This document shows, one piece after another, positions 1 to 64,000 of a stretch of 64,000 nucleotides of DNA (position 1 is the first letter of the stretch; each line of letters begins with the position of its first letter). Made by a program: the position numbers and the translations under genes. The notes below the pieces were generated by a model. The model searched no databases. It saw only the letters and a program-made list of their open reading frames with translations, and had not been told where the DNA came from. The stretch is taken from assembly GCF_002251795.1 (NCBI RefSeq), contig NZ_NOXU01000023.1, positions 62,001 to 126,000 on the forward strand. The letters run 5' to 3'. Source of the DNA: Niveispirillum lacus (GTDB lineage Bacteria; Pseudomonadota; Alphaproteobacteria; Azospirillales; Azospirillaceae).

Positions 1-1
1 G

Positions 2-1138
2 GTCGACCGGATCGAGGATTGGTCCTTGCAGGCCACTGCCGGCGCGCGCGGCAAGTTCATGCGCGCCATCAATGCCGGCCGCTCGCCCTTGTCGGAAATC
101 GCCTATGCCTTCCATTTCGATGCCGGGCTCTATGCCCGCTATCTGCGCCGCTATGCCGAAGCGCGGGGTGTGGTGCGGCGGGAGGGCAAAATCACAACCG
201 TGCATCAGCATCCCGAAACCGGCTTTGTGCAATCCGTCGAACTGGCCGATGGCACAAAGGTGGAGGGTGATCTGTTTATTGATTGCTCCGGCTTCCGGGG
301 CCTGCTGATCGAAGGCACCTTAAAAGCCGGTTATGTCGACTGGTCGCATCATCTGCCCTGCAACCGCGCCGTGGCCGTCCCGTGTGAGGGGACCGAGGCC
401 ATGACCCCCTATACCCGCTCCACCGCGCGGGCTGCCGGATGGCAATGGCGTATCCCGTTGCAGCACCGGATCGGCAATGGCCATGTCTTCTGTTCCAATT
501 ATATGAGCGATGATGAGGCGGTGTCGGTCCTGCTCGCCAATCTGGATGGCAAACCGCTGGCCGACCCGCGCTTCGTGCCGTTCCAGACGGGGCACCGGCG
601 GAAGATGTGGGACAAGAATGTGGTCGCCATCGGCCTGTCGTCAGGGTTCCTGGAACCGCTGGAAAGCACGTCCATCTGGCTGATCCAGTCGGGCCTGTCG
701 CGCCTGATGGCCATGTTCCCGGATCTGGATTTCGATGCGGCGACCCGCGACCGCTATAACCGCATCCTGACCACCGAATATGCCGAAATCCGCGACTTCC
801 TGATCCTGCATTACAAGGCCACCGACCGCGACGACAGCCCGTTCTGGGACTATTGCCGCACCATGCCGGTGCCCGACCGGTTGCAGGAAAAGATGGATGT
901 GTTCATGGCCCATGGCCGTTGTTTTCGGGAGAATGAGGAACTGTTCAACGATACAAGCTGGTTTGCCGTGATGCTGGGCCAGTTGATGATGCCGCGCAGT
1001 TACGACCCTGTCGCCAATGTGCTGAGCCTGGAGGAGACAAAGGCGCGGCTAGCCCATATCAAGGACGCGATCAGCAATTCTGCCGAGTACATGCCGAGGC
1101 ATCGGGATTTCATTAATGAGCATTGCCGGGCGGGGTGA
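2..1138 (+). CDS. Flavin-dependent tryptophan halogenase, 3' part (5' end outside window)
   Basis: The reading frame is open from base 2 with no convincing start, so the gene begins before the window; about 378 residues of a roughly 500-residue family are present. The fragment carries the WxWxIP signature of flavin-dependent halogenases (GWQWRIPL, about bases 434-457) and the conserved GLSSGFLEPLESTS block near 633-673. The family uses reduced FAD, O2 and chloride or bromide to halogenate tryptophan or other aromatic substrates. The N-terminal FAD-binding GxGxxG motif and the active-site lysine would lie in the missing part and cannot be checked. In alphaproteobacteria such genes often sit beside TonB-receptor loci, as here. 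The substrate cannot be told from sequence. Confidence 0.85.
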   Translation, partial: VDRIEDWSLQATAGARGKFMRAINAGRSPLSEIAYAFHFDAGLYARYLRRYAEARGVVRREGKITTVHQHPETGFVQSVELADGTKVEGDLFIDCSGFRGLLIEGTLKAGYVDWSHHLPCNRAVAVPCEGTEAMTPYTRSTARAAGWQWRIPLQHRIGNGHVFCSNYMSDDEAVSVLLANLDGKPLADPRFVPFQTGHRRKMWDKNVVAIGLSSGFLEPLESTSIWLIQSGLSRLMAMFPDLDFDAATRDRYNRILTTEYAEIRDFLILHYKATDRDDSPFWDYCRTMPVPDRLQEKMDVFMAHGRCFRENEELFNDTSWFAVMLGQLMMPRSYDPVANVLSLEETKARLAHIKDAISNSAEYMPRHRDFINEHCRAG

Positions 1139-1175
1139 CAGGCTTGCGGGGCCTGTTTGGGCCCTGCGACGTTCT

Positions 1176-1721
1176 TCACTTATGCGCCACTGATCCCGCG
1201 CCTTGATGCATGACCTTTTGTCCGCCGCCAAAGCGGGGATCATTTAACGAATCCGGGTTGGCGCTGCGGTAGGCATTGTGCAGCTTGTCGGATTGTTTAC
1301 GGGCGGTACTGGCGGCCAGTGATTTCTTTGTCGCCTCCTTCCTCAAAGCTTCTACCGGTTTGCGTTTTTCGAGCTGTTCATTCGCCGGCATCGGATTTTT
1401 GTTCTTGTGCCGGGTGAAGATTTCTTTGTCCAGCTTGCTGTTGGCCGTGCGGTACGCCAAATCCGCCTGTGCCGCCTCAGCCTCCAGCGCCTTATATTTG
1501 GCGACAGACTGATTCAGTTCCTCTTTGGTTGGCGGATCGTTGACCCGCTGGACAACCGGTTGCGCCGGCGATGCCAGCGGGGCCAACCGACGTTGAAGCG
1601 GCGGGAGGGAACGATGGTCATGCAGAACCGCATGGCCGTTTGTGGCAGGGCCAGGGTTGGCCTGTGACGGACTGGTTGGCGGCAGGGCGCGCTTTCGCGC
1701 CGGCATCAATGGCTTGAACAT
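1176..1721 (-). CDS. Hypothetical basic/coiled-coil protein with a PVVQRV segment
   Basis: This 181-residue protein matches no family I can name. It starts with a Lys/Arg/Pro-rich stretch (residues 1-60), followed by a PVVQRV segment near residue 55. The rest is a charged helical region rich in Ala, Lys and Glu, likely coiled coil. A GGAGGGAG ribosome-binding site precedes the ATG. Short VQR segments after a low-complexity N-terminus are common in proteins of eCIS-bearing genomes, so an off-locus link to the injection system 6 kb away is possible, but this is inference from a very short motif. It is transcribed convergently with the halogenase and divergently from fecI. It has no signal peptide or membrane segment. 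Confidence 0.6.
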   Translation of the reverse strand: MFKPLMPARKRALPPTSPSQANPGPATNGHAVLHDHRSLPPLQRRLAPLASPAQPVVQRVNDPPTKEELNQSVAKYKALEAEAAQADLAYRTANSKLDKEIFTRHKNKNPMPANEQLEKRKPVEALRKEATKKSLAASTARKQSDKLHNAYRSANPDSLNDPRFGGGQKVMHQGAGSVAHK

Positions 1722-1765
1722 GGCCGCCCCTGCTCCCTCCGCTAAAAACCCCGTCTATTACAACC

Positions 1766-1792
1766 ATTATAATATAGGACGCATAGACTCAA
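1766..1792 (-). promoter_or_regulatory. Possible sigma70-type promoter for the 181-residue protein
   Basis: Read on the minus strand there is a perfect TATAAT (1766-1771) with a weak TTGAGT (1787-1792) 15 bases upstream. It lies in an AT-rich island about 45 bases before the gene's ATG. The -35 box and the short spacer are imperfect. Confidence 0.35.
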
Positions 1793-1939
1793 TCGGGCTT
1801 TATCAGCGTCACGCCAATGCCGGGGGGCGGATCGGGCCTGGGTGGCACGAACAGGGACCGCTGTGCAACGTCGCACATCCTGTCACAAAACTGACGCTAC
1901 CGGCATGGTAGCCCCTTTGCCTGTCCAGGGATCGGCCGG

Positions 1940-2500
1940 GTGGGGATGGTCATGGCCAGGGTGGAGGGTGCAGAAGGAGTGCTGGGGGCGGAGGTGCTGG
2001 AAACAGCGCTGCCCCGCCATGGCGACCTGTTGCGCGCCTATTTCCGGGCCCGCCTGCCCTGCCCGCAGGACGCGGAGGACCATGTGCAGGAGGTTTATTC
2101 GCGCGTCATTGCGGCCACGGCCGCGCAGACCAGTATCACGAACTGGAAAGGCTTTCTGCTGCGTGCGGCCGCCAACCTGCTGACCGACAGTTTTCGGCGG
2201 GACCAGGCGCGGGCCGGCGGGCGGCATGTGCCACTGGAGGATGGCATGCAGGCCGGCAGTGACGATGTGGCCACCCCGGAACGGGTGGTCGCCGCACGCC
2301 AGCGTCTGGGCCATGTCCAGCTTGCCTTGGCTGAACTTGACCCGGTCTGCCGCGAGGCTTTTCTGCTGTGCCGGGTGGAAGGAATGAGCCACCGGGATAT
2401 CGCAAACCGGCTGGGGATTGATGTGGGGGCCGTCACCCGGCATGTGGAACGTGCCCTGCTGCATCTGGCCCGCCGCACCGGTGGCCGGGGGGCGGCATGA
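1940..2500 (+). CDS. FecI-family ECF sigma factor
   Basis: A 186-residue ECF sigma factor of the FecI type. Region 2 is seen around residues 30-75 (DAEDHVQEVYSRV, then WKGFLLRAAANLLTDSFRR). Region 4 with its helix-turn-helix is around 125-180 (LDPVCREAFLLCRVEGMSH, then DIANRLGIDVGAVTRHVERA). Such factors redirect RNA polymerase to genes for outer-membrane receptors when released by their FecR partner. The stop overlaps the fecR start by four bases (ATGA), which implies translational coupling. The start is uncertain among GTG 1940, ATG 1946 and ATG 1952. The likely target is the STN-type receptor gene at 3772. Confidence 0.9.
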   Translation: MGMVMARVEGAEGVLGAEVLETALPRHGDLLRAYFRARLPCPQDAEDHVQEVYSRVIAATAAQTSITNWKGFLLRAAANLLTDSFRRDQARAGGRHVPLEDGMQAGSDDVATPERVVAARQRLGHVQLALAELDPVCREAFLLCRVEGMSHRDIANRLGIDVGAVTRHVERALLHLARRTGGRGAA

Positions 2501-3432
2501 CCATGCCCGCCGATCATGATCTGCAACAGGCGGCCCGCTGGATGGCGCGACTGCGCGCCGGGCAGGATGCCGCCACCCGTCGTGATTTCCGGCGCTGGTT
2601 GGAACAGGACCCCGCCCATGCTGCCGCGATGGAACAGGTGGCCCATGTCTGGGAACAGGCTGGCCCGCCGGCCCCTGCCTGCCGCTTTGCGCGCCCGCAA
2701 CGACCGTTCGTCACGGGTTTCGCTGCCCTGGCGGCGTGCCTGGCCCTGCTGCTGGCCCTGCCGCCTGCCTGGCTGGCCTGGGCACGGGAAAGCCATGTGA
2801 CGGCGCGGGGGGAAACCCGGACCGTGTCGCTCTGGGATGGCACTGTTGTCCGCCTGGATGCCGATAGCGCGGTAGAGGTGGCCTATGGGCCCTTCAGTCG
2901 GGATATCCGTCTGACACGGGGTGAAGCCTCCTTCACGGTGGCGAAAAGCCATCTGCGCCCCTTCGCCGTGGCGGCCGATCATCTGACGGTGGTGGCCACC
3001 GGCACGGAATTCATTGTGGAGGATGGTGTCAGCACGCGCGTCACCCTGCTGGAAGGCGGGGTGGACCTGCGCGATCCGGCCACCGACCGGGTGACAGCAC
3101 ACCTGCGGCCCGGCCAGATGGCGGTGGCTGACGGCACCCGACCGCCGCACATCAGTGCCGCCGACATCGAACAGGCCGGCGCCTGGCGCCAGGGCCGCCT
3201 GATCTTTAACCAGACGACCCTGGGCGAGGCGCTGACCCGTTTTGCCCGCTATGGCGGCCCGCGCGTGACCTTGTCGGAGAATGCAGCCGCCCTGCAGGTC
3301 AGCGGCGTCTTCGCCACGGGTGATATCGAGAAATTTGTGACCGTGGCGGCCAAACTGCATGGTTTGGCGGTGACCCGCGGGGGCGATGGCGGCCTGACCC
3401 TGACGGTGGAACGGTCCAGACGGCGGGGGTAG
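2497..3432 (+). CDS. FecR-family anti-sigma factor / signal transducer
   Basis: A 311-residue inner-membrane regulator. The N-terminal DUF4880-like segment (about 5-50, with RWMARLRAGQ and FRRWLEQDPAHAAAMEQV) binds the sigma factor. One membrane span lies at about 70-92. The periplasmic FecR domain (about 95-215) is recognisable from LWDGTVVRLDADSAVEV and the ATGTEFIVEDG block. The C-terminal part (about 230-305) is STN-like (LGEALTRFARYGG). By family knowledge it relays substrate binding at the receptor to FecI. It overlaps fecI by four bases and precedes the receptor and phytase genes, so the input signal may be phytate or its metal complex. Confidence 0.9.
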   Translation: MTMPADHDLQQAARWMARLRAGQDAATRRDFRRWLEQDPAHAAAMEQVAHVWEQAGPPAPACRFARPQRPFVTGFAALAACLALLLALPPAWLAWARESHVTARGETRTVSLWDGTVVRLDADSAVEVAYGPFSRDIRLTRGEASFTVAKSHLRPFAVAADHLTVVATGTEFIVEDGVSTRVTLLEGGVDLRDPATDRVTAHLRPGQMAVADGTRPPHISAADIEQAGAWRQGRLIFNQTTLGEALTRFARYGGPRVTLSENAAALQVSGVFATGDIEKFVTVAAKLHGLAVTRGGDGGLTLTVERSRRRG

Positions 3433-3771
3433 GTTCAGCCCTGCCCGCCCATCATCAAGAAGATGATGATAGGGACCTTCTCGACAACGGACCGGGGTGC
3501 TCTGCCGACAAACACCATCCGGTGGTCGCTCCAAACGACCGGGCGGTAATTCTGCATGAGGGGCGCAATCTTCACCTTCTGCGGTGCCGGGTGGATCACC
3601 ATCACCCCATCGACGGCCCGCCGATCAAGGGCACCAAGGCGCCCCCCTCCCGTGACACTTCCATGACCCCTGGATGAAAGTTCTGTATCGCCCCGGAAAC
3701 AGCCGGGCGCCTGCGTCTATTCCCGTGTCCATGCCGGCAATACCCGGCTGTCCCACGGGAGAGTTCAGATC
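3433..3771. other. Intergenic region between fecR and receptor; possible 55-codon minus-strand ORF
   Basis: This gap should hold the FecI-dependent promoter of the receptor gene, but no ECF promoter can be named with confidence. On the minus strand, 3435-3602 encodes an open frame of 55 codons (starting MVIHPAPQKV, ending LMMGGQG) that fills the gap tail-to-tail with fecR. Its composition looks protein-like and the frame stays open further upstream, but there is no strong ribosome-binding site. It could be a small gene, a remnant, or chance. Confidence 0.3.
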
Positions 3772-6297
3772 ATGCGTATGCGTTCCCTGGCCCTTGGCGT
3801 TTCCGCCCTGGCAATCCTGTCCGTTGTGCCCGGTCCGGTGTCGGCCCAGAACCAGACGGTCGCGGCCTCACCCGCCGCTTTCACCCTGGCGCCGCGTGAT
3901 CTGGGCGATGCGCTGGTCGCCCTTGGGCGGCATTATGGGCGCAACATCCTGTTCACCCCGGCGCAGGTGGCAGGCAAGCGGTCGGCCCCCGTCACTGCTG
4001 CCGCTGGCTTTGACGCGGCCCTGACGGCCCTGCTGTCCGGAACGGGCCTGTCGGCGGAGGTGGGGGCCGATGGGTCGGTGACGCTGGCCACCCGCACCGC
4101 TGCCGCCGCACCGGCGGCAAACCGCCTCCAGGCCACCCGCGCGCCTGCGGCCACACCCGTCGCCGCCCCAGAACAGACGGAACCGCAGAAGGTCGAGGAG
4201 ATCATCGTCACCGGGCAGATCTTCTATCGTAACCGCACCCCCGACCCGAACCCGGTCCTGTCCTATGATCTGGAATATTTCCAGCGCTTTGAGCCGGTGT
4301 CGGTGGGCGAGATGATGAAGCGTGTGCCGGGTGTCACCTTCGCCGCCGACGTGCTGGAATATGACGCGGTGCAGATGCGCGGCCTGCCGCCGGGTTATAC
4401 GCAGGTGCTGATCAATGGCCGCCGCCCGCCGGGTGGGGAGGCCGACCGGTCCTTCTTTGTGGACCGTATTCCCGCCGAACTGGTGGAGCGGGTGGAGATC
4501 GTGCGCGCGCCGCGCGCTGACCAGCCCTCCGAAGGGGTGGCCGGCACCTTGAATGTGGTGACCAAGGAAAGCGAGGCGTTTGAAGGCGGTTTCGCCAAGG
4601 CCGGCGCCCTGATCAACAAGGATGGCAAGGTCCGCCCGTCCTTCGCCGTCGCCTATGCCGACAGTCTGGAAGACATGTCTTACTGGGCGGCGATCAACTA
4701 TCAGGGCCGGCGCAATCCCAAAAAGAAGGTCACCGATTTTTACGATGGTTCGTTCAGCGAATTTACAGGAAGGGAATTGCAGGATGACACCCGTGACGGC
4801 GTCGACATCTCTGCGAATGGCGAGCTGGTGACGCGGCTGGGCGAAGGTGCGCTGCGTTTGACCGGATTGGTGGTCGATACCGACCGCGATGAGGATGAAA
4901 CCTCCGTCACGTTCGAGGGCGACAGCCCGGCAGAGCTGGAGCAGGAGGAGGTGGAAGTGCAGCGCGAACGCATCGGTCAGCAGACCTACGCCCTGTCGGC
5001 GGCCTTCACCCACCCGCTGTCCATCGGCGAACTGGGCCTCGATGCCGGCTGGGCTGGCTATCGCGAGGACAGCAAGACCGAGACAGATGAAGGCGATACG
5101 GTGCCGGAGGCCGAACTGGTGGAGCGGGAGACGCTGGACACCACCGACGATGAGTTTTCCGGCACCGTCTATTACAAGTTCACGCAAGGGCGGGTGGAGA
5201 CCAAGGCCGGCATCGATCTGTTGCACAAGAAGCGCGACACCGCCAACCGCACCTTTGCGCTGGATGATGGTGAGTGGGAGGAGGAAACGGCCCCCGGTGC
5301 CGTCTTCACCATCAAGGAACAGCGCTATGATCCCTATCTGCGCTTTTCTTTCGACCTGACCGACCGGGTGACCCTGGATGCCGGGGCCCGCTATGAGATC
5401 ACGCGCCGCGATGTCCGCAGCGAGGAGGGCAAGGCGGATTATGACAGCGAGGCGTTTAACCCGTCAGCCCATCTGCGCTTTCAGGCCAGCGAGGTGGACC
5501 GTTTCCTGTTCTCCGTGGCCCGCACCGTGCGCCGCCCCGATTATGATCTGATCAGCCCCTATCGCCAGGAGGAGGAGCCGGCGGACGAGGATGAACTGAT
5601 CGGCAATCCGCTGCTGGCCAATGAACGGGCCTGGGGTGTCGATATCGGGTACGAGCGGCAATTGGGCCGGCGCGGCATCATCGGCGCCAATTTCTTCTAC
5701 CGCGATATCCAGGACCTGATCGAACTGTTCAACACCGGCGAAGAAGCCGACGCCGGTGGCAATGTCTATGAGGCGCGCAACGCCGGCAAGGGTCAGAGCT
5801 GGGGTGTGGAAATCGACTTCTCCACCCCGCTGGACTTTGCGGGCCTGCCCGATACCGGCCTGTTCGCCAACTACACCTGGCTGGACAGTGAACTGCGCGA
5901 CCCCGTTCTGGGCACCAAGCGCCGTTTCAACAACCAGCCGCGCCATGTCTACAATCTGGGCTTCATCCAGACGATCCAGAGCCTGGATGCCAGCCTCGGT
6001 GCGTCCCTGTCGGGCCGGTCAAAGGCCAAGGAAGTGTCCTTGGATGAAGAAGTTGATCTCTCCTATGGCAAGGACCTGGAAGCCTTTGTCGAAAAGCGCT
6101 TTGCCGACCGGTTCGTGCTGCGTTTTTCTGCCTCCAACCTGCTGAACCGCAAGAAGAAGGAAGGCTTTGTGACCTTCGACGGCGACAGCGTGGCTGACAT
6201 TATTGATGCCCACCGCGCCGGCGAGGTGGAGGAAAGCGAACGCGAAAGCGAGCAGTCCGGCCGCCTGTTCCAGGTGACCCTGCGCGCGACCTTCTGA
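3772..6297 (+). CDS. TonB-dependent receptor with N-terminal STN signalling domain
   Basis: An 841-residue outer-membrane receptor. A signal peptide (about 1-25, ending VSAQ) is followed by an STN domain (about 35-100), which contacts FecR in signalling receptors. A TonB-box-like KVEEIIVTG lies near 140, the plug domain at about 155-270 (MMKRVPGVTF, VLINGRRPPGG, ERVEIVRAPRA), and a beta-barrel ends in the usual terminal Phe (VTLRATF). A GGGAGAG ribosome-binding site precedes the ATG. With FecI/FecR upstream and a secreted phytase downstream, the receptor probably imports phytate, inositol phosphates or their iron complexes; the ligand is inference. Confidence 0.92.
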   Translation: MRMRSLALGVSALAILSVVPGPVSAQNQTVAASPAAFTLAPRDLGDALVALGRHYGRNILFTPAQVAGKRSAPVTAAAGFDAALTALLSGTGLSAEVGADGSVTLATRTAAAAPAANRLQATRAPAATPVAAPEQTEPQKVEEIIVTGQIFYRNRTPDPNPVLSYDLEYFQRFEPVSVGEMMKRVPGVTFAADVLEYDAVQMRGLPPGYTQVLINGRRPPGGEADRSFFVDRIPAELVERVEIVRAPRADQPSEGVAGTLNVVTKESEAFEGGFAKAGALINKDGKVRPSFAVAYADSLEDMSYWAAINYQGRRNPKKKVTDFYDGSFSEFTGRELQDDTRDGVDISANGELVTRLGEGALRLTGLVVDTDRDEDETSVTFEGDSPAELEQEEVEVQRERIGQQTYALSAAFTHPLSIGELGLDAGWAGYREDSKTETDEGDTVPEAELVERETLDTTDDEFSGTVYYKFTQGRVETKAGIDLLHKKRDTANRTFALDDGEWEEETAPGAVFTIKEQRYDPYLRFSFDLTDRVTLDAGARYEITRRDVRSEEGKADYDSEAFNPSAHLRFQASEVDRFLFSVARTVRRPDYDLISPYRQEEEPADEDELIGNPLLANERAWGVDIGYERQLGRRGIIGANFFYRDIQDLIELFNTGEEADAGGNVYEARNAGKGQSWGVEIDFSTPLDFAGLPDTGLFANYTWLDSELRDPVLGTKRRFNNQPRHVYNLGFIQTIQSLDASLGASLSGRSKAKEVSLDEEVDLSYGKDLEAFVEKRFADRFVLRFSASNLLNRKKKEGFVTFDGDSVADIIDAHRAGEVEESERESEQSGRLFQVTLRATF

Positions 6298-6332
6298 TCC
6301 CCCCTTTCACCTTATTTTCCGGAAAGGCCGCC

Positions 6333-7661
6333 ATGCGCCCCCTGATCCCGCTTGCCCTGATCCTGACACTTGCCGCCTGCGGCAAGGAACCAGCCGCTCC
6401 GGTGGCTGCCCCCGACACCCTGCCCCTGGTCAAGCCCGTCGCTGAAACCACGCCCGGCCTGCCCGATGGCGGGGTACCGGGGGATGCGGATGATCCGTCC
6501 TTCTGGCTACACCCCGATGACCCGGCCAAGAGCCTGGTGATCACAGCGGCCAAGGATGCTGGCCTGCGGGTCTATGACCTTCAGGGCAAGCTGGTGCAGC
6601 GGATCGATGCCGTGCCGGATGGCCGTTACAACAATGTCGATGTCGCCTATGGGTTTCGCCGCCCGGATGGATCGACCATCGACATTGCGGTGGCCAGTGA
6701 CCGGGGCCGTGACCGGCTGATGGTCTGGGCCATTGACCCGGCCAACGCGGCCGCCCCCCTGACCGATATCACCGATCCCAATCAGGCCCAGGTCTTCCCC
6801 ACCCGCCTGTCGCCCGATGGCACGGCCGAGGTGGCGAACCCCGTGGCCGATCAGGCCAGCGCCTATGGCCTGACCCTGTGGAAGGACAAGGCGACAGGCG
6901 AGGTGCGGGCCGTGGTGGCACAGCGTAATGCGGCGCGTCTGGCCGAGCAGAAACTGGTGGTCCAGGCCGATGGCAGCATCGGGCATGAACGCACCCGCCA
7001 CTGGGATTTCCCCACCGCCCACAAGGGCCAGGACCTGAGCGTCGAGAATGACAGTGACCCGGCCCTGGACTGGCAGCCGCAGTTTGAAGGGTTGGTGGTG
7101 GATGAAGAGGCGGGCATCCTGTTCGCGGGTCAGGAGGATGTGGGCCTGTGGCGCATCAACCTGTCCACCGGCAAGGCGGAGGATAAGCCCTTTTACGAAA
7201 CGCGCGGATCGGCCAAAAGCCCGTTCAACAACCAAGACAGCCGTATCACCCGCGATGTCGAGGGACTGGCCCTTTATCGCGGGGCTGACGGTACCGGCTA
7301 CCTGATCGCCTCCAGCCAGGGTGACGCCCATGGTGACCAGAAGGCCCCGGATGCTGCCGGCCTGGATGACAGTTTCGCCATCTTTGAACGCGGTGGACAG
7401 AACCGGTATCTGGGCAGTTTCAAGCTGACCGCCAACGGCGCCATCGACGCCGGACAGGAATGCGACGGGGCGGAACTGATCTCGATCCCGTTGCCCGGAT
7501 ATCCGGCTGGGCTTCTGGTCGTTCAGGACGGCTATAATGACGATCTGAACGGCATGAATGGCGAACCAGAAGCCACGAACTTCAAATATATCTCCTGGGC
7601 CGACGTGGTGGCAGCCCTGCCACAACTGACCGTCAAGCCAGGTGAATGGTCGCCGCGCTGA
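6333..7661 (+). CDS. Beta-propeller phytase (3-phytase), lipoprotein
   Basis: A 442-residue lipoprotein with a lipobox (LTLAAC, Cys at about residue 16) followed by a phytase-family beta-propeller. Diagnostic segments are DADDPSFWLHPDDPAKSLVI (about 50-70), the YNNVDVAYGF block, VASDRGRDRLMVW, and the C-terminal LVVQDGYNDDLNG with NFKYISW. The family hydrolyses phosphate from calcium phytate using Asp/Glu-rich calcium sites on one face of a six-bladed propeller. The lipobox suggests surface or periplasmic anchoring. It starts 36 bases after the receptor stop with a GGAAAGG ribosome-binding site, so the two are probably co-transcribed. Phytase next to a TonB receptor is a known arrangement in Gram-negatives. 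Confidence 0.9.
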   Translation: MRPLIPLALILTLAACGKEPAAPVAAPDTLPLVKPVAETTPGLPDGGVPGDADDPSFWLHPDDPAKSLVITAAKDAGLRVYDLQGKLVQRIDAVPDGRYNNVDVAYGFRRPDGSTIDIAVASDRGRDRLMVWAIDPANAAAPLTDITDPNQAQVFPTRLSPDGTAEVANPVADQASAYGLTLWKDKATGEVRAVVAQRNAARLAEQKLVVQADGSIGHERTRHWDFPTAHKGQDLSVENDSDPALDWQPQFEGLVVDEEAGILFAGQEDVGLWRINLSTGKAEDKPFYETRGSAKSPFNNQDSRITRDVEGLALYRGADGTGYLIASSQGDAHGDQKAPDAAGLDDSFAIFERGGQNRYLGSFKLTANGAIDAGQECDGAELISIPLPGYPAGLLVVQDGYNDDLNGMNGEPEATNFKYISWADVVAALPQLTVKPGEWSPR

Positions 7662-7919
7662 CCCAACATAGGTTACAAAGGAGCCCCGCCGGTCCCTTCC
7701 ACCCGGCAGTGAATTGTCAACGATGGCCTGGGCATGGGTGCGGGCCATCGTTCTGATGCCGTCAGGGGCATATTTTCCCGCCTCGCTCCGCGGCCACGCC
7801 CTCCCCCATGCCTTAGTCCTGGTCCGCCATCGCCAACAAGGGGTGCCGCCCCACCGCCGCCGGCTGGAAAACCAATCCAGCCTTAGCCGGCGAAGCGTCA
7901 TCCCGCACCACGAACTGAA
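7662..7919. other. Intergenic region, no gene recognised
   Basis: GC-rich sequence between the phytase gene and the injection-system promoter. The only open frame (7714-7923) has no ribosome-binding site or recognisable product. No clear terminator with a T-tract was seen. Confidence 0.5.
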
Positions 7920-7947
7920 TTGACAGGCTGAAATTTTCCCATATTTT
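7920..7947 (+). promoter_or_regulatory. Candidate promoter of the eCIS operon
   Basis: A perfect TTGACA (7920-7925) is followed after 16 bases by TATTTT (7942-7947) in an AT-rich stretch about 55 bases upstream of the first eCIS gene. It is the best sigma70-like match in this gap and would serve the long plus-strand operon. The start site is not proven. Confidence 0.45.
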
Positions 7948-7999
7948 AACTGTTAGTCATATTACTGCGGTCATACTTCCAAAACGCCCTGGAGGCGAT

Positions 8000-8563
8000 A
8001 TGCTCGACCGGGCGCTATTGTTCATTCGGGACACTCTCGACGCTCACTTGCGGAGCACGCTGTCTCTATCTGAACCGATTGTTGTTTTGAACCATCTGCA
8101 GACCGGGGAGGGGGCCACCAGCCAGAAGAACCAAAATCGCGTTATCATGGCCCTGACCAAGATTGAATACGAGCCGTCCAGGCAATTTTATAATGAAAAA
8201 ATTGGCAGTAGCGGAAAGACAAATAAGCCACCAGCACAGTATTTTAATTTGAATATTATGATGGCTGCCAATTTTGATGATTATATAGAATCCCTGAAAG
8301 TGATGTCGAATGTCATCATGTTCTTTCAGGCCAACAGTAGCTTCAAACGTTCTTTACTGCCGAATATGCCAGCGGAACTCAGCCTGCTGGAAATTGAGAT
8401 TGAAAACACCTCAGACGCCAAATCCTTTGAAATCTGGAGCGCCCTGGGCGCCACCTATCTGCCATCCCTCATCTACAAGGTCCGTCGTCTGATCATTGAT
8501 GCCGATCAGATCAGTGGCTTCACCGCTCCTCTCCAGCTTCCGATAACGGAGGTTGCACAATGA
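8000..8563 (+). CDS. eCIS tail-terminator protein, DUF4255/Pvc16 family
   Basis: A 187-residue protein of the DUF4255 (Pvc16_N) family. It begins with MLDRALLFIRDTLDAHL, has the central FNLNIMMAANFDDYIESLK segment, and ends with an LPITEV tail. In Afp/PVC particles this protein caps the distal end of the sheath-tube. It is the first gene after the candidate promoter, with a GGAGG ribosome-binding site 5 bases before the ATG. Its stop overlaps the next start (ATGA). Codon use is more AT-rich than in the following genes. Confidence 0.85.
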   Translation: MLDRALLFIRDTLDAHLRSTLSLSEPIVVLNHLQTGEGATSQKNQNRVIMALTKIEYEPSRQFYNEKIGSSGKTNKPPAQYFNLNIMMAANFDDYIESLKVMSNVIMFFQANSSFKRSLLPNMPAELSLLEIEIENTSDAKSFEIWSALGATYLPSLIYKVRRLIIDADQISGFTAPLQLPITEVAQ

Positions 8564-9369
8564 GTGACTGCCTTCTGCGACTGCTGATTGACCATGATTG
8601 GTATGGTCAACATCCGGTCACCGGGCTTGCCTTGGTGCCAAACCGCGAGACCGAGGCTGTTTTGCGTCGCTTTGACCTGTGGTGGCGACAGACTGCCGGG
8701 GGCTGGACCCTGTTCAGTGGTCGCGGCGGCCCGGCAGCGGCAATATTGGATGGCCTTGACCGCGCGTTAAACGGGCGGCCGCTCTGTCTCGGTTTTACCG
8801 GTGATCTGACGCATCTTGCCCGTGTCACCGCCTTGCCGGCAGGGGCGACGACCCTGCCCCATTTCACCACGCGGGCCCTTCAGGACAGGACCGACGCGGG
8901 CGCGACGGGTTGCATCCTGTCACCACAATCGGGCGCTGGGGTGCCGATGGCGACCGTTTGGTTGTACCCGGCCGACCTCGCACTTGTGCCAGCAGGGACA
9001 ACCTGGCGGATCTGTTTTCAGGCGGCGCAGGTGCCCTGGGCCTATTTTGTCGTCAATCGCAGTCAGAACCCGCTCCATCAGCCCTTTATTCGGACATCGG
9101 ACGGGCATCTGCTGTCCGGTCCGACGCAGACCCAGCTCCCCGATGGTGAAAATGCCCTGCGTTTCGATACGGGCGGGCAGCCCTGGACATTCAGCAAAAC
9201 GCCTGACAGGGGTCTGGGTCTTTACGACTGGTTCCGCTCGCCGCTGTCAGACCAGACAACCGAGATCTGTCTGATCCGGTCCCTGCCCCTGCCGGACCCC
9301 GGTTCCATGCTCTGGCACGGCGAGGGGCCGGATCGGCGGATTGAAGCGGCCGCAACTGTTTATCTCTAA
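8560..9369 (+). CDS. Hypothetical eCIS-locus protein
   Basis: A 269-residue protein without a recognised domain, signal peptide or membrane span. It is rich in Trp (WWRQTAGGWTLFSG near residues 41-56; TWRICFQAAQVPW near 148-160) and Pro, and predicted beta-rich. The four-base overlap with the terminator gene and the position just before the sheath gene tie its expression to the particle. It may be a cap accessory or assembly factor; that is inference from position only. Confidence 0.6.
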   Translation: MSDCLLRLLIDHDWYGQHPVTGLALVPNRETEAVLRRFDLWWRQTAGGWTLFSGRGGPAAAILDGLDRALNGRPLCLGFTGDLTHLARVTALPAGATTLPHFTTRALQDRTDAGATGCILSPQSGAGVPMATVWLYPADLALVPAGTTWRICFQAAQVPWAYFVVNRSQNPLHQPFIRTSDGHLLSGPTQTQLPDGENALRFDTGGQPWTFSKTPDRGLGLYDWFRSPLSDQTTEICLIRSLPLPDPGSMLWHGEGPDRRIEAAATVYL

Positions 9370-9441
9370 CGCAGCGTGACCGATGGTGCCGGTTGGGAAA
9401 CCGCCGGCGCCGACATCACCCCAGACAAGGAAGAGGCGATC

Positions 9442-11019
9442 TTGGCAACGTATTCGACACCGGGCGTTTACATCAACGAGGTCAACGCCTTCCCAAATTC
9501 CGTCGTGCCCATCGCAACCGCCGTGCCTGTTTTCATCGGGTATACACCCCGCGCGGATTACGAAGGCAAATCCTATTACAACAAGCCGGTCCGCATCACC
9601 TCTTTTGCGGAATACCAGGCCTATTTCAGCTTGCCCAGCCCACCAGCGCCGGCGGATGCGACCCGTCAATATTCACCGCAATATTACCTGGTGGCACAGG
9701 ATAAGGAGCCGGAGGTTGGTCCCCATTTCGGGGTCGGTGGCAAATTCTACTCCGTACTGCCCGATCCCAATACGATCTATTATATGTATAACAGCATCCG
9801 GCTGTTCTATCAGAATGGCGGGAGCGATGCCTGGATCATCTCCGTCGGCCCCTATGGTCCGCCCAGCGGCAAGCCTTTGGATGATGCCAAGACCCCGTTG
9901 GTCAATGCCAACGTCAAGCTGGCCGATCTGCAGCGCGCTCTGGATCTGCTGAAAATCGAACTGGAACCGACAATCTATGTCTGTCCGGAAGCGACATTGC
10001 TGCCGGCTGCCGATAATGCCACGCTCACGCAAAGCATGTTGTTGCAGGCACAGGAGCTGCAGACCACCGTCTGTCTGTTCGACGTGATCAATGGCAACCA
10101 GCCTGACCCGATTCAGTATACCCAGGATATCGAAGCCTTTCGTAACAGCACCGGCACGCATGGTCTGAAGTACGGGATCTGTTATTACCCGTTCATCGGC
10201 ACCACCATTATGCAATCCGGCGAGATTGACTTCACCAACCTGTTTGGTGGTGACATCAAACAACTGGCACCGCTGCTGGACAATCCGACAAGCCCCAACC
10301 CGGTTGCCGCCAAAATCATCGACATGATCCAGAACCCGCCCGCCACGCCACTGACCACCAGTCAGTTGCATGCGGCCCTGACCAATGCCAGCAAGACCTA
10401 TGCGCTGATCATCAAGCAGGTGATGAATGTGGCCAATCTGCTGCCACCCAGCGGCGCCATGGCCGGGGTCTATACTGTCAATGACAACACGGCCGGGGTC
10501 TGGAACAGCCCTGCCAATACCAGCATCGTCGGCGCGGCCAGTCTGCCCATCAAACTGACGGACAGTCAGCAGGCCAATCTGAACGTGGATGCGGTATCCG
10601 GCAAATCCATCAATGCCATTCGTTTCTTCAACGGGCAGGGCATCCTGGTATGGGGCGCGCGCACCCTGGACGGCAACAGTCTGGATTGGCGCTATATCTC
10701 GGTCAGGCGCACCATGATCTTCCTGGAACAGTCGGTGAAACTGGCGGCCCGCGCCTATGTGTTTGCGCTGAATAACGCCAATACCTGGGCGGCCGTGAAA
10801 AGCATGATTTCCAGCTTTCTCACCGATGTCTGGAAACAAGGCGGGCTGCTGGGCGCCAAACCCAACGATGCCTTCTCCGTATCGGTCGGTCTGGGCACGA
10901 CGATGACGGCCGAAGACCTGCTGAACGGCTACATGCGCGTGACGGTTCTGGTCTGCGTTGTCCGACCGGCCGAATTCATCGAGATCACGTTCCAGCAGCA
11001 GATGGCCAAGTCCGGCTGA
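9442..11019 (+). CDS. Contractile sheath protein
   Basis: A sheath protein of about 525 residues from TTG 9442, which has a GGAAGAGG ribosome-binding site just upstream and gives the usual sheath N-terminus ATYSTPGVYINEV. An in-frame GTG at 9376 would add 22 unlikely residues. The C-terminal part has the conserved sheath fold: VWGARTLDGNSLDWRYISVR, then an RTMIFLEQSVKLAARAYVF block, and a final domain ending FIEITFQQQM. The family polymerises around the tube and contracts to drive it through a target envelope. Only one sheath gene is present, whereas Afp and PVC carry several paralogues. Confidence 0.93.
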   Translation: MATYSTPGVYINEVNAFPNSVVPIATAVPVFIGYTPRADYEGKSYYNKPVRITSFAEYQAYFSLPSPPAPADATRQYSPQYYLVAQDKEPEVGPHFGVGGKFYSVLPDPNTIYYMYNSIRLFYQNGGSDAWIISVGPYGPPSGKPLDDAKTPLVNANVKLADLQRALDLLKIELEPTIYVCPEATLLPAADNATLTQSMLLQAQELQTTVCLFDVINGNQPDPIQYTQDIEAFRNSTGTHGLKYGICYYPFIGTTIMQSGEIDFTNLFGGDIKQLAPLLDNPTSPNPVAAKIIDMIQNPPATPLTTSQLHAALTNASKTYALIIKQVMNVANLLPPSGAMAGVYTVNDNTAGVWNSPANTSIVGAASLPIKLTDSQQANLNVDAVSGKSINAIRFFNGQGILVWGARTLDGNSLDWRYISVRRTMIFLEQSVKLAARAYVFALNNANTWAAVKSMISSFLTDVWKQGGLLGAKPNDAFSVSVGLGTTMTAEDLLNGYMRVTVLVCVVRPAEFIEITFQQQMAKSG

Positions 11020-11058
11020 CCTTCAGCGCCGCCACCGTCACTTGCAAATTAGAGAGGT

Positions 11059-11523
11059 ATGATCATGGCCGGTGAAGTAGAAGATAATGTATGGCCGTTG
11101 CCGAAATTTCGCTTTGAAGTGGATTTCGGTTCGGAGTTGAAGGGCATCGCCTTTCAGGAAGTGTCCGGCATGGACGCAGAGGTGCAGATCATCGAATATC
11201 GCCACAGCAACAGTCCCCTGTTCTCGGCAATCAAGATGCCGGGCATTGCCAAGTACAGCAATGTCACCATGAAACGCGGCGTGTTCGTGAATGATAATAC
11301 GTTCTGGAACTGGATGAACGAAATCAAGATGAACACCATCAAACGTCGAACGGTGTTGATCAGGTTGCTGGACGAAAGCGGTAAGGTCACCATGCTGTGG
11401 ACATTGAATAATGCCTGGCCGACCAAGATCACCAGTACCGATCTGAAATCAGATGGCAACGAGGTGGCGGTGGATACGATTGAAATCGCGCATGAGCAGA
11501 TTGTGGTGACCAACGGGGGGTAA
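11059..11523 (+). CDS. Inner tube protein 1 (T4 gp19-like)
   Basis: A 154-residue tube protein of the T4 gp19 / conserved phage-tail family. Marks are PLPKFRFEVDFGSELKGIAF, FQEVSGMDAEVQIIEYR near residues 32-48, the KRGVF turn, and the WTLNNAWPTKITSTDLKSDG block near the C-terminus. By family knowledge such subunits stack as hexamers inside the sheath. A GAGAGG ribosome-binding site supports ATG 11059 or 11065. It is followed after three bases by a second tube gene. Confidence 0.9.
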   Translation: MIMAGEVEDNVWPLPKFRFEVDFGSELKGIAFQEVSGMDAEVQIIEYRHSNSPLFSAIKMPGIAKYSNVTMKRGVFVNDNTFWNWMNEIKMNTIKRRTVLIRLLDESGKVTMLWTLNNAWPTKITSTDLKSDGNEVAVDTIEIAHEQIVVTNGG

Positions 11524-11526
11524 CGG

Positions 11527-12006
11527 ATGCCCGGTCTGCTCTCCAATCTGGCTGATTATGTAGGGTCGCTGAACGAGCTGCAGCCCAGTTTCTACTTCGG
11601 GGTCAGCGTTCTGCCCTTTGCCCTGGACGCCGCCTTTCAGGAAGTCTCGGGCCTGTCCAAACAGATGGAAGTGGAGGAAGCGGTCAGCGGTGGCGAGAAC
11701 CGTTTCGCCTACCGTCTGCCGGGCCGGGTTAAATATGAGAATCTGGTCTTGCGCCGTGGCGTGGCCATCAGCGGGGCCGCCTTTTCGGTCTGGTGTGCGT
11801 CGGTCCTGGACAGTGATTTCGCCACACCCGTGAAGACCATGGATGTGCTGGTCACCTTGTACAACCACCAGCATATGCCAACCATGGCCTGGAACGTCAT
11901 CGGGGCCTATCCGGTGAAATGGAGCATGAGCGACCTGAAATCACAGGAGAATGCCCTGCTGATTGAAACCATCGAACTGGCCTATCGCCGGTATGTGCTG
12001 GTTTAG
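11527..12006 (+). CDS. Inner tube protein 2 (Afp5-like)
   Basis: A 159-residue paralogue of the preceding tube protein with the same landmarks: FQEVSGLSKQMEVEEAVSGG, VLRRGVAISG, and WNVIGAYPVKWSMSDLKSQE. The two are clearly distinct in sequence. In eCIS, a second tube-type protein forms the ring joining the tube to the spike, which is the likely role here. The gene starts three bases after the first tube gene with a strong G-rich ribosome-binding site. Confidence 0.88.
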   Translation: MPGLLSNLADYVGSLNELQPSFYFGVSVLPFALDAAFQEVSGLSKQMEVEEAVSGGENRFAYRLPGRVKYENLVLRRGVAISGAAFSVWCASVLDSDFATPVKTMDVLVTLYNHQHMPTMAWNVIGAYPVKWSMSDLKSQENALLIETIELAYRRYVLV

Positions 12007-12030
12007 CACTGATCGCAAACAGGAGAAGGC

Positions 12031-12201
12031 ATGCCCGTCGAAATTCGAGAACTGGTCATCAAAACCTCCCTGGAAACCGGGACGGCGGACCGGCAGGCGC
12101 AGGAGCGGCGGGCAGAGTTTCAGGCCTTGCGGCGCACCCTGCTGGAGGAATGCGAGCGCATGCTGCGGGAAAACCAGGGCCGCAAGCGCTTTGATCGCTA
12201 G
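12031..12201 (+). CDS. DUF5908-family small eCIS protein
   Basis: A 56-residue protein, MPVEIRELVIKT at the N-terminus followed by a charged helical tail rich in Arg and Glu. The PVEIREL start is the signature of DUF5908, a short protein found between tube and LysM genes in eCIS loci. The ATG has an AGGAGAAGG ribosome-binding site 1-9 bases upstream. It lies 24 bases after the tube gene and 9 bases before the LysM gene. Its molecular role is not established. Confidence 0.8.
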   Translation: MPVEIRELVIKTSLETGTADRQAQERRAEFQALRRTLLEECERMLRENQGRKRFDR

Positions 12202-12210
12202 GAACAAACC

Positions 12211-12891
12211 ATGGCCAATCTGACCATCACCGGATATAGCGACGAAAAATTCAGCAGCAAGGCACCGGCGCCCAACCAATATGTGGCGATGCTGAACCCG
12301 TCCAGTATCGATCTCGGCCGGTCGGTTGAGTATAGCGAGAATAGCAGCGGCACTTCTGCGGCGGCCCCGAAATTCAAGCAATTACCCAGTGAAACCTTGA
12401 GTTTTGAATTGACCATTGATTGTACCGGTGTGGTCGATGACACCCGTGTGGACCTGAAGACGGAGTTGGAAACGCTGTCGGCCGTGGTGCGCGATTACAA
12501 AAGCGACACGCATCGGCCCAATTATGTGACCGTGGTCTGGGGTGACACGCTGAATTTCAAGGGCGTGCTGACCAACATGAGCGTCAACTACACCTTCTTC
12601 AAACCCAATGGCGGGGCGTTGCGCGCCAAGGTGAAGCTGGATTTCCGCTCCTATATCGATGCCTCAACCCTGGCCAAACAACAAAACCAGCAGTCGCCGG
12701 ATGTGACCCACCATGTCCTGGTGCGGGAGGGTGACAGCCTGCCGCTGATCGCCCAGACAATTTATCGCCGGCCGGATTTTTTTGTGGCCCTGGCCAAGGC
12801 CAACCGTCTGGACAAATTCCGGCACCTGGCCGGCGGGACAATTTTGCTGACGCCACCCCTGAAATCCACGGGGGGCAAACATGGCCGATGA
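12211..12891 (+). CDS. LysM-domain hub/tube-initiator protein (Afp7-like)
   Basis: A 226-residue protein with an N-terminal tube/hub-like domain (about 1-150, with LNPSSIDLGRSVEYSE, ETLSFELTIDCTGV and VTVVWGDTLNFKGVL). A C-terminal LysM-like domain runs about 166-220 (HHVLVREGDSLPLIAQTIYR to ILLTPPLK). This matches the Afp7 / T4 gp53-gp48 type adaptor that joins tube, spike and baseplate. The LysM here is thought to bind protein within the particle rather than peptidoglycan. The gene overlaps the spike gene by 11 bases. Confidence 0.85.
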   Translation: MANLTITGYSDEKFSSKAPAPNQYVAMLNPSSIDLGRSVEYSENSSGTSAAAPKFKQLPSETLSFELTIDCTGVVDDTRVDLKTELETLSAVVRDYKSDTHRPNYVTVVWGDTLNFKGVLTNMSVNYTFFKPNGGALRAKVKLDFRSYIDASTLAKQQNQQSPDVTHHVLVREGDSLPLIAQTIYRRPDFFVALAKANRLDKFRHLAGGTILLTPPLKSTGGKHGR

Positions 12892-14665
12892 TCCGGATGG
12901 CGGGCTTGCCTCCTACACCATCACTGTAAACGGTACTGCCATCCCCACTGAATATCAGGTGTCGTCGATCGACATTGAACAATCGGTCAACCGTATTGCG
13001 CGGGCCGCCATCATGTTGCCGGACGGCGACGCTTCATCCCAGGATTTTGCGGTCAGCAGCGCCGACACCTTTGTCCCCGGCGCCACGATCAGCATCCAGT
13101 TGGGCTATGACAATACCAACAAGGAGGTGTTTTCCGGCATCATCACGGGTCAGCGCCTGTCCTTGACGACCGGGGGCCACTCCACCCTGGAAGTGGAATG
13201 TCGGGACAAGGCGGTCCTGCTGACTGTGGGGCGGAAATCCTCGGCCTATGCCTCGTCCAAGGATAGTGATGCCATATCGACCATCCTGTCCAATGCCGGG
13301 CTCACCGCTGATGTCGCCGCCACGACAGTACAGCAGGAGGCGTTGATCCAATATGACAGCACAGACTGGGATTTCATCGTCACACGTGCCGAAATCAATG
13401 GGTTCCTGGTTCTGACCCTGAACGGCACCGTCAAGGTCTTCGACCCGCTCAACCAAACTGATCCGTCGGTCACCATTACCCAGGGTATTGATCTTTTCGG
13501 CTTCGATGGTGTGCTGGATGCGGTTGGCCAGGTGGATGAGGTCAGTGCCAGCGCCTGGGATCCGGCCACCCTGAAATTGATCAATGCCAGCGCCAACGCC
13601 AGTTTTGCCGGGCCGGGCAACCTGACGACCAAGAAGCTGGCCGGTGATCTGGGCCAGGGTACGCTGAACCTGCAGACGGCGGGCGCTGAAACCAATGATG
13701 CCCTGACGGGATGGGCAAAGGCGCAGGTGGCCAAAAGCACGTTGGCGAAGATTGTCGCAACAGCAACCCTTCAAGGGCGATCCGATCTGACACCGGGGCA
13801 GACCGTGGCCCTGGCGGGTTTGGGTGGGCGTTTCAACGGCACGCACCTGATAACCGGCATCCGCCACCGTCTGCGTGAGGGCAACTGGACCTGCGACCTG
13901 TTGTTGGGCCATGAACGGCAGTGGTTCGTGCAGGAACATGATGTCAGCACGCCCGCGGCGGCGGGCCTCCTGCCTGCGATCAGCGGGTTGTTCTGCGGCA
14001 CGGTCCTGAAGATCGACAGCGACCCCGGCAATGGCTTCCGGATCCAGGTGGAAATCGCCCTGTTCAATGACAATAATGCCGGCATCTGGGCACGCATGGC
14101 GCATTTCCATGCCACCGATGGGGCCGGGGCTTTTTTCCTGCCAGAGGTCGGGGATGAGGTTCTGGTGGGGTTCCTCAATGCCGATCCCCGGTTCCCCGTG
14201 ATCCTGGGCAGCCTGTACAGCAAGGACCGCAAACCCAACAGCGCCCTGACGCCGGACAGCAAAAACAGTCACAAGGCGGTCTACACCAAAGCCGGCTCGT
14301 TCCTGGATTTCAACGACGAAGACAAGATCATCACCCTGTCGACACCGGGCGGCAACAAACTGGTTCTGGATGACAAGAACGGTCAGATCCAGCTTGTCGA
14401 TCAGAATGGAAACAGCCTCCAGATGGACAGCAGCGCCATTGCCCTGAAAAGCGCGGCCGCCCTGAATGCCCAGGCGGCGACCACCATGTCCTTGAAGGGC
14501 GATAATGGCATCACCGCCGAAAGCAGCGGCGGCGATGTCAGTGCCAAGGGCACGAATTTGTCCCTGACCGCCAACGCCCAATTGACCGCCAAAGGCAGTG
14601 CCAGCGCCGAAATCCAGGGCGGTGCGCAACTGACGCTGAAGGGCGGCATGGTCATGATCAACTGA
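12881..14665 (+). CDS. VgrG-like central spike protein (Afp8-type)
   Basis: A 594-residue spike. The N-terminal gpD-like domains span about 1-355 (LGYDNTNKEVFSGIITGQ near 70, YDSTDWDFIVTRAEINGFL near 155). A gp5-type OB fold follows at about 361-450 (GLFCGTVLKIDSDPG, FFLPEVGDEVLVGFLNADPR). The C-terminal part (about 480-594) is a repetitive beta-helix prism (LSTPGGNKLVLDDKNGQIQL and similar strands). Trimers form the membrane-piercing spike carrying the PAAR tip. No extra effector domain is fused at the C-terminus. It begins within the 3' end of the LysM gene and is followed by the PAAR gene. Confidence 0.92.
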   Translation: MADDPDGGLASYTITVNGTAIPTEYQVSSIDIEQSVNRIARAAIMLPDGDASSQDFAVSSADTFVPGATISIQLGYDNTNKEVFSGIITGQRLSLTTGGHSTLEVECRDKAVLLTVGRKSSAYASSKDSDAISTILSNAGLTADVAATTVQQEALIQYDSTDWDFIVTRAEINGFLVLTLNGTVKVFDPLNQTDPSVTITQGIDLFGFDGVLDAVGQVDEVSASAWDPATLKLINASANASFAGPGNLTTKKLAGDLGQGTLNLQTAGAETNDALTGWAKAQVAKSTLAKIVATATLQGRSDLTPGQTVALAGLGGRFNGTHLITGIRHRLREGNWTCDLLLGHERQWFVQEHDVSTPAAAGLLPAISGLFCGTVLKIDSDPGNGFRIQVEIALFNDNNAGIWARMAHFHATDGAGAFFLPEVGDEVLVGFLNADPRFPVILGSLYSKDRKPNSALTPDSKNSHKAVYTKAGSFLDFNDEDKIITLSTPGGNKLVLDDKNGQIQLVDQNGNSLQMDSSAIALKSAAALNAQAATTMSLKGDNGITAESSGGDVSAKGTNLSLTANAQLTAKGSASAEIQGGAQLTLKGGMVMIN

Positions 14666-14677
14666 AGGAACCACGCC

Positions 14678-14974
14678 ATGCCACCGGCCGCCCGCCTCAG
14701 CGATTTTCACCAATGCCCGATGGTCACACCGGGCCTGCCGCCGATCCCGCATGTTGGCGGCCCCATCGCGGCGGGCGCGCCGACTGTGCTGATCTGCAAT
14801 ATGCCAGCGGCCCGGGTTGGTGACATGGCTGTGTGTGTCGGCCCGCCCGACAGTATCGTCAAAGGTTCAGCGACCGTGATGATCGCGGGTATGCCGGCGG
14901 CCCGGATGGGGGATACGACCGCCCATGGCGGCACCATTGCGCTGGGGGCGCCCACTGTCATGATCGGGGGCTGA
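14678..14974 (+). CDS. PAAR-domain spike-tip protein
   Basis: A 98-residue PAAR protein: MPPAARLSD at the N-terminus, internal repeats NMPAARVGDMA and GMPAARMGDTT, and a Gly-rich APTVMIGG end. His and Cys residues (DFHQCP, VCVGPP, TAHGG) could hold the metal typical of the family. It sharpens the spike tip. It lies 12 bases after the spike gene with an AAGGAA ribosome-binding site, and carries no C-terminal toxin extension. Confidence 0.9.
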   Translation: MPPAARLSDFHQCPMVTPGLPPIPHVGGPIAAGAPTVLICNMPAARVGDMAVCVGPPDSIVKGSATVMIAGMPAARMGDTTAHGGTIALGAPTVMIGG

Positions 14975-14976
14975 CC

Positions 14977-15411
14977 ATGGGCCATGACGCCCCCTTTCTG
15001 GGCCGGGGCTGGAGCTTTCCCCCCGTCTTTAATGCCGCCGACGCCAGTCTCAGCATGGTGGCGGGGGTGGAGAACATCGCCCAGTCCCTCAACCTGCTGC
15101 TGGCCACCCTGCGTGGCAGCCGTGCCTTGCTGCCCGATTTCGGCAGCAACCTGAACCAGTTCGTCTTTCGCCGCAGCGATGCGCAGACCCTGGAGGAACT
15201 TGCCGAGGCGGCGCGTTTCATTCTGTTGCATGGCGAACCGCGCATCGTTGTGGAGGCGGTGACGCCGCAAGCCAGTCCGGATGGCAGCCTGATGCAGTTG
15301 GCCATCACTTACCGTGTCACGCAGACCAACACCCGTCACAATCACGTCTATCCGTTTGCGGCCCTGGAAGGCTCTAATCTGGCCCCCCCACCCCAGGTTG
15401 GGGGCTCGTAA
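14977..15411 (+). CDS. GPW/gp25-family baseplate wedge protein
   Basis: A 144-residue protein beginning MGHDAPFLGRGWSFPP, two bases after the PAAR stop. The family block SRALLPDFGSNLNQFVF (about 46-62) and the central EPRIVVEAV strand identify the gp25 fold, which joins sheath to baseplate. A longer upstream frame from 14833 overlaps the PAAR gene and is not needed. Its stop directly abuts the next gene's GTG start. Confidence 0.88.
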   Translation: MGHDAPFLGRGWSFPPVFNAADASLSMVAGVENIAQSLNLLLATLRGSRALLPDFGSNLNQFVFRRSDAQTLEELAEAARFILLHGEPRIVVEAVTPQASPDGSLMQLAITYRVTQTNTRHNHVYPFAALEGSNLAPPPQVGGS

Positions 15412-18400
15412 GTGATGACGACATCCCCGCTCTTGCCGGATCTTGCGGCATTGGACCCGGCCAGCGCACCACTGGACAGCAGAACTGCGCGTGACCGGCT
15501 GGCCTTTGTGGCCCGTTTCTCGCGGCTGATCCGGTTCTATACCATCAACAATGTCGAACAAGGCACCTGGCAGCCCTTCATGTTGAAGGATGCGGCCATT
15601 CTGTTGGCGACCATTGCCGCCACGGACTATCGCGAGCTGAATGCCCAATATCAGGCCCTGACAGCACCGCCCCATGGGGCCGCCCCACCGCGCCCGGCAC
15701 AAATCAAGGCGGTTCTGCGACTGCTGCGGCACATGGTGTCCACCCTGGCTCATTGGCTGACATGGCTGGAACAGCAACCAGAGGATTTTCAGCTTCGCTG
15801 CTTCCTGGCGCGCGAAGTGAAAAACACGGTCGCCCCTGGTCTGGCCAGGGTTCGCACCCTGCATCAAGCCCTGGCCCTGCATAATTGGATCGAGCCGCCG
15901 GATAGCGCCTGGTATGCCGCCTTGGGACCGGCCTGGCAGGTGTTGGGACAGGATGACCCGACCCAGTGTCTCACCGACGGGCATTCGGACCGGGCCCTGG
16001 AACAATCTATGGCGGCACTGCGCCATATCTATCTGGAAATCCTGGATGTTCTGATCCAGACCGTCGATGCGGCAGCCCATCAGTATGCGGATGTGGCGAC
16101 CCAGAAGACCCCCCATCCCGACACTGCCCTGCTGCGGGTCTTTGTTGACCTGATGGCGCATCAGCAACGGGCCTTGAATGATATTGGCCCACGCCATCTG
16201 GATTTTTACTATCGCAATGTCCTGCATGTTGAACCACGGGCGGCCCAACCGGACGAGGTTGTGGTCCTGGCAGTTCCGTCGCCCGACCAGCCGATCCAGA
16301 TCATTCCCGCCGGGACGGGTTTTGCCGCTGGCAAGGACGCCGATGGCAAACCCCTGTTTTTCACCAATCCCGAAACGACCATCATCAATCAGGGGCGCCT
16401 TGCCGCCGGGTTCAGCCTGAAGTCAGATCAGGGTCAGGCCGGGTTCAAACCCGGCATTCACGCCACCCGGCTGGCCGACCTGTCGGCCATCCAGCATGAT
16501 GCATCCGGCCACCCGATTGACCAGTATCTGTTCGCCAGCCCCGATCCCCGGCCCCAGGGCCTGGGATTTTCTATTGCCAGCCCGCTGCTGCTGATGGAAT
16601 CCGGTGTCCGGTCGATTGTCCTGACACTGGAAATGAACGGGACCGACACCACCCCGCCCGCGACCTGGGACAGTGGTTGGCGCAGTTGGATGACCACGGG
16701 CAAGGGCTGGTTTGAAGCGGGCGCCTACGCTTTCCCGCCCCATTTCAGCCCATCCACGGCGGGTAGTCCTGGTCAATTGGTGCTGGAATGGATGCTGCCG
16801 GCGGAAGCGCCCGCGTTGCAGGTGCCGGCCAAAGCGGTGGATGGGCAGGACAGTCTGTGGCCACAGCTCAAGGTGGCCTTACCCCCTCTGGCCAGCGCCC
16901 ATCCATGGCCCCGGATCAGTGCCATTAATCTTGAAATCAAGGTCCGTGATGTCAGCAACCTGACTTTGTGGAGTTCGCAGGCGCCCCTGTCCACAGCCGC
17001 CCCCTACCCGTTGGGCCCGGTACCCCAAACGGGCAGCCGCTTCCTGCTCGGCAGCCGCGAAATATTTGCAAAGCCGGTCGACAGGCTCAGCTTGACCCTG
17101 GATTGGACGGCGATGCCCGCTGACCTGGGCTCCTGGTACCAGGAATATAACGCATGGCAGGCGGCACTGCGCCCCGAACTGCCCCCGATCCGCAATGACA
17201 CGATCCGGGGAAGCTGGCATTGGCGGGAACCAGACGGATGGAAAGCCGCCACCGCAACGCCACCGCCGGGGTCCCAGCCCGGCACCCTGTTTCAGGGCAA
17301 TGGCCGCAGTGTCTTTACGTTCCAGTTGCCAGACCAGCGGCCCCTTCCCTGGCTTGCCACGCAACCAGCGCTTGCCGATCCCTCAACCGCCCTGGGGGGG
17401 TATCTGGCCTTTACGCTGGATCAACCGCAACAGGCCTTTGGACACCAGATTTACCCGCAGGTCCTGATCTGGGCCAGCCAGCAGCAGGCACAGGCGTTGA
17501 TCCAGTCGGCCCAGGGCAAGACAGGCGGCCCCTCCCCACCCGGCACCCCCAATCCGCCCTTCACACCCGGCGTAAAGGCCGCCACCGCCGAATACAGCGC
17601 CCGGTGCCGGCTGGTGCCCGGCGCCGATGCCGGTGCCATTGACCTGCCCTGTCCGATGGAATGGCGGCATTACGGCCCCTGGCATACATGGCTGGCCTGG
17701 CGCAGCGGCGGACCGGTACCACGTCATGCCCCCTTGGCGCCGGGCCTGGTGGAAACCGGTCTCACGCTGGTGCCCCGCATCGCGGGCGAGGGCTGTCTGC
17801 TGCTGGCGGTCGCGGATTTACCCGTCCCCTGCACGCTGCGCCTTTTCGCGGCCGTCACCGATGATGGGGATGAGACGGGCTTTGCGGCCTGGCGTTACGG
17901 TCCGGCCGGGTGGATGCCGGCGGATGTCTGGCATGATGGCACGGCCGGCCTTTCCGCATCGGGCATCCTGGAACTGTCCTTGCCTGATCCCTTGGGCGCG
18001 CTGCCCCTGTTGCCGGCGCTGGCCCACTGTGCCTGGCTGGCCTTGACGCCCAAGACCGGATGGCGGTCGCTATCCGTGGCTCTGCTGGCACCACAGGCTG
18101 TCCGGTTGGTGCGCCGCGATGTTGCGGCAGATGCGGCAGTACTGCCCCCGATCGCGCCAGGCACGATCAGCAAGGCCCCGAACCCAACCCTAGCCAGTGT
18201 GCGCCAGCCTTTGGCATCGCACGGCGGGCGGGGGGCGGAAATCACCACAGGCTATACCGGTGCCAATAACTTCCATCGGCGGGTCGCTTTGCGCCTTACC
18301 CATAAGGCGCGCGCCCTGACCGCCCGCGATTATGTGCTTCTGGCGCACGAGTTCATGCCGGACCTGTTCCATACCGAACTGCTGCCGAGCGATGGCCCGT

Positions 18401-18903
18401 CACCGGGGCAGGTGCGGCTGGGGGTGGTTCCACGCATTGCCAATGCCGGGGTGACCGGTGCCTATCGCCCCCGGATCAGTCCGGGCGCACGCACCTCCCT
18501 GGCGGCGCAGCTTCAGGCCTGCGCCGCCGATACGACGACGGTCAGTGTCCATAATCTGCAAACCAGTGAGGTCGCTTTATCAGCCAGTCTGGTGGTGTCA
18601 CATGACGCGCTGGCGGCGTGGCCGTCCTTGCGGCAGAGCTGGAACCTCGCCCTGCGCCTTTACCTTTCGCCCTGGATCAACAGCGATCAGCCCCGATACG
18701 ATTTGCGGCTGGGCTTGGGAAAGGCCGATATCCTGCGCCGGATTGCGGCGTTCCCCGGCGTTTTTGCGATTGAAGATCTGGGCATCACCCTGACGGCCCC
18801 GGACGGGACGCGGGTCGATTTCCAGGGTGACCACCTGGTTGCACCGCCTGGCCAGATCTGGGTTTCCGCCAATGAACACCACCTGACCGTGGCTGCGGGG
18901 TGA
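15412..18903 (+). CDS. Large baseplate protein (Afp11/gp6-J type)
   Basis: An 1163-residue baseplate protein. The N-terminal half includes RHLDFYYRNVLHVEPRAAQP (about 262-281) and a beta-sandwich segment VVLAVPSPDQPIQIIPAGTG typical of Afp11-like wedge proteins. A C-terminal region with an FHTELLPS stretch and DLRLGLGKADILRRIAAFPG resembles the J-protein end. The start is GTG 15412 or ATG 15415. It overlaps the following gene by four bases. By family knowledge it forms baseplate wedges with the next product. Family assignment rests on order and partial motifs. Confidence 0.8.
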   Translation: MMTTSPLLPDLAALDPASAPLDSRTARDRLAFVARFSRLIRFYTINNVEQGTWQPFMLKDAAILLATIAATDYRELNAQYQALTAPPHGAAPPRPAQIKAVLRLLRHMVSTLAHWLTWLEQQPEDFQLRCFLAREVKNTVAPGLARVRTLHQALALHNWIEPPDSAWYAALGPAWQVLGQDDPTQCLTDGHSDRALEQSMAALRHIYLEILDVLIQTVDAAAHQYADVATQKTPHPDTALLRVFVDLMAHQQRALNDIGPRHLDFYYRNVLHVEPRAAQPDEVVVLAVPSPDQPIQIIPAGTGFAAGKDADGKPLFFTNPETTIINQGRLAAGFSLKSDQGQAGFKPGIHATRLADLSAIQHDASGHPIDQYLFASPDPRPQGLGFSIASPLLLMESGVRSIVLTLEMNGTDTTPPATWDSGWRSWMTTGKGWFEAGAYAFPPHFSPSTAGSPGQLVLEWMLPAEAPALQVPAKAVDGQDSLWPQLKVALPPLASAHPWPRISAINLEIKVRDVSNLTLWSSQAPLSTAAPYPLGPVPQTGSRFLLGSREIFAKPVDRLSLTLDWTAMPADLGSWYQEYNAWQAALRPELPPIRNDTIRGSWHWREPDGWKAATATPPPGSQPGTLFQGNGRSVFTFQLPDQRPLPWLATQPALADPSTALGGYLAFTLDQPQQAFGHQIYPQVLIWASQQQAQALIQSAQGKTGGPSPPGTPNPPFTPGVKAATAEYSARCRLVPGADAGAIDLPCPMEWRHYGPWHTWLAWRSGGPVPRHAPLAPGLVETGLTLVPRIAGEGCLLLAVADLPVPCTLRLFAAVTDDGDETGFAAWRYGPAGWMPADVWHDGTAGLSASGILELSLPDPLGALPLLPALAHCAWLALTPKTGWRSLSVALLAPQAVRLVRRDVAADAAVLPPIAPGTISKAPNPTLASVRQPLASHGGRGAEITTGYTGANNFHRRVALRLTHKARALTARDYVLLAHEFMPDLFHTELLPSDGPSPGQVRLGVVPRIANAGVTGAYRPRISPGARTSLAAQLQACAADTTTVSVHNLQTSEVALSASLVVSHDALAAWPSLRQSWNLALRLYLSPWINSDQPRYDLRLGLGKADILRRIAAFPGVFAIEDLGITLTAPDGTRVDFQGDHLVAPPGQIWVSANEHHLTVAAG

Positions 18904-21527
18904 TCATGGGCGACTTCTTCATCCGCAACGAACCGCCGGCCCCGGCTGAAAATCCCTACTGGCTGAAGTCCCAGGGTATTGACGCATTGCAGCAACGGGT
19001 GGGTGATCATTGGAGCCTGTATAACGATGTCGATCCCGGCGTCACCCTGCTGGAACATCTTTGCTGGGCCCTGTCGGAAGTGGCCTATTGCGCCGGGTTC
19101 CCGATAGAGGATCTGCTGGCCGGCAGGAATGCGCCTCTAGCTGTTCCCGACCAGTTTCCAGATCAGACCGATATCCTGTCCAATCAACCGGTCAGTGCCG
19201 ACGATTATGGCAAAGCGCTGTTTGACCGGTTGCCCGGACTGCGGGCGCTGCAGATCTTATCGGAACGCGATGGGCAAGGTCATCCAACCGGACGGCAGAT
19301 TTGCTATCTGGCACCACAACCCCACCTGGATGACGCCGCCATCGCGCAATTGGCCCGATCCGCGTGGCACTATCTGCGCTGCTGGCGACTGCCGGGCCAT
19401 GATGTTCTGCCGCCCCGGTGGTTAAGTCCCCGGCCCTTGCGTTTGAGCGCCACCATCCTGCTGCTGGATGCCCGGGATGCCGGGGAGATCGCGGATTCCT
19501 GTGCATTGGCGCTTGATCGTCTGGCCGCACCCCTTCCGCAGCGTGGCGGTTACCATACCTGGCGCGCCCAGGGCATGGATGGTGCCGCGATCATCAATGG
19601 TCCGCGACTGGAACAGGGCTGGATACCCGGTGTTTTGCCCCCGCTGCCGGCGATGGTGCGGATCAGTGCCCTGGCCCGGCTGCTGGCCGATGTGCCGGGT
19701 GTGCAGGCTGTCCTGTCCTTGAAACTGCTGGCAGACGGCAAGGAAGAAAAACAGGTGGCCTTGGCCGAACACGAGATCGTGAGCTGGACCCTGGACCTGG
19801 AATTCCAGGCAGATAACCGCCACTGCCTGCGGTATCAGGGCCCTTCCCGATCACCCGGCGTTTTGGCGATGAAATCGGCCCATGCCGCCAAGGGCATTGC
19901 GGCCGGGATTGACCTCTCAGCCCCGCCTCCCGCTGGACAGTTCCGCAATCTTGCCGACTATCACCCGGTACAACTGACCCTGCCCCCCAATTGGGGACTG
20001 ACTGGACGGGAGGTTGATCGCAACAGCCTGCAGGTGGCGCATGCGCGCCAACTTCAGGGCTATCTGATGCCCTTTGAACAATTGCTGGCCAATCAGTTCG
20101 CACAATTGGCCAATCTGGGCTTTCTGTTCTCCCCGCGCCGACCACCGCCACCGGAGCGCGGGGACCGTCCCGATGACGTTGCGTGGCAACCGCTGGCCCA
20201 GACCAGTTTCAGTCAACCGCTCTATCAGATCCCGGATATTCAGGATCTTCTGGCCGGGCAGACCATTTTCGATGATTGGCTGGGTGAGCCGCGCCGGGAG
20301 GATAGCTGGCAACAGGTTCAGCTTTATTCCCACAACGCCTATCGGCATGCGCTGGCCACACAGACAGAGGGCGAACATGAAGCGGTGGTCAGCCGCCTGG
20401 CCATGCTGCGCCATCTGCTGGCCCGCCATGGTGAGGATACGGACATCTACGACACCATGATCCTGACCTATCAATGGTATGGGGGGCGCGAACGGACCTT
20501 GATGATCGTGTATGCGCTCTGGCTGCAAAATCTCAGCTTTCTGGCGCATGCGCGCTGCTGTGCCGCCCGGTATCCGGCACCGGCCCTGCTCTTGCCGGGT
20601 GATCCCGCGATCCCGGAGACCGATGCCCGTTTCCAGGCCCGGTTGCTGCCCCAGGCCGGGCGGTCGGCACAGGTGCCCGACGCGCCATGGTGGCAGCGGT
20701 TGAAGGCTTGGCCCGATTTCAACGGCCGTCCGGATCTGGAACGGATTGAAACACTGGCGGCGCTGGATGAAGGGTCCTTGGCCGGGATCAGCAGTTTTGA
20801 GCTGCGGCTTGGGCTGTTCTTGGATCTGCCAACCTATCTGGGAACCATGGCTGCTGCCCTGTCACGGGCGCTTTATGCGCCCGGCGCCCGGCAATGGCTG
20901 GGCACAGGCAGCCACCCCGGCGCCCGGTTTGAGGTGCCGGACTGCGAATTGTTCCTGCTGGGTACGGATGGTGGCGTCTGGTTGTGTGAGGGACGGGATC
21001 GGACCGTCCCTGCGCCGGGTGAGGCTTTGCTGGAAATTCGGTGGAACGCGCCGGGCGACCGGGTCGGCTGGCCCGACACCTGGCACATGCCCGGCAGCGG
21101 CGCTTTTGCCGCCCCTGTGGGCACACCGGAAGATGAGCGGTTCCTGACCTGCCACGCCCATATTCTGCAACTTCTGTGGTTGGCGACGCAGCGGCGCGGT
21201 GTGCTGCTGGTGGAACCGGTGCTGCTGGTGCCTGATGGGCAGATGCCCGATATGGCGACAAGGCTGCGCACCGGCCTGTTCTGGCCGGCATGGGTTCCGC
21301 ATCTGGCCCGCCATCTGCCCAATGCCATGGAGACCATGCGCCAACGCCATTGGCCAGCCCATGTGGGCCTTGATGCGGTCGGCCTGCCCTTTGCCCGGAT
21401 GGCGGCCCTGATCCCGGCTTTTGTCGCGTGGCAGAACCTCTATGGCCAGCCCGAACCGGACCCGGCAGCCCTGGCCGCCCACGCCCAGGATCTCGCATCA
21501 AAGCTGGCGCAGGCGAGGTCCCCATGA
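18900..21527 (+). CDS. Baseplate-associated protein (Afp12-type)
   Basis: An 875-residue protein starting MIMGDFFIRNEPPAPAENP. The N-terminal segment DVDPGVTLLEHLCWALSEVA (about 42-61) is the helical start of Afp12/gp6-like wedge partners. Later parts include YLMPFEQLLANQFAQLANL (about 382-400), also typical of this eCIS family. It overlaps both neighbours by four bases, so stoichiometric coupled expression with the other wedge protein is likely. Several Trp-rich and Pro-rich surface stretches lack known domains. Confidence 0.75.
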   Translation: MIMGDFFIRNEPPAPAENPYWLKSQGIDALQQRVGDHWSLYNDVDPGVTLLEHLCWALSEVAYCAGFPIEDLLAGRNAPLAVPDQFPDQTDILSNQPVSADDYGKALFDRLPGLRALQILSERDGQGHPTGRQICYLAPQPHLDDAAIAQLARSAWHYLRCWRLPGHDVLPPRWLSPRPLRLSATILLLDARDAGEIADSCALALDRLAAPLPQRGGYHTWRAQGMDGAAIINGPRLEQGWIPGVLPPLPAMVRISALARLLADVPGVQAVLSLKLLADGKEEKQVALAEHEIVSWTLDLEFQADNRHCLRYQGPSRSPGVLAMKSAHAAKGIAAGIDLSAPPPAGQFRNLADYHPVQLTLPPNWGLTGREVDRNSLQVAHARQLQGYLMPFEQLLANQFAQLANLGFLFSPRRPPPPERGDRPDDVAWQPLAQTSFSQPLYQIPDIQDLLAGQTIFDDWLGEPRREDSWQQVQLYSHNAYRHALATQTEGEHEAVVSRLAMLRHLLARHGEDTDIYDTMILTYQWYGGRERTLMIVYALWLQNLSFLAHARCCAARYPAPALLLPGDPAIPETDARFQARLLPQAGRSAQVPDAPWWQRLKAWPDFNGRPDLERIETLAALDEGSLAGISSFELRLGLFLDLPTYLGTMAAALSRALYAPGARQWLGTGSHPGARFEVPDCELFLLGTDGGVWLCEGRDRTVPAPGEALLEIRWNAPGDRVGWPDTWHMPGSGAFAAPVGTPEDERFLTCHAHILQLLWLATQRRGVLLVEPVLLVPDGQMPDMATRLRTGLFWPAWVPHLARHLPNAMETMRQRHWPAHVGLDAVGLPFARMAALIPAFVAWQNLYGQPEPDPAALAAHAQDLASKLAQARSP

Positions 21528-24500
21528 TCACCGCCCCGCCCTCGCCACACCATCTGGTGGCCCGCCTTGTCTGGGACAGTGCCTATGACCACCCGTCCAG
21601 CGTCCGCGAACAGCAGGACTGGCTTTCCGATTTCTCGCACAGACTGCTGCCGGACCTGCTGGCGCGGGTTTTTGACCGTTGCTGTCCAACGGGTCAGACA
21701 TGGCGTTGTGAACATTTGGAAGTGGATCTTGGGCCGATCCTGCTGTCGCGCGCCAGCCATGACCTGCCCCACCGGCTGGCCACGGAACTGACCAGCGCAC
21801 TATGGCGTCGTTTCGGCAGTGTGACCGACGCGGCGCCCTTTTCCCCTGGTGACACGCCGCAGTCGCCGGGTGCAACAGGAGACCGGGCGCGCACCGCCCA
21901 TGATGATATCGACCTGACAGACCAGGACATCCTGGCCTTGCTGGAACATCTGCTGCTGCACGGGGCCCTGCCCTGGTGGCAGAAGAACCGGATTGCGTTC
22001 CTGTCATTATGGACATTGGCGCTGGAGCGCGACAGGCCGGCCCTGCAGGGGCTGTTGCGACGGATTGCGGTACAGGAAAAGGTGCGTTTGCGCCTGATAT
22101 GGCTGCTGGGGCTGGACCGGTTGCCGCACCTGATCATGCTGGCCGATCCCACCCATGCCGATGCGCTGGTCCATTGGGTCAATGATCTGGTTGCGCGCCA
22201 TCTCGAAGATAGGTTGGTTCAGGATGACACAACCGGTTTCGAGCGGGCGGCATGGTTGGCCCTTCTCACCTGTCTGTTCACCGATCGCGGCAGTCTTTTC
22301 AACCTGACCGATTTCGCCCGCGCACATTTACGTCACCTGGCCCGTCACTACGGCATTGCTTATGAGACGTTGCTGGATCGTCTGGCCCGCATCAGTGAAC
22401 GAGCCGCACCGACCCTTCCGCCCCGTTTCCTGAAACTGATCCGGTCCATTCTCGCGATTGATCTGCCGGTCTTTGCCGCTGGCGCCACCGCGTCCCCAAC
22501 AGAGGGTCCTGTCGAGCGCGACTGGCACGATTGGTCACAGATGCTGTCGCGCGGCCAGGCAGAGCGGCACATCAACGCCCATGGAAGCCATGCCGGTGGC
22601 CGCGTTCGGTTCCAAACCTTGTTCCGTATTCTGGCCGCCCGTGATGGTCGCCGGATGGTGCGGACAATGCTGGCGGCGGGGGCGCCGGCCGGTCCAGTTC
22701 TGGCCCGGTTCCTGGATGACCCGTCCCTGCGGCGGACGGTCACGCTTCTGCAACCCAACGAGGCGGAATTCATCCTCGCCCATGTGGCCCACAGCCAGCA
22801 TCTGGCCCAGCAGCGACATTGGCCGCGCCGCGCCGTTTGGGCGGTTGTGCTGACCTTCCTGCTGTCTGAACACACTTCCCGGTTTGAACGGCGGCTGCTG
22901 GTGGAGCGAACGCTGCGGGAAGGCTGCCAACGCCACGGAACAGACCTCGCCACCGCGCTGGATCTGCTGATCGCCTATGCGCAGGTCGCCGGTTCCGACC
23001 CCCGCCATTATGTGCTGCTTCAGATCCTGCTGGACTTGCAGGCTGGGTTGGGGCCGTTGGCGGCAGGACCGACCACCCGGTACCGCAACAGGACCACTCA
23101 CCGGCGGGCGCCGGATCTGGCCCCACCGCACGGGCCGGCGGCAGATGATCTTGACAGCGAGGCCGCCCTTACGGCGGCACAGACGATGCTGTCCACCGGG
23201 GCTCTGCCGGTTTGCCTGGTCTGGAAGGCCCTGCGCTGGCGCCTGCGTATGGGACGGACCACAACCGACCTGCCGGCGATCTTGCGCCACATGCCGCTGG
23301 CGGGCCTGTGGGCGCTCTTGCCATCGGCGGACCTGCGCCGCTGGTTGCGGGCACAGCCCGACCGGGCGCATCTGCTGCCACAATTATCGAATGTTCCGGC
23401 GGCGCGGCGCTGGTTGTCGCGGCTGGTCCCCCCTGCCTTGCGACCGGTGGAGACGCTGGTAGACCAGGCTGCCCGCTGGTTCGGCAGCGCCGGTCAGCCC
23501 CCCGCCCCCCGCCCCCTGCTGGAGCCGGTGCTTTGGCAACTGGCACTGGACCCGAGAGGGGCAGCCATCGCCCCTCCCCGCTTTCTGGCCCACTGCCTGC
23601 TATTATGGTGCCAGCGTCTGGGCCGCAGTGTGGCCGCAACGGCCATGCGCGGGCTTGCCGCCCCTCCTTCTCCCCTCTGGCAACAGGCCTTTGGTATCTT
23701 GCTGGACTGGACGGAAGGGCACGCCATAGCCTTGCCCGCGCCGACGGCTTCCGGCAAAGGACGGCATGAACCACCCGATGCCTGGGGTCAGTGGCTGGCG
23801 ACGCCGCAGGGGCAGGCGCAGCTAGTGCGCCTGCTGTGCCGGCAGGCAGCGCCGGCCCTGCATCGCCGCCATGGCATATCATCCCTGCCGGCGGTCGGGG
23901 CACCCGAACAGCGGCTGGCGATGGCCCTTTATCAATGGGCCTGGACCCGGCCGGATGGTTTCCGGCGGTTGTTGAGCAAGCCATGGCGCCGGCAGGCCCT
24001 GCGGCCCCGGCTGGAAGCGCGGCTGCGGGCTGCCCTGTCCCTGTCACATCTGTTGGATCTGACAGGGCGGGAACCAAGCGCATCGCCATCCGCGCGCCGG
24101 ATCACAAGGCTGGTCAGTGAATGGCAGGCATGGCAACGCCGTCTGAACCTGCCCCATGCCGACCGGCGGGAGACCTGGCTGTGGCGCATCGTCTGGCAGG
24201 CTTGGTTGGACCAGGACTGGCGCGCGTTGGAGCCGGCCCGAATGTTGGCCGCGTTCCGGCAGTTTTTCCTGCCCCAGGTCGGTTTGAACGCGGCGCAACT
24301 GGATATACGGCTTCTGGCCGCGCAACCCCCCGCCGCCATCCGGTCCGCCTTTCCACCACACAAACTGGAAAAACCAACCATGGCATCGTCACCGGACGCG
24401 ACCAATACCCTGATCGACAATCAGCGTCTCAAGATTGCCAATGCCGGGCTGGTGCTGCTGCAATCCTATCTGCCCATCCTGTTCGACCGGCTGGGATTGG

Positions 24501-24925
24501 TGCGTGACCAGCACTTTGTTTCGGTCGATGCCCAACAGCGGGCAGTTCTGGCGCTGCAGGTGCTGGCCACCGGTTTCGCCGAGGCCGAGGAACCCTTTCT
24601 GGTTCTGAACAAGGTGCTGTGTGGGCTGCAGCCGGCCGACCCGGTGCCCGTGCGAGCCGATTTCACCGCCACCGACAGGGCGATGATGGACAGTCTGTTA
24701 CAGGCTGTCATCGGCCATTGGCCGAGATGCGGTGCCAGCAGCCTTGATGGCTTCCGCGGCAACTGGCTGGTGCGCGACGGTGTCCTGTCCGACAGCACCG
24801 ACCATTGGAACCTGACGGTACAGCGGCGGGCCTATGACCTGCTGCTCATTCAAAGCCCGTTTTCTTATGCCGTGATCAAGCTGCCATGGATGGCCAAGGC
24901 CCTCTACGTGACCTGGCCAACGTGA
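21524..24925 (+). CDS. Contractile injection system tape-measure protein
   Basis: From ATG 21524 (four-base overlap with the preceding stop) the product has 1133 residues. The N-terminal HHLVARLVWDSAY and CEHLEVDLGPILLSR segments and the C-terminal domain (about 962-1133: IANAGLVLLQSYLPILFDRL, EEPFLVLNKVLCGLQPADPV, SYAVIKLPWMAKALYVTW) are the CIS_TMP (contractile injection system tape-measure) signature. The centre is long, helical and Arg/Leu-rich. By family knowledge the length sets the tube length. A further in-frame upstream region (21428-21523) lies inside the previous gene and is not part of the protein. Confidence 0.88.
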   Translation: MITAPPSPHHLVARLVWDSAYDHPSSVREQQDWLSDFSHRLLPDLLARVFDRCCPTGQTWRCEHLEVDLGPILLSRASHDLPHRLATELTSALWRRFGSVTDAAPFSPGDTPQSPGATGDRARTAHDDIDLTDQDILALLEHLLLHGALPWWQKNRIAFLSLWTLALERDRPALQGLLRRIAVQEKVRLRLIWLLGLDRLPHLIMLADPTHADALVHWVNDLVARHLEDRLVQDDTTGFERAAWLALLTCLFTDRGSLFNLTDFARAHLRHLARHYGIAYETLLDRLARISERAAPTLPPRFLKLIRSILAIDLPVFAAGATASPTEGPVERDWHDWSQMLSRGQAERHINAHGSHAGGRVRFQTLFRILAARDGRRMVRTMLAAGAPAGPVLARFLDDPSLRRTVTLLQPNEAEFILAHVAHSQHLAQQRHWPRRAVWAVVLTFLLSEHTSRFERRLLVERTLREGCQRHGTDLATALDLLIAYAQVAGSDPRHYVLLQILLDLQAGLGPLAAGPTTRYRNRTTHRRAPDLAPPHGPAADDLDSEAALTAAQTMLSTGALPVCLVWKALRWRLRMGRTTTDLPAILRHMPLAGLWALLPSADLRRWLRAQPDRAHLLPQLSNVPAARRWLSRLVPPALRPVETLVDQAARWFGSAGQPPAPRPLLEPVLWQLALDPRGAAIAPPRFLAHCLLLWCQRLGRSVAATAMRGLAAPPSPLWQQAFGILLDWTEGHAIALPAPTASGKGRHEPPDAWGQWLATPQGQAQLVRLLCRQAAPALHRRHGISSLPAVGAPEQRLAMALYQWAWTRPDGFRRLLSKPWRRQALRPRLEARLRAALSLSHLLDLTGREPSASPSARRITRLVSEWQAWQRRLNLPHADRRETWLWRIVWQAWLDQDWRALEPARMLAAFRQFFLPQVGLNAAQLDIRLLAAQPPAAIRSAFPPHKLEKPTMASSPDATNTLIDNQRLKIANAGLVLLQSYLPILFDRLGLVRDQHFVSVDAQQRAVLALQVLATGFAEAEEPFLVLNKVLCGLQPADPVPVRADFTATDRAMMDSLLQAVIGHWPRCGASSLDGFRGNWLVRDGVLSDSTDHWNLTVQRRAYDLLLIQSPFSYAVIKLPWMAKALYVTWPT

Positions 24926-24970
24926 AATCTGTCCTGTTTCAGCCATTCTACGCCGACAAGGGGAAGCACG

Positions 24971-26899
24971 ATGAACAGTTATGATGACAATCTGCGTGAG
25001 AGCCTGACCCGAAGCCTCGGCGCGTTGGCCGACCAGCAAGCCGCCTTGCTGCATGGGCGATCCCAAGCCGAAGCGGACCTTTACCATGCCAAGGGGGCGG
25101 TGCTGGCCGCCCGTGACCGGTTGGAAGCCGATCAACGTCACCGCGACGAACGCCGCACCGTTCATCACGGTGCCAGGCGCGCCCACGACCAGGCAACCGC
25201 CCTTTACAATACGCTGGTTCTGGCCAAGAGCGGCAGCGACAGTGCCATCACCAACACGGCGACGGCGGCAAAGAACCTGCAATCCAGCGCCGATGCCATC
25301 ATGCAACTGGCATCGACCATCGGCGCCGCCTTGAACGTGGCCAGCGCCGCCCTTTACGATACCGAGCTTTATCACCAGATCGCCCGCGTCAACACCAACC
25401 TTAACCGTGTTGCCAACCAGGCCCGGTTTCTGGCGTTGAAAGGAACCGAAGTGTCAAGCAAATGCGCCGAAAGCATTGTCGGCGCGCTGACAGATCAGGG
25501 TGCGGGTGTGCAGGCCCGGCTTGGCGATCTGCTGACCCAGGTCCAGGCGAGCCTGGATACAAAGGTGGCCGCCGTCAATAATGACGAAACGGCCCTCAAC
25601 ACCGCCCTGGCGGATGAATTCTCGGCCCACAATGTGCTGCGCGAGACGGTGGCGCGGCACGAAACAATGTCGACCATGCTGACCAATGCCCGCCGATACG
25701 CCAACATGGATCTGCGGGTTGATGTTCTGACGGCAAAACAGATCAAGGTCTATTTTACGCCATTCAAGGCACCAGTGGCCACCGGCGACCGGCCGATGCC
25801 GCCATCGCCAAAGCCCAAGATCTTCCTGGCCATTGTTCCACAGAACCTTGCCGCCCCGTTCAGCACCGATCGCGCCGCGCAGTTGTTCAGCAAGTGGGAC
25901 GGGGTTCCGGGCAATTTTACCCCGGTCGATCCGGGGGAAACGGTTTTGTCGCTGAAACGGGATGTCTATGGAAACACCATCACCAGTGACACGGCCTACA
26001 CGGCCTTTCTCTATATCGAACCCAGTGTTGAATATAAGCGCTATCTGGGCAATTTCGGCGACTATCTCTCCCTTTCCAGTGCGCCGTTCACCCCATTGAC
26101 CCCCCTGCCGGGACCCGTCTTTGCGGGGGTTGGACAGGGCCAGCAGCAGTTGCTTTTGGCTGTTGCCGATGACGGACAGGCCGGCGGATCGTCGGGCCCG
26201 CTGCTTTCAGCGTTGGAGGAGGGAGCCGCGGAACTGGATGAGCTGGCGGCGTGGCTCCAGGCCAATGGCGCGATCCTGCCCCCGGACCTGGCCCTGGCGC
26301 TTGATGCTGTGGTGCCGCCGTTTGTTGCCCTGCTCAAGGCCGATATCGCGGCGTTACGGGCTGGCAGGTCCGGTGGCGGCAATGCCAGTGTCAGCGTGCT
26401 GCTGACCTTGCTGGACACGACGCCGGAACCGACAAACACCCTGGCAGAATTGGGCAGCCTGCGACGGTTGCTGCCGGAACTGGGCCGTCTGATGGCCAAG
26501 GCCGCCCAGCAGGAGAGCCAGATCGGTTCGAAATTGGACCTGCGCTGCATTCTGATTGATGAAGCGATCGACAATGCCCTTGCCGATCCGGCCCGCAAGG
26601 ACCTCCTGCCGCCCTATTTTACGGTGGACACCGCGCGCGGTGTCGCGCCGGCCAATTATGTGCAGGCACAGCCGCTTGCCGATCCGCCAGCGGGGGCAAC
26701 GCCGCCCGCAAGCCTCCAGCAGGACAGCATCCTGTGGTACGCCGTCGATATCACCCCGGAAAACAAGGACTGTTTCGGCAATCCGCTTCTGCCGGGTCAT
26801 CGGTATGCGCCGGTCATTCTGGCCACGCTGCGCGGGTCTGATGCGTCAGGTTGGCAAGACACCCTGACCCGGCTTCACCATGTCTGGCATTGCACCTGA
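24971..26899 (+). CDS. Coiled-coil protein of unknown function in the eCIS operon
   Basis: A 642-residue protein with no recognised family. Residues 1-250 are long amphipathic helices (for example QQAALLHGRSQAEADLYHAK) with a less polar stretch near 105-135 (SSADAIMQLASTIGAALNVA). Residues about 250-390 look beta-rich and proline-rich. The remainder is helical, then ends with an SILWYAVDITPENKDCFGN segment and a Cys-Thr tail. It follows the tape measure, where Afp-type loci often carry fibre or accessory genes, but no fibre repeats are seen. Roles as fibre substitute, chaperone, or helical pore-forming cargo are all unproven. Confidence 0.65.
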   Translation: MNSYDDNLRESLTRSLGALADQQAALLHGRSQAEADLYHAKGAVLAARDRLEADQRHRDERRTVHHGARRAHDQATALYNTLVLAKSGSDSAITNTATAAKNLQSSADAIMQLASTIGAALNVASAALYDTELYHQIARVNTNLNRVANQARFLALKGTEVSSKCAESIVGALTDQGAGVQARLGDLLTQVQASLDTKVAAVNNDETALNTALADEFSAHNVLRETVARHETMSTMLTNARRYANMDLRVDVLTAKQIKVYFTPFKAPVATGDRPMPPSPKPKIFLAIVPQNLAAPFSTDRAAQLFSKWDGVPGNFTPVDPGETVLSLKRDVYGNTITSDTAYTAFLYIEPSVEYKRYLGNFGDYLSLSSAPFTPLTPLPGPVFAGVGQGQQQLLLAVADDGQAGGSSGPLLSALEEGAAELDELAAWLQANGAILPPDLALALDAVVPPFVALLKADIAALRAGRSGGGNASVSVLLTLLDTTPEPTNTLAELGSLRRLLPELGRLMAKAAQQESQIGSKLDLRCILIDEAIDNALADPARKDLLPPYFTVDTARGVAPANYVQAQPLADPPAGATPPASLQQDSILWYAVDITPENKDCFGNPLLPGHRYAPVILATLRGSDASGWQDTLTRLHHVWHCT

Positions 26900-26971
26900 A
26901 ACATCCAGGCCGTGCCGCGGGTTCGGCGACGACGCCCGCCGAAACCAATCCCATGCTCACAGGAGACCGCC

Positions 26972-27763
26972 ATGACCCCCTTCATGATCCCCGACATCGC
27001 CCAGTTAAAACAGGCCGAGATTAACGCCCTCACCGACGCTGTCGCCCGCTTGCAGCGCGAAGTGGTGACCCGGCAGACCGTCATCGACAATCTGTCAGCC
27101 CGGGCCCAGCATTTCCAGGACCGGTTGACCGAGGCCGATACTGCCCGTGCCACCGCCCTGGCAACCTTGAACCAGGCCCAGTCGGCGCAATCCGCCGCCA
27201 ACGGGCTTGCCGGCGCCTGCCTGGAATCCCACCACCAGGTGACGGCGGTGGATGAAAGCCTGACCAATGTGGCCGACGCCGAGGCGGACCTGCTGCGTCA
27301 ACTGACCTTTGTCATCAATCTGCTGGAGAAGGCGGGCCAACTGGCCAACAAACAGAAGGCGTCGAACCCGCTGATCCCGGATACGCTGATCGACCAGTTA
27401 AGCCGGGCTGCCGGCGACTGTGCCAATGTGGTGGCGCTTGCCCTTGTTGCCCAGGATAGCTGCCTGACCGCAAGCGCTGGCCTGTCCGTCACACGCGGCA
27501 CGCTGGATCTGGCCCGGTCACAGGCCGATCACCTGCGTCATGACCTGCAACCCGGCAAACATCATGAGGCCGGTGTTCTGGGCCATCTCGAACGGCTGTA
27601 TCAACGCAGCGCCGATCATTACAACGCCGCCCTTGCGGTCAGCACCAATGCCACGGCCCAGCTTGACCACGCCAATGCGGCCCTGGCCACCGCGAAGGCA
27701 AGGCTCGCGTCATTACAGGCCGGTCTGGCGGCGGTGATGGCGGTGGATGCAAAGGCGGCGTGA
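26972..27763 (+). CDS. Second coiled-coil protein of unknown function in the eCIS operon
   Basis: A 263-residue protein from ATG 26972, chosen for the AGGAGACC ribosome-binding site; an upstream in-frame GTG (26912) is less likely. Nearly all of it is predicted helical: VARLQREVVTRQTVIDNLSA near 23-42, a more hydrophobic LTFVINLLEKAGQL near 110, and a repetitive Ala-rich C-terminal helix (HANAALATAKARLASLQAGL). The overall plan resembles the N-terminal half of the 642-residue neighbour, so the two may be distant paralogues or a two-component pair. No signal peptide is visible. Confidence 0.62.
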   Translation: MTPFMIPDIAQLKQAEINALTDAVARLQREVVTRQTVIDNLSARAQHFQDRLTEADTARATALATLNQAQSAQSAANGLAGACLESHHQVTAVDESLTNVADAEADLLRQLTFVINLLEKAGQLANKQKASNPLIPDTLIDQLSRAAGDCANVVALALVAQDSCLTASAGLSVTRGTLDLARSQADHLRHDLQPGKHHEAGVLGHLERLYQRSADHYNAALAVSTNATAQLDHANAALATAKARLASLQAGLAAVMAVDAKAA

Positions 27764-27962
27764 CGGCCCTGTGATGAATAACCGCGTTTCTGGCTGTGCT
27801 GATGACCTTGATCCCATATCACCGCCCGCCTGTAAAAATGCCGGTGCCACAGGCAATGGGTAATCGACCTTGAGAAAAGAATAATAAAATCAGGCAGAAG
27901 AGAAAAAAGCATCCCTATATACGACAACATCAGCACAGCAGCGGTAATTGATGGAGATAGAG

Positions 27963-28769
27963 ATGGGTTTCGTTCCATATCAACTCAGATCAGTGAATAA
28001 TAATAAACATAGAAACAATAATACGAAATTATCACTAATAGATTATCGAAGTGGCGTTCAGCCAACGCAACTGACTGACAATCGGAAGCATGATAAAACG
28101 CCGCACCAGTTAAAAAGTAAAGTCACCAACAAAGGTCAATACTATAAGTGGGGCAATAAACAGCAAACGCTTGTTGGCGAAACCATGATTGCTTTCCTGG
28201 ACCCGGCCTATCCGTTGCAAGGCCAATCTGCGGCTTTGAACAGCGATCAGGACGATATGATGAGTTGGATTAAATCCCAAAACAATATCAATGCCGCAGG
28301 GGCGGTGAAGGGGCACCTGTTAAACGATAATCTTGGTGGGACTGCCATGAATGCAAACCTGTTCCCGCTGACAAAAGCAGCAAATGCCGTTCATCTGAAA
28401 ACGGCGGAGAATGATGTAAAAAATAAGGTATGGAATGACCAGACACCGACATATTATTATGTTGATGCTGAGATTGGTGGCGGCACCATTGATAAGTTAA
28501 CGGGTGAGATCGGGGACTGGAACATGCACACCAATAAAGTGAGCAATTTACGGTCGTTTACGGTTGTATCTCACCTCAAAAAACCTAATGATATGGAAAC
28601 AGCCAACCCTGATGACAATGATTATGTAAAGGCAGAGCAACGCAATGCTGCGGCCTTCAGCCATGGGTTGGCACTGAAACCACATTCTAGAGTATCTGAA
28701 CTGAACGATGATTGGGCTGGCTTAAGAGACATTAGCGGGTCGACAACAAAATTTACATATGAAAGCTAA
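27963..28769 (+). CDS. Candidate eCIS cargo with nuclease-like GHLLN domain
   Basis: A 268-residue protein from ATG 27963, which has a GGAG ribosome-binding site; TTG 27948 is a weaker option. The N-terminus is Asn/Lys-rich and includes SLIDYRSGVQPTQLTDN, which loosely resembles the DNRPEAVAQRQL segment seen before DUF4157 domains. The middle has VKGHLLNDNLGG, then NLFPLTKAANAVH and an E-x-x-VKNKV helix, a pattern I associate with DNA/RNA non-specific endonuclease-like toxin domains. The gene is strikingly AT-rich against its neighbours, which suggests recent acquisition. It could be a secreted toxin loaded in the tube. The nuclease assignment is tentative and catalytic residues are not proven. 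Confidence 0.6.
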   Translation: MGFVPYQLRSVNNNKHRNNNTKLSLIDYRSGVQPTQLTDNRKHDKTPHQLKSKVTNKGQYYKWGNKQQTLVGETMIAFLDPAYPLQGQSAALNSDQDDMMSWIKSQNNINAAGAVKGHLLNDNLGGTAMNANLFPLTKAANAVHLKTAENDVKNKVWNDQTPTYYYVDAEIGGGTIDKLTGEIGDWNMHTNKVSNLRSFTVVSHLKKPNDMETANPDDNDYVKAEQRNAAAFSHGLALKPHSRVSELNDDWAGLRDISGSTTKFTYES

Positions 28770-28788
28770 CAAATTTCGATAGACGTTG

Positions 28789-29133
28789 TTATTTTAACTT
28801 CTCAACCCTATCCTTCGTCGTTTCCGCCAGGCAGGCATTTAATACCGCACCATACATGGTTCCACCCTGTACCGCGGCCGCTTCGGCCTTGCAGTGGCTA
28901 TCACGATATTTGATCCAGTCGCGTTGCGCCTGCTTTAAGGCGTCCTGGCGCGCGGGGTCCAGCGTGGCCATGACCTCCTTATAGCGCTCATTCAACTGCT
29001 TGTCCGCCTGGGCGTAGGCTTCAGCAGCACATGTGTTCATCGCGGCCTGATCAACAGCATTCTCACAGTCATCAGCGTAAGCCGGCGTAATCCCAAACAG
29101 AATGACCAGCATCATAGCGGATAGACAACGCAT
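28789..29133 (-). CDS. LprI-family lysozyme-inhibitor-like protein
   Basis: A 114-residue exported protein: signal peptide MRCLSAMMLVILFGITPAYA, then DDCENAVDQAAMNTCAAEAY and LNERYKEVMATLDPARQDAL, ending with RDWIKYRDSHCKAEAAAVQG. The four conserved Cys and the WxxYRDxxC block are the lysozyme inhibitor LprI / DUF1311 signature. The start at 29133 is chosen for its GGAAGGAAC ribosome-binding site. It is transcribed against the surrounding eCIS operon and ends 20 bases from the cargo candidate. Some members inhibit lysozyme; here it could guard the producer against the GH108 muramidase encoded 5 kb away. Confidence 0.82.
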   Translation of the reverse strand: MRCLSAMMLVILFGITPAYADDCENAVDQAAMNTCAAEAYAQADKQLNERYKEVMATLDPARQDALKQAQRDWIKYRDSHCKAEAAAVQGGTMYGAVLNACLAETTKDRVEKLK

Positions 29134-29326
29134 GTTCGGTTCCTTCCGGGCGCCTGACATTAAAAGCGTATCCAGCCGGCATCAGCGATGCAAACGTTTT
29201 CGGGCATAGGCCATAATTTTATTTATGGTTATATTTTTGCTGTCGGCACAGCCCGCATTGCGAGTGATGTTTGTTTAATTTATCATATGACTGTGTTGAC
29301 ATCAGACGCGGCTACGGAGAGATGCG

Positions 29327-29845
29327 TTGAGCGCCTACACCCCCGGCACCCCGTTCCAACTGATCTGGAATGATGGTCAAACGGACATGTTGCTGGAGGT
29401 GCCCGTGGCCGGTGCCAATGTTCTGGTCACCAAACATCCCTTGCATGGCAATTCCGGCACCAATGCCTGGGTCCAGAAGCGGGAGGGCGGTCGCCTCTAT
29501 CTGCTGGACGCAACGGGCAAGGCCACTGCCTTCTGTCTGGATGTCAACCTGCCCGATCAGCATGAAGTTAACGGCGTCTTTCCCGATGCCTGTGGGTGTC
29601 TGGTCTATCTGAACACCGATATCCCGCAACGCCAGACACAATTATGGCAGGTCACCGACCGTGGTGATGGCAGTTGCTTTGTGCAGAATATCGGCCTGTC
29701 CCTTTCCATCCAGTTTGGGCCGGGTGCTGGCCCCTATGTGCTGGATTCCGGGGGCAACAACCAGCAGGGCGGGGCGGCGAAACTGTGGAAAAAGGATGCG
29801 GGCAACCGTAACCAATATTGGCAGTTACGGGTATGTCCGGTGTGA
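29327..29845 (+). CDS. Lectin-like (possible ricin-type beta-trefoil) protein
   Basis: A 172-residue protein from a TTG start with a GGAGAG ribosome-binding site; no ATG is available in frame. It is beta-rich, with repeated Gln/Trp elements near strand ends (TQLWQVTDRGDGSCFVQNIG at 103-122; NRNQYWQLRV at the C-terminus) and a GGNNQQGGAAKLWKKDAGN loop, which together suggest a carbohydrate-binding beta-trefoil. It has no signal peptide. Its 3' end overlaps the start of the ATPase gene, so translation is probably coupled. A role in target recognition on the particle is possible but inferred. Confidence 0.6.
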   Translation: MSAYTPGTPFQLIWNDGQTDMLLEVPVAGANVLVTKHPLHGNSGTNAWVQKREGGRLYLLDATGKATAFCLDVNLPDQHEVNGVFPDACGCLVYLNTDIPQRQTQLWQVTDRGDGSCFVQNIGLSLSIQFGPGAGPYVLDSGGNNQQGGAAKLWKKDAGNRNQYWQLRVCPV

Positions 29846-31197
29846 CGGAACTCTCGGTCAATCTGCGGGCCTTGGACCAGGAACTGGACTGGTTTGCCAC
29901 CATCCTGCAGGCGCAGGTGGAAACTTATCTTTCGGCGGACCCGGACCCCTGGGTTTTGCATCGACATCCCCCGCCCGATATCGGGCAGACACCGTCGGCC
30001 CTTGGCCGACTGGTGACGGAATGGGGTCTGGGCGTGCCTGAACGGATCGCGCTGGCCCTGACACTGGCCCCGCATCTGCGACCGCAAATGCTGGACATCC
30101 TGCTTCTGACCAGCAGCCAAACCGGGCGAGTGCTGACGGAATTCGGCGGCATGAACGAGGGGGCATCCCGGGGGTTTCTGCCGACCGGACAGACGCTGGC
30201 CTTTGTGCTGTCCGCGGGCAATCGCGATGCTTGGGCTGATTATCACCATCTGACCGACCGGAACCACCGGCTCATGCGGGAACAGATGCTGCGACTGGAT
30301 GGGGACAGTGATCGTCTGCCGCAGATTGCCAGCCCCTTGCGCCTGTCAGAGGCGTGGCTTCACTATCTGTTGACGGGGGAACCGGCACGACCGGAAACGG
30401 AGCATGATTTCCCGGCCCGTCCGATCCACTGCGCCCAGGGCTGGAACGATCTGGTACTCGACCCGCAGACCATGGCGCAGTTAAACGAAATACGCCTCTG
30501 GCTGACCTATGGGCAGCGCGTCCTGACCGAATACCGATTGGCGGACAAGATCAAACCGGGCTATCGCGCCCTGTTTTTCGGCCCGCCGGGAACTGGCAAG
30601 ACCCTGTCCGCCTGCCTTCTGGGCAAGGTGACCAACCGCGAGGTCTATCGCGTCGATGCCTCCATGGTTGTGTCCAAATATATCGGGGAGACCGAGAAAA
30701 ATCTGGGCCGCGTGTTCGATGTGGCGCAATATCGTGACTGGCTGCTGTTTTTTGACGAGGCCGACGCGCTGTTCGGCAAGCGGACCACCGCCAGCACGTC
30801 GAATGACCGCCACGCCAATCAGCAGACCGCTTACCTTCTGCAACGGATCGAAGATTTCCCTGGGGTGGTGATCCTGTCCACCAATCTGCGGGCCAATATG
30901 GATGAAGCCTTTACCCGTCGATTCCAGTCCATGATCCAGTTCCCGATGCCGGGCCCGGCAGAGCGTCTGCGCCTCTGGCAGGCCGCCTTTGCCGGCAGTG
31001 TCGATCTGGCGCCGGACATCGACTTGAATGAGCTTGCGGAACGCGCCGAGGTTGCGGGCGGGGCGGTGATCAATGTCCTGCGCGCCGTCACGCTGACTGC
31101 GGCCGCGACCAACAGCAAGGTGATCTCCCGCACGAACCTGATCGACGCGCTGCGGCGCGAATTGGCGAAAGACAGCAAAAGCCTGCAATGGAGATAG
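29833..31197 (+). CDS. AAA+ ATPase (Afp15/Pvc15-like)
   Basis: A roughly 454-residue AAA+ protein. Walker A GPPGTGK is at about residues 250-256, Walker B LLFFDEADALFG at about 301-312, and sensor 1 and arginine-finger regions follow (VILSTNLRANMDEAFTRRF). The N-terminal 200 residues are specific to the eCIS type. In Afp/PVC the Afp15 ATPase is needed for cargo loading or assembly. The start is ATG 29833 or TTG 29818; both lie inside the lectin-like gene. It is followed four bases later by the DUF4157 gene. Confidence 0.9.
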   Translation: MSGVTELSVNLRALDQELDWFATILQAQVETYLSADPDPWVLHRHPPPDIGQTPSALGRLVTEWGLGVPERIALALTLAPHLRPQMLDILLLTSSQTGRVLTEFGGMNEGASRGFLPTGQTLAFVLSAGNRDAWADYHHLTDRNHRLMREQMLRLDGDSDRLPQIASPLRLSEAWLHYLLTGEPARPETEHDFPARPIHCAQGWNDLVLDPQTMAQLNEIRLWLTYGQRVLTEYRLADKIKPGYRALFFGPPGTGKTLSACLLGKVTNREVYRVDASMVVSKYIGETEKNLGRVFDVAQYRDWLLFFDEADALFGKRTTASTSNDRHANQQTAYLLQRIEDFPGVVILSTNLRANMDEAFTRRFQSMIQFPMPGPAERLRLWQAAFAGSVDLAPDIDLNELAERAEVAGGAVINVLRAVTLTAAATNSKVISRTNLIDALRRELAKDSKSLQWR

Positions 31198-31201
31198 GGC
31201 G

Positions 31202-31639
31202 ATGGCCGATTTTGTATCGCTGACCAAGCAGCACGCCGCAAAGACAGGACACACCGCCTTAGCGTCAACGGTCCTTCAGGACCGGCGCGGGGACACCCTT
31301 CCCCGACAGTTGAAGGATGAACGCTCGCGCGGCGGCCTGCCTCAACAACTGGCGCATGGCATCGAAAGACTTTCAGGCGTGTCGATGGCTGGTGTGCGGG
31401 TCCATTACAACTCGTCCAAGCCGCAGGCCATGCAGGCCCATGCCTATGCCCAGGGCCGGGATATCCATCTGGCCAGCGGTCAGGAAAAACATCTGCCCCA
31501 CGAAGCCTGGCATGTGGTGCAGCAAAGCCAAGGTCGGGTCAAACCGACGGCAACGGTCAACGGCACCAGCATCAATGACAGCCCCACACTGGAGCGGGAA
31601 GCAGATGTGATGGGCCATCGTGCCATGCAGGGCACCTGA
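31202..31639 (+). CDS. Stand-alone eCIS core-domain (DUF4157) protein
   Basis: A 145-residue protein consisting of a DUF4157 domain: VRVHYNSSKPQAMQAHAYAQ (about 63-82), then GRDIHLASGQ, HEAWHVVQQSQGRVKP at about 100-115, and the LEREADVMGHRA end. HEAWH resembles a zincin HExxH motif. The N-terminal VLQDRRGDTLPRQL segment matches the short QR/QL leader usually found before this domain. Such domains mark eCIS-associated cargo; here no toxin domain is fused, so it may act as an adaptor or protease. It ends nine bases before the convergent membrane-protein gene. Confidence 0.88.
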   Translation: MADFVSLTKQHAAKTGHTALASTVLQDRRGDTLPRQLKDERSRGGLPQQLAHGIERLSGVSMAGVRVHYNSSKPQAMQAHAYAQGRDIHLASGQEKHLPHEAWHVVQQSQGRVKPTATVNGTSINDSPTLEREADVMGHRAMQGT

Positions 31640-31648
31640 CCGCAGGGG

Positions 31649-33208
31649 TCAGCGACCCTCGATCTGATTGCGCGACAATCGATCCAGATCCGCCTTCATG
31701 CTTTGCACCAGCCGGGTCAGGCTGTCGATCGTACGGCGACTTTCTTCTGCTGCACGCTGGGATTCCGCCATGACCTGCGCCATGGCCTCGGATTGTTTGT
31801 CCAGCTTGTCCTGCAATGCGCCGACGCTGGATTGCAGTTTGGCGGCCGTATCCTGTTGTTTCGCCAGGGCGCTATCCATTCCCTTCACCCGTTCCTGCAA
31901 GGCCTTGCTCACCCCGTCATCGGCGGGCGGCGGGGCCGGGGGCGGGGGCGGGGGGGGAGGTGCAGCCAACGGTGCGGGCGGGGGGGCGACGGGTTGGGAC
32001 AGTGACGGCGGCGCGCTTGCAGGACCGGCCGCGACCGACACTGGCCCGGCCGTGGTAGGGTCCGGCGCCGGTGGCGCAGCGGACGCGACCGCCAGCAAGG
32101 AGGGCGGGGTAGCGGCTGCGTCACCGGCGGGTGGTGGGGACGAACCGGTGCCCAGGAACTTGCCCATGATCGTCGCCAGCAGATCGGCATTCGGAAGGCC
32201 GCTATTGCGCAACCATGACCCGGCCTGGGCCTTAACCTCCGTCTGGGCGGCTGACAACAACTGGCCCGCCAACTGTTTTCCTTGCTCCGGTACCTGCAGC
32301 GTGGACAGCGCGGCCGACAGGTCGGCACTGCCCGCCCCCCCGGCCCGTTTGGCCGCCAACAGCCGCCCCCCGCCCAGCAGTGCCCCGCTGATCAGCATCC
32401 ATATGGCGCCCCAGGACGACGCATGCTGATCAATCGGGCGCTGAACGCTGGCGGTTGCTGCGGGCGGAACCGGAATGGTTTGTGGCGCGACACCTGCCGC
32501 TGATGGGGCATTGGTGCGGGGCGGGGGGCATTGGTTCTCCCCTTCCTCATCCTCAGGGTCGGGCTGACCCGCCTTTGCCGGGTCACAGACAAACCCCGGC
32601 TGCGCCGCCGCTTGGCTGTTGGCGCTTGCCGCCGGTTTGGACACCACCATTGTCGGCGCAGGGTTGCCGGACACGGGTTGCAGCGTCAGCGCTGATTGAA
32701 CAGCCAGAAACACTGTCACTGCTGCGGCCAGGCTGGCCAGGGCATAGTGCCCGTCCAGCAATTTGTGCCACGATTTGCGCGGCTGTGGCCAGGATGGTAT
32801 CCGCCCCAGCAGCAAGGGGGGCACGGTCGCCGCCAGGATCATCAATGGCAGGGCGATGCCGTTGGCCATTTCCTGTCTGGTCTGCGCACTGCTCAGCCCC
32901 AGGGCGATACAGGCCCAGATCGACAGGCCCAGCGGCCAGATCAGCAGCAAGGGCAACCAATCCACGCTGAAACGATGCTGGGCTGTGCTGAAAAACCCAA
33001 GGGCTCTGCCGGTGATCATGACGCCGATGGCCAGGAACAACAGCAGAAAACCAATCACGCCGATGGCCCAACTATCGTGAATTGGCACATCACGTAGCCA
33101 GTGGATGACGGTAAACACACAGGCATAAATCGAGACCACATGCACCGCAGCCAGCCGCACCAGCAAAACGACGATCATATTGCGGGCGCCGGGCGCCGGG
33201 CTGGTCAT
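31649..33208 (-). CDS. Polytopic membrane protein with proline-rich linker and coiled-coil tail
   Basis: A 519-residue protein. Residues about 10-180 contain four or five membrane spans (for example AIGVIGFLLLFLAIGVMITG and LASLAAAVTVFLAVQSALTL), and another lies near 265-280 (SWGAIWMLISGALLGGGRLL). A Pro/Ala-rich linker (about 375-440, with runs of Pro) leads to a C-terminal coiled coil (about 445-515). No family is recognised. The start overlaps the preceding gene's stop (ATGA). As part of the operon convergent with the eCIS genes, it may anchor particles or a release factor at the membrane, loosely recalling CisA of Streptomyces CIS; this is inference. Confidence 0.7.
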   Translation of the reverse strand: MTSPAPGARNMIVVLLVRLAAVHVVSIYACVFTVIHWLRDVPIHDSWAIGVIGFLLLFLAIGVMITGRALGFFSTAQHRFSVDWLPLLLIWPLGLSIWACIALGLSSAQTRQEMANGIALPLMILAATVPPLLLGRIPSWPQPRKSWHKLLDGHYALASLAAAVTVFLAVQSALTLQPVSGNPAPTMVVSKPAASANSQAAAQPGFVCDPAKAGQPDPEDEEGENQCPPPRTNAPSAAGVAPQTIPVPPAATASVQRPIDQHASSWGAIWMLISGALLGGGRLLAAKRAGGAGSADLSAALSTLQVPEQGKQLAGQLLSAAQTEVKAQAGSWLRNSGLPNADLLATIMGKFLGTGSSPPPAGDAAATPPSLLAVASAAPPAPDPTTAGPVSVAAGPASAPPSLSQPVAPPPAPLAAPPPPPPPPAPPPADDGVSKALQERVKGMDSALAKQQDTAAKLQSSVGALQDKLDKQSEAMAQVMAESQRAAEESRRTIDSLTRLVQSMKADLDRLSRNQIEGR

Positions 33209-33738
33209 CGCTCCTCCCCGCCGATCTGTTTGACAATGGCCTCGTTGATGCGGGCAATGCCCTGGGCCGATGAACTGCCACGAAACTGGATCTCCACCTC
33301 AGCGGTAGCCTGTTTTTCTCCACCGGCATTGGCCAGATCCAGCATCAGCAAGGACGCACCGTCCGGCCCGGTCTTCTCATGCAGACCGGTTTTCAGGCGG
33401 ATAACAAAATTCTCCACGGCCACATCATGATGATTGGCCAGCAGAAAAAGCGGCACCTCGCGCAGGATGGGGGTGCCATTGGGGCCGGGCAACGGTACCT
33501 GGACCGTCTTGGGGGTCATGCGGCCTGTTTGCGGGTCCAATGGGAAATAACGGGCCAGAAGGTGTTCCAACGAACTATCACAGGCCTGACGCACCTGGGT
33601 AACGACGGACGCGTGAACCGTTTCCAGCAGAGCCGGCAAGGAAATCAGGGCGGGTTCGGCCGGCGGGCCGCTCTTTGCTGCCCCTGCGGTGGCAGGGTCG
33701 CTCTTGTCGGGTTCATGGTCGTGGTCCGGATCTGTCAT
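33205..33738 (-). CDS. DUF2589-like protein
   Basis: A 177-residue soluble protein. After an acidic N-terminus (Asp/His/Pro-rich, 1-28) come VPLPGPNGTPILREVPLFLL and HHDVAVENFVIRLKTGL, then ATAEVEIQFRGSSSAQGIAR and a final INEAIVKQI helix. The pattern of a preferred 'valid-pressure' loop, a beta strand with DF/KI-type alternation and a C-terminal EGLxKVxxxL-like helix resembles DUF2589, which is of unknown function and found near phage-tail-like and eCIS genes. An AGGAG ribosome-binding site precedes the ATG. It lies between the muramidase and the membrane-protein gene. Confidence 0.6.
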   Translation of the reverse strand: MTDPDHDHEPDKSDPATAGAAKSGPPAEPALISLPALLETVHASVVTQVRQACDSSLEHLLARYFPLDPQTGRMTPKTVQVPLPGPNGTPILREVPLFLLANHHDVAVENFVIRLKTGLHEKTGPDGASLLMLDLANAGGEKQATAEVEIQFRGSSSAQGIARINEAIVKQIGGEER

Positions 33739-33753
33739 CGGGGCCGCTCCTGC

Positions 33754-34320
33754 TCAATTGCCGGTTTCACAGGCGGGCGTCGTGCGTCCCGGCACCACGA
33801 CATCCGGAAACGAATTGACGCGCGCAATCCACCCCTTCAGAAAAACGCGCAGAACAGGATGCTCCTGTGCCAGTTCACGGTAATAACTGATCCGCCCTGA
33901 CTTATACTCCATATAGACTTCGGTGGAGTCGTGATCATTGAGCGAGCTCATGATCCGCCGCGTCAACCGGCTGGGGTGATAATTATTGCCAAGCGTGTTC
34001 AGGATTTTCACAAATAACTCAATGGCGTGATATCCAGCATTGACATGGAAGTCACAGAATATGTTGGCCAGATTCTGATATTGTATCTCATCACCAAAGA
34101 TCGGGTCCCAATATTCCACTTTATAAATCCGACCAGCCTGCTCGTCGGTCATTTTCTTAAGATTGGCCAGCGTTGGCGCCATATTCAACAAATGCGCATA
34201 CTTTTTGAATGTATAGAAGGTGATGCCCTTGTTGGTCGCCCCTCCCGGATCATGGGGATTATCGACCCACCCTCCCTCATTCCGCAGGACAATGGGCAGA
34301 AACTGAGAAAAGTCAGCCAT
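33754..34320 (-). CDS. GH108-family N-acetylmuramidase (lysozyme-like)
   Basis: A 188-residue enzyme. The N-terminal NEGGWVDNPHDPGGATNKGI motif (about 14-33), with the proposed catalytic Glu at 15, is the glycosyl hydrolase 108 signature; the second region AGRIYKVEYWDPI follows, then NIFCDFHVNAGYHA. It cleaves peptidoglycan glycan strands in phage endolysins and related proteins. There is no signal peptide, so access to peptidoglycan would need cell lysis, a particle or a holin-like partner. The gene is more AT-rich than its neighbours. Cell release of eCIS particles or target-wall digestion are the two obvious roles. Confidence 0.88.
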   Translation of the reverse strand: MADFSQFLPIVLRNEGGWVDNPHDPGGATNKGITFYTFKKYAHLLNMAPTLANLKKMTDEQAGRIYKVEYWDPIFGDEIQYQNLANIFCDFHVNAGYHAIELFVKILNTLGNNYHPSRLTRRIMSSLNDHDSTEVYMEYKSGRISYYRELAQEHPVLRVFLKGWIARVNSFPDVVVPGRTTPACETGN

Positions 34321-34365
34321 ATTTCTTCCCTTTACGGAGTGTTCGGACCCCGCGTGATGGCGCGT

Positions 34366-34923
34366 TCAAACCCTCATTTCAAACTCGCAGCCGACCGCAC
34401 TGATCTCGATCTGGCGGGCAATGTCGGCGAAAGCGCATTCAAGCGTCAGACCCAGACTGCGGGCCACAAGACATGAAGGGTCAAGGGCGATACGCACGTC
34501 CCCCCACGCCGTCTGGTGGATATCCAATTTTTCACGACGGGTCAGGGTGCGTTCACAATCATGCACAGTAAGGGATTGGATTCGCGCGCCTTTCTGCGCC
34601 CTGAACCGGACCCAGACGGCCGCCACCGGCAGCGCGGCGCCTGTATCCAACACCGGCGCCGGAACGGCGAAATGCAGTTGAACATCCGACCAGGACCGGC
34701 CGTTCACGATCCGGGCATTTCCCTCCACCCGATCACGCTCCAACCCCTGGGCATCGGCAACGGTGGCGCTGGTGCCGTGAACCCAACTGATGGGGTTCTG
34801 CTGGCTGCCGGCCCGTGCCAGACCTGTCCCGAGACCCAGACCGGCCCCGACACTAAGCGCGGCACCAAAGAACGAACGGCGGTTGCCGATGGTGAACTGT
34901 GTCTCCTGCTTTGTGTCCACCAT
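34366..34923 (-). CDS. Tat-signal protein, DUF6623-like
   Basis: A 185-residue protein with a twin-arginine-type leader (NRRSFFGAALSVGAGLGLG, residues 14-32, then AGSQQNP). The mature part has ISWVHGTSATVADAQGLERD, LHFAVPAPVLDTG and AVWVRFRAQKGARIQSLTVH, matching the layout of DUF6623 (a jelly-roll-like fold of unknown function). It is the first gene of the minus-strand operon after a candidate promoter. Tat export of a folded beta-protein next to a muramidase suggests an envelope role. Function unknown. Confidence 0.65.
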   Translation of the reverse strand: MVDTKQETQFTIGNRRSFFGAALSVGAGLGLGTGLARAGSQQNPISWVHGTSATVADAQGLERDRVEGNARIVNGRSWSDVQLHFAVPAPVLDTGAALPVAAVWVRFRAQKGARIQSLTVHDCERTLTRREKLDIHQTAWGDVRIALDPSCLVARSLGLTLECAFADIARQIEISAVGCEFEMRV

Positions 34924-34978
34924 TCACCCCCTGCGGGCGCTGTTCTGCACCCCACAACGTCAATCCCTGGCGTCGGGT

Positions 34979-35006
34979 ATATTACCCATTATATTTTATA
35001 TATCAA
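34979..35006 (-). promoter_or_regulatory. Candidate promoter of the minus-strand eCIS-flank operon
   Basis: On the minus strand TTGATA (35001-35006) and TAATAT (34979-34984) are separated by 16 bases in an AT-rich island. The -10 overlaps a GGGTATATTACCC palindrome (34975-34987) that could be an operator. It is about 55 bases upstream of the DUF6623-like gene. Confidence 0.4.
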
Positions 35007-35302
35007 TTTCCTTATTCTGCGCCATTTATAGGGGCAATGGTCGTATCCGTGATGAAACGCCCGACCATGACCGCAAACAGGGCCGGGGCTGGGGAAAGAT
35101 AAAACGGGTTTCCAGTGGCGGAAATACGCGCCGGCAACACCTGTTCATCAAGGCCTGCGCTGGCCCATGTCTGTTTCAGATGGTTACAGAAGGGGCGGCG
35201 GCGCGTTCTGCGCACTTCTGGGACGGGATGTCCGGGCAGAACTGGACATCGCCGGTGCCAGGAAAGCGAACACCGGCGAGGGCAGTGGCCGTGAACGGAT
35301 CA
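35007..35302. other. Intergenic region, no gene recognised
   Basis: Between the eCIS-flank promoter and the fcl stop codon nothing convincing is coded. Open frames here are short or are antisense extensions of the fucose genes. No T-tract terminator was found. Confidence 0.45.
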
Positions 35303-36280
35303 TCAATGTCCGATGCCGCGCAGCCCGCCTTTGGTTTCCTGGTCCAGGAACCAGTCATAGGTAAGGCGCAGACCCTCTGCCAGGCTGGTGCGGGCGGTCC
35401 AGCCCAGCCGCGCCAGCTTGCTGTTATCCATCAGTTTGCGCGGGGTGCCGTCGGGTTTGGTCGCGTCAAAGATAAAACGGCCCTGCCATCCGACCGTGGC
35501 CGCCACCTGTTCAGCCAAGGTGCGGATCGACACTTCCTGACCGGTGCCGATATTCACATGGTCGTGTCCGCTGTAATTCTTCAGAAGATGGACCAACCCG
35601 TCGGCCAGATCATCGACATAGAGGAATTCACGCATCGGTTTGCCGGTACCCCAGATGGTAACCTCGGACAGCTTGTCGCGCTTGGCGTCATGCAGGCGGG
35701 ACATCAGGGCCGGCAGGACATGGCTGGCCTGGGGATGGAAATTGTCGCCAATGCCATAGAGGTTGGTCGGCATGGCCGCGATATAGTCGCAACCATGCTG
35801 CTTGCGGTAGGCCTGGCACAGCTTGATGCCGGCGATCTTGGCGATCGCATACCATTCGTTGGTCGGTTCCAGCGGGCCGGTCAGCAGGGCATCCTCGGTC
35901 ATCGGCTGCGGTGCCAGCTTGGGATAGATGCAGGATGATCCCAGGAACAGCAGCTTTTCCACATTGGCCCGGAACGACGCCTGGACGATATTTGTCTCGA
36001 TCATCAGGTTGTCGTACAGGAAATCCGCCGGGTAGCTGTTATTGGCCAGGATGCCCCCCACCTTGGCCGCCGCGATGATGACCGTGTCCGGCTTGTGGGC
36101 GGCGACCCACTCCTCCACCGCCGCCTGACGGGTCAGGTCCAGCGTGTCGCGACCCGCCGTCAGGATGGTGCAGCCTTCGGATTGCAGACGGCGGACAACG
36201 GCGCCCCCCACCATGCCACGATGGCCGGATACCCAGACGCGCTTGCCCGTCAGATCATAGGGCTTGTGGTCGCTCATCAT
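35303..36280 (-). CDS. fcl: GDP-L-fucose synthase
   Basis: About 325 residues from ATG 36280, chosen for a GGAAAAGGAA ribosome-binding site; an in-frame ATG at 36298 is less likely. NADP-binding motif [16 protein letters not shown] is at the N-terminus. The SSCIYP block and catalytic Tyr-x3-Lys (WYAIAKIAG) lie near 105-140, and the [13 protein letters not shown] block near 205. The enzyme epimerises and reduces GDP-4-keto-6-deoxymannose to GDP-L-fucose. It follows gmd at a 129-base interval in the same direction, and both serve surface polysaccharide or glycan building. Confidence 0.93.
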
Positions 36281-36409
36281 CGGTTCCTTTTCCCTCAAAT
36301 GCCGGGCGGGTGCATCGGCACCCTTGTCTGTTGCGGCCCCATGCCGGGCGACGGTGTCACCACTGGCGCGCGGCTTACGGTTCGCCGAAAACCATGCCAG
36401 CCCGTCAGA

Positions 36410-37450
36410 TCAGGCCAGCAACTTCACGTCGGATTCCACCATGTCCTTCACCAGATCGGGGAAGGAGGTGGTGTGGGTCCAGCTCAGCTTGGCCTTGGCC
36501 TTGGTGGGATCGCCCAGCAGCAGGTCGACCTCGGTCGGGCGGAAATAGCGCGGGTCGATGCGGACCAGGGTCGCCCCCGTTGTGGCGTCCAGACCGACCT
36601 CGTCCACCCCCTCGCCGCGCCATTCGATGGTCTTGCCGACATGGCCAAAGGCCCGTTCCACAAACTCGCGCACCGTGTGCGTCTCGCCCGTGGCCAGCAC
36701 GTAATCCTCGGCCTTTTCCTGCTGCAGGATGCGCCACATGCCCTCGACATAGTCGCGGGCATGGCCCCAGTCGCGCTTGGCGTCCAGATTGCCCAGATAC
36801 AGGCAATCCTGCTTGCCATGATGGATGGCAGCGACGGCGCGGGTGATCTTGCGGGTCACAAAGGTTTCGCCCCGGATCGGGCTTTCATGGTTGAACAGGA
36901 TGCCGTTGCTGGCATGCATGCCATAGGCTTCGCGGTAATTGACCGTGATCCAGTAGGCATAGAGCTTGGCAGCGGCATAGGGGCTGCGCGGATAAAACGG
37001 CGTCGTCTCCCGCTGCGGCGTCTCCTGCACCAGACCATACAGTTCGGAGGTCGAGGCCTGATAGAAACGGGTCTTGTCTTCCCGCTTCAGGATGCGGATG
37101 GCTTCCAGCAGGCGCAGCGTGCCAATCCCATCGGCATTGGCCGTATATTCCGGGGTCTCAAAGCTGACCTGGACATGGGATTGGGCGGCCAGATTGTAAA
37201 TCTCGTCCGGCTGGGTTTCCTGCACAATGCGGATCAGGTTGGTGCTGTCGGTCAGGTCGCCATAATGAAGCTGGAATCGCACATCCTTTTCATGGATGTC
37301 CTGATACAGATGGTCGATGCGGGCCGTGTTCAGCGAGGAGGATCGGCGCTTCAGCCCATGGACGATATAGCCCTTGGCCAGCAGCAGTTCAGACAGATAG
37401 GCACCATCCTGGCCGGTGACGCCGGTGATCAAGGCAACCTTACGCGACAT
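36410..37450 (-). CDS. gmd: GDP-mannose 4,6-dehydratase
   Basis: A 346-residue enzyme from ATG 37450, with a GGAGAGTGGAAG ribosome-binding site; the upstream extension to 37486 is not supported. N-terminal [19 protein letters not shown] gives the NAD(P) site, with [15 protein letters not shown] next. The catalytic Ser-Tyr-Lys are in STSELYG and the [20 protein letters not shown] block, and [10 protein letters not shown] follows. It converts GDP-mannose to GDP-4-keto-6-deoxymannose, the substrate of the downstream fcl product. Confidence 0.95.
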
Positions 37451-37568
37451 GCTTCCACTCTCCGGGTGATGGCGGGCCATCACCATTAAAGAAACCGCCT
37501 GAGCGCCCCGTCAGCGGCGAACAAACCGTGCTTCTACCGCGTCGCGGCAGGCTTGTGAACCCGTGGCA

Positions 37569-38672
37569 TCAATCTGCGGTCGAGCCCAGCCTCTCCAAGG
37601 CCTGAAACACCGCTTCGGCATCGCCGACATCGGCACGGATATAACGCTGGCCGTCGCGCTGGCCCTGACGGCAGATCAGGTCCACGTCAGACAGGGGCGA
37701 GCCGATATAGAGCACATCCTTGCCCGATGCGATGCAGCCATAGGTCTTTGACGGGATGACAAAGGCCACGAATCCATCGCGCAGGGTGATCAGATGCGCA
37801 TCCGGCGTCACCAGCAGCCGGCCCAGATCGCCAAACGGGACCGGCCGGCCCCGCACCACCGGCAAGCCCTCGGCCCGCAGCCTTTCTTCGACCACATCCG
37901 CACCGGCCCCAACCGCGTTCAGCCACAAGCCGACAGTGCCGCTGCCCGTGCGGTGATGGCGGATATAGGCGGTGATGAACGTGTCGGTATCATGCGCCAC
38001 CCCCCAGTTGCCGGAATAGAGCAGCACCTTGCGGCCCGCCAGTTCTTCCGGCACCGGCAGTGCCACCTCATCGCCGGTCAGTTCTACCGGCGGCGGGTCA
38101 CGTTTCAGCACGATATTGGATGCCGGAATGCCGTAATGGCGCAGCAGGCGCACCTGGTCCTCGCCCGAGGCCTCAAACATCTGAACCCGGCGGCGCAGCC
38201 AGACGGTAAGCGCCAGGGCCGCATCCAGCAGTTTTGACGGCCTGTTGCGCGCGGCAATCAGGCATTCCGGATGAAAATCCGCAATCCGGTAAATCAGCTT
38301 CTTGCGCAGAACCACATTCAGCGGCACCAGGAAATGCAGCAGGAAGGGCGGAGAGCCTGTGAACAGGATCTCATCCGCCGCCGACAGATATTTCCAGGCG
38401 CGCACGATCAGCATGGCATTGGTCCGCACGGTCCAGGCCAGACGCCGGGCCAGGCTGGCCCGGTCCAGCGGCGGGGCCGGCAGGCGCAAGGTACGGACCC
38501 TGCCAGGGCCGACCACTTGTTCTTCCAGGCTGGCCTGATTGCCGGAGGTGAGGCCGACCAGGGTGACATCATAGCCAAGGGCCGCGCGGTCACGACAATG
38601 CATCACGGCATATTGGCCAACGGCGCCGAAATCGGGGGGCAACCAGTCACACAGGTAAACAAGCTTGGTCAT
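37569..38672 (-). CDS. Glycosyltransferase family 4-like protein
   Basis: A 367-residue GT-B type glycosyltransferase. The N-terminal YLCDWLPPDFGAVGQYAVMH segment is the acceptor domain start. The donor domain begins near 205 (RKVLLYSGNWGVAHDTDTFI) and has a late VIPSKTYGCIASGKDVLYIG segment in place of the usual E-x7-E loop. Its location just upstream of gmd-fcl on the same strand suggests it builds the fucose-containing polysaccharide. The sugar and linkage cannot be told. Confidence 0.78.
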   Translation of the reverse strand: MTKLVYLCDWLPPDFGAVGQYAVMHCRDRAALGYDVTLVGLTSGNQASLEEQVVGPGRVRTLRLPAPPLDRASLARRLAWTVRTNAMLIVRAWKYLSAADEILFTGSPPFLLHFLVPLNVVLRKKLIYRIADFHPECLIAARNRPSKLLDAALALTVWLRRRVQMFEASGEDQVRLLRHYGIPASNIVLKRDPPPVELTGDEVALPVPEELAGRKVLLYSGNWGVAHDTDTFITAYIRHHRTGSGTVGLWLNAVGAGADVVEERLRAEGLPVVRGRPVPFGDLGRLLVTPDAHLITLRDGFVAFVIPSKTYGCIASGKDVLYIGSPLSDVDLICRQGQRDGQRYIRADVGDAEAVFQALERLGSTAD

Positions 38673-38731
38673 CGCTCAACCGCATGGGCATCTGCACAAG
38701 CGCGGCATTGACCGCGAAAGCCGCTTGCCTG

Positions 38732-40429
38732 TCAATCCGCCCCGCTCGCCGGGCTGCTTCCCACACGGCCGCCGGCCCCTTTGGTCAGCAGATGCGCAGC
38801 CTCCGCCTTGGCCCGTGTCCTGTCGCCGGCGAAGATTACGGCCCCCTTGCGATGACGCAGACCCAGGCCATGCAGCACGCTGAGCGGTTGACGCTGCACG
38901 GCGGCCATCACCACATGCGCCCCGCGCCTGTCGGCCCGCGCCACCAGGGTGGCCAGCGCATCTGCCCCCGTCGCATCCAGCATCGGCACACCGCCCATAT
39001 CCAGGATCAGCACACGCGGCGCCCCCCCGGTACGGTCCAGCACATCCAGCAGCTTGCGCGCGGCCCCGAAAAACATCGGCCCGTCAATCCGGTACAGGGC
39101 GACCCCGGCAGGCAGACCGTCGGTCAGACCCGGCTGTTCGCCGGCATCCGACACCGCCACCGTTTCCGACATGCGGTGCATGAACAGCAGGGCCGCCATC
39201 ACCACCCCCACCTCGATCGCCACCGTCAGGTCAATGACGATGGTCAGGATGAAGGTGGTCAGCAGCACCACCCGGTCGCTGATCGGGGCGGTGCGCAACT
39301 GATGCAGGAAACGGCCGGCGTCGCTCATGTTCCAGGCCACCACCACCAGCACGGCCGCCAGCACCGCCAGCGGCACATAGGCGGCCAGCCCGCTGAAAGC
39401 CAGCATGAACAGCAGCAGGAATACCGCATGCAACATGCCCGACACGGGCGAACGGGCGCCGGATCGGATATTGGTGACGGTGCGGGCAATGGCCCCCGTG
39501 GCCGGCAGCCCGCCGACCAGGGCCGATGCGGTATTGGCCACCCCCTGGGCCAGCAATTCGGCATTGGGCCGGTGTCGCCGCCCCGTCATCCCATCCGCCA
39601 CCACCGCCGACAACAGCGATTCCACCCCCGCCAGGAAGGCGATGGTCAGGGCCGCCGGCAGCAGGGTTGTCAACCGCTCCACCGTGATCACCGGCAGGGT
39701 TGGCATCGGCAGATGGTCAGGAATGCCGCCAAAACGCGATCCGATGGTTTCCACCGGCAGCCCCAGGGCAAAGGCCAGGATCGAGCCCAGCACCACCGCC
39801 ACCAGAAAACCAGGGACCTTCGGCAGCCAGCGGCGCAAGGCCAGGATCAGGGCCAAGGCCCCCAGCCCCAGGATGGCCGCCACCCCGATACTGTCGCGCG
39901 CGGCCCAGAAGGCGGGCCATTTATCAATGAAGTCCGCCGGCACCGCCCCCATCGACAGGCCCAGCAGATCCTTGACCTGACTGGAAAAGATGATGACCGC
40001 GATACCCGTGGTGAAGCCGGTGACCACCGGTTCCGGGATATATTTGATCCACTGACCCAGGCGCAGCAGGGCGGCTGCCACCAGGATCAACCCGGCCATC
40101 AGGGTGGCCAGAACCAGACCATCATAACCATGCTGGTGGATCACCCCGACCACAACCACCACAAAGGCGCCCGTCGGTCCCCCGATCTGCACCCGGCTGC
40201 CGCCCAGCACAGAAATCAGGAACCCGGCCACCACAGCGGTGATCAACCCCTTGTCGGGTGTCGTGCCCGAGGCAATCGCCAGTGCCATGGCCAGCGGCAG
40301 CGCCACAATGGCCACCGTCAGCCCGGCCACGGCATCTGCCCGCAGCGCCGCCAGCCCATAACCCTCGCGCAGGGTGGTGACCAGCTTGGGCAGAAGTTCC
40401 CGGCCAAGGGAAACAGGCGTGGCGCTCAT
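38732..40429 (-). CDS. SulP-family anion transporter with STAS domain
   Basis: A 565-residue inner-membrane transporter. The N-terminal DAVAGLTVAIVALPLAMALA start and IGGPTGAFVVVVVGVIHQHG segment are SulP hallmarks, and about 10-14 spans follow to residue 420. A C-terminal STAS domain (about 445-550, with LILDMGGVPMLDATGADALA) is present. The family carries sulfate, bicarbonate or dicarboxylates; the substrate here is unknown. No obvious operon partner. Confidence 0.9.
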   Translation of the reverse strand: MSATPVSLGRELLPKLVTTLREGYGLAALRADAVAGLTVAIVALPLAMALAIASGTTPDKGLITAVVAGFLISVLGGSRVQIGGPTGAFVVVVVGVIHQHGYDGLVLATLMAGLILVAAALLRLGQWIKYIPEPVVTGFTTGIAVIIFSSQVKDLLGLSMGAVPADFIDKWPAFWAARDSIGVAAILGLGALALILALRRWLPKVPGFLVAVVLGSILAFALGLPVETIGSRFGGIPDHLPMPTLPVITVERLTTLLPAALTIAFLAGVESLLSAVVADGMTGRRHRPNAELLAQGVANTASALVGGLPATGAIARTVTNIRSGARSPVSGMLHAVFLLLFMLAFSGLAAYVPLAVLAAVLVVVAWNMSDAGRFLHQLRTAPISDRVVLLTTFILTIVIDLTVAIEVGVVMAALLFMHRMSETVAVSDAGEQPGLTDGLPAGVALYRIDGPMFFGAARKLLDVLDRTGGAPRVLILDMGGVPMLDATGADALATLVARADRRGAHVVMAAVQRQPLSVLHGLGLRHRKGAVIFAGDRTRAKAEAAHLLTKGAGGRVGSSPASGAD

Positions 40430-40513
40430 CGGCGGCCCTCCGGAACAACAGAAGGATTTATGTAGTTCCGGAAGGTTCCGCCTTTTAAGGGCTGTTGGTC
40501 AAGCCCTGCCCCG

Positions 40514-41794
40514 TTACTTGAACATCCCCGGCAGGGCCAGCGAGAGGGCCGGCACATAGGTGACCAGCAGCAGCGTGATCAGCAGAGCGACATAGAAGGG
40601 GAAAATGGTCTTCACCGCCTGTTCGATCTTGATCTTGGCCACCGCCGCGCCGACGAACAGCACCGATCCCACGGGCGGGGTCACCAGACCAATGCCCAGA
40701 TTGAGCATCATGATGATGCCGAAATGCACCGGGTCCACCCCGACCTGCATGGCCACCGGCAGCAGGATGGGTGTGGTGATCACGATCAGGGGCGACATGT
40801 CCATGAAGGTGCCCAGCAGCAGCAGGGCAATATTGATGATCAACAGCACCAGGATCGGGTTATCGGTCAGGGTGGTGATCAGATTGGCCAGTTGCGCCGG
40901 TGCTTCCATGATGGCCAGCGCATAGCCGAAGGCCGTGGCCGCGCCGATGATCATCAGCACCATGGCCGTCACCCGCACCGACTGGGTCACCGCCTCCAGG
41001 AACTTGGTCAGACCCAGGGAACGATAGACCAGGGCACCGACCAGGATCGTGTAGACCACGGCGATGGCCGAGGATTCGGTGGGCGTGAAAATGCCCGACA
41101 GGATGCCGCCCATGATGATCACGGCCGTCATGATGCCGGGCATGGCATAGATCGCGGCGTTGAACAGGGCGCGGAAACCGGGGAATGTGCCCGTCGGATA
41201 GTTCCGCCGCCGCGCCACCAGCCAGGCCGCCAGCCCCAGCAATGTTGCCGCCAGCAGGCCCGGCACCACACCGGCCAGAAACAGGTCGCTGATCGACACA
41301 CCGATGCCGCTGGCAGCCGAATAGATGATCATATTGTGCGAGGGCGGGATCAGCAGGCCGACAATGGCCGCCGTCACCGTGACATTGACCGCATAATCGC
41401 TGTCATAACCCCTTTCGCGCATCAAGGGGATCAAGGTGGAACCCATGGCGCTGGCACTGGCGATGGCCGAGCCGGAAACAGCACCGAACAGGGTGGAGGC
41501 ACCGACATTGACCAGACCCAGGCCGCCGCGCGCCGGGGCAAAAACGGCACCCGCCACCCGTACAAGCTGTTCGGCAATGCCCGACCGGTACATCAGGTCA
41601 CCGGCAAAGATGAAGAAGGGGATGGCCATCAGCGAAAACACGCTGATGCCCGAGGCCATACGCTGAAACACCACCACCAGCGGAATGTCGAGGGCCAGAA
41701 AACAGGCGATGGCAGAGCCCAGCAGCGCGAAGGCCACCGGCACACCCAGCATCAGCAGCAGAATCAGGGCGATGCCCAGGATTGCGATTTCCAT
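40514..41794 (-). CDS. dctM: TRAP transporter large permease (DctM)
   Basis: A 426-residue, about 12-span permease of the DctM type. Segments such as VPVAFALLGSAIACFLALDI at the start and AIPFFIFAGDLMYRSGIAEQ near 57-76 are characteristic, as is the late MLNLGIGLVTPPVGSVLFVG block. It forms a sodium- or proton-driven importer with the DctQ and DctP products. Its start overlaps the dctQ stop by one base. Confidence 0.93.
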   Translation of the reverse strand: MEIAILGIALILLLMLGVPVAFALLGSAIACFLALDIPLVVVFQRMASGISVFSLMAIPFFIFAGDLMYRSGIAEQLVRVAGAVFAPARGGLGLVNVGASTLFGAVSGSAIASASAMGSTLIPLMRERGYDSDYAVNVTVTAAIVGLLIPPSHNMIIYSAASGIGVSISDLFLAGVVPGLLAATLLGLAAWLVARRRNYPTGTFPGFRALFNAAIYAMPGIMTAVIIMGGILSGIFTPTESSAIAVVYTILVGALVYRSLGLTKFLEAVTQSVRVTAMVLMIIGAATAFGYALAIMEAPAQLANLITTLTDNPILVLLIINIALLLLGTFMDMSPLIVITTPILLPVAMQVGVDPVHFGIIMMLNLGIGLVTPPVGSVLFVGAAVAKIKIEQAVKTIFPFYVALLITLLLVTYVPALSLALPGMFK

Positions 41795-42291
41795 CAGGCC
41801 ATCTCCTTATCCGCGGCGTTTTTCCCGCCCAGTTCCACCAGGACACGTTCAAATGCGAACAAAACGATCAGGCCGCCCGCCAAGGGCAGGCCCAGATAGG
41901 CAAAACCGCGTGACAGGCCCAGCGACGGGATCACGTGGCCCCAGGTGCGGGCCACCAATTCACCCCCCCAATACAGCATGGCGGCACCGATGGCGCCGAC
42001 CACCAGATCGGCCAGGATGCGCATACCCCGGCGGGCGGTGGGCGGCAGGGCGTCTTCCACCGCCGTGATGCGGATATGGAATCCTTCGCGCACACCCACG
42101 GCAGCGGCCAGGGTGACGAACCAGATCATCAAGGTCAGGGCCGCCTGCTCGGACCAGGATGGGCTGGAATTCAGAATAAACCGACCAAACACCTGCCAGG
42201 ATACGATGGCTGTCATGGCCACCAGGCCCAGCCCGGCCAGCGCGATCAGCAGGTTGGACGCCCATTGTGTGATGATTGCCAGGTTTTTCAT
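41794..42291 (-). CDS. dctQ: TRAP transporter small permease (DctQ)
   Basis: A 165-residue protein with four membrane spans (for example LIALAGLGLVAMTAIVSWQV and the FILNSSPSWSEQAALTLMIW block). The RFxxxxxxxWxEE/Q-type loop in that block is the DctQ mark. It is translated with dctP (four-base overlap) and dctM (one-base overlap), in the usual P-Q-M order. Confidence 0.9.
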   Translation of the reverse strand: MKNLAIITQWASNLLIALAGLGLVAMTAIVSWQVFGRFILNSSPSWSEQAALTLMIWFVTLAAAVGVREGFHIRITAVEDALPPTARRGMRILADLVVGAIGAAMLYWGGELVARTWGHVIPSLGLSRGFAYLGLPLAGGLIVLFAFERVLVELGGKNAADKEMA

Positions 42292-43316
42292 CCCGGGACC
42301 CCCTGTGTGCCGGCGCTGTCGCCCATCGCTTGAATTTCGGCCACCAGCCGCTTCTGTTCGGGCGAAGTGACAAACCGGTCCCAGACCGGCCGCATCAGGT
42401 CGGAGAAGGCCGCGATATCGGCGATCTCATTGACCTTCACCCCACCGGCCAGCAGCTTGGCCGTCGCATCCTCCACCCGCTTGTCCCAGAGGGTGCGCAT
42501 GAAGGGCACGGATTCGCGCGCCGTCTGTTGCACCAGATCACGGTCGGCCGGCGACAGTTTTTCCCAGCGCGCCATCGACATGACCAGGATTTCCGGGGCC
42601 ATCACATGCCGGCTCAGGCTGTAGAATGGTGCCGCCTCGAAATGCCGGCCGGTGAAATAGGACGGTTGATTGTTTTCCGCCCCGTCAATCACCCCCTGCA
42701 CCAGGGCCTGATAGACCTCGCCCACATCCATCGGTGTGGCATCCGCCCCCAGCGCCTTGACCATCGTCACGAACAGGTCGGAATTCTGCACCCGGATCTT
42801 CAGACCCTTGAGATCAGCCGGCGTCTGGATGGGGCGCTTGGTGTTGTAGAAACTGCGCTCGCCGCTGTCATAAAAACACAAGCCGACCATGCCGTGGGGC
42901 CGCAGACTGTCCAGGATCGCCTGGCCCACCGGCCCGTCCAGGGCCTGACGCATATGCGCGGTAGAGCGGAACAGGAAGGGCAATGACGGGATCACCGTCA
43001 TCGGCTCGATGGCGGTCAGCGGCGCCAGATTGACCCGGTTCATGTCCAGGCCGCCAAAGGTGGTGATTTCCAGCGTGTCGCGCTCGGCCCCCAACTGTCC
43101 GCCGGCATAGACATGGATGCGCAGGCGCCCGCCTGTGCGTGTCTCCAGCAGACGCCCCATCTCATTCACGGCCTGGACCGTCGGATAATCGGAGGGGTGG
43201 GTATCGCTGGAGGTCAGAACCCGGCTGCCTTCCCGGTCACAGCCGGATAACAGGACAGCAGCGCCTAACCCCGTCGTCCCCGAAAGGACGGCGCGGCGTG
43301 ATATCATGTGTTTCAT
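42288..43316 (-). CDS. dctP: TRAP transporter solute-binding protein (DctP)
   Basis: A 342-residue periplasmic binding protein from ATG 43316, with an AGGTGCAGGAT upstream; 43349 is less likely. The leader combines a twin-arginine-like SRRAVLSG with a lipobox-like LLSGC, so it may be Tat-exported and lipid-anchored. The mature part has AVNEMGRLLETRTGGRLRIH, VYAGGQLGAERDTLE and the LKGLKIRVQNSDLFVTMVKA block with the ligand-binding Arg. Members of this group often bind uronates or other sugar acids. The neighbouring mannose/fructose genes and the uronate locus both make that plausible. Confidence 0.9.
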   Translation of the reverse strand: MKHMISRRAVLSGTTGLGAAVLLSGCDREGSRVLTSSDTHPSDYPTVQAVNEMGRLLETRTGGRLRIHVYAGGQLGAERDTLEITTFGGLDMNRVNLAPLTAIEPMTVIPSLPFLFRSTAHMRQALDGPVGQAILDSLRPHGMVGLCFYDSGERSFYNTKRPIQTPADLKGLKIRVQNSDLFVTMVKALGADATPMDVGEVYQALVQGVIDGAENNQPSYFTGRHFEAAPFYSLSRHVMAPEILVMSMARWEKLSPADRDLVQQTARESVPFMRTLWDKRVEDATAKLLAGGVKVNEIADIAAFSDLMRPVWDRFVTSPEQKRLVAEIQAMGDSAGTQGVPG

Positions 43317-43388
43317 ATCCTGCACCTGATCCGCTGTGACGAGGCACAATTGTGCTGCCTCCCCGTCACTTTAGTTCTGTTTATGACT

Positions 43389-43409
43389 TATGGTAACCGG
43401 TATCATAAC
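43389..43409. promoter_or_regulatory. 21-bp near-palindromic operator between TRAP and ROK-regulator genes
   Basis: TTATGGTAACCGGTATCATAA reads almost the same on both strands, with TTATG and CATAA outer arms. It lies 72 bases before the TRAP operon start and 110 bases before the divergent ROK regulator. It is a good candidate binding site for that regulator or a GntR-type protein. Confidence 0.45.
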
Positions 43410-43519
43410 CAGATGCAATATACCGAACACGGCCAGACACCCCAACCATCCATTGCCCCGATCGGTCTGTCGGCGTATTCCGGAGGCAGCAGCATATTCC
43501 CGGAAAGCGGCCTGTCCCG

Positions 43520-44737
43520 ATGCATCCCGATCTCTCGCCCTCTATCCCTGCCGCCGTGGGCGCCAGCCTGTCAGGGACCAACCTGGAACGGGCGGGCGAC
43601 CATAATCAGCGGGTGACCTTACAGGCCATCCGGGTCGGCGGTCCCATCACGCGCGCCGAACTGGCGGAAATCACCGGCCTGACGGCGCCGGCCATCGCCA
43701 ATATCACCAAACGCCTCCTGGTCGAGGGGCTGATCGTCGAGGCGGGCCGCCTGCTGGGTCAGCGGGGACAGCCGGCGATGAAGCTGGCCATCAATCCCAA
43801 TGGCTGCTTTTCCGTCGGGCTGAATATCGACCGTGATCATATCAGCCTGGTGGTGCTGGATCTGGCCGGGCAGGTGCGGGCGCGCGCCACCCGAGAGGTG
43901 GATTATGCCCTGCCGGATGAGGTGGCGGAATTCGCCCGCACCGAACTGTCGGCCATTCTGGCCACCGGCACCATTAAGGCCAAGCGGCTGGTCGGGCTGG
44001 GCGTGGCCCTGCCCGATGATCTGGGCAAGGTGCATCTGCCACATCAGCCCGACGATTACGCCATCTGGGACCGGACCGACCTGCGGACGCTGTTTTCCGG
44101 CCTGCCGCCGCTGCCGGTGCTGGTGGAGAATGATGCCGCCGCCGCCGCCCTGGGCGAAGCACAGTTTGGCCTGGGCCTGCGCCATCCCAGCTTTTTCTAC
44201 CTGCTGATCAGCCAGGGGCTGGGCGGGGGGTTGGTGCTGGATGGCCAGTATTTCCGCGGGGCGGAGGGGCGCAGCGGCGAGATCGGCTTCCTGCCCGTAC
44301 GTCCTGCCACCGGCCCGGCCTACAGCCTGCAGGACGCCGTCTCCCTGTCGGCCCTGTTTAACCATATGGCCGCGCGCGGCTACCGGCTGACCCAGCCCGA
44401 CGATCTTTTGTCGCTGGACAAGGGCGGTCAGGCGGCCTTGGCCGACTGGATCGCCAAGGCGGCAGGCCTGCTGTCGGGGCCCATGCTGTCCATCTCCTGC
44501 CTGATCAACCCGCAGGCCGTGTTTGTCGGCGGTCGGCTGCCGGGGCCGGTGGTCGATGACCTGGTGGCGGCGACCAACAGCCGTATGGCCGCCGAATGCG
44601 GACAGGTGCCGATCCTGGCCCCGCTGCGCCGGGCCGCGATGGCCGCCGACGCCCCGGCCGTGGGCGCCGCCATCCTGCCTTTCAATCAGCGCCTCCTGCC
44701 CGGCCGGTCGGTGCTGATGAAGACCGCCGAAGATTAA
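43520..44737 (+). CDS. ROK-family transcriptional regulator
   Basis: A 405-residue regulator with an N-terminal winged helix (about 28-80: ITRAELAEITGLTAPAIANI, then KRLLVEGLIVEAG) and a C-terminal ROK sugar-kinase-like domain (about 90-390). The ROK motif QGLGGGLVLDGQYFRGAEGR is at about 231-250, followed by SGEIGFLPV. The classical Cys-rich zinc loop after it is not evident, which is unusual for the family. It is divergent from the TRAP operon and followed by a kinase and epimerase; it probably represses one or both by sensing a sugar. Confidence 0.88.
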   Translation: MHPDLSPSIPAAVGASLSGTNLERAGDHNQRVTLQAIRVGGPITRAELAEITGLTAPAIANITKRLLVEGLIVEAGRLLGQRGQPAMKLAINPNGCFSVGLNIDRDHISLVVLDLAGQVRARATREVDYALPDEVAEFARTELSAILATGTIKAKRLVGLGVALPDDLGKVHLPHQPDDYAIWDRTDLRTLFSGLPPLPVLVENDAAAAALGEAQFGLGLRHPSFFYLLISQGLGGGLVLDGQYFRGAEGRSGEIGFLPVRPATGPAYSLQDAVSLSALFNHMAARGYRLTQPDDLLSLDKGGQAALADWIAKAAGLLSGPMLSISCLINPQAVFVGGRLPGPVVDDLVAATNSRMAAECGQVPILAPLRRAAMAADAPAVGAAILPFNQRLLPGRSVLMKTAED

Positions 44738-44881
44738 GACCGCTACGCAACCGGGCCGATCGGCGGCGGCCAGGCAGGCCATCGCCGCCCGGTATCTGTT
44801 TACCCGCGATTAAATAAATCAAATTGTCTATTAGGCTTGCCGCTGCTAGGCTCCCGCCAAAAATCAGGGGGATAGCGGTTC

Positions 44882-45778
44882 ATGGTCAGGATCGGCATTG
44901 ATTTCGGCGGTACCAAGATCGAGGCGGCGGCCCTGTCGCCGGCGGGGGATTTCCTGTCCCGGCTGCGGGCACCCAATCCTGGCACCTATGACGCTGCCAT
45001 CACAACGGTGCGCGATCTGGTCGCCCGGACAGAGGCGGATGTGGGCCCGGCGGCCAGTGTCGGACTGGGCGTACCGGGGTCGATAAACCCGGCCACCGGC
45101 CTGATGCGCAATGCCAATTCCACCTATTTGAACGGCCGCGACTTCACCGCTGACCTGACGGCGGCCCTGGGCAGGCCCGTGCGGCTGGCCAATGATGCCA
45201 ACTGCCTGGCCCTGTCCGAGGCGGTGGATGGGGCGGCGGCGGGCTGCCGGGTGGCCTTCGCCATCATCATCGGCACCGGCTGCGGCGGTGGCCTGGTGGT
45301 GGATGGCAGGCTGGTCGAAGGGGCGAACGGCATCGGTGGGGAATGGGGCCACATGCCCCTGCCCTGGCCCACCGCTGACGAGGTGCCCGGCCCCGCCTGC
45401 TGGTGCGGGCAGTCGGGCTGTCTGGAAACCTGGGTATCGGGTACGGGTCTGCGCCGCGACCATGCCGCAGTGACCGGCAATGACCAGCCCGGCGAATGGA
45501 TCATCCAGGCCGCGCGGGCCGGCGATGCGGGGGCGGCGGCGGCCCTGGACCGCTATATCCACCGGCTGGGCCGGTCCATGGCGGTGATCAGCAACATTGT
45601 CGATCCGGACATGTTCGTGTTAGGTGGCGGCCTGTCGAATGTCGCCGAACTGTATGAACGGCTGGTGCCGGTGATCCGTGCGCATGTGTTCTGTGACACC
45701 TGGCGCGCGGGCATCGCACCGGCGCGGTGGGGCGACAGTTCGGGGGTGCGCGGGGCGGCGCGCCTGTGGCAATCCTGA
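44882..45778 (+). CDS. mak: Fructokinase / mannofructokinase, ROK family (Mak-type)
   Basis: A 298-residue ROK kinase very like E. coli Mak. N-terminal ATP loop IGIDFGGTKIEAAAL, then RNANSTYLNGRDF, RLANDANCLALSEAVDGAAA with the catalytic Asp, GTGCGGGLVVDGRLVEGANG, the zinc-binding CWCGQSGCLETWVSGTG cluster, and the C-terminal GDSSGVRGAARLW. It phosphorylates fructose (and mannose weakly) to the 6-phosphate. A G-rich ribosome-binding site precedes the ATG. With the AGE epimerase directly downstream it would complete mannose to fructose to fructose-6-phosphate. Confidence 0.9.
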   Translation: MVRIGIDFGGTKIEAAALSPAGDFLSRLRAPNPGTYDAAITTVRDLVARTEADVGPAASVGLGVPGSINPATGLMRNANSTYLNGRDFTADLTAALGRPVRLANDANCLALSEAVDGAAAGCRVAFAIIIGTGCGGGLVVDGRLVEGANGIGGEWGHMPLPWPTADEVPGPACWCGQSGCLETWVSGTGLRRDHAAVTGNDQPGEWIIQAARAGDAGAAAALDRYIHRLGRSMAVISNIVDPDMFVLGGGLSNVAELYERLVPVIRAHVFCDTWRAGIAPARWGDSSGVRGAARLWQS

Positions 45779-45793
45779 CCGGGAACCAACCTG

Positions 45794-46987
45794 ATGACCA
45801 ACATCCCCTCTTCTTCAGCCCCGCCGATGCCCCCCTTGATGGCCGATATCGTCCAGCGCCGGGACCGGTTGATCGCCTGGGTGCGGCATCATGCCTATCC
45901 GCTGTGGTGGGAACAGGGCTATGACCATGCGCGGGGCGGCTTTCATGAAAAGCTGGACCAGACGGGTCGCCCTGTCGACGCCCCCCGCCGGGCACGGGTG
46001 CAACCGCGTCAGATTTATTCCTATGCCCTGGCCCCGACCCTGGGCTGGACCGGTCCGGCCCGCGCCATCGTCGAACAGGCCCTGGCCACCTATCTGTCGC
46101 GCTACCGGCGCGATGACGGGCTGTTCCGCACCCTGGTGGCGGCGGACGGGTCGGCGCTGGATGACAGCGTCGATCTCTATGACCAGGCCTTTGCCCTGTT
46201 CGGCCTGTGCCACGCCGCCCAGGCCCTGGGGGAGCTGTCGGCGTTGCAGCCGGTAGCCGTCAGCCTGCGGGACCGGTTGATGGCCCGCTGTGCGCATCAG
46301 GGCGGGTTTGCCAATCTGGACCCCGGCGCCAGCACCTTGCAATCCAACCCCAACATGCATCTGTTCGAGGCATCGCTGGCCTGGGAAGCCGCCGGCGGCG
46401 ATGCCGGCTGGGCGACCATGGCCGACGGCATTGCCGGTCTGGCCCTGACCCGCTTCATTGACGCCCGAACCGGCGCCCTGCGCGAATTCTTCGACCGCAC
46501 CTGGCAGCCGGCGCCCGGCCTACCGGGGCGCGTCGTCGAACCCGGCCATCAGTTTGAATGGGCCTGGCTGCTGCTGCGCTGGGGCCAGCTTCGCGGACGG
46601 GACGACGCGATCAAGGCGGGCCTGCGCCTGCTGACGATTGCGGAAACCCATGGGGTGGACCCGGCGCGCGGCGTGGGTTTCAACAGCCTGCTGGATGATT
46701 TCTCCATCCATGACCACAATGCCCGCCTGTGGCCGCAGACAGAGCGGATCAAGGCCGCCGTCCTGGCCGCCGAGATCACGGGCGACCCCGGCTTCTGGAC
46801 CGTCGCCACCCAGGGCGCTGACGGCCTGCTGCGCTATCTCGACACCCCGGTCCAGGGCCTGTGGTGGGACAAGCTCTCCCCGGCCGGCATCTTTACCGAC
46901 GAACCGGCACCGGCCAGCAGCTTCTACCATATTACCTGCGCCATCGCCGAACTGGACCGGGCGGTCACCACCGCCCTGGCAGCCTGA
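45794..46987 (+). CDS. AGE-family epimerase/isomerase (mannose isomerase-like)
   Basis: A 397-residue (alpha/alpha)6-barrel enzyme of the N-acylglucosamine 2-epimerase family. Segments include HHAYPLWWEQGYDHARGGFH near 34-53, RRARVQPRQIYSYALAPTL near 66-84, PNMHLFEASLAWEAAGGDA (residues ~185), and the EPGHQFEWAWLLLRW motif near 248-262 with its catalytic His/Glu. Late KLSPAGIFTDEPAPASSFYH carries another active-site His. Lying 15 bases after mak, it most likely isomerises mannose to fructose; other AGE reactions remain possible. Confidence 0.87.
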   Translation: MTNIPSSSAPPMPPLMADIVQRRDRLIAWVRHHAYPLWWEQGYDHARGGFHEKLDQTGRPVDAPRRARVQPRQIYSYALAPTLGWTGPARAIVEQALATYLSRYRRDDGLFRTLVAADGSALDDSVDLYDQAFALFGLCHAAQALGELSALQPVAVSLRDRLMARCAHQGGFANLDPGASTLQSNPNMHLFEASLAWEAAGGDAGWATMADGIAGLALTRFIDARTGALREFFDRTWQPAPGLPGRVVEPGHQFEWAWLLLRWGQLRGRDDAIKAGLRLLTIAETHGVDPARGVGFNSLLDDFSIHDHNARLWPQTERIKAAVLAAEITGDPGFWTVATQGADGLLRYLDTPVQGLWWDKLSPAGIFTDEPAPASSFYHITCAIAELDRAVTTALAA

Positions 46988-47287
46988 GCCGCAGCGACCG
47001 TGCCAGGCCAGCGCCAGCATTCGGAGGGGCAGGGTTCGCCCCTCCGAATGATCCGGACCTGTGAAACAGTGTAAACCGGCAAATCCGCACGGTTTCAGCG
47101 GACAATGGCGGCCAGCGCCGAACGCGGGCATGCTGATGCAACAGCGTGCAACAGAAAAACGCGGGGTGTTTCATAGGGGAGAGGCTGGCAGCAGCCACTC
47201 CGCCTCCCGGCGGCACGCGGGCGGAACTGTGGTGCCAAGATTGGCATGATAGCACGGGTTGGGGGAAAAGTCAGCCGTTGGGGTGGG
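46988..47287. other. Intergenic region with a strong hairpin
   Basis: A perfect 13-bp stem with a 7-base loop (47018-47030 with 47038-47050) lies 30 bases after the epimerase stop. There is no T-tract, so it is either a Rho-type end, an mRNA-stabilising structure, or part of a bidirectional end with the convergent lipoprotein gene. No gene is recognised in the rest. Confidence 0.5.
47018..47050 (+). terminator. Perfect 13-bp stem-loop downstream of the AGE epimerase gene
   Basis: The arms CATTCGGAGGGGC and GCCCCTCCGAATG pair completely around AGGGTTC. It lacks a following T-run, so intrinsic termination is uncertain. Confidence 0.45.
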
Positions 47288-49141
47288 TCAAGGCGTCAGC
47301 AGTTTTGCCCGCGCGGTCTGAAGACGTAACTCGGCCTCGGCGATTGAGGCCGCCGCCGTCACCCTCGCCAACTCTGCATTCAGGTCATCCATGGGATCGG
47401 TGGTTGGGGTGAGCTTATTGGTCGTTTCCTGAATACCGGCAGCCAGCGACAGGGCATCTGCCCGCTGCTTGAGCAGCTTGAGCTTGCGGTCCTCAATCCC
47501 CGTCCGTGTGTTCAGCGCTGTATCAGCAAGGCCCTTCAAAGCATTGGCAAACTCAAGCCCGCTTTCCTCCGGCTGTGCAAAAGTGCCGGTGAGCAGCGAA
47601 CCATCCTCCGCGAATGTGGCCTTCAGCTCCGACTTCTCACCAAAACCGGCACTGAGCGGTAGCGCAAGATACCTTCCCAGTTGAGGTACCGAGATATCGG
47701 CGGTGTGAATAACCCGATCCTGCGACAGAACCGATTGCGGCCCGATATTGGCAGTTGTCATGTCTACTTTCAACTTCGCCGGTTCGACGTAAATAATGCC
47801 CTCATTCGCATTGATGTGATTTTTCGGGACTTCTGATTCGCAGGTCGCGTCTGACGATGTGCAGTTCGAGTCTGAACTTACTGCTGGAATTGATAATGCT
47901 GATTCTCCCGGGTATTTCGGCTTCATATCACGTTCTTTTATTTTTACTTCTGATATTTTCGTGAAGACATTCTCTATCGCGGATTTACTGCTGCATGTTT
48001 CATTTAACTGGCTACGGCACGGACGGTTCGAAAGCGAAGGTTCGGCGCGGAGACGTGTATGATTGCCATGTCCATCAATGAAATGACGAGCAAGGAAACT
48101 GCCAGGATTGGGGGAAAAAAGAACTATACCACCCGCCAGTAATTCCGGATTAATTTGGCCGCTGTTAAATGCCATATCGGTTTTATTGTTACTTTGAATA
48201 ACGGAATGGTTAGCCGGAATTGTTTGCTGGCTGTCGTTATTTGGTGTAGGATATTTTATTTCACTATATATTTTAGAACTACCGAGCGGCAGGGTCAACT
48301 GTGCATCAATGTCGGATAATTCAGCCGTTACTTTGTCAAGCTGCACTGAGTACTTTTCTTTCTGAACCTTGAGGCTATCTAATTTGGCGGAGTCCGCCTT
48401 GGGGTCGGCACCTAGTTTGGCCGCCTCCGCGGTTACATTATCCAATAAACTGATAAGTTCGTTTCGCTTTGCCGCCGCCGCTTTGCGATCAGTGACGAGC
48501 GAATAGGTTGCCGGTGTGCAGGCTGCAAAACTTATTCTCTCGGTGATCTTCCTTGGAGCATCCTTCTTGGCATCTTTCTTATCGTCGGCGCTGGCAATTT
48601 CCATGAGGGAGCGATCAGACAGGCCGCCAGCGGCACCAAGGACCGCACCCGGAGCGCCTGTGGCAAAAAGGGCGGCTGAACCGAGGGCGGAAGCCACCGC
48701 TGCTATGGCCTGCGGCGTCTGGTCAGCCATGGAAGCGTTGATCGATTTCAGCATGCCATTAGGGTGACGCTCCAATGATATCGAGGATGTCTTTAAAAAC
48801 TGCTGCAGCTCCCGGTAATCAATCAGGATTGTCTGATGAGCGACTTGTGTGGCCGACAAAGAGCCACCGACAACAAACTTGATCTCTGTAACCGGCTTGA
48901 CCCCCTTCGGTTCGATTTGGGCAAGTACCTTCTCCAGCTCTGTATCCACCGCACAGTCGCGGATGGTTACATAAGCGGTCGGCCTGATCACAGCGGCCGG
49001 CAGATTATAAATAAATCCGGCGGGAACGGCATTTATATTGGTAGATGACGGTCCGTTCTTCAACTCCGACACCGTAAGTGATGTCTCACATCCAGTCAGG
49101 AGAACGGCACAGAACGGGAGGAGCATTGCCATTCGTTTCAT
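47288..49141 (-). CDS. Large hypothetical lipoprotein
   Basis: A 617-residue protein with a lipoprotein leader (MKRMAMLLPFCAVLLTGC; Cys at 18) and an AAGGAGAAGG ribosome-binding site. The mature part is mixed: a hydrophobic Ala/Gly-rich stretch near 140-170 (AIAAVASALGSAALFATGAP), a coiled-coil segment near 220-280, a Ser/Cys-rich low-GC middle (about 360-440), and a C-terminal coiled coil (about 540-617). No family is recognised. Its base composition in the middle is more AT-rich than the surroundings. It stands alone, convergent with the AGE epimerase gene. Confidence 0.7.
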   Translation of the reverse strand: MKRMAMLLPFCAVLLTGCETSLTVSELKNGPSSTNINAVPAGFIYNLPAAVIRPTAYVTIRDCAVDTELEKVLAQIEPKGVKPVTEIKFVVGGSLSATQVAHQTILIDYRELQQFLKTSSISLERHPNGMLKSINASMADQTPQAIAAVASALGSAALFATGAPGAVLGAAGGLSDRSLMEIASADDKKDAKKDAPRKITERISFAACTPATYSLVTDRKAAAAKRNELISLLDNVTAEAAKLGADPKADSAKLDSLKVQKEKYSVQLDKVTAELSDIDAQLTLPLGSSKIYSEIKYPTPNNDSQQTIPANHSVIQSNNKTDMAFNSGQINPELLAGGIVLFSPNPGSFLARHFIDGHGNHTRLRAEPSLSNRPCRSQLNETCSSKSAIENVFTKISEVKIKERDMKPKYPGESALSIPAVSSDSNCTSSDATCESEVPKNHINANEGIIYVEPAKLKVDMTTANIGPQSVLSQDRVIHTADISVPQLGRYLALPLSAGFGEKSELKATFAEDGSLLTGTFAQPEESGLEFANALKGLADTALNTRTGIEDRKLKLLKQRADALSLAAGIQETTNKLTPTTDPMDDLNAELARVTAAASIAEAELRLQTARAKLLTP

Positions 49142-49463
49142 TCTACCTTCTCCTTTATCTAGAGTGGCTTCCTGTGACCTAAGGTGCGTGATTTGATTTT
49201 ATGCACTGCGAAGGCGCATGCATTATGGTTAACGGCGATTAAGAAATATGCCTTGTGTGAGCAAAAATGGAAATAGGAATCATTCTAATCGGCGCTTATG
49301 ACCAATCACTACGTCATTGGTTGATTGCTGATCAGCATAAACCCCAAAGAGATGATCGGCATAGCGATCAGGCGACCATGGGTCATAGGAATTAATTCTT
49401 TACACCCGCCCTGCCCCGCGCCCATACTCCAGCATCGCCCATCACCCGGTCAGGAGCCCCCCC
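49142..49463. other. Intergenic region between divergent genes, AT-rich
   Basis: An AT-rich gap that must hold the promoter of the large lipoprotein gene on the minus strand. It contains CCAATCA...TTGGTTGATTG partial inverted repeats near 49301-49328. No specific promoter or operator can be named. Confidence 0.4.
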
Positions 49464-49826
49464 ATGGATGCGTTCAGTACGGATACCCTGACAGGGGCGG
49501 GCATGGGATTGGCGGCGGCGGGGGCGCTGGCGGGGCTGCGCTGGTTGGTCATGGGTAAGGCGCGGGAGATTGACGGGCTGCCGGCACAGGTGCAGGCGCT
49601 GCGCCTGGATCTGGTGCGCACAGGCGCCCGGTTGGACCGGGCCGAGGCCGATATCGCCAATGACAAGGCCGGGCGGCGGGCCTTTGGCACCGTGGAAATC
49701 CTGGTCAGCAAGATCAGCGCCGATATCGGCCATCTGTCGGCTGACCTGCAAAAACTGTCCGACCGGCATGAACGCGGCAATCAGGAGATCTGGGCCGCCA
49801 TCGACCGGATGCGCGGGGCGGGATAA
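49464..49826 (+). CDS. Small membrane-anchored coiled-coil protein
   Basis: A 120-residue protein with one N-terminal membrane span (about 9-30, AGMGLAAAGALAGLRWLVMG) followed by a heptad-rich helix (about 40-115, for example LPAQVQALRLDLVRTGARLD). It resembles phage-accessory or DUF2730-like small proteins in layout, without a clear family match. An AGGAG ribosome-binding site precedes the ATG. It converges on the GH43 gene and shares a hairpin terminator with it. Confidence 0.65.
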   Translation: MDAFSTDTLTGAGMGLAAAGALAGLRWLVMGKAREIDGLPAQVQALRLDLVRTGARLDRAEADIANDKAGRRAFGTVEILVSKISADIGHLSADLQKLSDRHERGNQEIWAAIDRMRGAG

Positions 49827-49836
49827 TGCCCGCCCT

Positions 49837-49892
49837 CCACCGTTCCCCCCTGCCCCGGCCTTGCCCAGGCCTGGAAAGGGGGGAAACGGTGG
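49837..49892. terminator. Stem-loop between convergent genes
   Basis: A 15-base arm (49837-49851) pairs with 49877-49892 with a one-base bulge, and an inner GCCT...AGGC stem fills the loop. It lies between the small membrane-protein gene and the GH43 gene and could end transcription from both sides. No strong T-tract. Confidence 0.5.
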
Positions 49893-49898
49893 CGGTGC

Positions 49899-51581
49899 TC
49901 ACCGTGCGCGGCTGGCAAAGGGGCCGACCATGACCCCGATAAAACCGCCGGCCTTCTTGGTGGACAGGATGGTGCCGTCGGCACCGGTCAGCACACGCTG
50001 CCAGTCGGCCCCGTCGGCGGCCACGTCGAAATCATAGTCCCCGCCGCGCGCCGTGATGCGCAGGCGATAGGAGGCGGCGGCCTTGACCGGTGCGCTGCCC
50101 AGCACCTTGCCATCGGCAGGGACATCCTTGCCTGCACGCGCCGCCACGCGGGCCAGCAATTGCCCGCCCTCCTTCTCGATGGTGAAGCGCATCCAGTTTT
50201 CATCACTCTGCACCGCGGCCAGACCGGCGCGGTCGCCGGCCCGGCCGGGGGTGAAGACCAGTTCGGTGGTGATGGTGGCATTGTGATGCTGTTGACGCCG
50301 CGCCCAGAAGGCGGGGTTGCCATAATCGGACAGGCCGACCGGTTGCAAGGTCAAGGTCAGCGCCCCGTCAGACAGCCGATACCAGTCCCCTTTGGGATTG
50401 CGCGCCATCATCCAATAGGGGGGCAGCCTGTCGCCATCAAACTCGTCGCGCACCTGGAAGGCACCCGTGGTCGGCACCTTGGGTACCGGTTGCGGCGGCA
50501 GGTCGGGTTTGGCATGGGTCAGGGGAATGGCCTGGCCCGGCTCTGTCATACGCGGCCAGCCATCGACCCAGCGCACGGGCATCAGGAAGGTTTCCCGTCC
50601 GGTATTGTACAGATCATCGCCATAGGGGCGGATGGCCAGGAAGGTGGCCCACCATTCACCCTTGGGGGTGACGACAAAATCGGCATGGCCGGCAGAGGTG
50701 ATGGGGAAGGGCCGGGCCGGGTCCAAATCACGCTGCGTCAGGATCGGGTTGGACGGGGCGGGGGTGAAGGGGCCCATGGGGCTGGTGCCGCGCAGCACCA
50801 CCTGCGAATGGTTGATGGCCGTCCCGCCTTCGGCACAGATCAGGTAATAATACCCATCCTTTTTGAAGATATGCGGGCCTTCGATCCAGATCGGCTTGGT
50901 CGAGAGATCCACACCACCATTGACCAGCACCTTGCGCGGGCCGATGGTTTTCATGCTTTTCAGGTCCAGTTCCTGCACCCAGATGGCGCGGTGCCCCTCA
51001 TAAAGCGGCTGACCCTCCGGCGGGCCATTATTGAGGATATAGGTGCGGCCATCCTCATCGAAAAAGATCGACGGGTCGATGCCACCCACCAGATCGGGCA
51101 GCCAGACCGGGTTCGACCAGGGGCCCTTCGGGTCCTTGGCGGTGATGATAAAATTGCCGCCGCAATCAACACAGGTGTTCAGGATGTAAAAGGTGCCGTC
51201 ATGATAATCAATGGCCGGGGCAAACACGCCGCGCGACAGGCCCAGCGCCTTAAAATCCAACTGGTCCGGGCGGTCGATGGCATTGCCGATCTGGGTCCAG
51301 TTCACCAGATCGCGGGAATGGAACACGGGGATGCCGGGGAACCAGGAAAAGGTTGAGGTGACCAGGTAATAATCCTCCCCTACCCGCGTGATGGAAGGGT
51401 CAGGATAAAAACCGTTCAGGATGGGATTGCGATACTCACCAGGTTTCGCCGTCACCACCGCGTCGGACGGGTCCGCCCCCTGATATTCCAGCCAGTTGAA
51501 CCGCGCCGTCTCGGCGGCCAGGGCGACCGGTGCTGAAAACAGACCCATGGTTAGAGCCAGGGCCGCCATCCATCCACGCAT
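49899..51581 (-). CDS. GH43 glycoside hydrolase (beta-xylosidase/arabinofuranosidase-like)
   Basis: A 560-residue exported enzyme with signal peptide (1-22, ending ALAAE). The five-bladed GH43 propeller starts with NPILNGFYPDPSITRVGEDY, where the Asp of YPDPS is the general base, and continues with FHSRDLVNWTQIGNAI and DPSIFFDEDGRTYILNN. The C-terminal beta-sandwich (about 385-550, from VRDEFDGDRLPPYW) is the GH43_C2 domain. Likely acts on xylo-oligosaccharides or arabinose side chains. A close paralogue lies just upstream on the same strand. Confidence 0.9.
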   Translation of the reverse strand: MRGWMAALALTMGLFSAPVALAAETARFNWLEYQGADPSDAVVTAKPGEYRNPILNGFYPDPSITRVGEDYYLVTSTFSWFPGIPVFHSRDLVNWTQIGNAIDRPDQLDFKALGLSRGVFAPAIDYHDGTFYILNTCVDCGGNFIITAKDPKGPWSNPVWLPDLVGGIDPSIFFDEDGRTYILNNGPPEGQPLYEGHRAIWVQELDLKSMKTIGPRKVLVNGGVDLSTKPIWIEGPHIFKKDGYYYLICAEGGTAINHSQVVLRGTSPMGPFTPAPSNPILTQRDLDPARPFPITSAGHADFVVTPKGEWWATFLAIRPYGDDLYNTGRETFLMPVRWVDGWPRMTEPGQAIPLTHAKPDLPPQPVPKVPTTGAFQVRDEFDGDRLPPYWMMARNPKGDWYRLSDGALTLTLQPVGLSDYGNPAFWARRQQHHNATITTELVFTPGRAGDRAGLAAVQSDENWMRFTIEKEGGQLLARVAARAGKDVPADGKVLGSAPVKAAASYRLRITARGGDYDFDVAADGADWQRVLTGADGTILSTKKAGGFIGVMVGPFASRAR

Positions 51582-51655
51582 GTTTCCTCCTGCTTTCTGG
51601 TTTTTGAATGACGCCGCCGGTCAGGGCGGAGCGGTTGCCCCGCCCTGACCGACCT

Positions 51656-53344
51656 TCACCGCCCCGCCTCCGCATAGGGGCCCACCAGCACACCCATAAA
51701 GCCGCGCGCGATGGCCGTGGACAGGATGGTGCCGTCGGCATCGGTCAGGACCGGTTTCCATCCATCCTGACCCGTGCCCACCGCAAAATCATAGGAACCG
51801 CCCCGCGCCGTGACGCGCAGGCGCAGCGGCCCCTCGCCGGGAACCGGTTGCCGGGCCAGGATACGGCCGGGCTTGGGGTCATTCTCCCCGGCGCGGACGG
51901 CAACAACCAGGGTGCGCACACCGTCCAGCCGCTCCACCGTATAGCGGAACCAGGATTCGTCATTCTGCACGACAGCCAGACCCGCCCGCTCACCGGGCCG
52001 GTCGGGGGTGAAGGACAGTTCGGTGGTGAAGCTGGCGTCCCGGTGCTGCTGCCGACGGGCCCACAGGCTGGGGCTGGCGCGGTCGGACAGGGTCACGGCC
52101 TGGGGCGTCAGGACCAGTGCCCCTTCCGACAGGCGCCACCAGGCCCCGTCCAGCCGGCGCGGCGTCATCCAGTAAAGCGGCAGGGTCGGGCCTTCAAACT
52201 CGTCCCGGATGGTGAACGGGCCGGCGGTGGGAATGGCGGCCGGCGGCTGGGCCGGCAGGTCGGGTTTCAGATGCTGGCGTGGAATGGCCGTGCCGGGGGG
52301 CAGGATGCGCGGCCAGCCATCCACCCAGCGCACGGGCAGCAGGAAGGTCTCCCGCCCGGTATTGAACATTTCCCCCCCGGCATAGGGGCGCACGGCCAGG
52401 AACACCGCCCACCAGTCACCCTTCTGCGTTTCCACCAGATCGGCATGACCCGCCGCTTCGATCGGGTTGGGGCGCTTGGGGTCCAGGTCGCGCTGCGTCA
52501 GGATCGGGTTGGTGGGGCCGGGCGTATAGGGACCGGTGGGGGTGGGGGCGCGCCAGATCATCTGGGCATGGCTGGTGCCGGTCCCGCCTTCCGCCGCAGT
52601 CAGGTAATAAAAACCGTCCTTTTTATAAAGATGCGGACCCTCGACATAACCGGGTTTGGTGCTGATATCGACACCCCCATTGACGATCATCGTGCGCGGG
52701 CCGATGGTCTTCAGGTTCTTGGCGTCAAATTCCTGAATCCAGATGGCACGATGCCCGTCATAGGCCTCCTTGTCGCCTTCCGGCAGGTCATTGTTCAAGA
52801 TCCAGGCGCGGCCATCCTCATCAAAGAACAAGGACGGGTCGATGCCATCGCGCAGGTCGGGCAGCCAGACCGGGTCGGACCAGGGACCGGCCGGGTCCTT
52901 GGCCGTCACCACAAAGTTCCCGCCGCTGTAGAAGCTGGTATTGACGATGTAGAACAGGCCTTCATGGTAACTGATTGCCGGGGCAAACAGCCCGCCCGTC
53001 AGACCACCCTGGCCGAAATTCATCAGTCCGGGCCGGGCGATGGCGTTGGAAATCTGGGTCCAGTTGACCAGATCGCGGGAATGAAACACCGGCAGACCGG
53101 GCAGCCAGCCAAAGCTGGAATTGACCAGATAATAATCCTCGCCCACCCGCGTGACCGACGGGTCGGGATAGAAACCCGCAATGATGGGATTGCGATACGC
53201 ATTGGCCGCAACCGTCTTGGGGTCCGCCGGGTCTGAACCCCGATATTCGAACCAGTCAAACCGCGCCTCGCCCGCATATCCGACGCCGGATGTGCCCAGC
53301 ACTAACCCCACCGCCAGCAGCGATGCCCATCGACCCAACCGCAT
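51656..53344 (-). CDS. GH43 glycoside hydrolase, paralogue
   Basis: A 562-residue enzyme from ATG 53344, preceded by GGAGGAAAC; the frame continues upstream to 53488 without support. Signal peptide 1-24 (ending GVGYAG). It shares the plan of the downstream paralogue: NPIIAGFYPDPSVTRVGEDY, HSRDLVNWTQISNAIARPG, and the DPSLFFDEDGRAWILNNDL block, then a C-terminal FTIRDEFEGPTLPLYWM sandwich. Similarity over the whole length indicates tandem duplication, with divergence suggesting different linkage preference. A LacI-type operator lies about 50 bases upstream. Confidence 0.9.
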   Translation of the reverse strand: MRLGRWASLLAVGLVLGTSGVGYAGEARFDWFEYRGSDPADPKTVAANAYRNPIIAGFYPDPSVTRVGEDYYLVNSSFGWLPGLPVFHSRDLVNWTQISNAIARPGLMNFGQGGLTGGLFAPAISYHEGLFYIVNTSFYSGGNFVVTAKDPAGPWSDPVWLPDLRDGIDPSLFFDEDGRAWILNNDLPEGDKEAYDGHRAIWIQEFDAKNLKTIGPRTMIVNGGVDISTKPGYVEGPHLYKKDGFYYLTAAEGGTGTSHAQMIWRAPTPTGPYTPGPTNPILTQRDLDPKRPNPIEAAGHADLVETQKGDWWAVFLAVRPYAGGEMFNTGRETFLLPVRWVDGWPRILPPGTAIPRQHLKPDLPAQPPAAIPTAGPFTIRDEFEGPTLPLYWMTPRRLDGAWWRLSEGALVLTPQAVTLSDRASPSLWARRQQHRDASFTTELSFTPDRPGERAGLAVVQNDESWFRYTVERLDGVRTLVVAVRAGENDPKPGRILARQPVPGEGPLRLRVTARGGSYDFAVGTGQDGWKPVLTDADGTILSTAIARGFMGVLVGPYAEAGR

Positions 53345-53395
53345 GTTTCCTCCGCTTACGCCAAACGTTTTCGGCAGTTTTTCGTTCCGATATTT

Positions 53396-53409
53396 TGTTA
53401 GCGTTATCA
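53396..53409. promoter_or_regulatory. LacI-type palindromic operator upstream of GH43 gene
   Basis: TGTTAGCGTTATCA fits the pattern TGnTAnCGnTAnCA, a CG-centred palindrome typical of LacI-family regulators. The same pattern recurs at 58452 and 63512, each before a gene of the xylan/uronate locus. Confidence 0.55.
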
Positions 53410-53484
53410 TGTGGAAACCGAGCTGCGCTGTCCAGGGTTTTGACAAGGCTGTCAGGTCCCTGCCACAACCGGACCGGCACAGGG

Positions 53485-55143
53485 TCAATCGTAGCGGTAC
53501 AGCGTCACCTTCTGCACACCATAGGCGTTGGGCGGCAGGCGCACATGCCGGCCCTGATGGGTCTGGTCACCATTCATCAGGCGTCCGGGCACCCATCGTC
53601 CCTTTTCGAACCGCCCTTCCCAGGCACTGTCGATCCCGGCCACGGCGGGGCCGGGCGTGGCGGTGTCAAAGGTGACGGTGATGCCGGACCCGGCGATATA
53701 GAATTCTTCACGACCGGTCTGGATGATGATGCCGCCATGGCTGCGGGTATTCTGTTCGGCCTTGGGCGTCCAGGGATCGACATAGCTGACCGTGAATTTA
53801 TAATCGCCCAGCACCACGGTTTCCGGCGCCTCCAGCACCGTGTTGTCAAACAGGATATTGGGGCGGAACCCCGCCATCCGCCCGGTGCCGCGGGCCGACA
53901 GGATCAGGGGGCTGATCTGGCGCAGCAGACCATAAAGCCCCGCCAATTGTTCCTTCTGTGCGCCCGTGATGCTTTCAATGGCAAAGGGGCTGAAGCCGAT
54001 GGCCTGCAACGCGCCAAAAGAATGAAAGGCATCGCCCGCCGTTTCCGGCCGCCCGGCATTATTGGCCTCCGGTATGAACAGCACATTGTCGGGCCGCACA
54101 AAGCGGCTGGTCAGTTCCCGGAAATTCGGGAAATAGAGATCGGGCGACAGCATGTCGATCGACGGCGCCCCCACTTTCCATACATCAAGCAGATGCGGTA
54201 CCGGCCCGCCGCTGGGATACTCCCCCGGCTCCCGGCCCGGCCGGTTCAGGGCGGCGTTGACAAACATGGGCAGCGTGTATTGTGCCTTGCCCGCCGCCGT
54301 CACCGCCTCGGCATATTGGGCAAAATGCCAGGCGGTGAAGACTTCCTGTCCCCAGGTGCTGGTGCCAAACACCTCGGCCCAGGTGCCGGACATCCGGGCC
54401 CCGTTCACCTCCCACAAGCGCCGCAGTTCCGGTTCCAGCCGGTCGCGGTGGGCCGCCAGATGCTGCATCAACCGGTCCGGCACCGGCCCGGCATAGGCGG
54501 CATTGGCAAGGGGTGAATGATCGCGGGCCAGCGGCAGCATGCCGATCTCATTTTCCACCTGCACCATGATCACCGTGTGCTGGTCACCATCCAGCTTTTT
54601 CAGATGCGCCATCATGGCGGCAAAGGCCTTGGCGTCGGCATCGCGGTTGGCCGGGCTGAACGGCGACAGGATTTCCACCCCCCGGCCCGACGGCAGGGCC
54701 ACCCGCGGAAACCGCTGCTGATCCCGCTTCACCCAGGACGGTACATAAGAGGACATGGAGTTTTTCCACGCCCCGAACCACAGCAGCACCAGCCGTTGGT
54801 TGGCCGCCCGCGCATCGCGGATCAAACCGTCCAGGATGGCAAAGTCAAACCGGCCCTCCACCGGCTCCACCATCTCCCAGGAGACCGGGGCCAGCACGGT
54901 GTTCATGTTCAATTCATTGAACAATTTCCAATGGGGGCGCAGATAATCCAGGCTGGACGCCGTGGAATTGCCCAGTTCCCCGCCAATGATCAAAAAGGGC
55001 TGATCATCGACAATCAATTGCTGCGTCGTGCCCTGCGGCACCAGATGCGGCAGGGATTTGGCCGCCGCCGAAACAGGCGCGGTCAGATGCAGAGATGTGA
55101 CCGCTAACAATGGCGCCAACAGGGTTTTGAACCGCACTGCCAT
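53485..55143 (-). CDS. GH35-like beta-galactosidase/glycosidase with DUF5597-type C-terminus
   Basis: A 552-residue exported enzyme (signal peptide 1-27). The GH-A clan barrel has FLIIGGELGNSTASSLDYL at the start, then APVSWEMVEPVEGRFDF and the acid/base Glu in MVQVENEIG near 196. The nucleophile region VLFIPEANNAG is near 345. The C-terminal half matches the DUF5597 extension. GH35-type enzymes with this extension occur in xylan and xyloglucan loci and release terminal beta-linked sugars. It is upstream of the GH43 pair but has its own promoter gap. Confidence 0.85.
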   Translation of the reverse strand: MAVRFKTLLAPLLAVTSLHLTAPVSAAAKSLPHLVPQGTTQQLIVDDQPFLIIGGELGNSTASSLDYLRPHWKLFNELNMNTVLAPVSWEMVEPVEGRFDFAILDGLIRDARAANQRLVLLWFGAWKNSMSSYVPSWVKRDQQRFPRVALPSGRGVEILSPFSPANRDADAKAFAAMMAHLKKLDGDQHTVIMVQVENEIGMLPLARDHSPLANAAYAGPVPDRLMQHLAAHRDRLEPELRRLWEVNGARMSGTWAEVFGTSTWGQEVFTAWHFAQYAEAVTAAGKAQYTLPMFVNAALNRPGREPGEYPSGGPVPHLLDVWKVGAPSIDMLSPDLYFPNFRELTSRFVRPDNVLFIPEANNAGRPETAGDAFHSFGALQAIGFSPFAIESITGAQKEQLAGLYGLLRQISPLILSARGTGRMAGFRPNILFDNTVLEAPETVVLGDYKFTVSYVDPWTPKAEQNTRSHGGIIIQTGREEFYIAGSGITVTFDTATPGPAVAGIDSAWEGRFEKGRWVPGRLMNGDQTHQGRHVRLPPNAYGVQKVTLYRYD

Positions 55144-55210
55144 GGCATTTCCTCATTCTGCTGCTTATTTTGATTAGTAATACTATTTGCCCCATTCATC
55201 GGGACTGTCA

Positions 55211-55242
55211 AACAAAAGAAGCGGCCCGCCGAAACGGGCCGC
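55211..55242 (-). terminator. Rho-independent terminator of the TonB receptor gene
   Basis: On the minus strand an 8-bp GC stem (GCGGCCCG/CGGGCCGC, 55221-55242) is followed by TTCTTTTGTT. It lies about 50 bases after the receptor stop. A second hairpin (GGGTCGGC/GCCGACCC, 55248-55276) sits just before it. Confidence 0.8.
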
Positions 55243-55290
55243 AAGGAGGGTCGGCGTCGGGGAGACAGGCCGACCCGTCACAAGGCAACC

Positions 55291-58200
55291 TTAGAACCGC
55301 CCGCGCAGCCCGACCATAAAGGTCCGACCGGGAGTGTAGGAGGAAAAGGTTGCATTCTCGAACTGGAAATAGCTGCGCTGCTTGGCGTTGGTCAGGTTCG
55401 TCACGTCGAACGTGATCTGCGGCAGGCCCTTGTAACCGGTCAGCTCATCCAGGTCATAGCTGGAGGCAAAATCCCACTGCCGGTAATCGTCACTGAACAG
55501 GGCAGCGGCGGCGATGCCATTCTGGTTCGCCCCGCTGGATTGCGAGCCCTTGGTGAAGGTCTGGGAGATGCGGGCCGAGATACCGTGCTGTTCATAATAG
55601 GCGGTGAAGTTATAGGTATATTCCGCCACACCGATGGCCACGGCGGGGGCCGCACCCTTGCCCTTCTGGTCGATGATGGTGGCATTGGCGATGAAGCCCA
55701 GGCCGGGGACATAATCTTCCAGCAGGAAGTCCAGCGGCTGCACCCAGTTCAGCTCCAGACCATTGACGGTCAGCCGGCCTTCGGCATTGACCTGCTGGGT
55801 CAGTACCACGGTGGCCGCACTGGCCCCGCCACGGGCATTGATGGCGGCCTGCTGGGTCGGTGTCAGGCTGTCAAACGTCACGCCATAGGCCGCCAGGGCG
55901 CTGAACGGCACGGTGTTGGAGCCATTGACGGTGAAGCCGGTGATCGCCTTGCGGAACACGGCCACCCCGACATAACCCTCACGCCCCGTGTAATATTCAA
56001 AGCCGAGGTCGATATTGTCGGCGATATAGGGGGCCAGGGCGGAATTGCCCACCGACCCGATATCGGCGGACGGGTTGGAGAAGTTGAGACCCGGCAACTG
56101 GGCATTGGGATCGGGCCGTGTCATGGTCCGGGACAGCGATGCCCGGACCACGGCATCATCCGCCACGCTGTAAGCGGCCGATGCCGATGGCAGCCAATTG
56201 TCATACTGGTTCTTGATATAGACAAAGTTGGTGACGTTGGGATAGCGCCCGCCATCCGCCGGGGCGGCACCCGTGGCCGGTGTGTTGCGCGGGTCGGGCA
56301 GGCTGACGCGGCCGCCCACCTTCTGGTCCGTCTGGACCCAGCGCAGGCCGACATTAAAGCGCAGATCGCGGCCACCAACCTGTTGATTGCCATTCACCTG
56401 GGCATAGGCACCCAAGGTTTCTTCCCCGATGAAGCCGCCGGACGCGCCGGTGTTGGATGATCCGGCCTCGGGCGACGCATCGTGGAACTGCGCATATTTG
56501 CTGTCGACCCGGAACTTGTCCCAATCGGCGATGACATACCCGTTGGAACTGGGACGCAGATAATTGACCACGCTGCTGTTGGGGATCAGAGACCCGGCAT
56601 AGGTGACAGGGCCGGTCCTGCCCGCCGTAAAGCCGGTGCCATAGCCCGGATAGGTAGGATAGCCCGCAGGTGCCGCCCCCGGCTGGTTCAGCCCGGCGCA
56701 GGGCGGCTGGGTGTTCGGGGAGGGCACGAACACCGACGGGTTGTTGCCGCAGACGGCATTCTGCCAGGCCTGGGTATTGTCATAGGCGCGGATACGCCGG
56801 GTCACATCATCCCAGGCGCCGCCAACCTTCAGGTTCAATTGATCATCACCCCAGGTGATATTGCCCCGCGCGCCCATGGTTTCGGTCCAGCGGCGTTCAT
56901 CCTGCATATTGACGCGGCCACCGGGCCAACCAAACTTGGTCGGGTCGTTCAGGTCGATATTGGGGGTGATGCTGGGGATCCCCCCCTCATTCTTATAGGT
57001 GACGGTCACGCCGGAACTGGCAGGCGTGATCACCAGGAAGGTCGGCGATTCACGATGGAACACCGACTTGGTGTAATTGGCCTGGACATCGACCTTCAGA
57101 TTGTCGGTGATCTGGTAATCCAAGCCGGGATTGACGCCGTAGAAATCCAGATCTTCAATGAACGGGCGATGTTCCATGAAGAATTGGGCATTGGCAAAGG
57201 TACCCTCTGTTACCACACAGCCCGCCGAACAATCGGTGCGGTCGACCTTCATATTGATGGGAATGGCGGCGCCATTACGGCCAACCCAATTCATATCAAT
57301 ATACTGAAGATTGTTTTCCTTCCGGCCATACATGCCATCCAGATAGAAATGCAGATCGTCGGTGGCCTGCAGCTCAAACGAGGCGATGGCGTTATAGCGG
57401 TCGCGGGTGCCGAAAATCTCCGCCGGGCGGCCCAGGCGCGGGATGATGGCATTGTCCAGTTGCTGGATCGTCAGGCCGGGGTTCAGCGCCAGCAGGGCGG
57501 CGCGGTCCAGCGTCGCGCCCGTGGTCAGGCCATTACCGGCATTGGCCGGCACGGTGCCAGGGATGGTCCAGTTGCCGCCACCCGTGGTGTTACAGCCAGT
57601 CGTGGCACCGCATTGTGCCGCCGTCAGGTTGGCATTGGTCCAGCCCACGGTTTCAAAGCCGGGGGTGCTGACCTGATTGCGCACAGCGGCCACGCCGAAC
57701 AGGGCCCCGAAATCACCCCAGGTGTTGCTGGCCAGGACCGACCCGCGACCGCCCCATTTGTCGGTATTGCTGTTCTTCGTCGTCTGCGCGGAATAGCTGA
57801 CGCGGGCACCGCTGCTGTCAAAGGGGCGGGCGCTGCGCATATCGACCGTACCGGCGGCCCCCCCCTCCACCATGTCCGATGTCGGGCTTTTCGACACGGT
57901 CAGCTTGGTAAACAGCTCGGTCGGGAAAATGTCCAGATCGACCTCGCGGTTGGTGTTCTGCGAGCCGGTGCGGCCCGTTGAGGCCACGGCCACCGGGGCC
58001 CCGTTCAACAGCACGCGGGTGAAATTGGTGCCCAGGCCCCGGATGGCGACATTGATCCCCTCGCCCGACACTTCACGGCTGATGGTGACGCCGGGGACAC
58101 GGTTGAAGCTTTCAGCGATGTTGGTGTCGGGGAACTTGCCAATATCCTCGGCAAAGATGCTGTCCTGAAAGCCCGTCGCGGCCCGCTTGGCATTGGTGGA

Positions 58201-58377
58201 ATTGGCCAGGCTGGACCGAAAGCCGGTCACCACAATCTCTTCCAGCGTGTCACCGGCACCGCCACCGGTGACGGTCTGCGCATGGGCCGGCAGAAAGGCA
58301 CCCGCCGTCAGGCAGGTGGCCATCAACAGCAGGGCTTTGTTGGATAGAACGGCAAAACGCGATGGGCGTGAACGCAT
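55291..58377 (-). CDS. TonB-dependent receptor (Caulobacter-type, large)
   Basis: A 1028-residue outer-membrane receptor. Signal peptide about 1-33 (ending PAHAQ), a TonB-box-like EEIVVTGFRSSLANS, a plug domain about 55-190 (ESFNRVPGVTISREVSG, LNGAPVAVAS, VSKSPTSDMVEGGAAGTVDM), and a long barrel ending TFMVGLRGRF. It has no STN domain, so FecR-type signalling is not expected. Large receptors of this group import oligosaccharides; location among xylanolytic genes points to (glucurono)xylo-oligosaccharides. A LacI-type operator lies 75 bases upstream. Confidence 0.92.
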   Translation of the reverse strand: MRSRPSRFAVLSNKALLLMATCLTAGAFLPAHAQTVTGGGAGDTLEEIVVTGFRSSLANSTNAKRAATGFQDSIFAEDIGKFPDTNIAESFNRVPGVTISREVSGEGINVAIRGLGTNFTRVLLNGAPVAVASTGRTGSQNTNREVDLDIFPTELFTKLTVSKSPTSDMVEGGAAGTVDMRSARPFDSSGARVSYSAQTTKNSNTDKWGGRGSVLASNTWGDFGALFGVAAVRNQVSTPGFETVGWTNANLTAAQCGATTGCNTTGGGNWTIPGTVPANAGNGLTTGATLDRAALLALNPGLTIQQLDNAIIPRLGRPAEIFGTRDRYNAIASFELQATDDLHFYLDGMYGRKENNLQYIDMNWVGRNGAAIPINMKVDRTDCSAGCVVTEGTFANAQFFMEHRPFIEDLDFYGVNPGLDYQITDNLKVDVQANYTKSVFHRESPTFLVITPASSGVTVTYKNEGGIPSITPNIDLNDPTKFGWPGGRVNMQDERRWTETMGARGNITWGDDQLNLKVGGAWDDVTRRIRAYDNTQAWQNAVCGNNPSVFVPSPNTQPPCAGLNQPGAAPAGYPTYPGYGTGFTAGRTGPVTYAGSLIPNSSVVNYLRPSSNGYVIADWDKFRVDSKYAQFHDASPEAGSSNTGASGGFIGEETLGAYAQVNGNQQVGGRDLRFNVGLRWVQTDQKVGGRVSLPDPRNTPATGAAPADGGRYPNVTNFVYIKNQYDNWLPSASAAYSVADDAVVRASLSRTMTRPDPNAQLPGLNFSNPSADIGSVGNSALAPYIADNIDLGFEYYTGREGYVGVAVFRKAITGFTVNGSNTVPFSALAAYGVTFDSLTPTQQAAINARGGASAATVVLTQQVNAEGRLTVNGLELNWVQPLDFLLEDYVPGLGFIANATIIDQKGKGAAPAVAIGVAEYTYNFTAYYEQHGISARISQTFTKGSQSSGANQNGIAAAALFSDDYRQWDFASSYDLDELTGYKGLPQITFDVTNLTNAKQRSYFQFENATFSSYTPGRTFMVGLRGRF

Positions 58378-58451
58378 GATACTTCCCTCCCTCAGGGTTG
58401 GCCGCTCCTTGGCGGCATTGGTTGACAGAGAGGCGCGGCATCATCCGGTTG

Positions 58452-58465
58452 ATACCGCTACCATT
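58452..58465. promoter_or_regulatory. LacI-type palindromic operator upstream of TonB receptor
   Basis: TGATACCGCTACCA differs by one base from the site at 63512 and fits TGnTAnCGnTAnCA. It lies between the receptor gene and the MFS gene. Confidence 0.55.
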
Positions 58466-58523
58466 TCCGGTCACAGCCGCACCCGCTGGGGGTGATGGCG
58501 TGCAACCGGTAAAACCGGACGGG

Positions 58524-59798
58524 TTACGGCCCGTCGCTGGTCTGGATTGCCGCCGGCGCCAGCCGGGGTGACAAGAGATGCAAGAACAGCAGCGCCAGCG
58601 GATAGGCCCCCGCCGCGACCAGCAGGATCGGCGTGTAGCTGCCGGTACTGTCCAAAATCCAGCCGGTGAATTTCGACATCAGCATGCCGCCCACGGCCCC
58701 GGCCATGCCGCCAATGCCCACAACCGAAGCCACGGCAGCGCGGGGGAAAAGATCGGATGGCAGGGTCAGCAGATTGGCGGAAAAACCCTGATGCCCGGCC
58801 GTGGCCAGCCCCAGGATCAGCACTGCCACCCACAGGTCGGCGGCGGCGGTGGCAAACACCACCGGCAGGACACAGGCCGCACAGGCCAGCATGGCCAGCT
58901 TGCGCGACCGGTTCAGGGACGTGCCGCCCCGTATCAGGCGCGATGACAGCCAGCCGCCGGCCACCGACCCGACATCCGACAGGATATAGATGGCCACCAG
59001 CGGCGGCCCGAACCCTTTCAGGTCGAGCCCATAGGTGCGGTGCAGGAAGTCGGGCAGCCAGAACAGGAACAGCCACCAGACCGGATCGGTCAGGAACTTG
59101 GCCAGGGCATAGGCCCAGGTTTCCCGCCGCGCCATCAATTGGCCCCAACCGATCCGGCCCGTCACCGGCGGTTCCGCATCGGACCGGATATGGGCCAGTT
59201 CTTCCGCCGTGACGGTCGGGTGGGTCTCCGGCGTGCGGTAAAAGGCCAGCCAGGCCGCCAGCCAGGCAAAGGATAGCACGCCCGTGACCACAAACGCCGC
59301 CTGCCATCCCCAGGCCAGGGTGATGACCGGGACGATCAAGGGGGTGATGATGGCGCCGATATTGGCCCCGGCATTAAACACACCCACCGCCAGCGCCCGT
59401 TCTTTCTTGGGGAACCAGTCGGCAACGGCCTTCAGACCCGCCGGAAAATTGCCGGCCTCACCAGCGCCGAGGAACAGCCGTGCCAGCATGAACTGGGTCA
59501 AGGTGGAGGCCGCCGCATGGGCGATATGGGCGAGGTTCCACACCGTGAACGCCAGCGCATAGCCCCAGCGGGCGCCGATAATGTCGATGAAGCGGCCAAA
59601 CAGCAGGTAACAGACCGCATAGGCCGCCTGAAACACAAAAACGATGTCGGCGTAATCGGTCTCCGTCCAGCCAAACTCCACCGACAGGGTCGGCTTCAAC
59701 AGGCCCAGCATCTGCCGGTCGACATAATTGATCACCGTGGCCGTGAACAGCAGCGCCACAACGATCCAACGTCGGCCAAGGCGGGAAGGGGCGGGCAT
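58524..59798 (-). CDS. MFS transporter, hexuronate-type (ExuT-like)
   Basis: A 424-residue, 12-span transporter of the anion:cation symporter subfamily. The N-terminal FTATVINYVDRQMLGLLKPT matches hexuronate/glucarate transporters, followed by the FGRFIDIIGARWGYALAFTV loop and the LGAGEAGNFPAGLKAVADWF motif of that group. In context it likely imports glucuronate, galacturonate or aldotetraouronic fragments; the exact sugar is inferred from neighbouring ManD and GH67 genes. Confidence 0.88.
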   Translation of the reverse strand: MPAPSRLGRRWIVVALLFTATVINYVDRQMLGLLKPTLSVEFGWTETDYADIVFVFQAAYAVCYLLFGRFIDIIGARWGYALAFTVWNLAHIAHAAASTLTQFMLARLFLGAGEAGNFPAGLKAVADWFPKKERALAVGVFNAGANIGAIITPLIVPVITLAWGWQAAFVVTGVLSFAWLAAWLAFYRTPETHPTVTAEELAHIRSDAEPPVTGRIGWGQLMARRETWAYALAKFLTDPVWWLFLFWLPDFLHRTYGLDLKGFGPPLVAIYILSDVGSVAGGWLSSRLIRGGTSLNRSRKLAMLACAACVLPVVFATAAADLWVAVLILGLATAGHQGFSANLLTLPSDLFPRAAVASVVGIGGMAGAVGGMLMSKFTGWILDSTGSYTPILLVAAGAYPLALLFLHLLSPRLAPAAIQTSDGP

Positions 59799-59904
59799 CG
59801 CAGACGGGTTCCTTCAGGCAAAGACGGGGTGTTCACCGGCGCCGGGCGCGCGCGGTGGGGAAAACGGATACGGCTCTCAGAAGCCCCAAATCCTCGGCTG
59901 ATGT

Positions 59905-59926
59905 TCGTCATCCCGGCGAAAGCCGG
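59905..59926. repeat. REP-like short palindromic element
   Basis: CGTCATCCCGGCGAAAGCCG and the following GG form a CCCGGCGAAAGCCGGG hairpin. The CGTCATCCCGGCGAAAGCCG string is a common intergenic repeat in alphaproteobacteria. It may also act as an mRNA end for the gene upstream. Confidence 0.5.
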
Positions 59927-59961
59927 GCGGACAGAAGATAAACGAAGGGGGCGGTCCTAAC

Positions 59962-61170
59962 TCACCAGTTCCACATGCTGCCATCCCGCAGTCTTGCGAC
60001 CGGCAGATAGGCTTGCGTGTAGGGGTATTTCTTCGCCAGTTCCTCGTCGATATCCACCCCATGGCCGGGGGCTTCGCCGGGATGCAGATAGCCATCCTTG
60101 AAGCTGTAGGCATGGGGGAACACCGCGTCGGTTTCCGCGTTGTGCATCATGTATTCCTGAACACCGAAATTCGGCACCCAGCTATCAAAGTGCAGGGCCG
60201 CCCCCATGCAGACCGGCGACAGGTCGGTGGCGCCATGACAGCCGGTACGCACCTGATACAGTTCCGCCAGGGCTGCGATGCGGCGCAGATGGGTGATGCC
60301 GCCGGCATGCACAAGGGTGGCGCGGATATAGTCGATCAACTGGTTCTGGATCAGTTCGCGGCAATCATGGATGGAATTGAACACTTCCCCCACGGCCAGC
60401 GGCGTCACGGTATGCTGGCGGATCAGGCGGAACGCCTCCTGATTTTCCGCCGGTGTCGGGTCCTCCATCCAGAACAGGCGATAGGGTTCCAGCGACTTGC
60501 CCAGACGCGCCGCCTCAATCGGGGTCAGGCGGTGATGCACATCATGCAGCAGGTGCAGGTCCCAGCCGAACCGGTCGCGCACCGCCTCGAACAGTTTGGG
60601 GGCATAGTCCAGATAGGGTTCGGTGGCCCACAGCGTCTCCTCCGGCACCGGGGCGCGGATCGCCGGCTCATAGGCTTCACCCGACTGGACACCATAGACC
60701 TTGTCCAGACCGGGGACGCCGGTCTGCACCCGGATGGCCTTGAACCCCAGCGCCTGATAATGGGCCACACGGTCCAGCGCTTCGGGAATGTCGCGGCCAT
60801 TGGCATGGGCATAGACCATGACACCGTCACGGCTTTTCCCGCCCAGAAGCTGGTACAGCGGCATGTTCGCCGCCTTGGCCTTGATATCCCACAGCGCCAT
60901 GTCCACGGCGGCGATGGCCGACATGGTGACCGGTCCCCGACGCCAATAGGCACCCTTGTACAGATACTGCCAGATATCCTCGATCCGGTGCGGGTCGCGG
61001 CCGATCAGGCAGGGAATGACATGATCGGTCAGATAGGATTCCACCGCCAGTTCGCGCCCGTTCAGGGTCGCGTCACCGATGCCATAGACACCTTCATCCG
61101 TGACGATCTTCAGCGTCACGAAGTTGCGTCCCGGCGAGGTGACGATGCAATAGGCGTTGGTTATGCGCAT
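59962..61170 (-). CDS. manD: D-mannonate dehydratase, enolase superfamily (ManD)
   Basis: A 402-residue enzyme from ATG 61170, with a GGGGGAG ribosome-binding site. It follows the ManD line: [20 protein letters not shown] start, the [20 protein letters not shown] block, and the [15 protein letters not shown] segment. Metal ligands and catalytic residues lie in [26 protein letters not shown] and [12 protein letters not shown]. The C-terminal [20 protein letters not shown] is also typical. It dehydrates D-mannonate to 2-keto-3-deoxygluconate in glucuronate catabolism. It is 28 bases upstream-adjacent to the GntR gene on the same strand. Confidence 0.92.
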
Positions 61171-61198
61171 CAGCGGCGGCTCCCCCGGCCCCCCACCC

Positions 61199-61924
61199 TC
61201 AGGGCGGGTCCGGAATGTCATGGTTAAACAGGGCGGGAAACCGTTTCTCCAGCTCGGGCAGCGAAGACAGGATTTCCCGCAGATGCAGGCTCATCGCGGC
61301 CTGCGCCGCAGCGGCATCATGGGCGGCGATGGCATCCACGATGGATGTATGTTGTGTCACCAGCCGCGGCAGCGGCGTGGCATCGGGCATGGACAGATAC
61401 CGCGCCCGGTCCATCTGGGCCTTGGTTTCTTCCACCACCCGCCAGGCATAATCACAGCCCACCGACAGGGCGATGGATCGGTGGAATGCCTCGTCCAGTT
61501 CCATAAAGCGGCCATGGTCACGCGCGTCGATGGCGTGGGCCTGCTGCTTCAGGTTGGCGCGGAATTCCTCGATCTGGGCCGCCGTGGCTTCGGCCGCCGC
61601 GCGGGCAACCACCGCCACCTCTACCGCCTCGCGCACGAACCGGGCGTCGAACACCTGGCGGACCGAGATTTTGACAATAAAGGACCCGCGCTGCGGCTTG
61701 ATCTGCAACAGACCGGCATCCGCCAGCTTGATGAAGGCCTCGCGCACCGGCTGCCGGCTGACGCCAAGCTGGTCGGCAATATCCTGTTCCGACAGGGCCT
61801 GTCCCGGCAGGAACACCATGCGGACAATGGCACGGCGCAATTCCCGGAAGACGCGGCGCGCCACCGGCTCATTGCTGTCCATATCAATCGGCCGTAGGCC
61901 GGGCCTTTCCTGGTCCCGTTCCAC
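61199..61924 (-). CDS. GntR-family (FadR/FCD) transcriptional regulator
   Basis: A 241-residue regulator if it starts at GTG 61924, which has an AGGGAG ribosome-binding site at good spacing. TTG 61990 and ATG 61882 are alternatives. The N-terminal winged helix (about 15-80: [20 protein letters not shown], then [20 protein letters not shown]) is followed by an FCD ligand domain (about 90-225, with [20 protein letters not shown] holding metal ligands). Such regulators often respond to uronates and repress uronate genes. It precedes manD in the same direction, and the divergent side holds the first 49-bp repeat. Confidence 0.88.
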
Positions 61925-62001
61925 CCGTTTCACTCCCTGACATTTATCCCGACCCCCGGTCCCTGTATCCAGGCGGGGTATCGGCGGCAATCATAACAAC
62001 A

Positions 62002-62050
62002 CCGTTGCCGTTACCATTCATGTATACTACCATACCAGTTAGGGTCAAGC
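62002..62050. repeat. 49-bp direct repeat, copy 1
   Basis: Matches 63446-63494 in 41 of 49 positions, with an identical 18-base core ATACTACCATACCAGTTA. It lies between the GntR gene and the Fic gene. It could be an operator/promoter unit of the GntR regulon or a duplication made when the Fic cassette arrived. Confidence 0.7.
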
Positions 62051-62120
62051 AGGAATGTTAGCGGTAAAATCAATCAAACACCGCGCCCTGCCCCGGCGGT
62101 CAGGCTGGCTCGCCGGGTGT

Positions 62121-62224
62121 TTGTGTATCGAAAGTCGGGATTTTTGATACACAAGCTGTCTTGCCTATCGTTTTCGATAGAGAAGATTGTTTGTCTATCA
62201 TATTCTATCATTTTTGATAGACAA
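62121..62224. promoter_or_regulatory. Triple palindromic operator array upstream of the Fic gene
   Basis: Three related inverted repeats lie in tandem. TTGTGTATC (62121-62129) pairs with GATACACAA (62146-62154). CTATCG (62165-62170) pairs with CGATAG (62175-62180) around TTTT. TTGTCTATCA (62191-62200) pairs with TGATAGACAA (62215-62224). All share TTGnnTATC/GATAnnCAA-type arms, so one dimeric repressor could bind all three, perhaps the Fic protein through its C-terminal winged helix. Confidence 0.65.
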
Positions 62225-62278
62225 GCCGCGCGACCTGTCGGTCAGTCTGCGATTGAGCAGACGGATGGCGCGGCATGG

Positions 62279-63433
62279 ATGGACCGGATGACTGGAATGA
62301 AGACCCCGAACGGATATGATCTGGGTGAAGCGGTTCAGTATCATTACGGCAAGTTTCCACCGGTGATCGGCGACTATGCGCGGATCGTGAAGCCACTGAC
62401 GCGCGCAACAGCAGCACTGGCGCGGTATGACCAGATGCTCAAAAGCCTGCATAACAATGATATCCTGCTGGCACCGTTACGGAGCCAGGAAGCCGTCATC
62501 TCGTCACGCATGGAAGGGACAGTCAGTACGCTGGACGAGGTCCTGCGCATCGAAGCTGAATTTGACGAGGCGGCGGACGAAGCCCATGGCAATGCGCGAA
62601 GTGAAGCGGTCGAGGTCTATCTCTACAGCCGTGCCATGGCCTTGGCGCAAAAAAGCATCCAGGAAGGCGCGCCGATCTCCAACTGGCTGATCCGGTCGGC
62701 ACATCGGGTGTTGCTGGGCTTCGGTCGGGGGGCCCATCAATCGCCGGGAGAATTCAAGACGGAACAGAATTATCTGGCTGACCGGTTGCACAGACAGATC
62801 CTGTTCGTACCGATCAGCCCGGAATTCCTCAATGATGGAATGGAGGCATTGTTCCGGTATATGGCCGATGACGATCAGGAAATCCTGATCCGAACCGCGC
62901 TTGCCCATCTGGAATTTGAAGCCCTGCACCCGTTCAAGGATGGTAATGGGCGTATCGGCCGCATGCTGATTCCCTTGATGCTCTGGAAGGCCGGAACCAT
63001 CAGCGAGCCTTATTTCTACGTCAGCGACTATTTCGAACGGAACAAGGACGAATATATCGACCGGATGCGGGCAGCATCGGCATCGGGCGCCTGGGATGAC
63101 TGGGTGCTGTTCTTTCTTTCTGCCCTTGAGGCCCAGGCACGGCAAAATCTCGAAACGGCGGAGAAGATCGCCAGCCTTTACGAGGAGATGAAGGAACGGT
63201 TCCGGGACATCCTGTACTCCAAATGGACCATCAGCGCCCTGGACTTCATCTTCACCCGTCCCGTGTTTCGCAACAGCAGTTTCACCAGCCGGTCTGGAAT
63301 ACCGGGTCCGACCGCACACAAATTTACCCGCAGCCTCGTCGACGCCGGCCTGCTGAGAACGCTGGAGGCTGCTTCAGGCCGCCGTCCCGCCCTCTACGCC
63401 TTCGAACCGCTTCTGGAACTGGTCCGGTCATAG
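62279..63433 (+). CDS. Fic-domain protein, class II, with C-terminal winged helix
   Basis: About 384 residues from ATG 62279; the frame extends back to 62117 but that part is the palindromic promoter. The N-terminal NGYDLGEAVQYHYGKFPPVI start is typical of Fic/DOC regulators. An inhibitory-helix motif (SSRMEG, S-x3-E-G) near residue 75 marks the self-inhibited class II. The catalytic core EALHPFKDGNGRIGRMLIPL (about 214-233) is complete, so AMP transfer is expected. The last 80 residues form a winged-helix-like domain (GIPGPTAHKFTRSLVDAGLL). It is flanked by the two 49-bp repeats. Targets are unknown; phage defence or autoregulation are possible. Confidence 0.85.
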   Translation: MDRMTGMKTPNGYDLGEAVQYHYGKFPPVIGDYARIVKPLTRATAALARYDQMLKSLHNNDILLAPLRSQEAVISSRMEGTVSTLDEVLRIEAEFDEAADEAHGNARSEAVEVYLYSRAMALAQKSIQEGAPISNWLIRSAHRVLLGFGRGAHQSPGEFKTEQNYLADRLHRQILFVPISPEFLNDGMEALFRYMADDDQEILIRTALAHLEFEALHPFKDGNGRIGRMLIPLMLWKAGTISEPYFYVSDYFERNKDEYIDRMRAASASGAWDDWVLFFLSALEAQARQNLETAEKIASLYEEMKERFRDILYSKWTISALDFIFTRPVFRNSSFTSRSGIPGPTAHKFTRSLVDAGLLRTLEAASGRRPALYAFEPLLELVRS

Positions 63434-63445
63434 GTCGCAACAAGG

Positions 63446-63494
63446 CCGTTGCCGTTTCTCAGCATCCATACTACCATACCAGTTAAGGTCAAGC
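63446..63494. repeat. 49-bp direct repeat, copy 2
   Basis: Same orientation as copy 1 (62002-62050), starting 12 bases after the Fic stop codon. The region enclosed between the copies (62051-63445) contains only the Fic gene and its operator array. Confidence 0.7.
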
Positions 63495-63511
63495 GCCCTC
63501 TTATGGATTTT

Positions 63512-63525
63512 TGATAGCGCTACCA
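63512..63525. promoter_or_regulatory. LacI-type palindromic operator upstream of GH67 gene
   Basis: TGATAGCGCTACCA is the best of the three TGnTAnCGnTAnCA sites. It lies about 215 bases before the alpha-glucuronidase start. Its left flank TTTTTGATAG also matches a half-site of the Fic operator array. Confidence 0.55.
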
Positions 63526-63544
63526 AAGTCTCTTGAAAGGCGGG

Positions 63545-63617
63545 CGCGGTTCCCTCACCCTCCCAAACGCTGGTGCGTTCGGGCCCCTCCCTCTCCCACT
63601 ATGTGGGCGAGGGGCGG
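63545..63617. repeat. REP-like intergenic repeat
   Basis: A CCTCACCCTCCC...CCCCTCCCTCTCCCACTATGTGGGCGAGGGG type sequence, a common dispersed intergenic element in alphaproteobacteria, with a GC hairpin at its 3' half. Copy number in the genome cannot be judged from the window. Confidence 0.4.
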
Positions 63618-63739
63618 AGCGGCGCTGTTGAATAGAATACCATCGCGTGTCTGCCAGGCGGGAGGATGGGGGCGCCACCCCGGAGAACAGAGAAAACGAC
63701 CGGTTCCGCTCATGAAAGGGCCGGCGGCAGGGAGGAAAA

Positions 63740-64000
63740 ATGCGCGTATTTGTACGCCTGCTGGCGGGGCTGCTGCTGGCCGCCGGCCTGCTGGGGTCCG
63801 CCCATGCGGAAGACGGCTATGATCTGTGGCTGCGGTTCCGGCCGCTGACGGGTGCCGCGCTTGCCCAGACGGAAACCCGCCTGGGCAGTATTGCGGCGGC
63901 GGATACCAAGGATATTGCCGTGGCGGAGCTGTCGCGGGGTCTGTCGGGCCTGTTGGGCAAACCGGTCCCGGTCCTGCCCGATGGCAAGGTGGTGCTGGGT
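63740..64000 (+). CDS. aguA: GH67 alpha-glucuronidase, 5' part (3' end outside window)
   Basis: The first 87 codons of an exported enzyme with a GGAGG ribosome-binding site and signal peptide (about 1-23, ending AHAE). The mature start EDGYDLWLRFRPL is the hallmark N-terminus of GH67 alpha-glucuronidases, which remove 4-O-methyl-glucuronate side groups from xylo-oligosaccharides. The frame continues past the window end. It links the xylan enzymes to the ManD/ExuT-like uronate route upstream. Confidence 0.85.
   Translation, partial: MRVFVRLLAGLLLAAGLLGSAHAEDGYDLWLRFRPLTGAALAQTETRLGSIAAADTKDIAVAELSRGLSGLLGKPVPVLPDGKVVLG

What the first reader, a model, noticed from the sequence alone, without database searches (positions are those of the whole stretch)
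7920..34923. Complete eCIS (contractile injection system) with an unusual accessory set
Seen: terminator, one sheath, two tube proteins, DUF5908, LysM hub, spike, PAAR, gp25, two large baseplate proteins, tape measure, AAA+ ATPase and DUF4157 protein in one plus-strand run. Unlike the Afp and PVC reference loci there is only one sheath gene and no recognisable fibre. A convergent operon adds a Tat protein, a muramidase, a DUF2589-like protein and a polytopic membrane protein. The combination suggests a particle whose targeting, anchoring or release differs from known eCIS.
Basis: partly seen in the sequence, partly recalled or inferred. Interest (0 to 1): 0.8.

Follow-up and report, generated by a model that had tools for sequence, protein, structure and literature searches.

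The report
Azospirillum injection particle with lysis-like operon
A soil bacterium carries genes for a phage-tail-like syringe particle of a fairly ordinary build, and beside them a fixed set of membrane and cell-wall-cutting genes that may let the particle out of, or anchor it in, the cell that makes it.

Summary
In detail: window 8000-31639 is a complete eCIS on the plus strand, followed by a convergent four-gene operon (34923-31649), in an Azospirillum-like host. One sheath and no annotated fibre are ordinary in this branch (A. thermophilum, Aureibacter). What is distinctive is a fixed accessory set. X642, a DUF2589-family protein and DUF6623 occur in the same 3 of 11 genus genomes and not in the 8 others, two of which carry another eCIS; in those three loci GH108, LprI, a lectin-like protein and a polytopic membrane protein are also in place. 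The membrane protein has a conserved cysteine-pair loop and a conserved C-terminal coiled coil. DUF2589 genes elsewhere lie near unrelated peptidoglycan hydrolases in at least 7 of 14 loci, with no CIS structural gene in the stretches read, so DUF2589 plus hydrolase looks like an independent module joined to this eCIS. Preferred reading: a producer-envelope opening (release) module. Rivals: a membrane anchor, or a muramidase effector with LprI as immunity. A low-GC nuclease-like gene found in this genome alone is the likely cargo. New variant of a known kind; the envelope mechanism is inferred, not shown.

The parts
7920..7966 (+). promoter-like region of the eCIS operon: TTGACA-16-TATTTT plus AGTCATATTACT
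   Evidence: conserved in 3 of 3 genomes, own included; consensus match only
8000..8563 (+). Pvc16_N/DUF4255 terminator (cap)
   Evidence: Pfam 2.8e-24
8560..9369 (+). X269, probable cap adaptor (Alg16B/Cis16b position)
   Evidence: position after a short cap gene, compare AlgoCIS (passages) and L101/L102; no sequence match to solved chains
9376..11019 (+). sheath (single)
   Evidence: Pfam; best PDB 9r9h_T 2.1e-121, 7adz (AlgoCIS by recall) 2.4e-82, All3325 of Anabaena 3.8e-79
11059..11523 (+). tube protein 1
   Evidence: Phage_T4_gp19 8.7e-45
11527..12006 (+). tube protein 2
   Evidence: Phage_T4_gp19 8.7e-39
12031..12201 (+). DUF5908 small protein
   Evidence: Pfam 1.1e-11
12211..12891 (+). 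CIS_tube hub with LysM-like C-terminus
   Evidence: PF19266 3.8e-42; LysM by eye
12881..14665 (+). VgrG-like spike
   Evidence: Phage_base_V 2.3e-19
14678..14974 (+). PAAR tip
   Evidence: 1.6e-24
14977..15411 (+). gp25 baseplate wedge
   Evidence: 1e-14
15412..18903 (+). baseplate protein 1 (Afp11/All3317-like)
   Evidence: PDB 7b5h 5.4e-37
18900..21527 (+). baseplate protein 2 (Afp12 position)
   Evidence: tblastn to related eCIS
21524..24925 (+). tape measure
   Evidence: CIS_TMP 3e-81
24971..26899 (+). X642, helical N-terminal bundle plus beta domains; accessory
   Evidence: 10 proteins found, itself included; model pLDDT 73; no fold assigned
26972..27763 (+). X283 coiled-coil-like protein
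   Evidence: 85-87% identical in sisters
27948..28769 (+). putative cargo: DNA/RNA non-specific endonuclease-like protein
   Evidence: Endonuclea_NS_2 0.0011, below cut-off; GC 0.434 versus 0.61 for the locus; 1 of 11 genus genomes
28789..29160 (-). LprI lysozyme-inhibitor family protein with a hydrophobic N-terminus (signal peptide by eye)
   Evidence: Pfam 3.2e-25; same place in the sisters
29327..29845 (+). ricin-B-like lectin domain protein
   Evidence: Ricin_B_lectin 0.0043, below cut-off; 85 and 90% identical in sisters, pN/pS 0.14 and 0.09
29833..31197 (+). AAA+ ATPase
   Evidence: 6.9e-24
31202..31639 (+). eCIS_core (DUF4157) protein, HEAWH motif
   Evidence: 9e-11, motif
31649..33208 (-). 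X519: five TM segments, Cys-pair loop, sixth TM candidate, Pro-rich linker, C-terminal coiled coil
   Evidence: in 10 of 10 members found, 3 of which have a further candidate segment
33205..33738 (-). X177: DUF2589-family protein
   Evidence: hhalign 98.0%, 1.5e-13 to DUF2589 proteins; 5 of 10 members found match PF11655 at 0.01
33754..34320 (-). GH108 endolysin-type muramidase without a hydrophobic N-terminus
   Evidence: Pfam 3.9e-23; PHROG 315 endolysin 5.7e-30
34366..34923 (-). DUF6623 protein with a twin-arginine-like signal
   Evidence: 1.9e-8; NRRSFFG start

Best explanation
SHOWN: a complete single-sheath eCIS nearest to AlgoCIS/tCIS-type systems, with a lineage-fixed accessory set. 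INFERRED: the convergent operon is a producer-envelope module. X519 sits in the inner membrane with its coiled coil in the cytoplasm, where it gathers the DUF2589 protein and possibly particles. When triggered, the signal-less GH108 endolysin reaches and opens the cell wall. Particles loaded with strain-specific cargo (here a nuclease-like protein) by the AAA+ ATPase and DUF4157 protein then leave. LprI restrains the muramidase in the periplasm until then, or protects kin. The Tat-exported DUF6623 protein acts in the periplasm; its role is open. The operon would thus do the job of the lysis cassette of Afp with different parts.
For: Operon tight and convergent to the eCIS: 4-base overlap, 15- and 45-base gaps, 9 bases from eCIS_core. 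X177, X642 and DUF6623 occur in the same 3 of 11 genus genomes, and the whole operon lies beside the eCIS in both sisters. GH108 is endolysin-like, lacks a hydrophobic N-terminus and is the best conserved of the four (85 and 91%, pN/pS 0.12 and 0.08). DUF2589 lies near a peptidoglycan hydrolase over the Pfam cut-off in at least 7 of 14 loci outside the genus: GH24, Amidase_3, GH19, Muramidase, SLT, SLT, GH19. Four of the six such enzymes measured lack a hydrophobic N-terminus. None of the 14 stretches has a structural CIS gene matching the window's. Afp is described with a lysis cassette upstream (PMC12961389, passages).
Against: No holin or spanin was recognised; X519 at 519 aa is unlike holins I know of (recall). 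Some eCIS loci are said to lack any lysis cassette (PMC10598620, passages). No expression or lysis data. An LprI inhibitor runs against simple lysis. DUF2589 has no known function, the X177 model is poor (pLDDT 51), and the DUF2589-hydrolase link has no rigorous null: the two Vibrio plasmids are related, neighbours were scanned unevenly, and in the two SLT cases the enzyme has a hydrophobic N-terminus.
Confidence: 0.45

Rival explanations
1. Membrane-anchored firing: X519 works like Streptomyces CisA or the tCIS anchors. Its cytoplasmic coiled coil docks the baseplate at the inner membrane; GH108 and DUF2589 open the wall locally so that the particle fires outward from an intact or dying cell.
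For: X519 has a long Pro-rich linker and a strongly conserved C-terminal coiled coil in 10 of 10 members found. bp1's best solved match is All3317 of the thylakoid-anchored CIS. No separate fibre recognised.
Against: [quoted passage not shown] DUF2589-hydrolase pairs occur without CIS structural genes nearby, so the pairing did not arise for anchoring. bp2 has no TM segment by hydropathy.
Confidence: 0.25
2. Effector and immunity: GH108 is a cargo muramidase injected into rival bacteria, and LprI is its immunity protein in the producer's periplasm.
For: LprI-domain proteins are proposed as immunity to T6SS peptidoglycan hydrolases (PMC8867033 and PMC12135965, passages). LprI keeps its place in the eCIS locus in 3 of 3 loci, own included. 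GH108 has no signal of its own.
Against: The two genes are not adjacent (about 4.6 kb apart, five genes between). GH108 is apparently co-transcribed with a membrane protein and a DUF2589 protein rather than with an immunity gene, and is fixed in all three loci, unlike the nuclease cargo candidate.
Confidence: 0.18
3. Bystander: the operon is a separate DUF2589-hydrolase lysis or toxin element that merely sits beside the eCIS.
For: DUF2589-hydrolase pairs exist without eCIS structural genes.
Against: X177 and X642 occur in the same 3 of 11 genomes and in none of the other 8. Five longest-contig lengths, own included, are common to the X642 and X177 hit lists, which suggests shared contigs.
Confidence: 0.12

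Closest known systems
Azospirillum thermophilum plasmid eCIS (NZ_CP029358)
   Same: same core gene order, one annotated sheath, DUF5908, PAAR, tape measure, ATPase, no gene annotated as a fibre
   Different: none of X642, X177, X519, GH108, LprI, lectin or DUF6623 matched in the 40.7 kb; its sheath matches only in the C-terminal part and its tape measure is annotated as two genes; its Afp12-position protein carries a glycoside-hydrolase-like domain
Aureibacter tunicatorum plasmid eCIS (NZ_AP025308)
   Same: one annotated sheath, two tubes, short cap gene followed by a 277-aa hypothetical, no gene annotated as a fibre
   Different: gene order permuted; no accessory set matched
AlgoCIS (Algoriphagus)
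   Same: short cap gene plus cap adaptor; sheath similarity 2.4e-82
   Different: has fibre Alg19; no such operon in the passages seen (PMC8894135)
tCIS (Anabaena)
   Same: closest solved baseplate protein to bp1
   Different: anchors are extensions of baseplate and fibre (PMC8894136 passages), not a separate polytopic protein
CisA of Streptomyces CIS
   Same: accessory membrane protein encoded with a CIS, long disordered part
   Different: single TM, periplasmic C-terminal domain; no sequence comparison was run
Afp lysis cassette
   Same: wall-cutting enzyme beside an eCIS (PMC12961389 passages)
   Different: endopeptidase, holin and lysozyme there; DUF2589, polytopic protein, GH108 and DUF6623 here
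DUF2589-peptidoglycan hydrolase pairs in other bacteria
   Same: DUF2589 next to a hydrolase
   Different: usually two DUF2589 copies, other hydrolase families, no CIS structural genes in the stretch

Membership tests
eCIS | sheath, tube, spike/PAAR, gp25, baseplate, tape measure, AAA+, Pvc16, DUF4157 in one locus | tested here: met
eCIS | assembled particle, released and contractile | not testable with these tools
   needs electron microscopy
eCIS | tail fibre | tested here: inconclusive
   no gene between bp2 and tape measure; no fibre Pfam domain in the proteins scanned; eBAP profiles not held; X642 and the lectin remain candidates
Afp/PVC branch | several sheath genes | tested here: not met
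   one sheath gene among the locus proteins scanned
CisA | single TM with cytoplasmic N-terminus and periplasmic C-terminal domain | tested here: not met
   X519 has at least six TM candidates in 10 of 10 members and a coiled-coil C-terminus
tCIS | TM-bearing fibre protein and Cis12 extension | tested here: inconclusive
   bp2 has no TM segment by hydropathy; extension not modelled
DUF2589 (PF11655) | profile match | tested here: met
   window protein itself below the Pfam cut-off (17.5 of 23 bits) but hhalign 98.0%, 1.5e-13 over 147 columns to one DUF2589 subtype; against the other subtype 0.7%
GH108 | PF05838 over cut-off | tested here: met
   82.2 bits versus 21.2; the catalytic meaning of its NEGG motif is recalled
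holin-endolysin-spanin cassette | endolysin | tested here: met
   PHROG 315, lysis, 5.7e-30
holin-endolysin-spanin cassette | holin and spanin | tested here: inconclusive
   no such match for X519, X177 or DUF6623; profile misses do not exclude a new type
muramidase effector-immunity pair | effector loaded in the particle, immunity gene adjacent | tested here: inconclusive
   LprI present but not adjacent; loading not testable here

The most novel reading that the evidence does not exclude
DUF2589 proteins are the common part of an undescribed bacterial envelope-opening module that works with whichever peptidoglycan hydrolase is at hand. One Azospirillum eCIS lineage has taken it over, adding a polytopic membrane protein with a cytoplasmic coiled coil, to build a dedicated exit or firing port for a syringe particle that has no fibre.
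Probability: 0.3. Interest if true: 0.75.

Novelty: new variant of a known kind. Interest (0 to 1): 0.5.

Why it matters
How eCIS particles leave or fire from Gram-negative producers is poorly understood, and loci without fibre candidates are left out of a recent fibre catalogue (PMC12923769, section read). This locus offers a compact, conserved gene set in a plant-associated genus where release, anchoring and effector models can be told apart by single deletions. It also gives a functional lead for the orphan family DUF2589: its repeated placement beside unrelated cell-wall hydrolases.

Tried and rejected
Fibre: X642 was modelled as the candidate. Foldseek gave no match at E 0.001 or below and the structural second look gave generic helix bundles over residues 1-246, so it is neither shown nor excluded as a fibre. 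hhalign finds no kinship between X642 and X283.

X269 as cap adaptor: no sequence match to a solved chain. The equivalent gene in G009 only touches SalCis16b-cap at 0.14. Assigned by position alone.

Shared regulatory motif: a palindrome at 34975-34987 and a possible motif common to three promoters were tested. In the alignment the palindrome is not kept in the sisters; no shared 12-mer stood out from shuffles (only one promoter pair was shuffled). Rejected.

X177 fold: model too poor to search. First hhalign used the wrong DUF2589 subtype and failed; the other subtype gave 98%.

Controls for the DUF2589-hydrolase link: eleven further genes of these loci scanned (nine; two) had no wall-hydrolase match, though some lie close to DUF2589. 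The 129 annotated genes of three stretches of two plasmids had no gene named as a wall hydrolase. This is weak: the SLT enzymes are named as transporter proteins there, the tables are incomplete, and includes a DUF2589 locus.
Full report
WHAT IS THERE. The window lies in an assembly whose nearest named match is an Azospirillum metagenome genome (JAIXTS010000076, which equals G003 contig C130 by length and match). From 8000 to 31639 the plus strand encodes a complete eCIS. Pfam confirms terminator, single sheath, two tubes, hub, spike, PAAR, gp25, tape measure, AAA+ and DUF4157 and DUF5908. The first baseplate protein matches solved CIS baseplates, best All3317 of the Anabaena tCIS at 5.4e-37. 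The sheath is closest to 9r9h (the entry group that holds SalCis16b), then 7adz (AlgoCIS by recall) and All3325; Afp and PVC sheaths score lower.

IS IT UNUSUAL? One sheath and no separate fibre are ordinary in this branch. A. thermophilum and Aureibacter have one annotated sheath and no gene annotated as a fibre, although hypothetical genes there could hide one, the A. thermophilum sheath matches only in part and the Aureibacter order is permuted. Of 11 plasmid records with at least 95% of the sheath covered, ten have it in one piece at one place at E 1e-30 (25 of 62 records listed; several are close relatives, and a diverged second sheath could be missed). Mycetohabitans, the eleventh, has two. 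X269, after the terminator, is by position the cap adaptor known from AlgoCIS (passages), though its sequence matches no solved chain.

THE ACCESSORY SET. Of the 11 genus genomes searched, three (G000, G002, G003) have X177, X642 and DUF6623 (in G002 below the Pfam cut-off). G004 and G009 in the genus, and G028 in another genus of the family, have a different eCIS without them. None of X642, X283, X172, LprI, X519, X177, GH108 or DUF6623 was matched in four plasmid eCIS stretches (L100-L103). GH108 is in 8 of 11 and LprI in 5 of 11 genus genomes, so neither is eCIS-specific, but in the window's genome each is single-copy and sits at the eCIS. G003 is split: parts were found on three contigs. 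X642, X177 and X519 each gave 10 proteins, themselves included, in the 5.8-billion-protein search; it needs shared 5-residue words, and for X642 and X519 only the 8000 best candidates were scored. Five longest-contig lengths (own included) are common to the X642 and X177 lists, which suggests linkage on other contigs. A class sample found no X172 in 336 other genomes (G002 and G003 not in view there).

X519. All 10 proteins found have five N-terminal hydrophobic segments, a loop with two cysteines, a sixth segment (1.45 to 2.06 mean hydropathy), a Pro-rich linker and a strongly conserved C-terminal coiled coil. Three of the ten have a further, weaker candidate (1.42 to 1.57), which if real would turn the C-terminus outward. 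In the window protein the charges between the segments fit N-terminus in, Cys loop in the periplasm, coiled coil in the cytoplasm. This is a hydropathy reading, not a topology measurement.

DUF2589. X177 is a DUF2589 relative. The family is rare: 8 of 398 phylum genomes and 3 of 369 genomes of one class (one shared) carry it. Fourteen loci outside the genus were read: ten from genomes and four plasmids. At least seven have a peptidoglycan hydrolase over the Pfam cut-off close by: L083 GH19, L084 GH24, L085 Amidase_3, L087 GH19, L096 Muramidase, L098 SLT, L097 SLT. In six of these the gaps measured were 28 to 2043 bases, and four of the six enzymes lack a hydrophobic N-terminus. The other seven loci (L082, L086, L088, L089, L094, L095, L099) gave none, but their neighbours were only partly scanned, L094 is a 4.1 kb contig and was not scanned, and L082 is masked over 5000 bases; L086 has a DUF922 protein. 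tblastn with 29 window proteins found no structural eCIS gene in any of the 14 stretches; the only eCIS-type match was a DUF4157 (eCIS_core) protein in L083. The null for the hydrolase link is informal.

MECHANISM. I commit to a producer-envelope opening (release) module at 0.45, with anchoring (0.25), effector-immunity (0.18) and bystander (0.12) as rivals. Release is favoured because GH108 is endolysin-like, signal-less and strongly conserved, because DUF2589 pairs with such enzymes without a CIS, and because Afp is described with a lysis cassette (PMC12961389 passages). LprI speaks for effector-immunity or restraint.

CARGO. The nuclease-like gene has GC 0.434 (locus 0.61; the terminator at 0.479 and GH108 at 0.499 are also low), occurs in 1 of 11 genus genomes and is missing at the same place in the sisters. 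Its Pfam match is below cut-off; of four weak plasmid relatives one is annotated as DNA/RNA non-specific endonuclease and three as hypothetical.

LITERATURE. Searches for Azospirillum with eCIS terms (20 of 80 listed), lysis cassettes (15 of 16), wall hydrolases with CIS (12 of 48) and DUF2589 (one paper, on Archaeoglobus) listed no description of this accessory set by title or abstract start. Only open-licence PMC papers are held. Papers were seen as passages, an outline or single sections.

Noticed in passing
L061/L062 (G197), joined coordinates 28880-30448, minus strand: A lone sheath gene 67-69% identical to the window's, with no other matching eCIS gene within the 40 kb read: an orphan sheath in another family.
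   Followed up: partly
L102:29386-32919: A. thermophilum Afp12-position baseplate protein ends in an Rv2525c glycoside-hydrolase-like domain, a possible built-in wall or glycan enzyme.
   Followed up: no
L085:11576-14317: DUF2589 locus with an amidase followed by a Tle1-like phospholipase: two envelope-degrading enzymes together.
   Followed up: no
L083:2771-11124: DUF2589 genes and GH19 next to a 1756-aa protein with eCIS_core and a Fic-like region, without structural CIS genes matched in 20 kb.
   Followed up: partly
L013/L014 (G009), joined coordinates 2838-24630: A second eCIS type in the genus: single sheath, a 740-aa ORF with an eCIS_core region between baseplate and tape measure.
   Followed up: partly
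window 38001-42000 and 58001-60000: Strong positive AT skew (0.20 to 0.26) compared with the rest of the window.
   Followed up: no
L088:4493-4876 and L097:7416-7835: Mor-type (phage Mu) activator genes close to DUF2589 genes in two loci.
   Followed up: no
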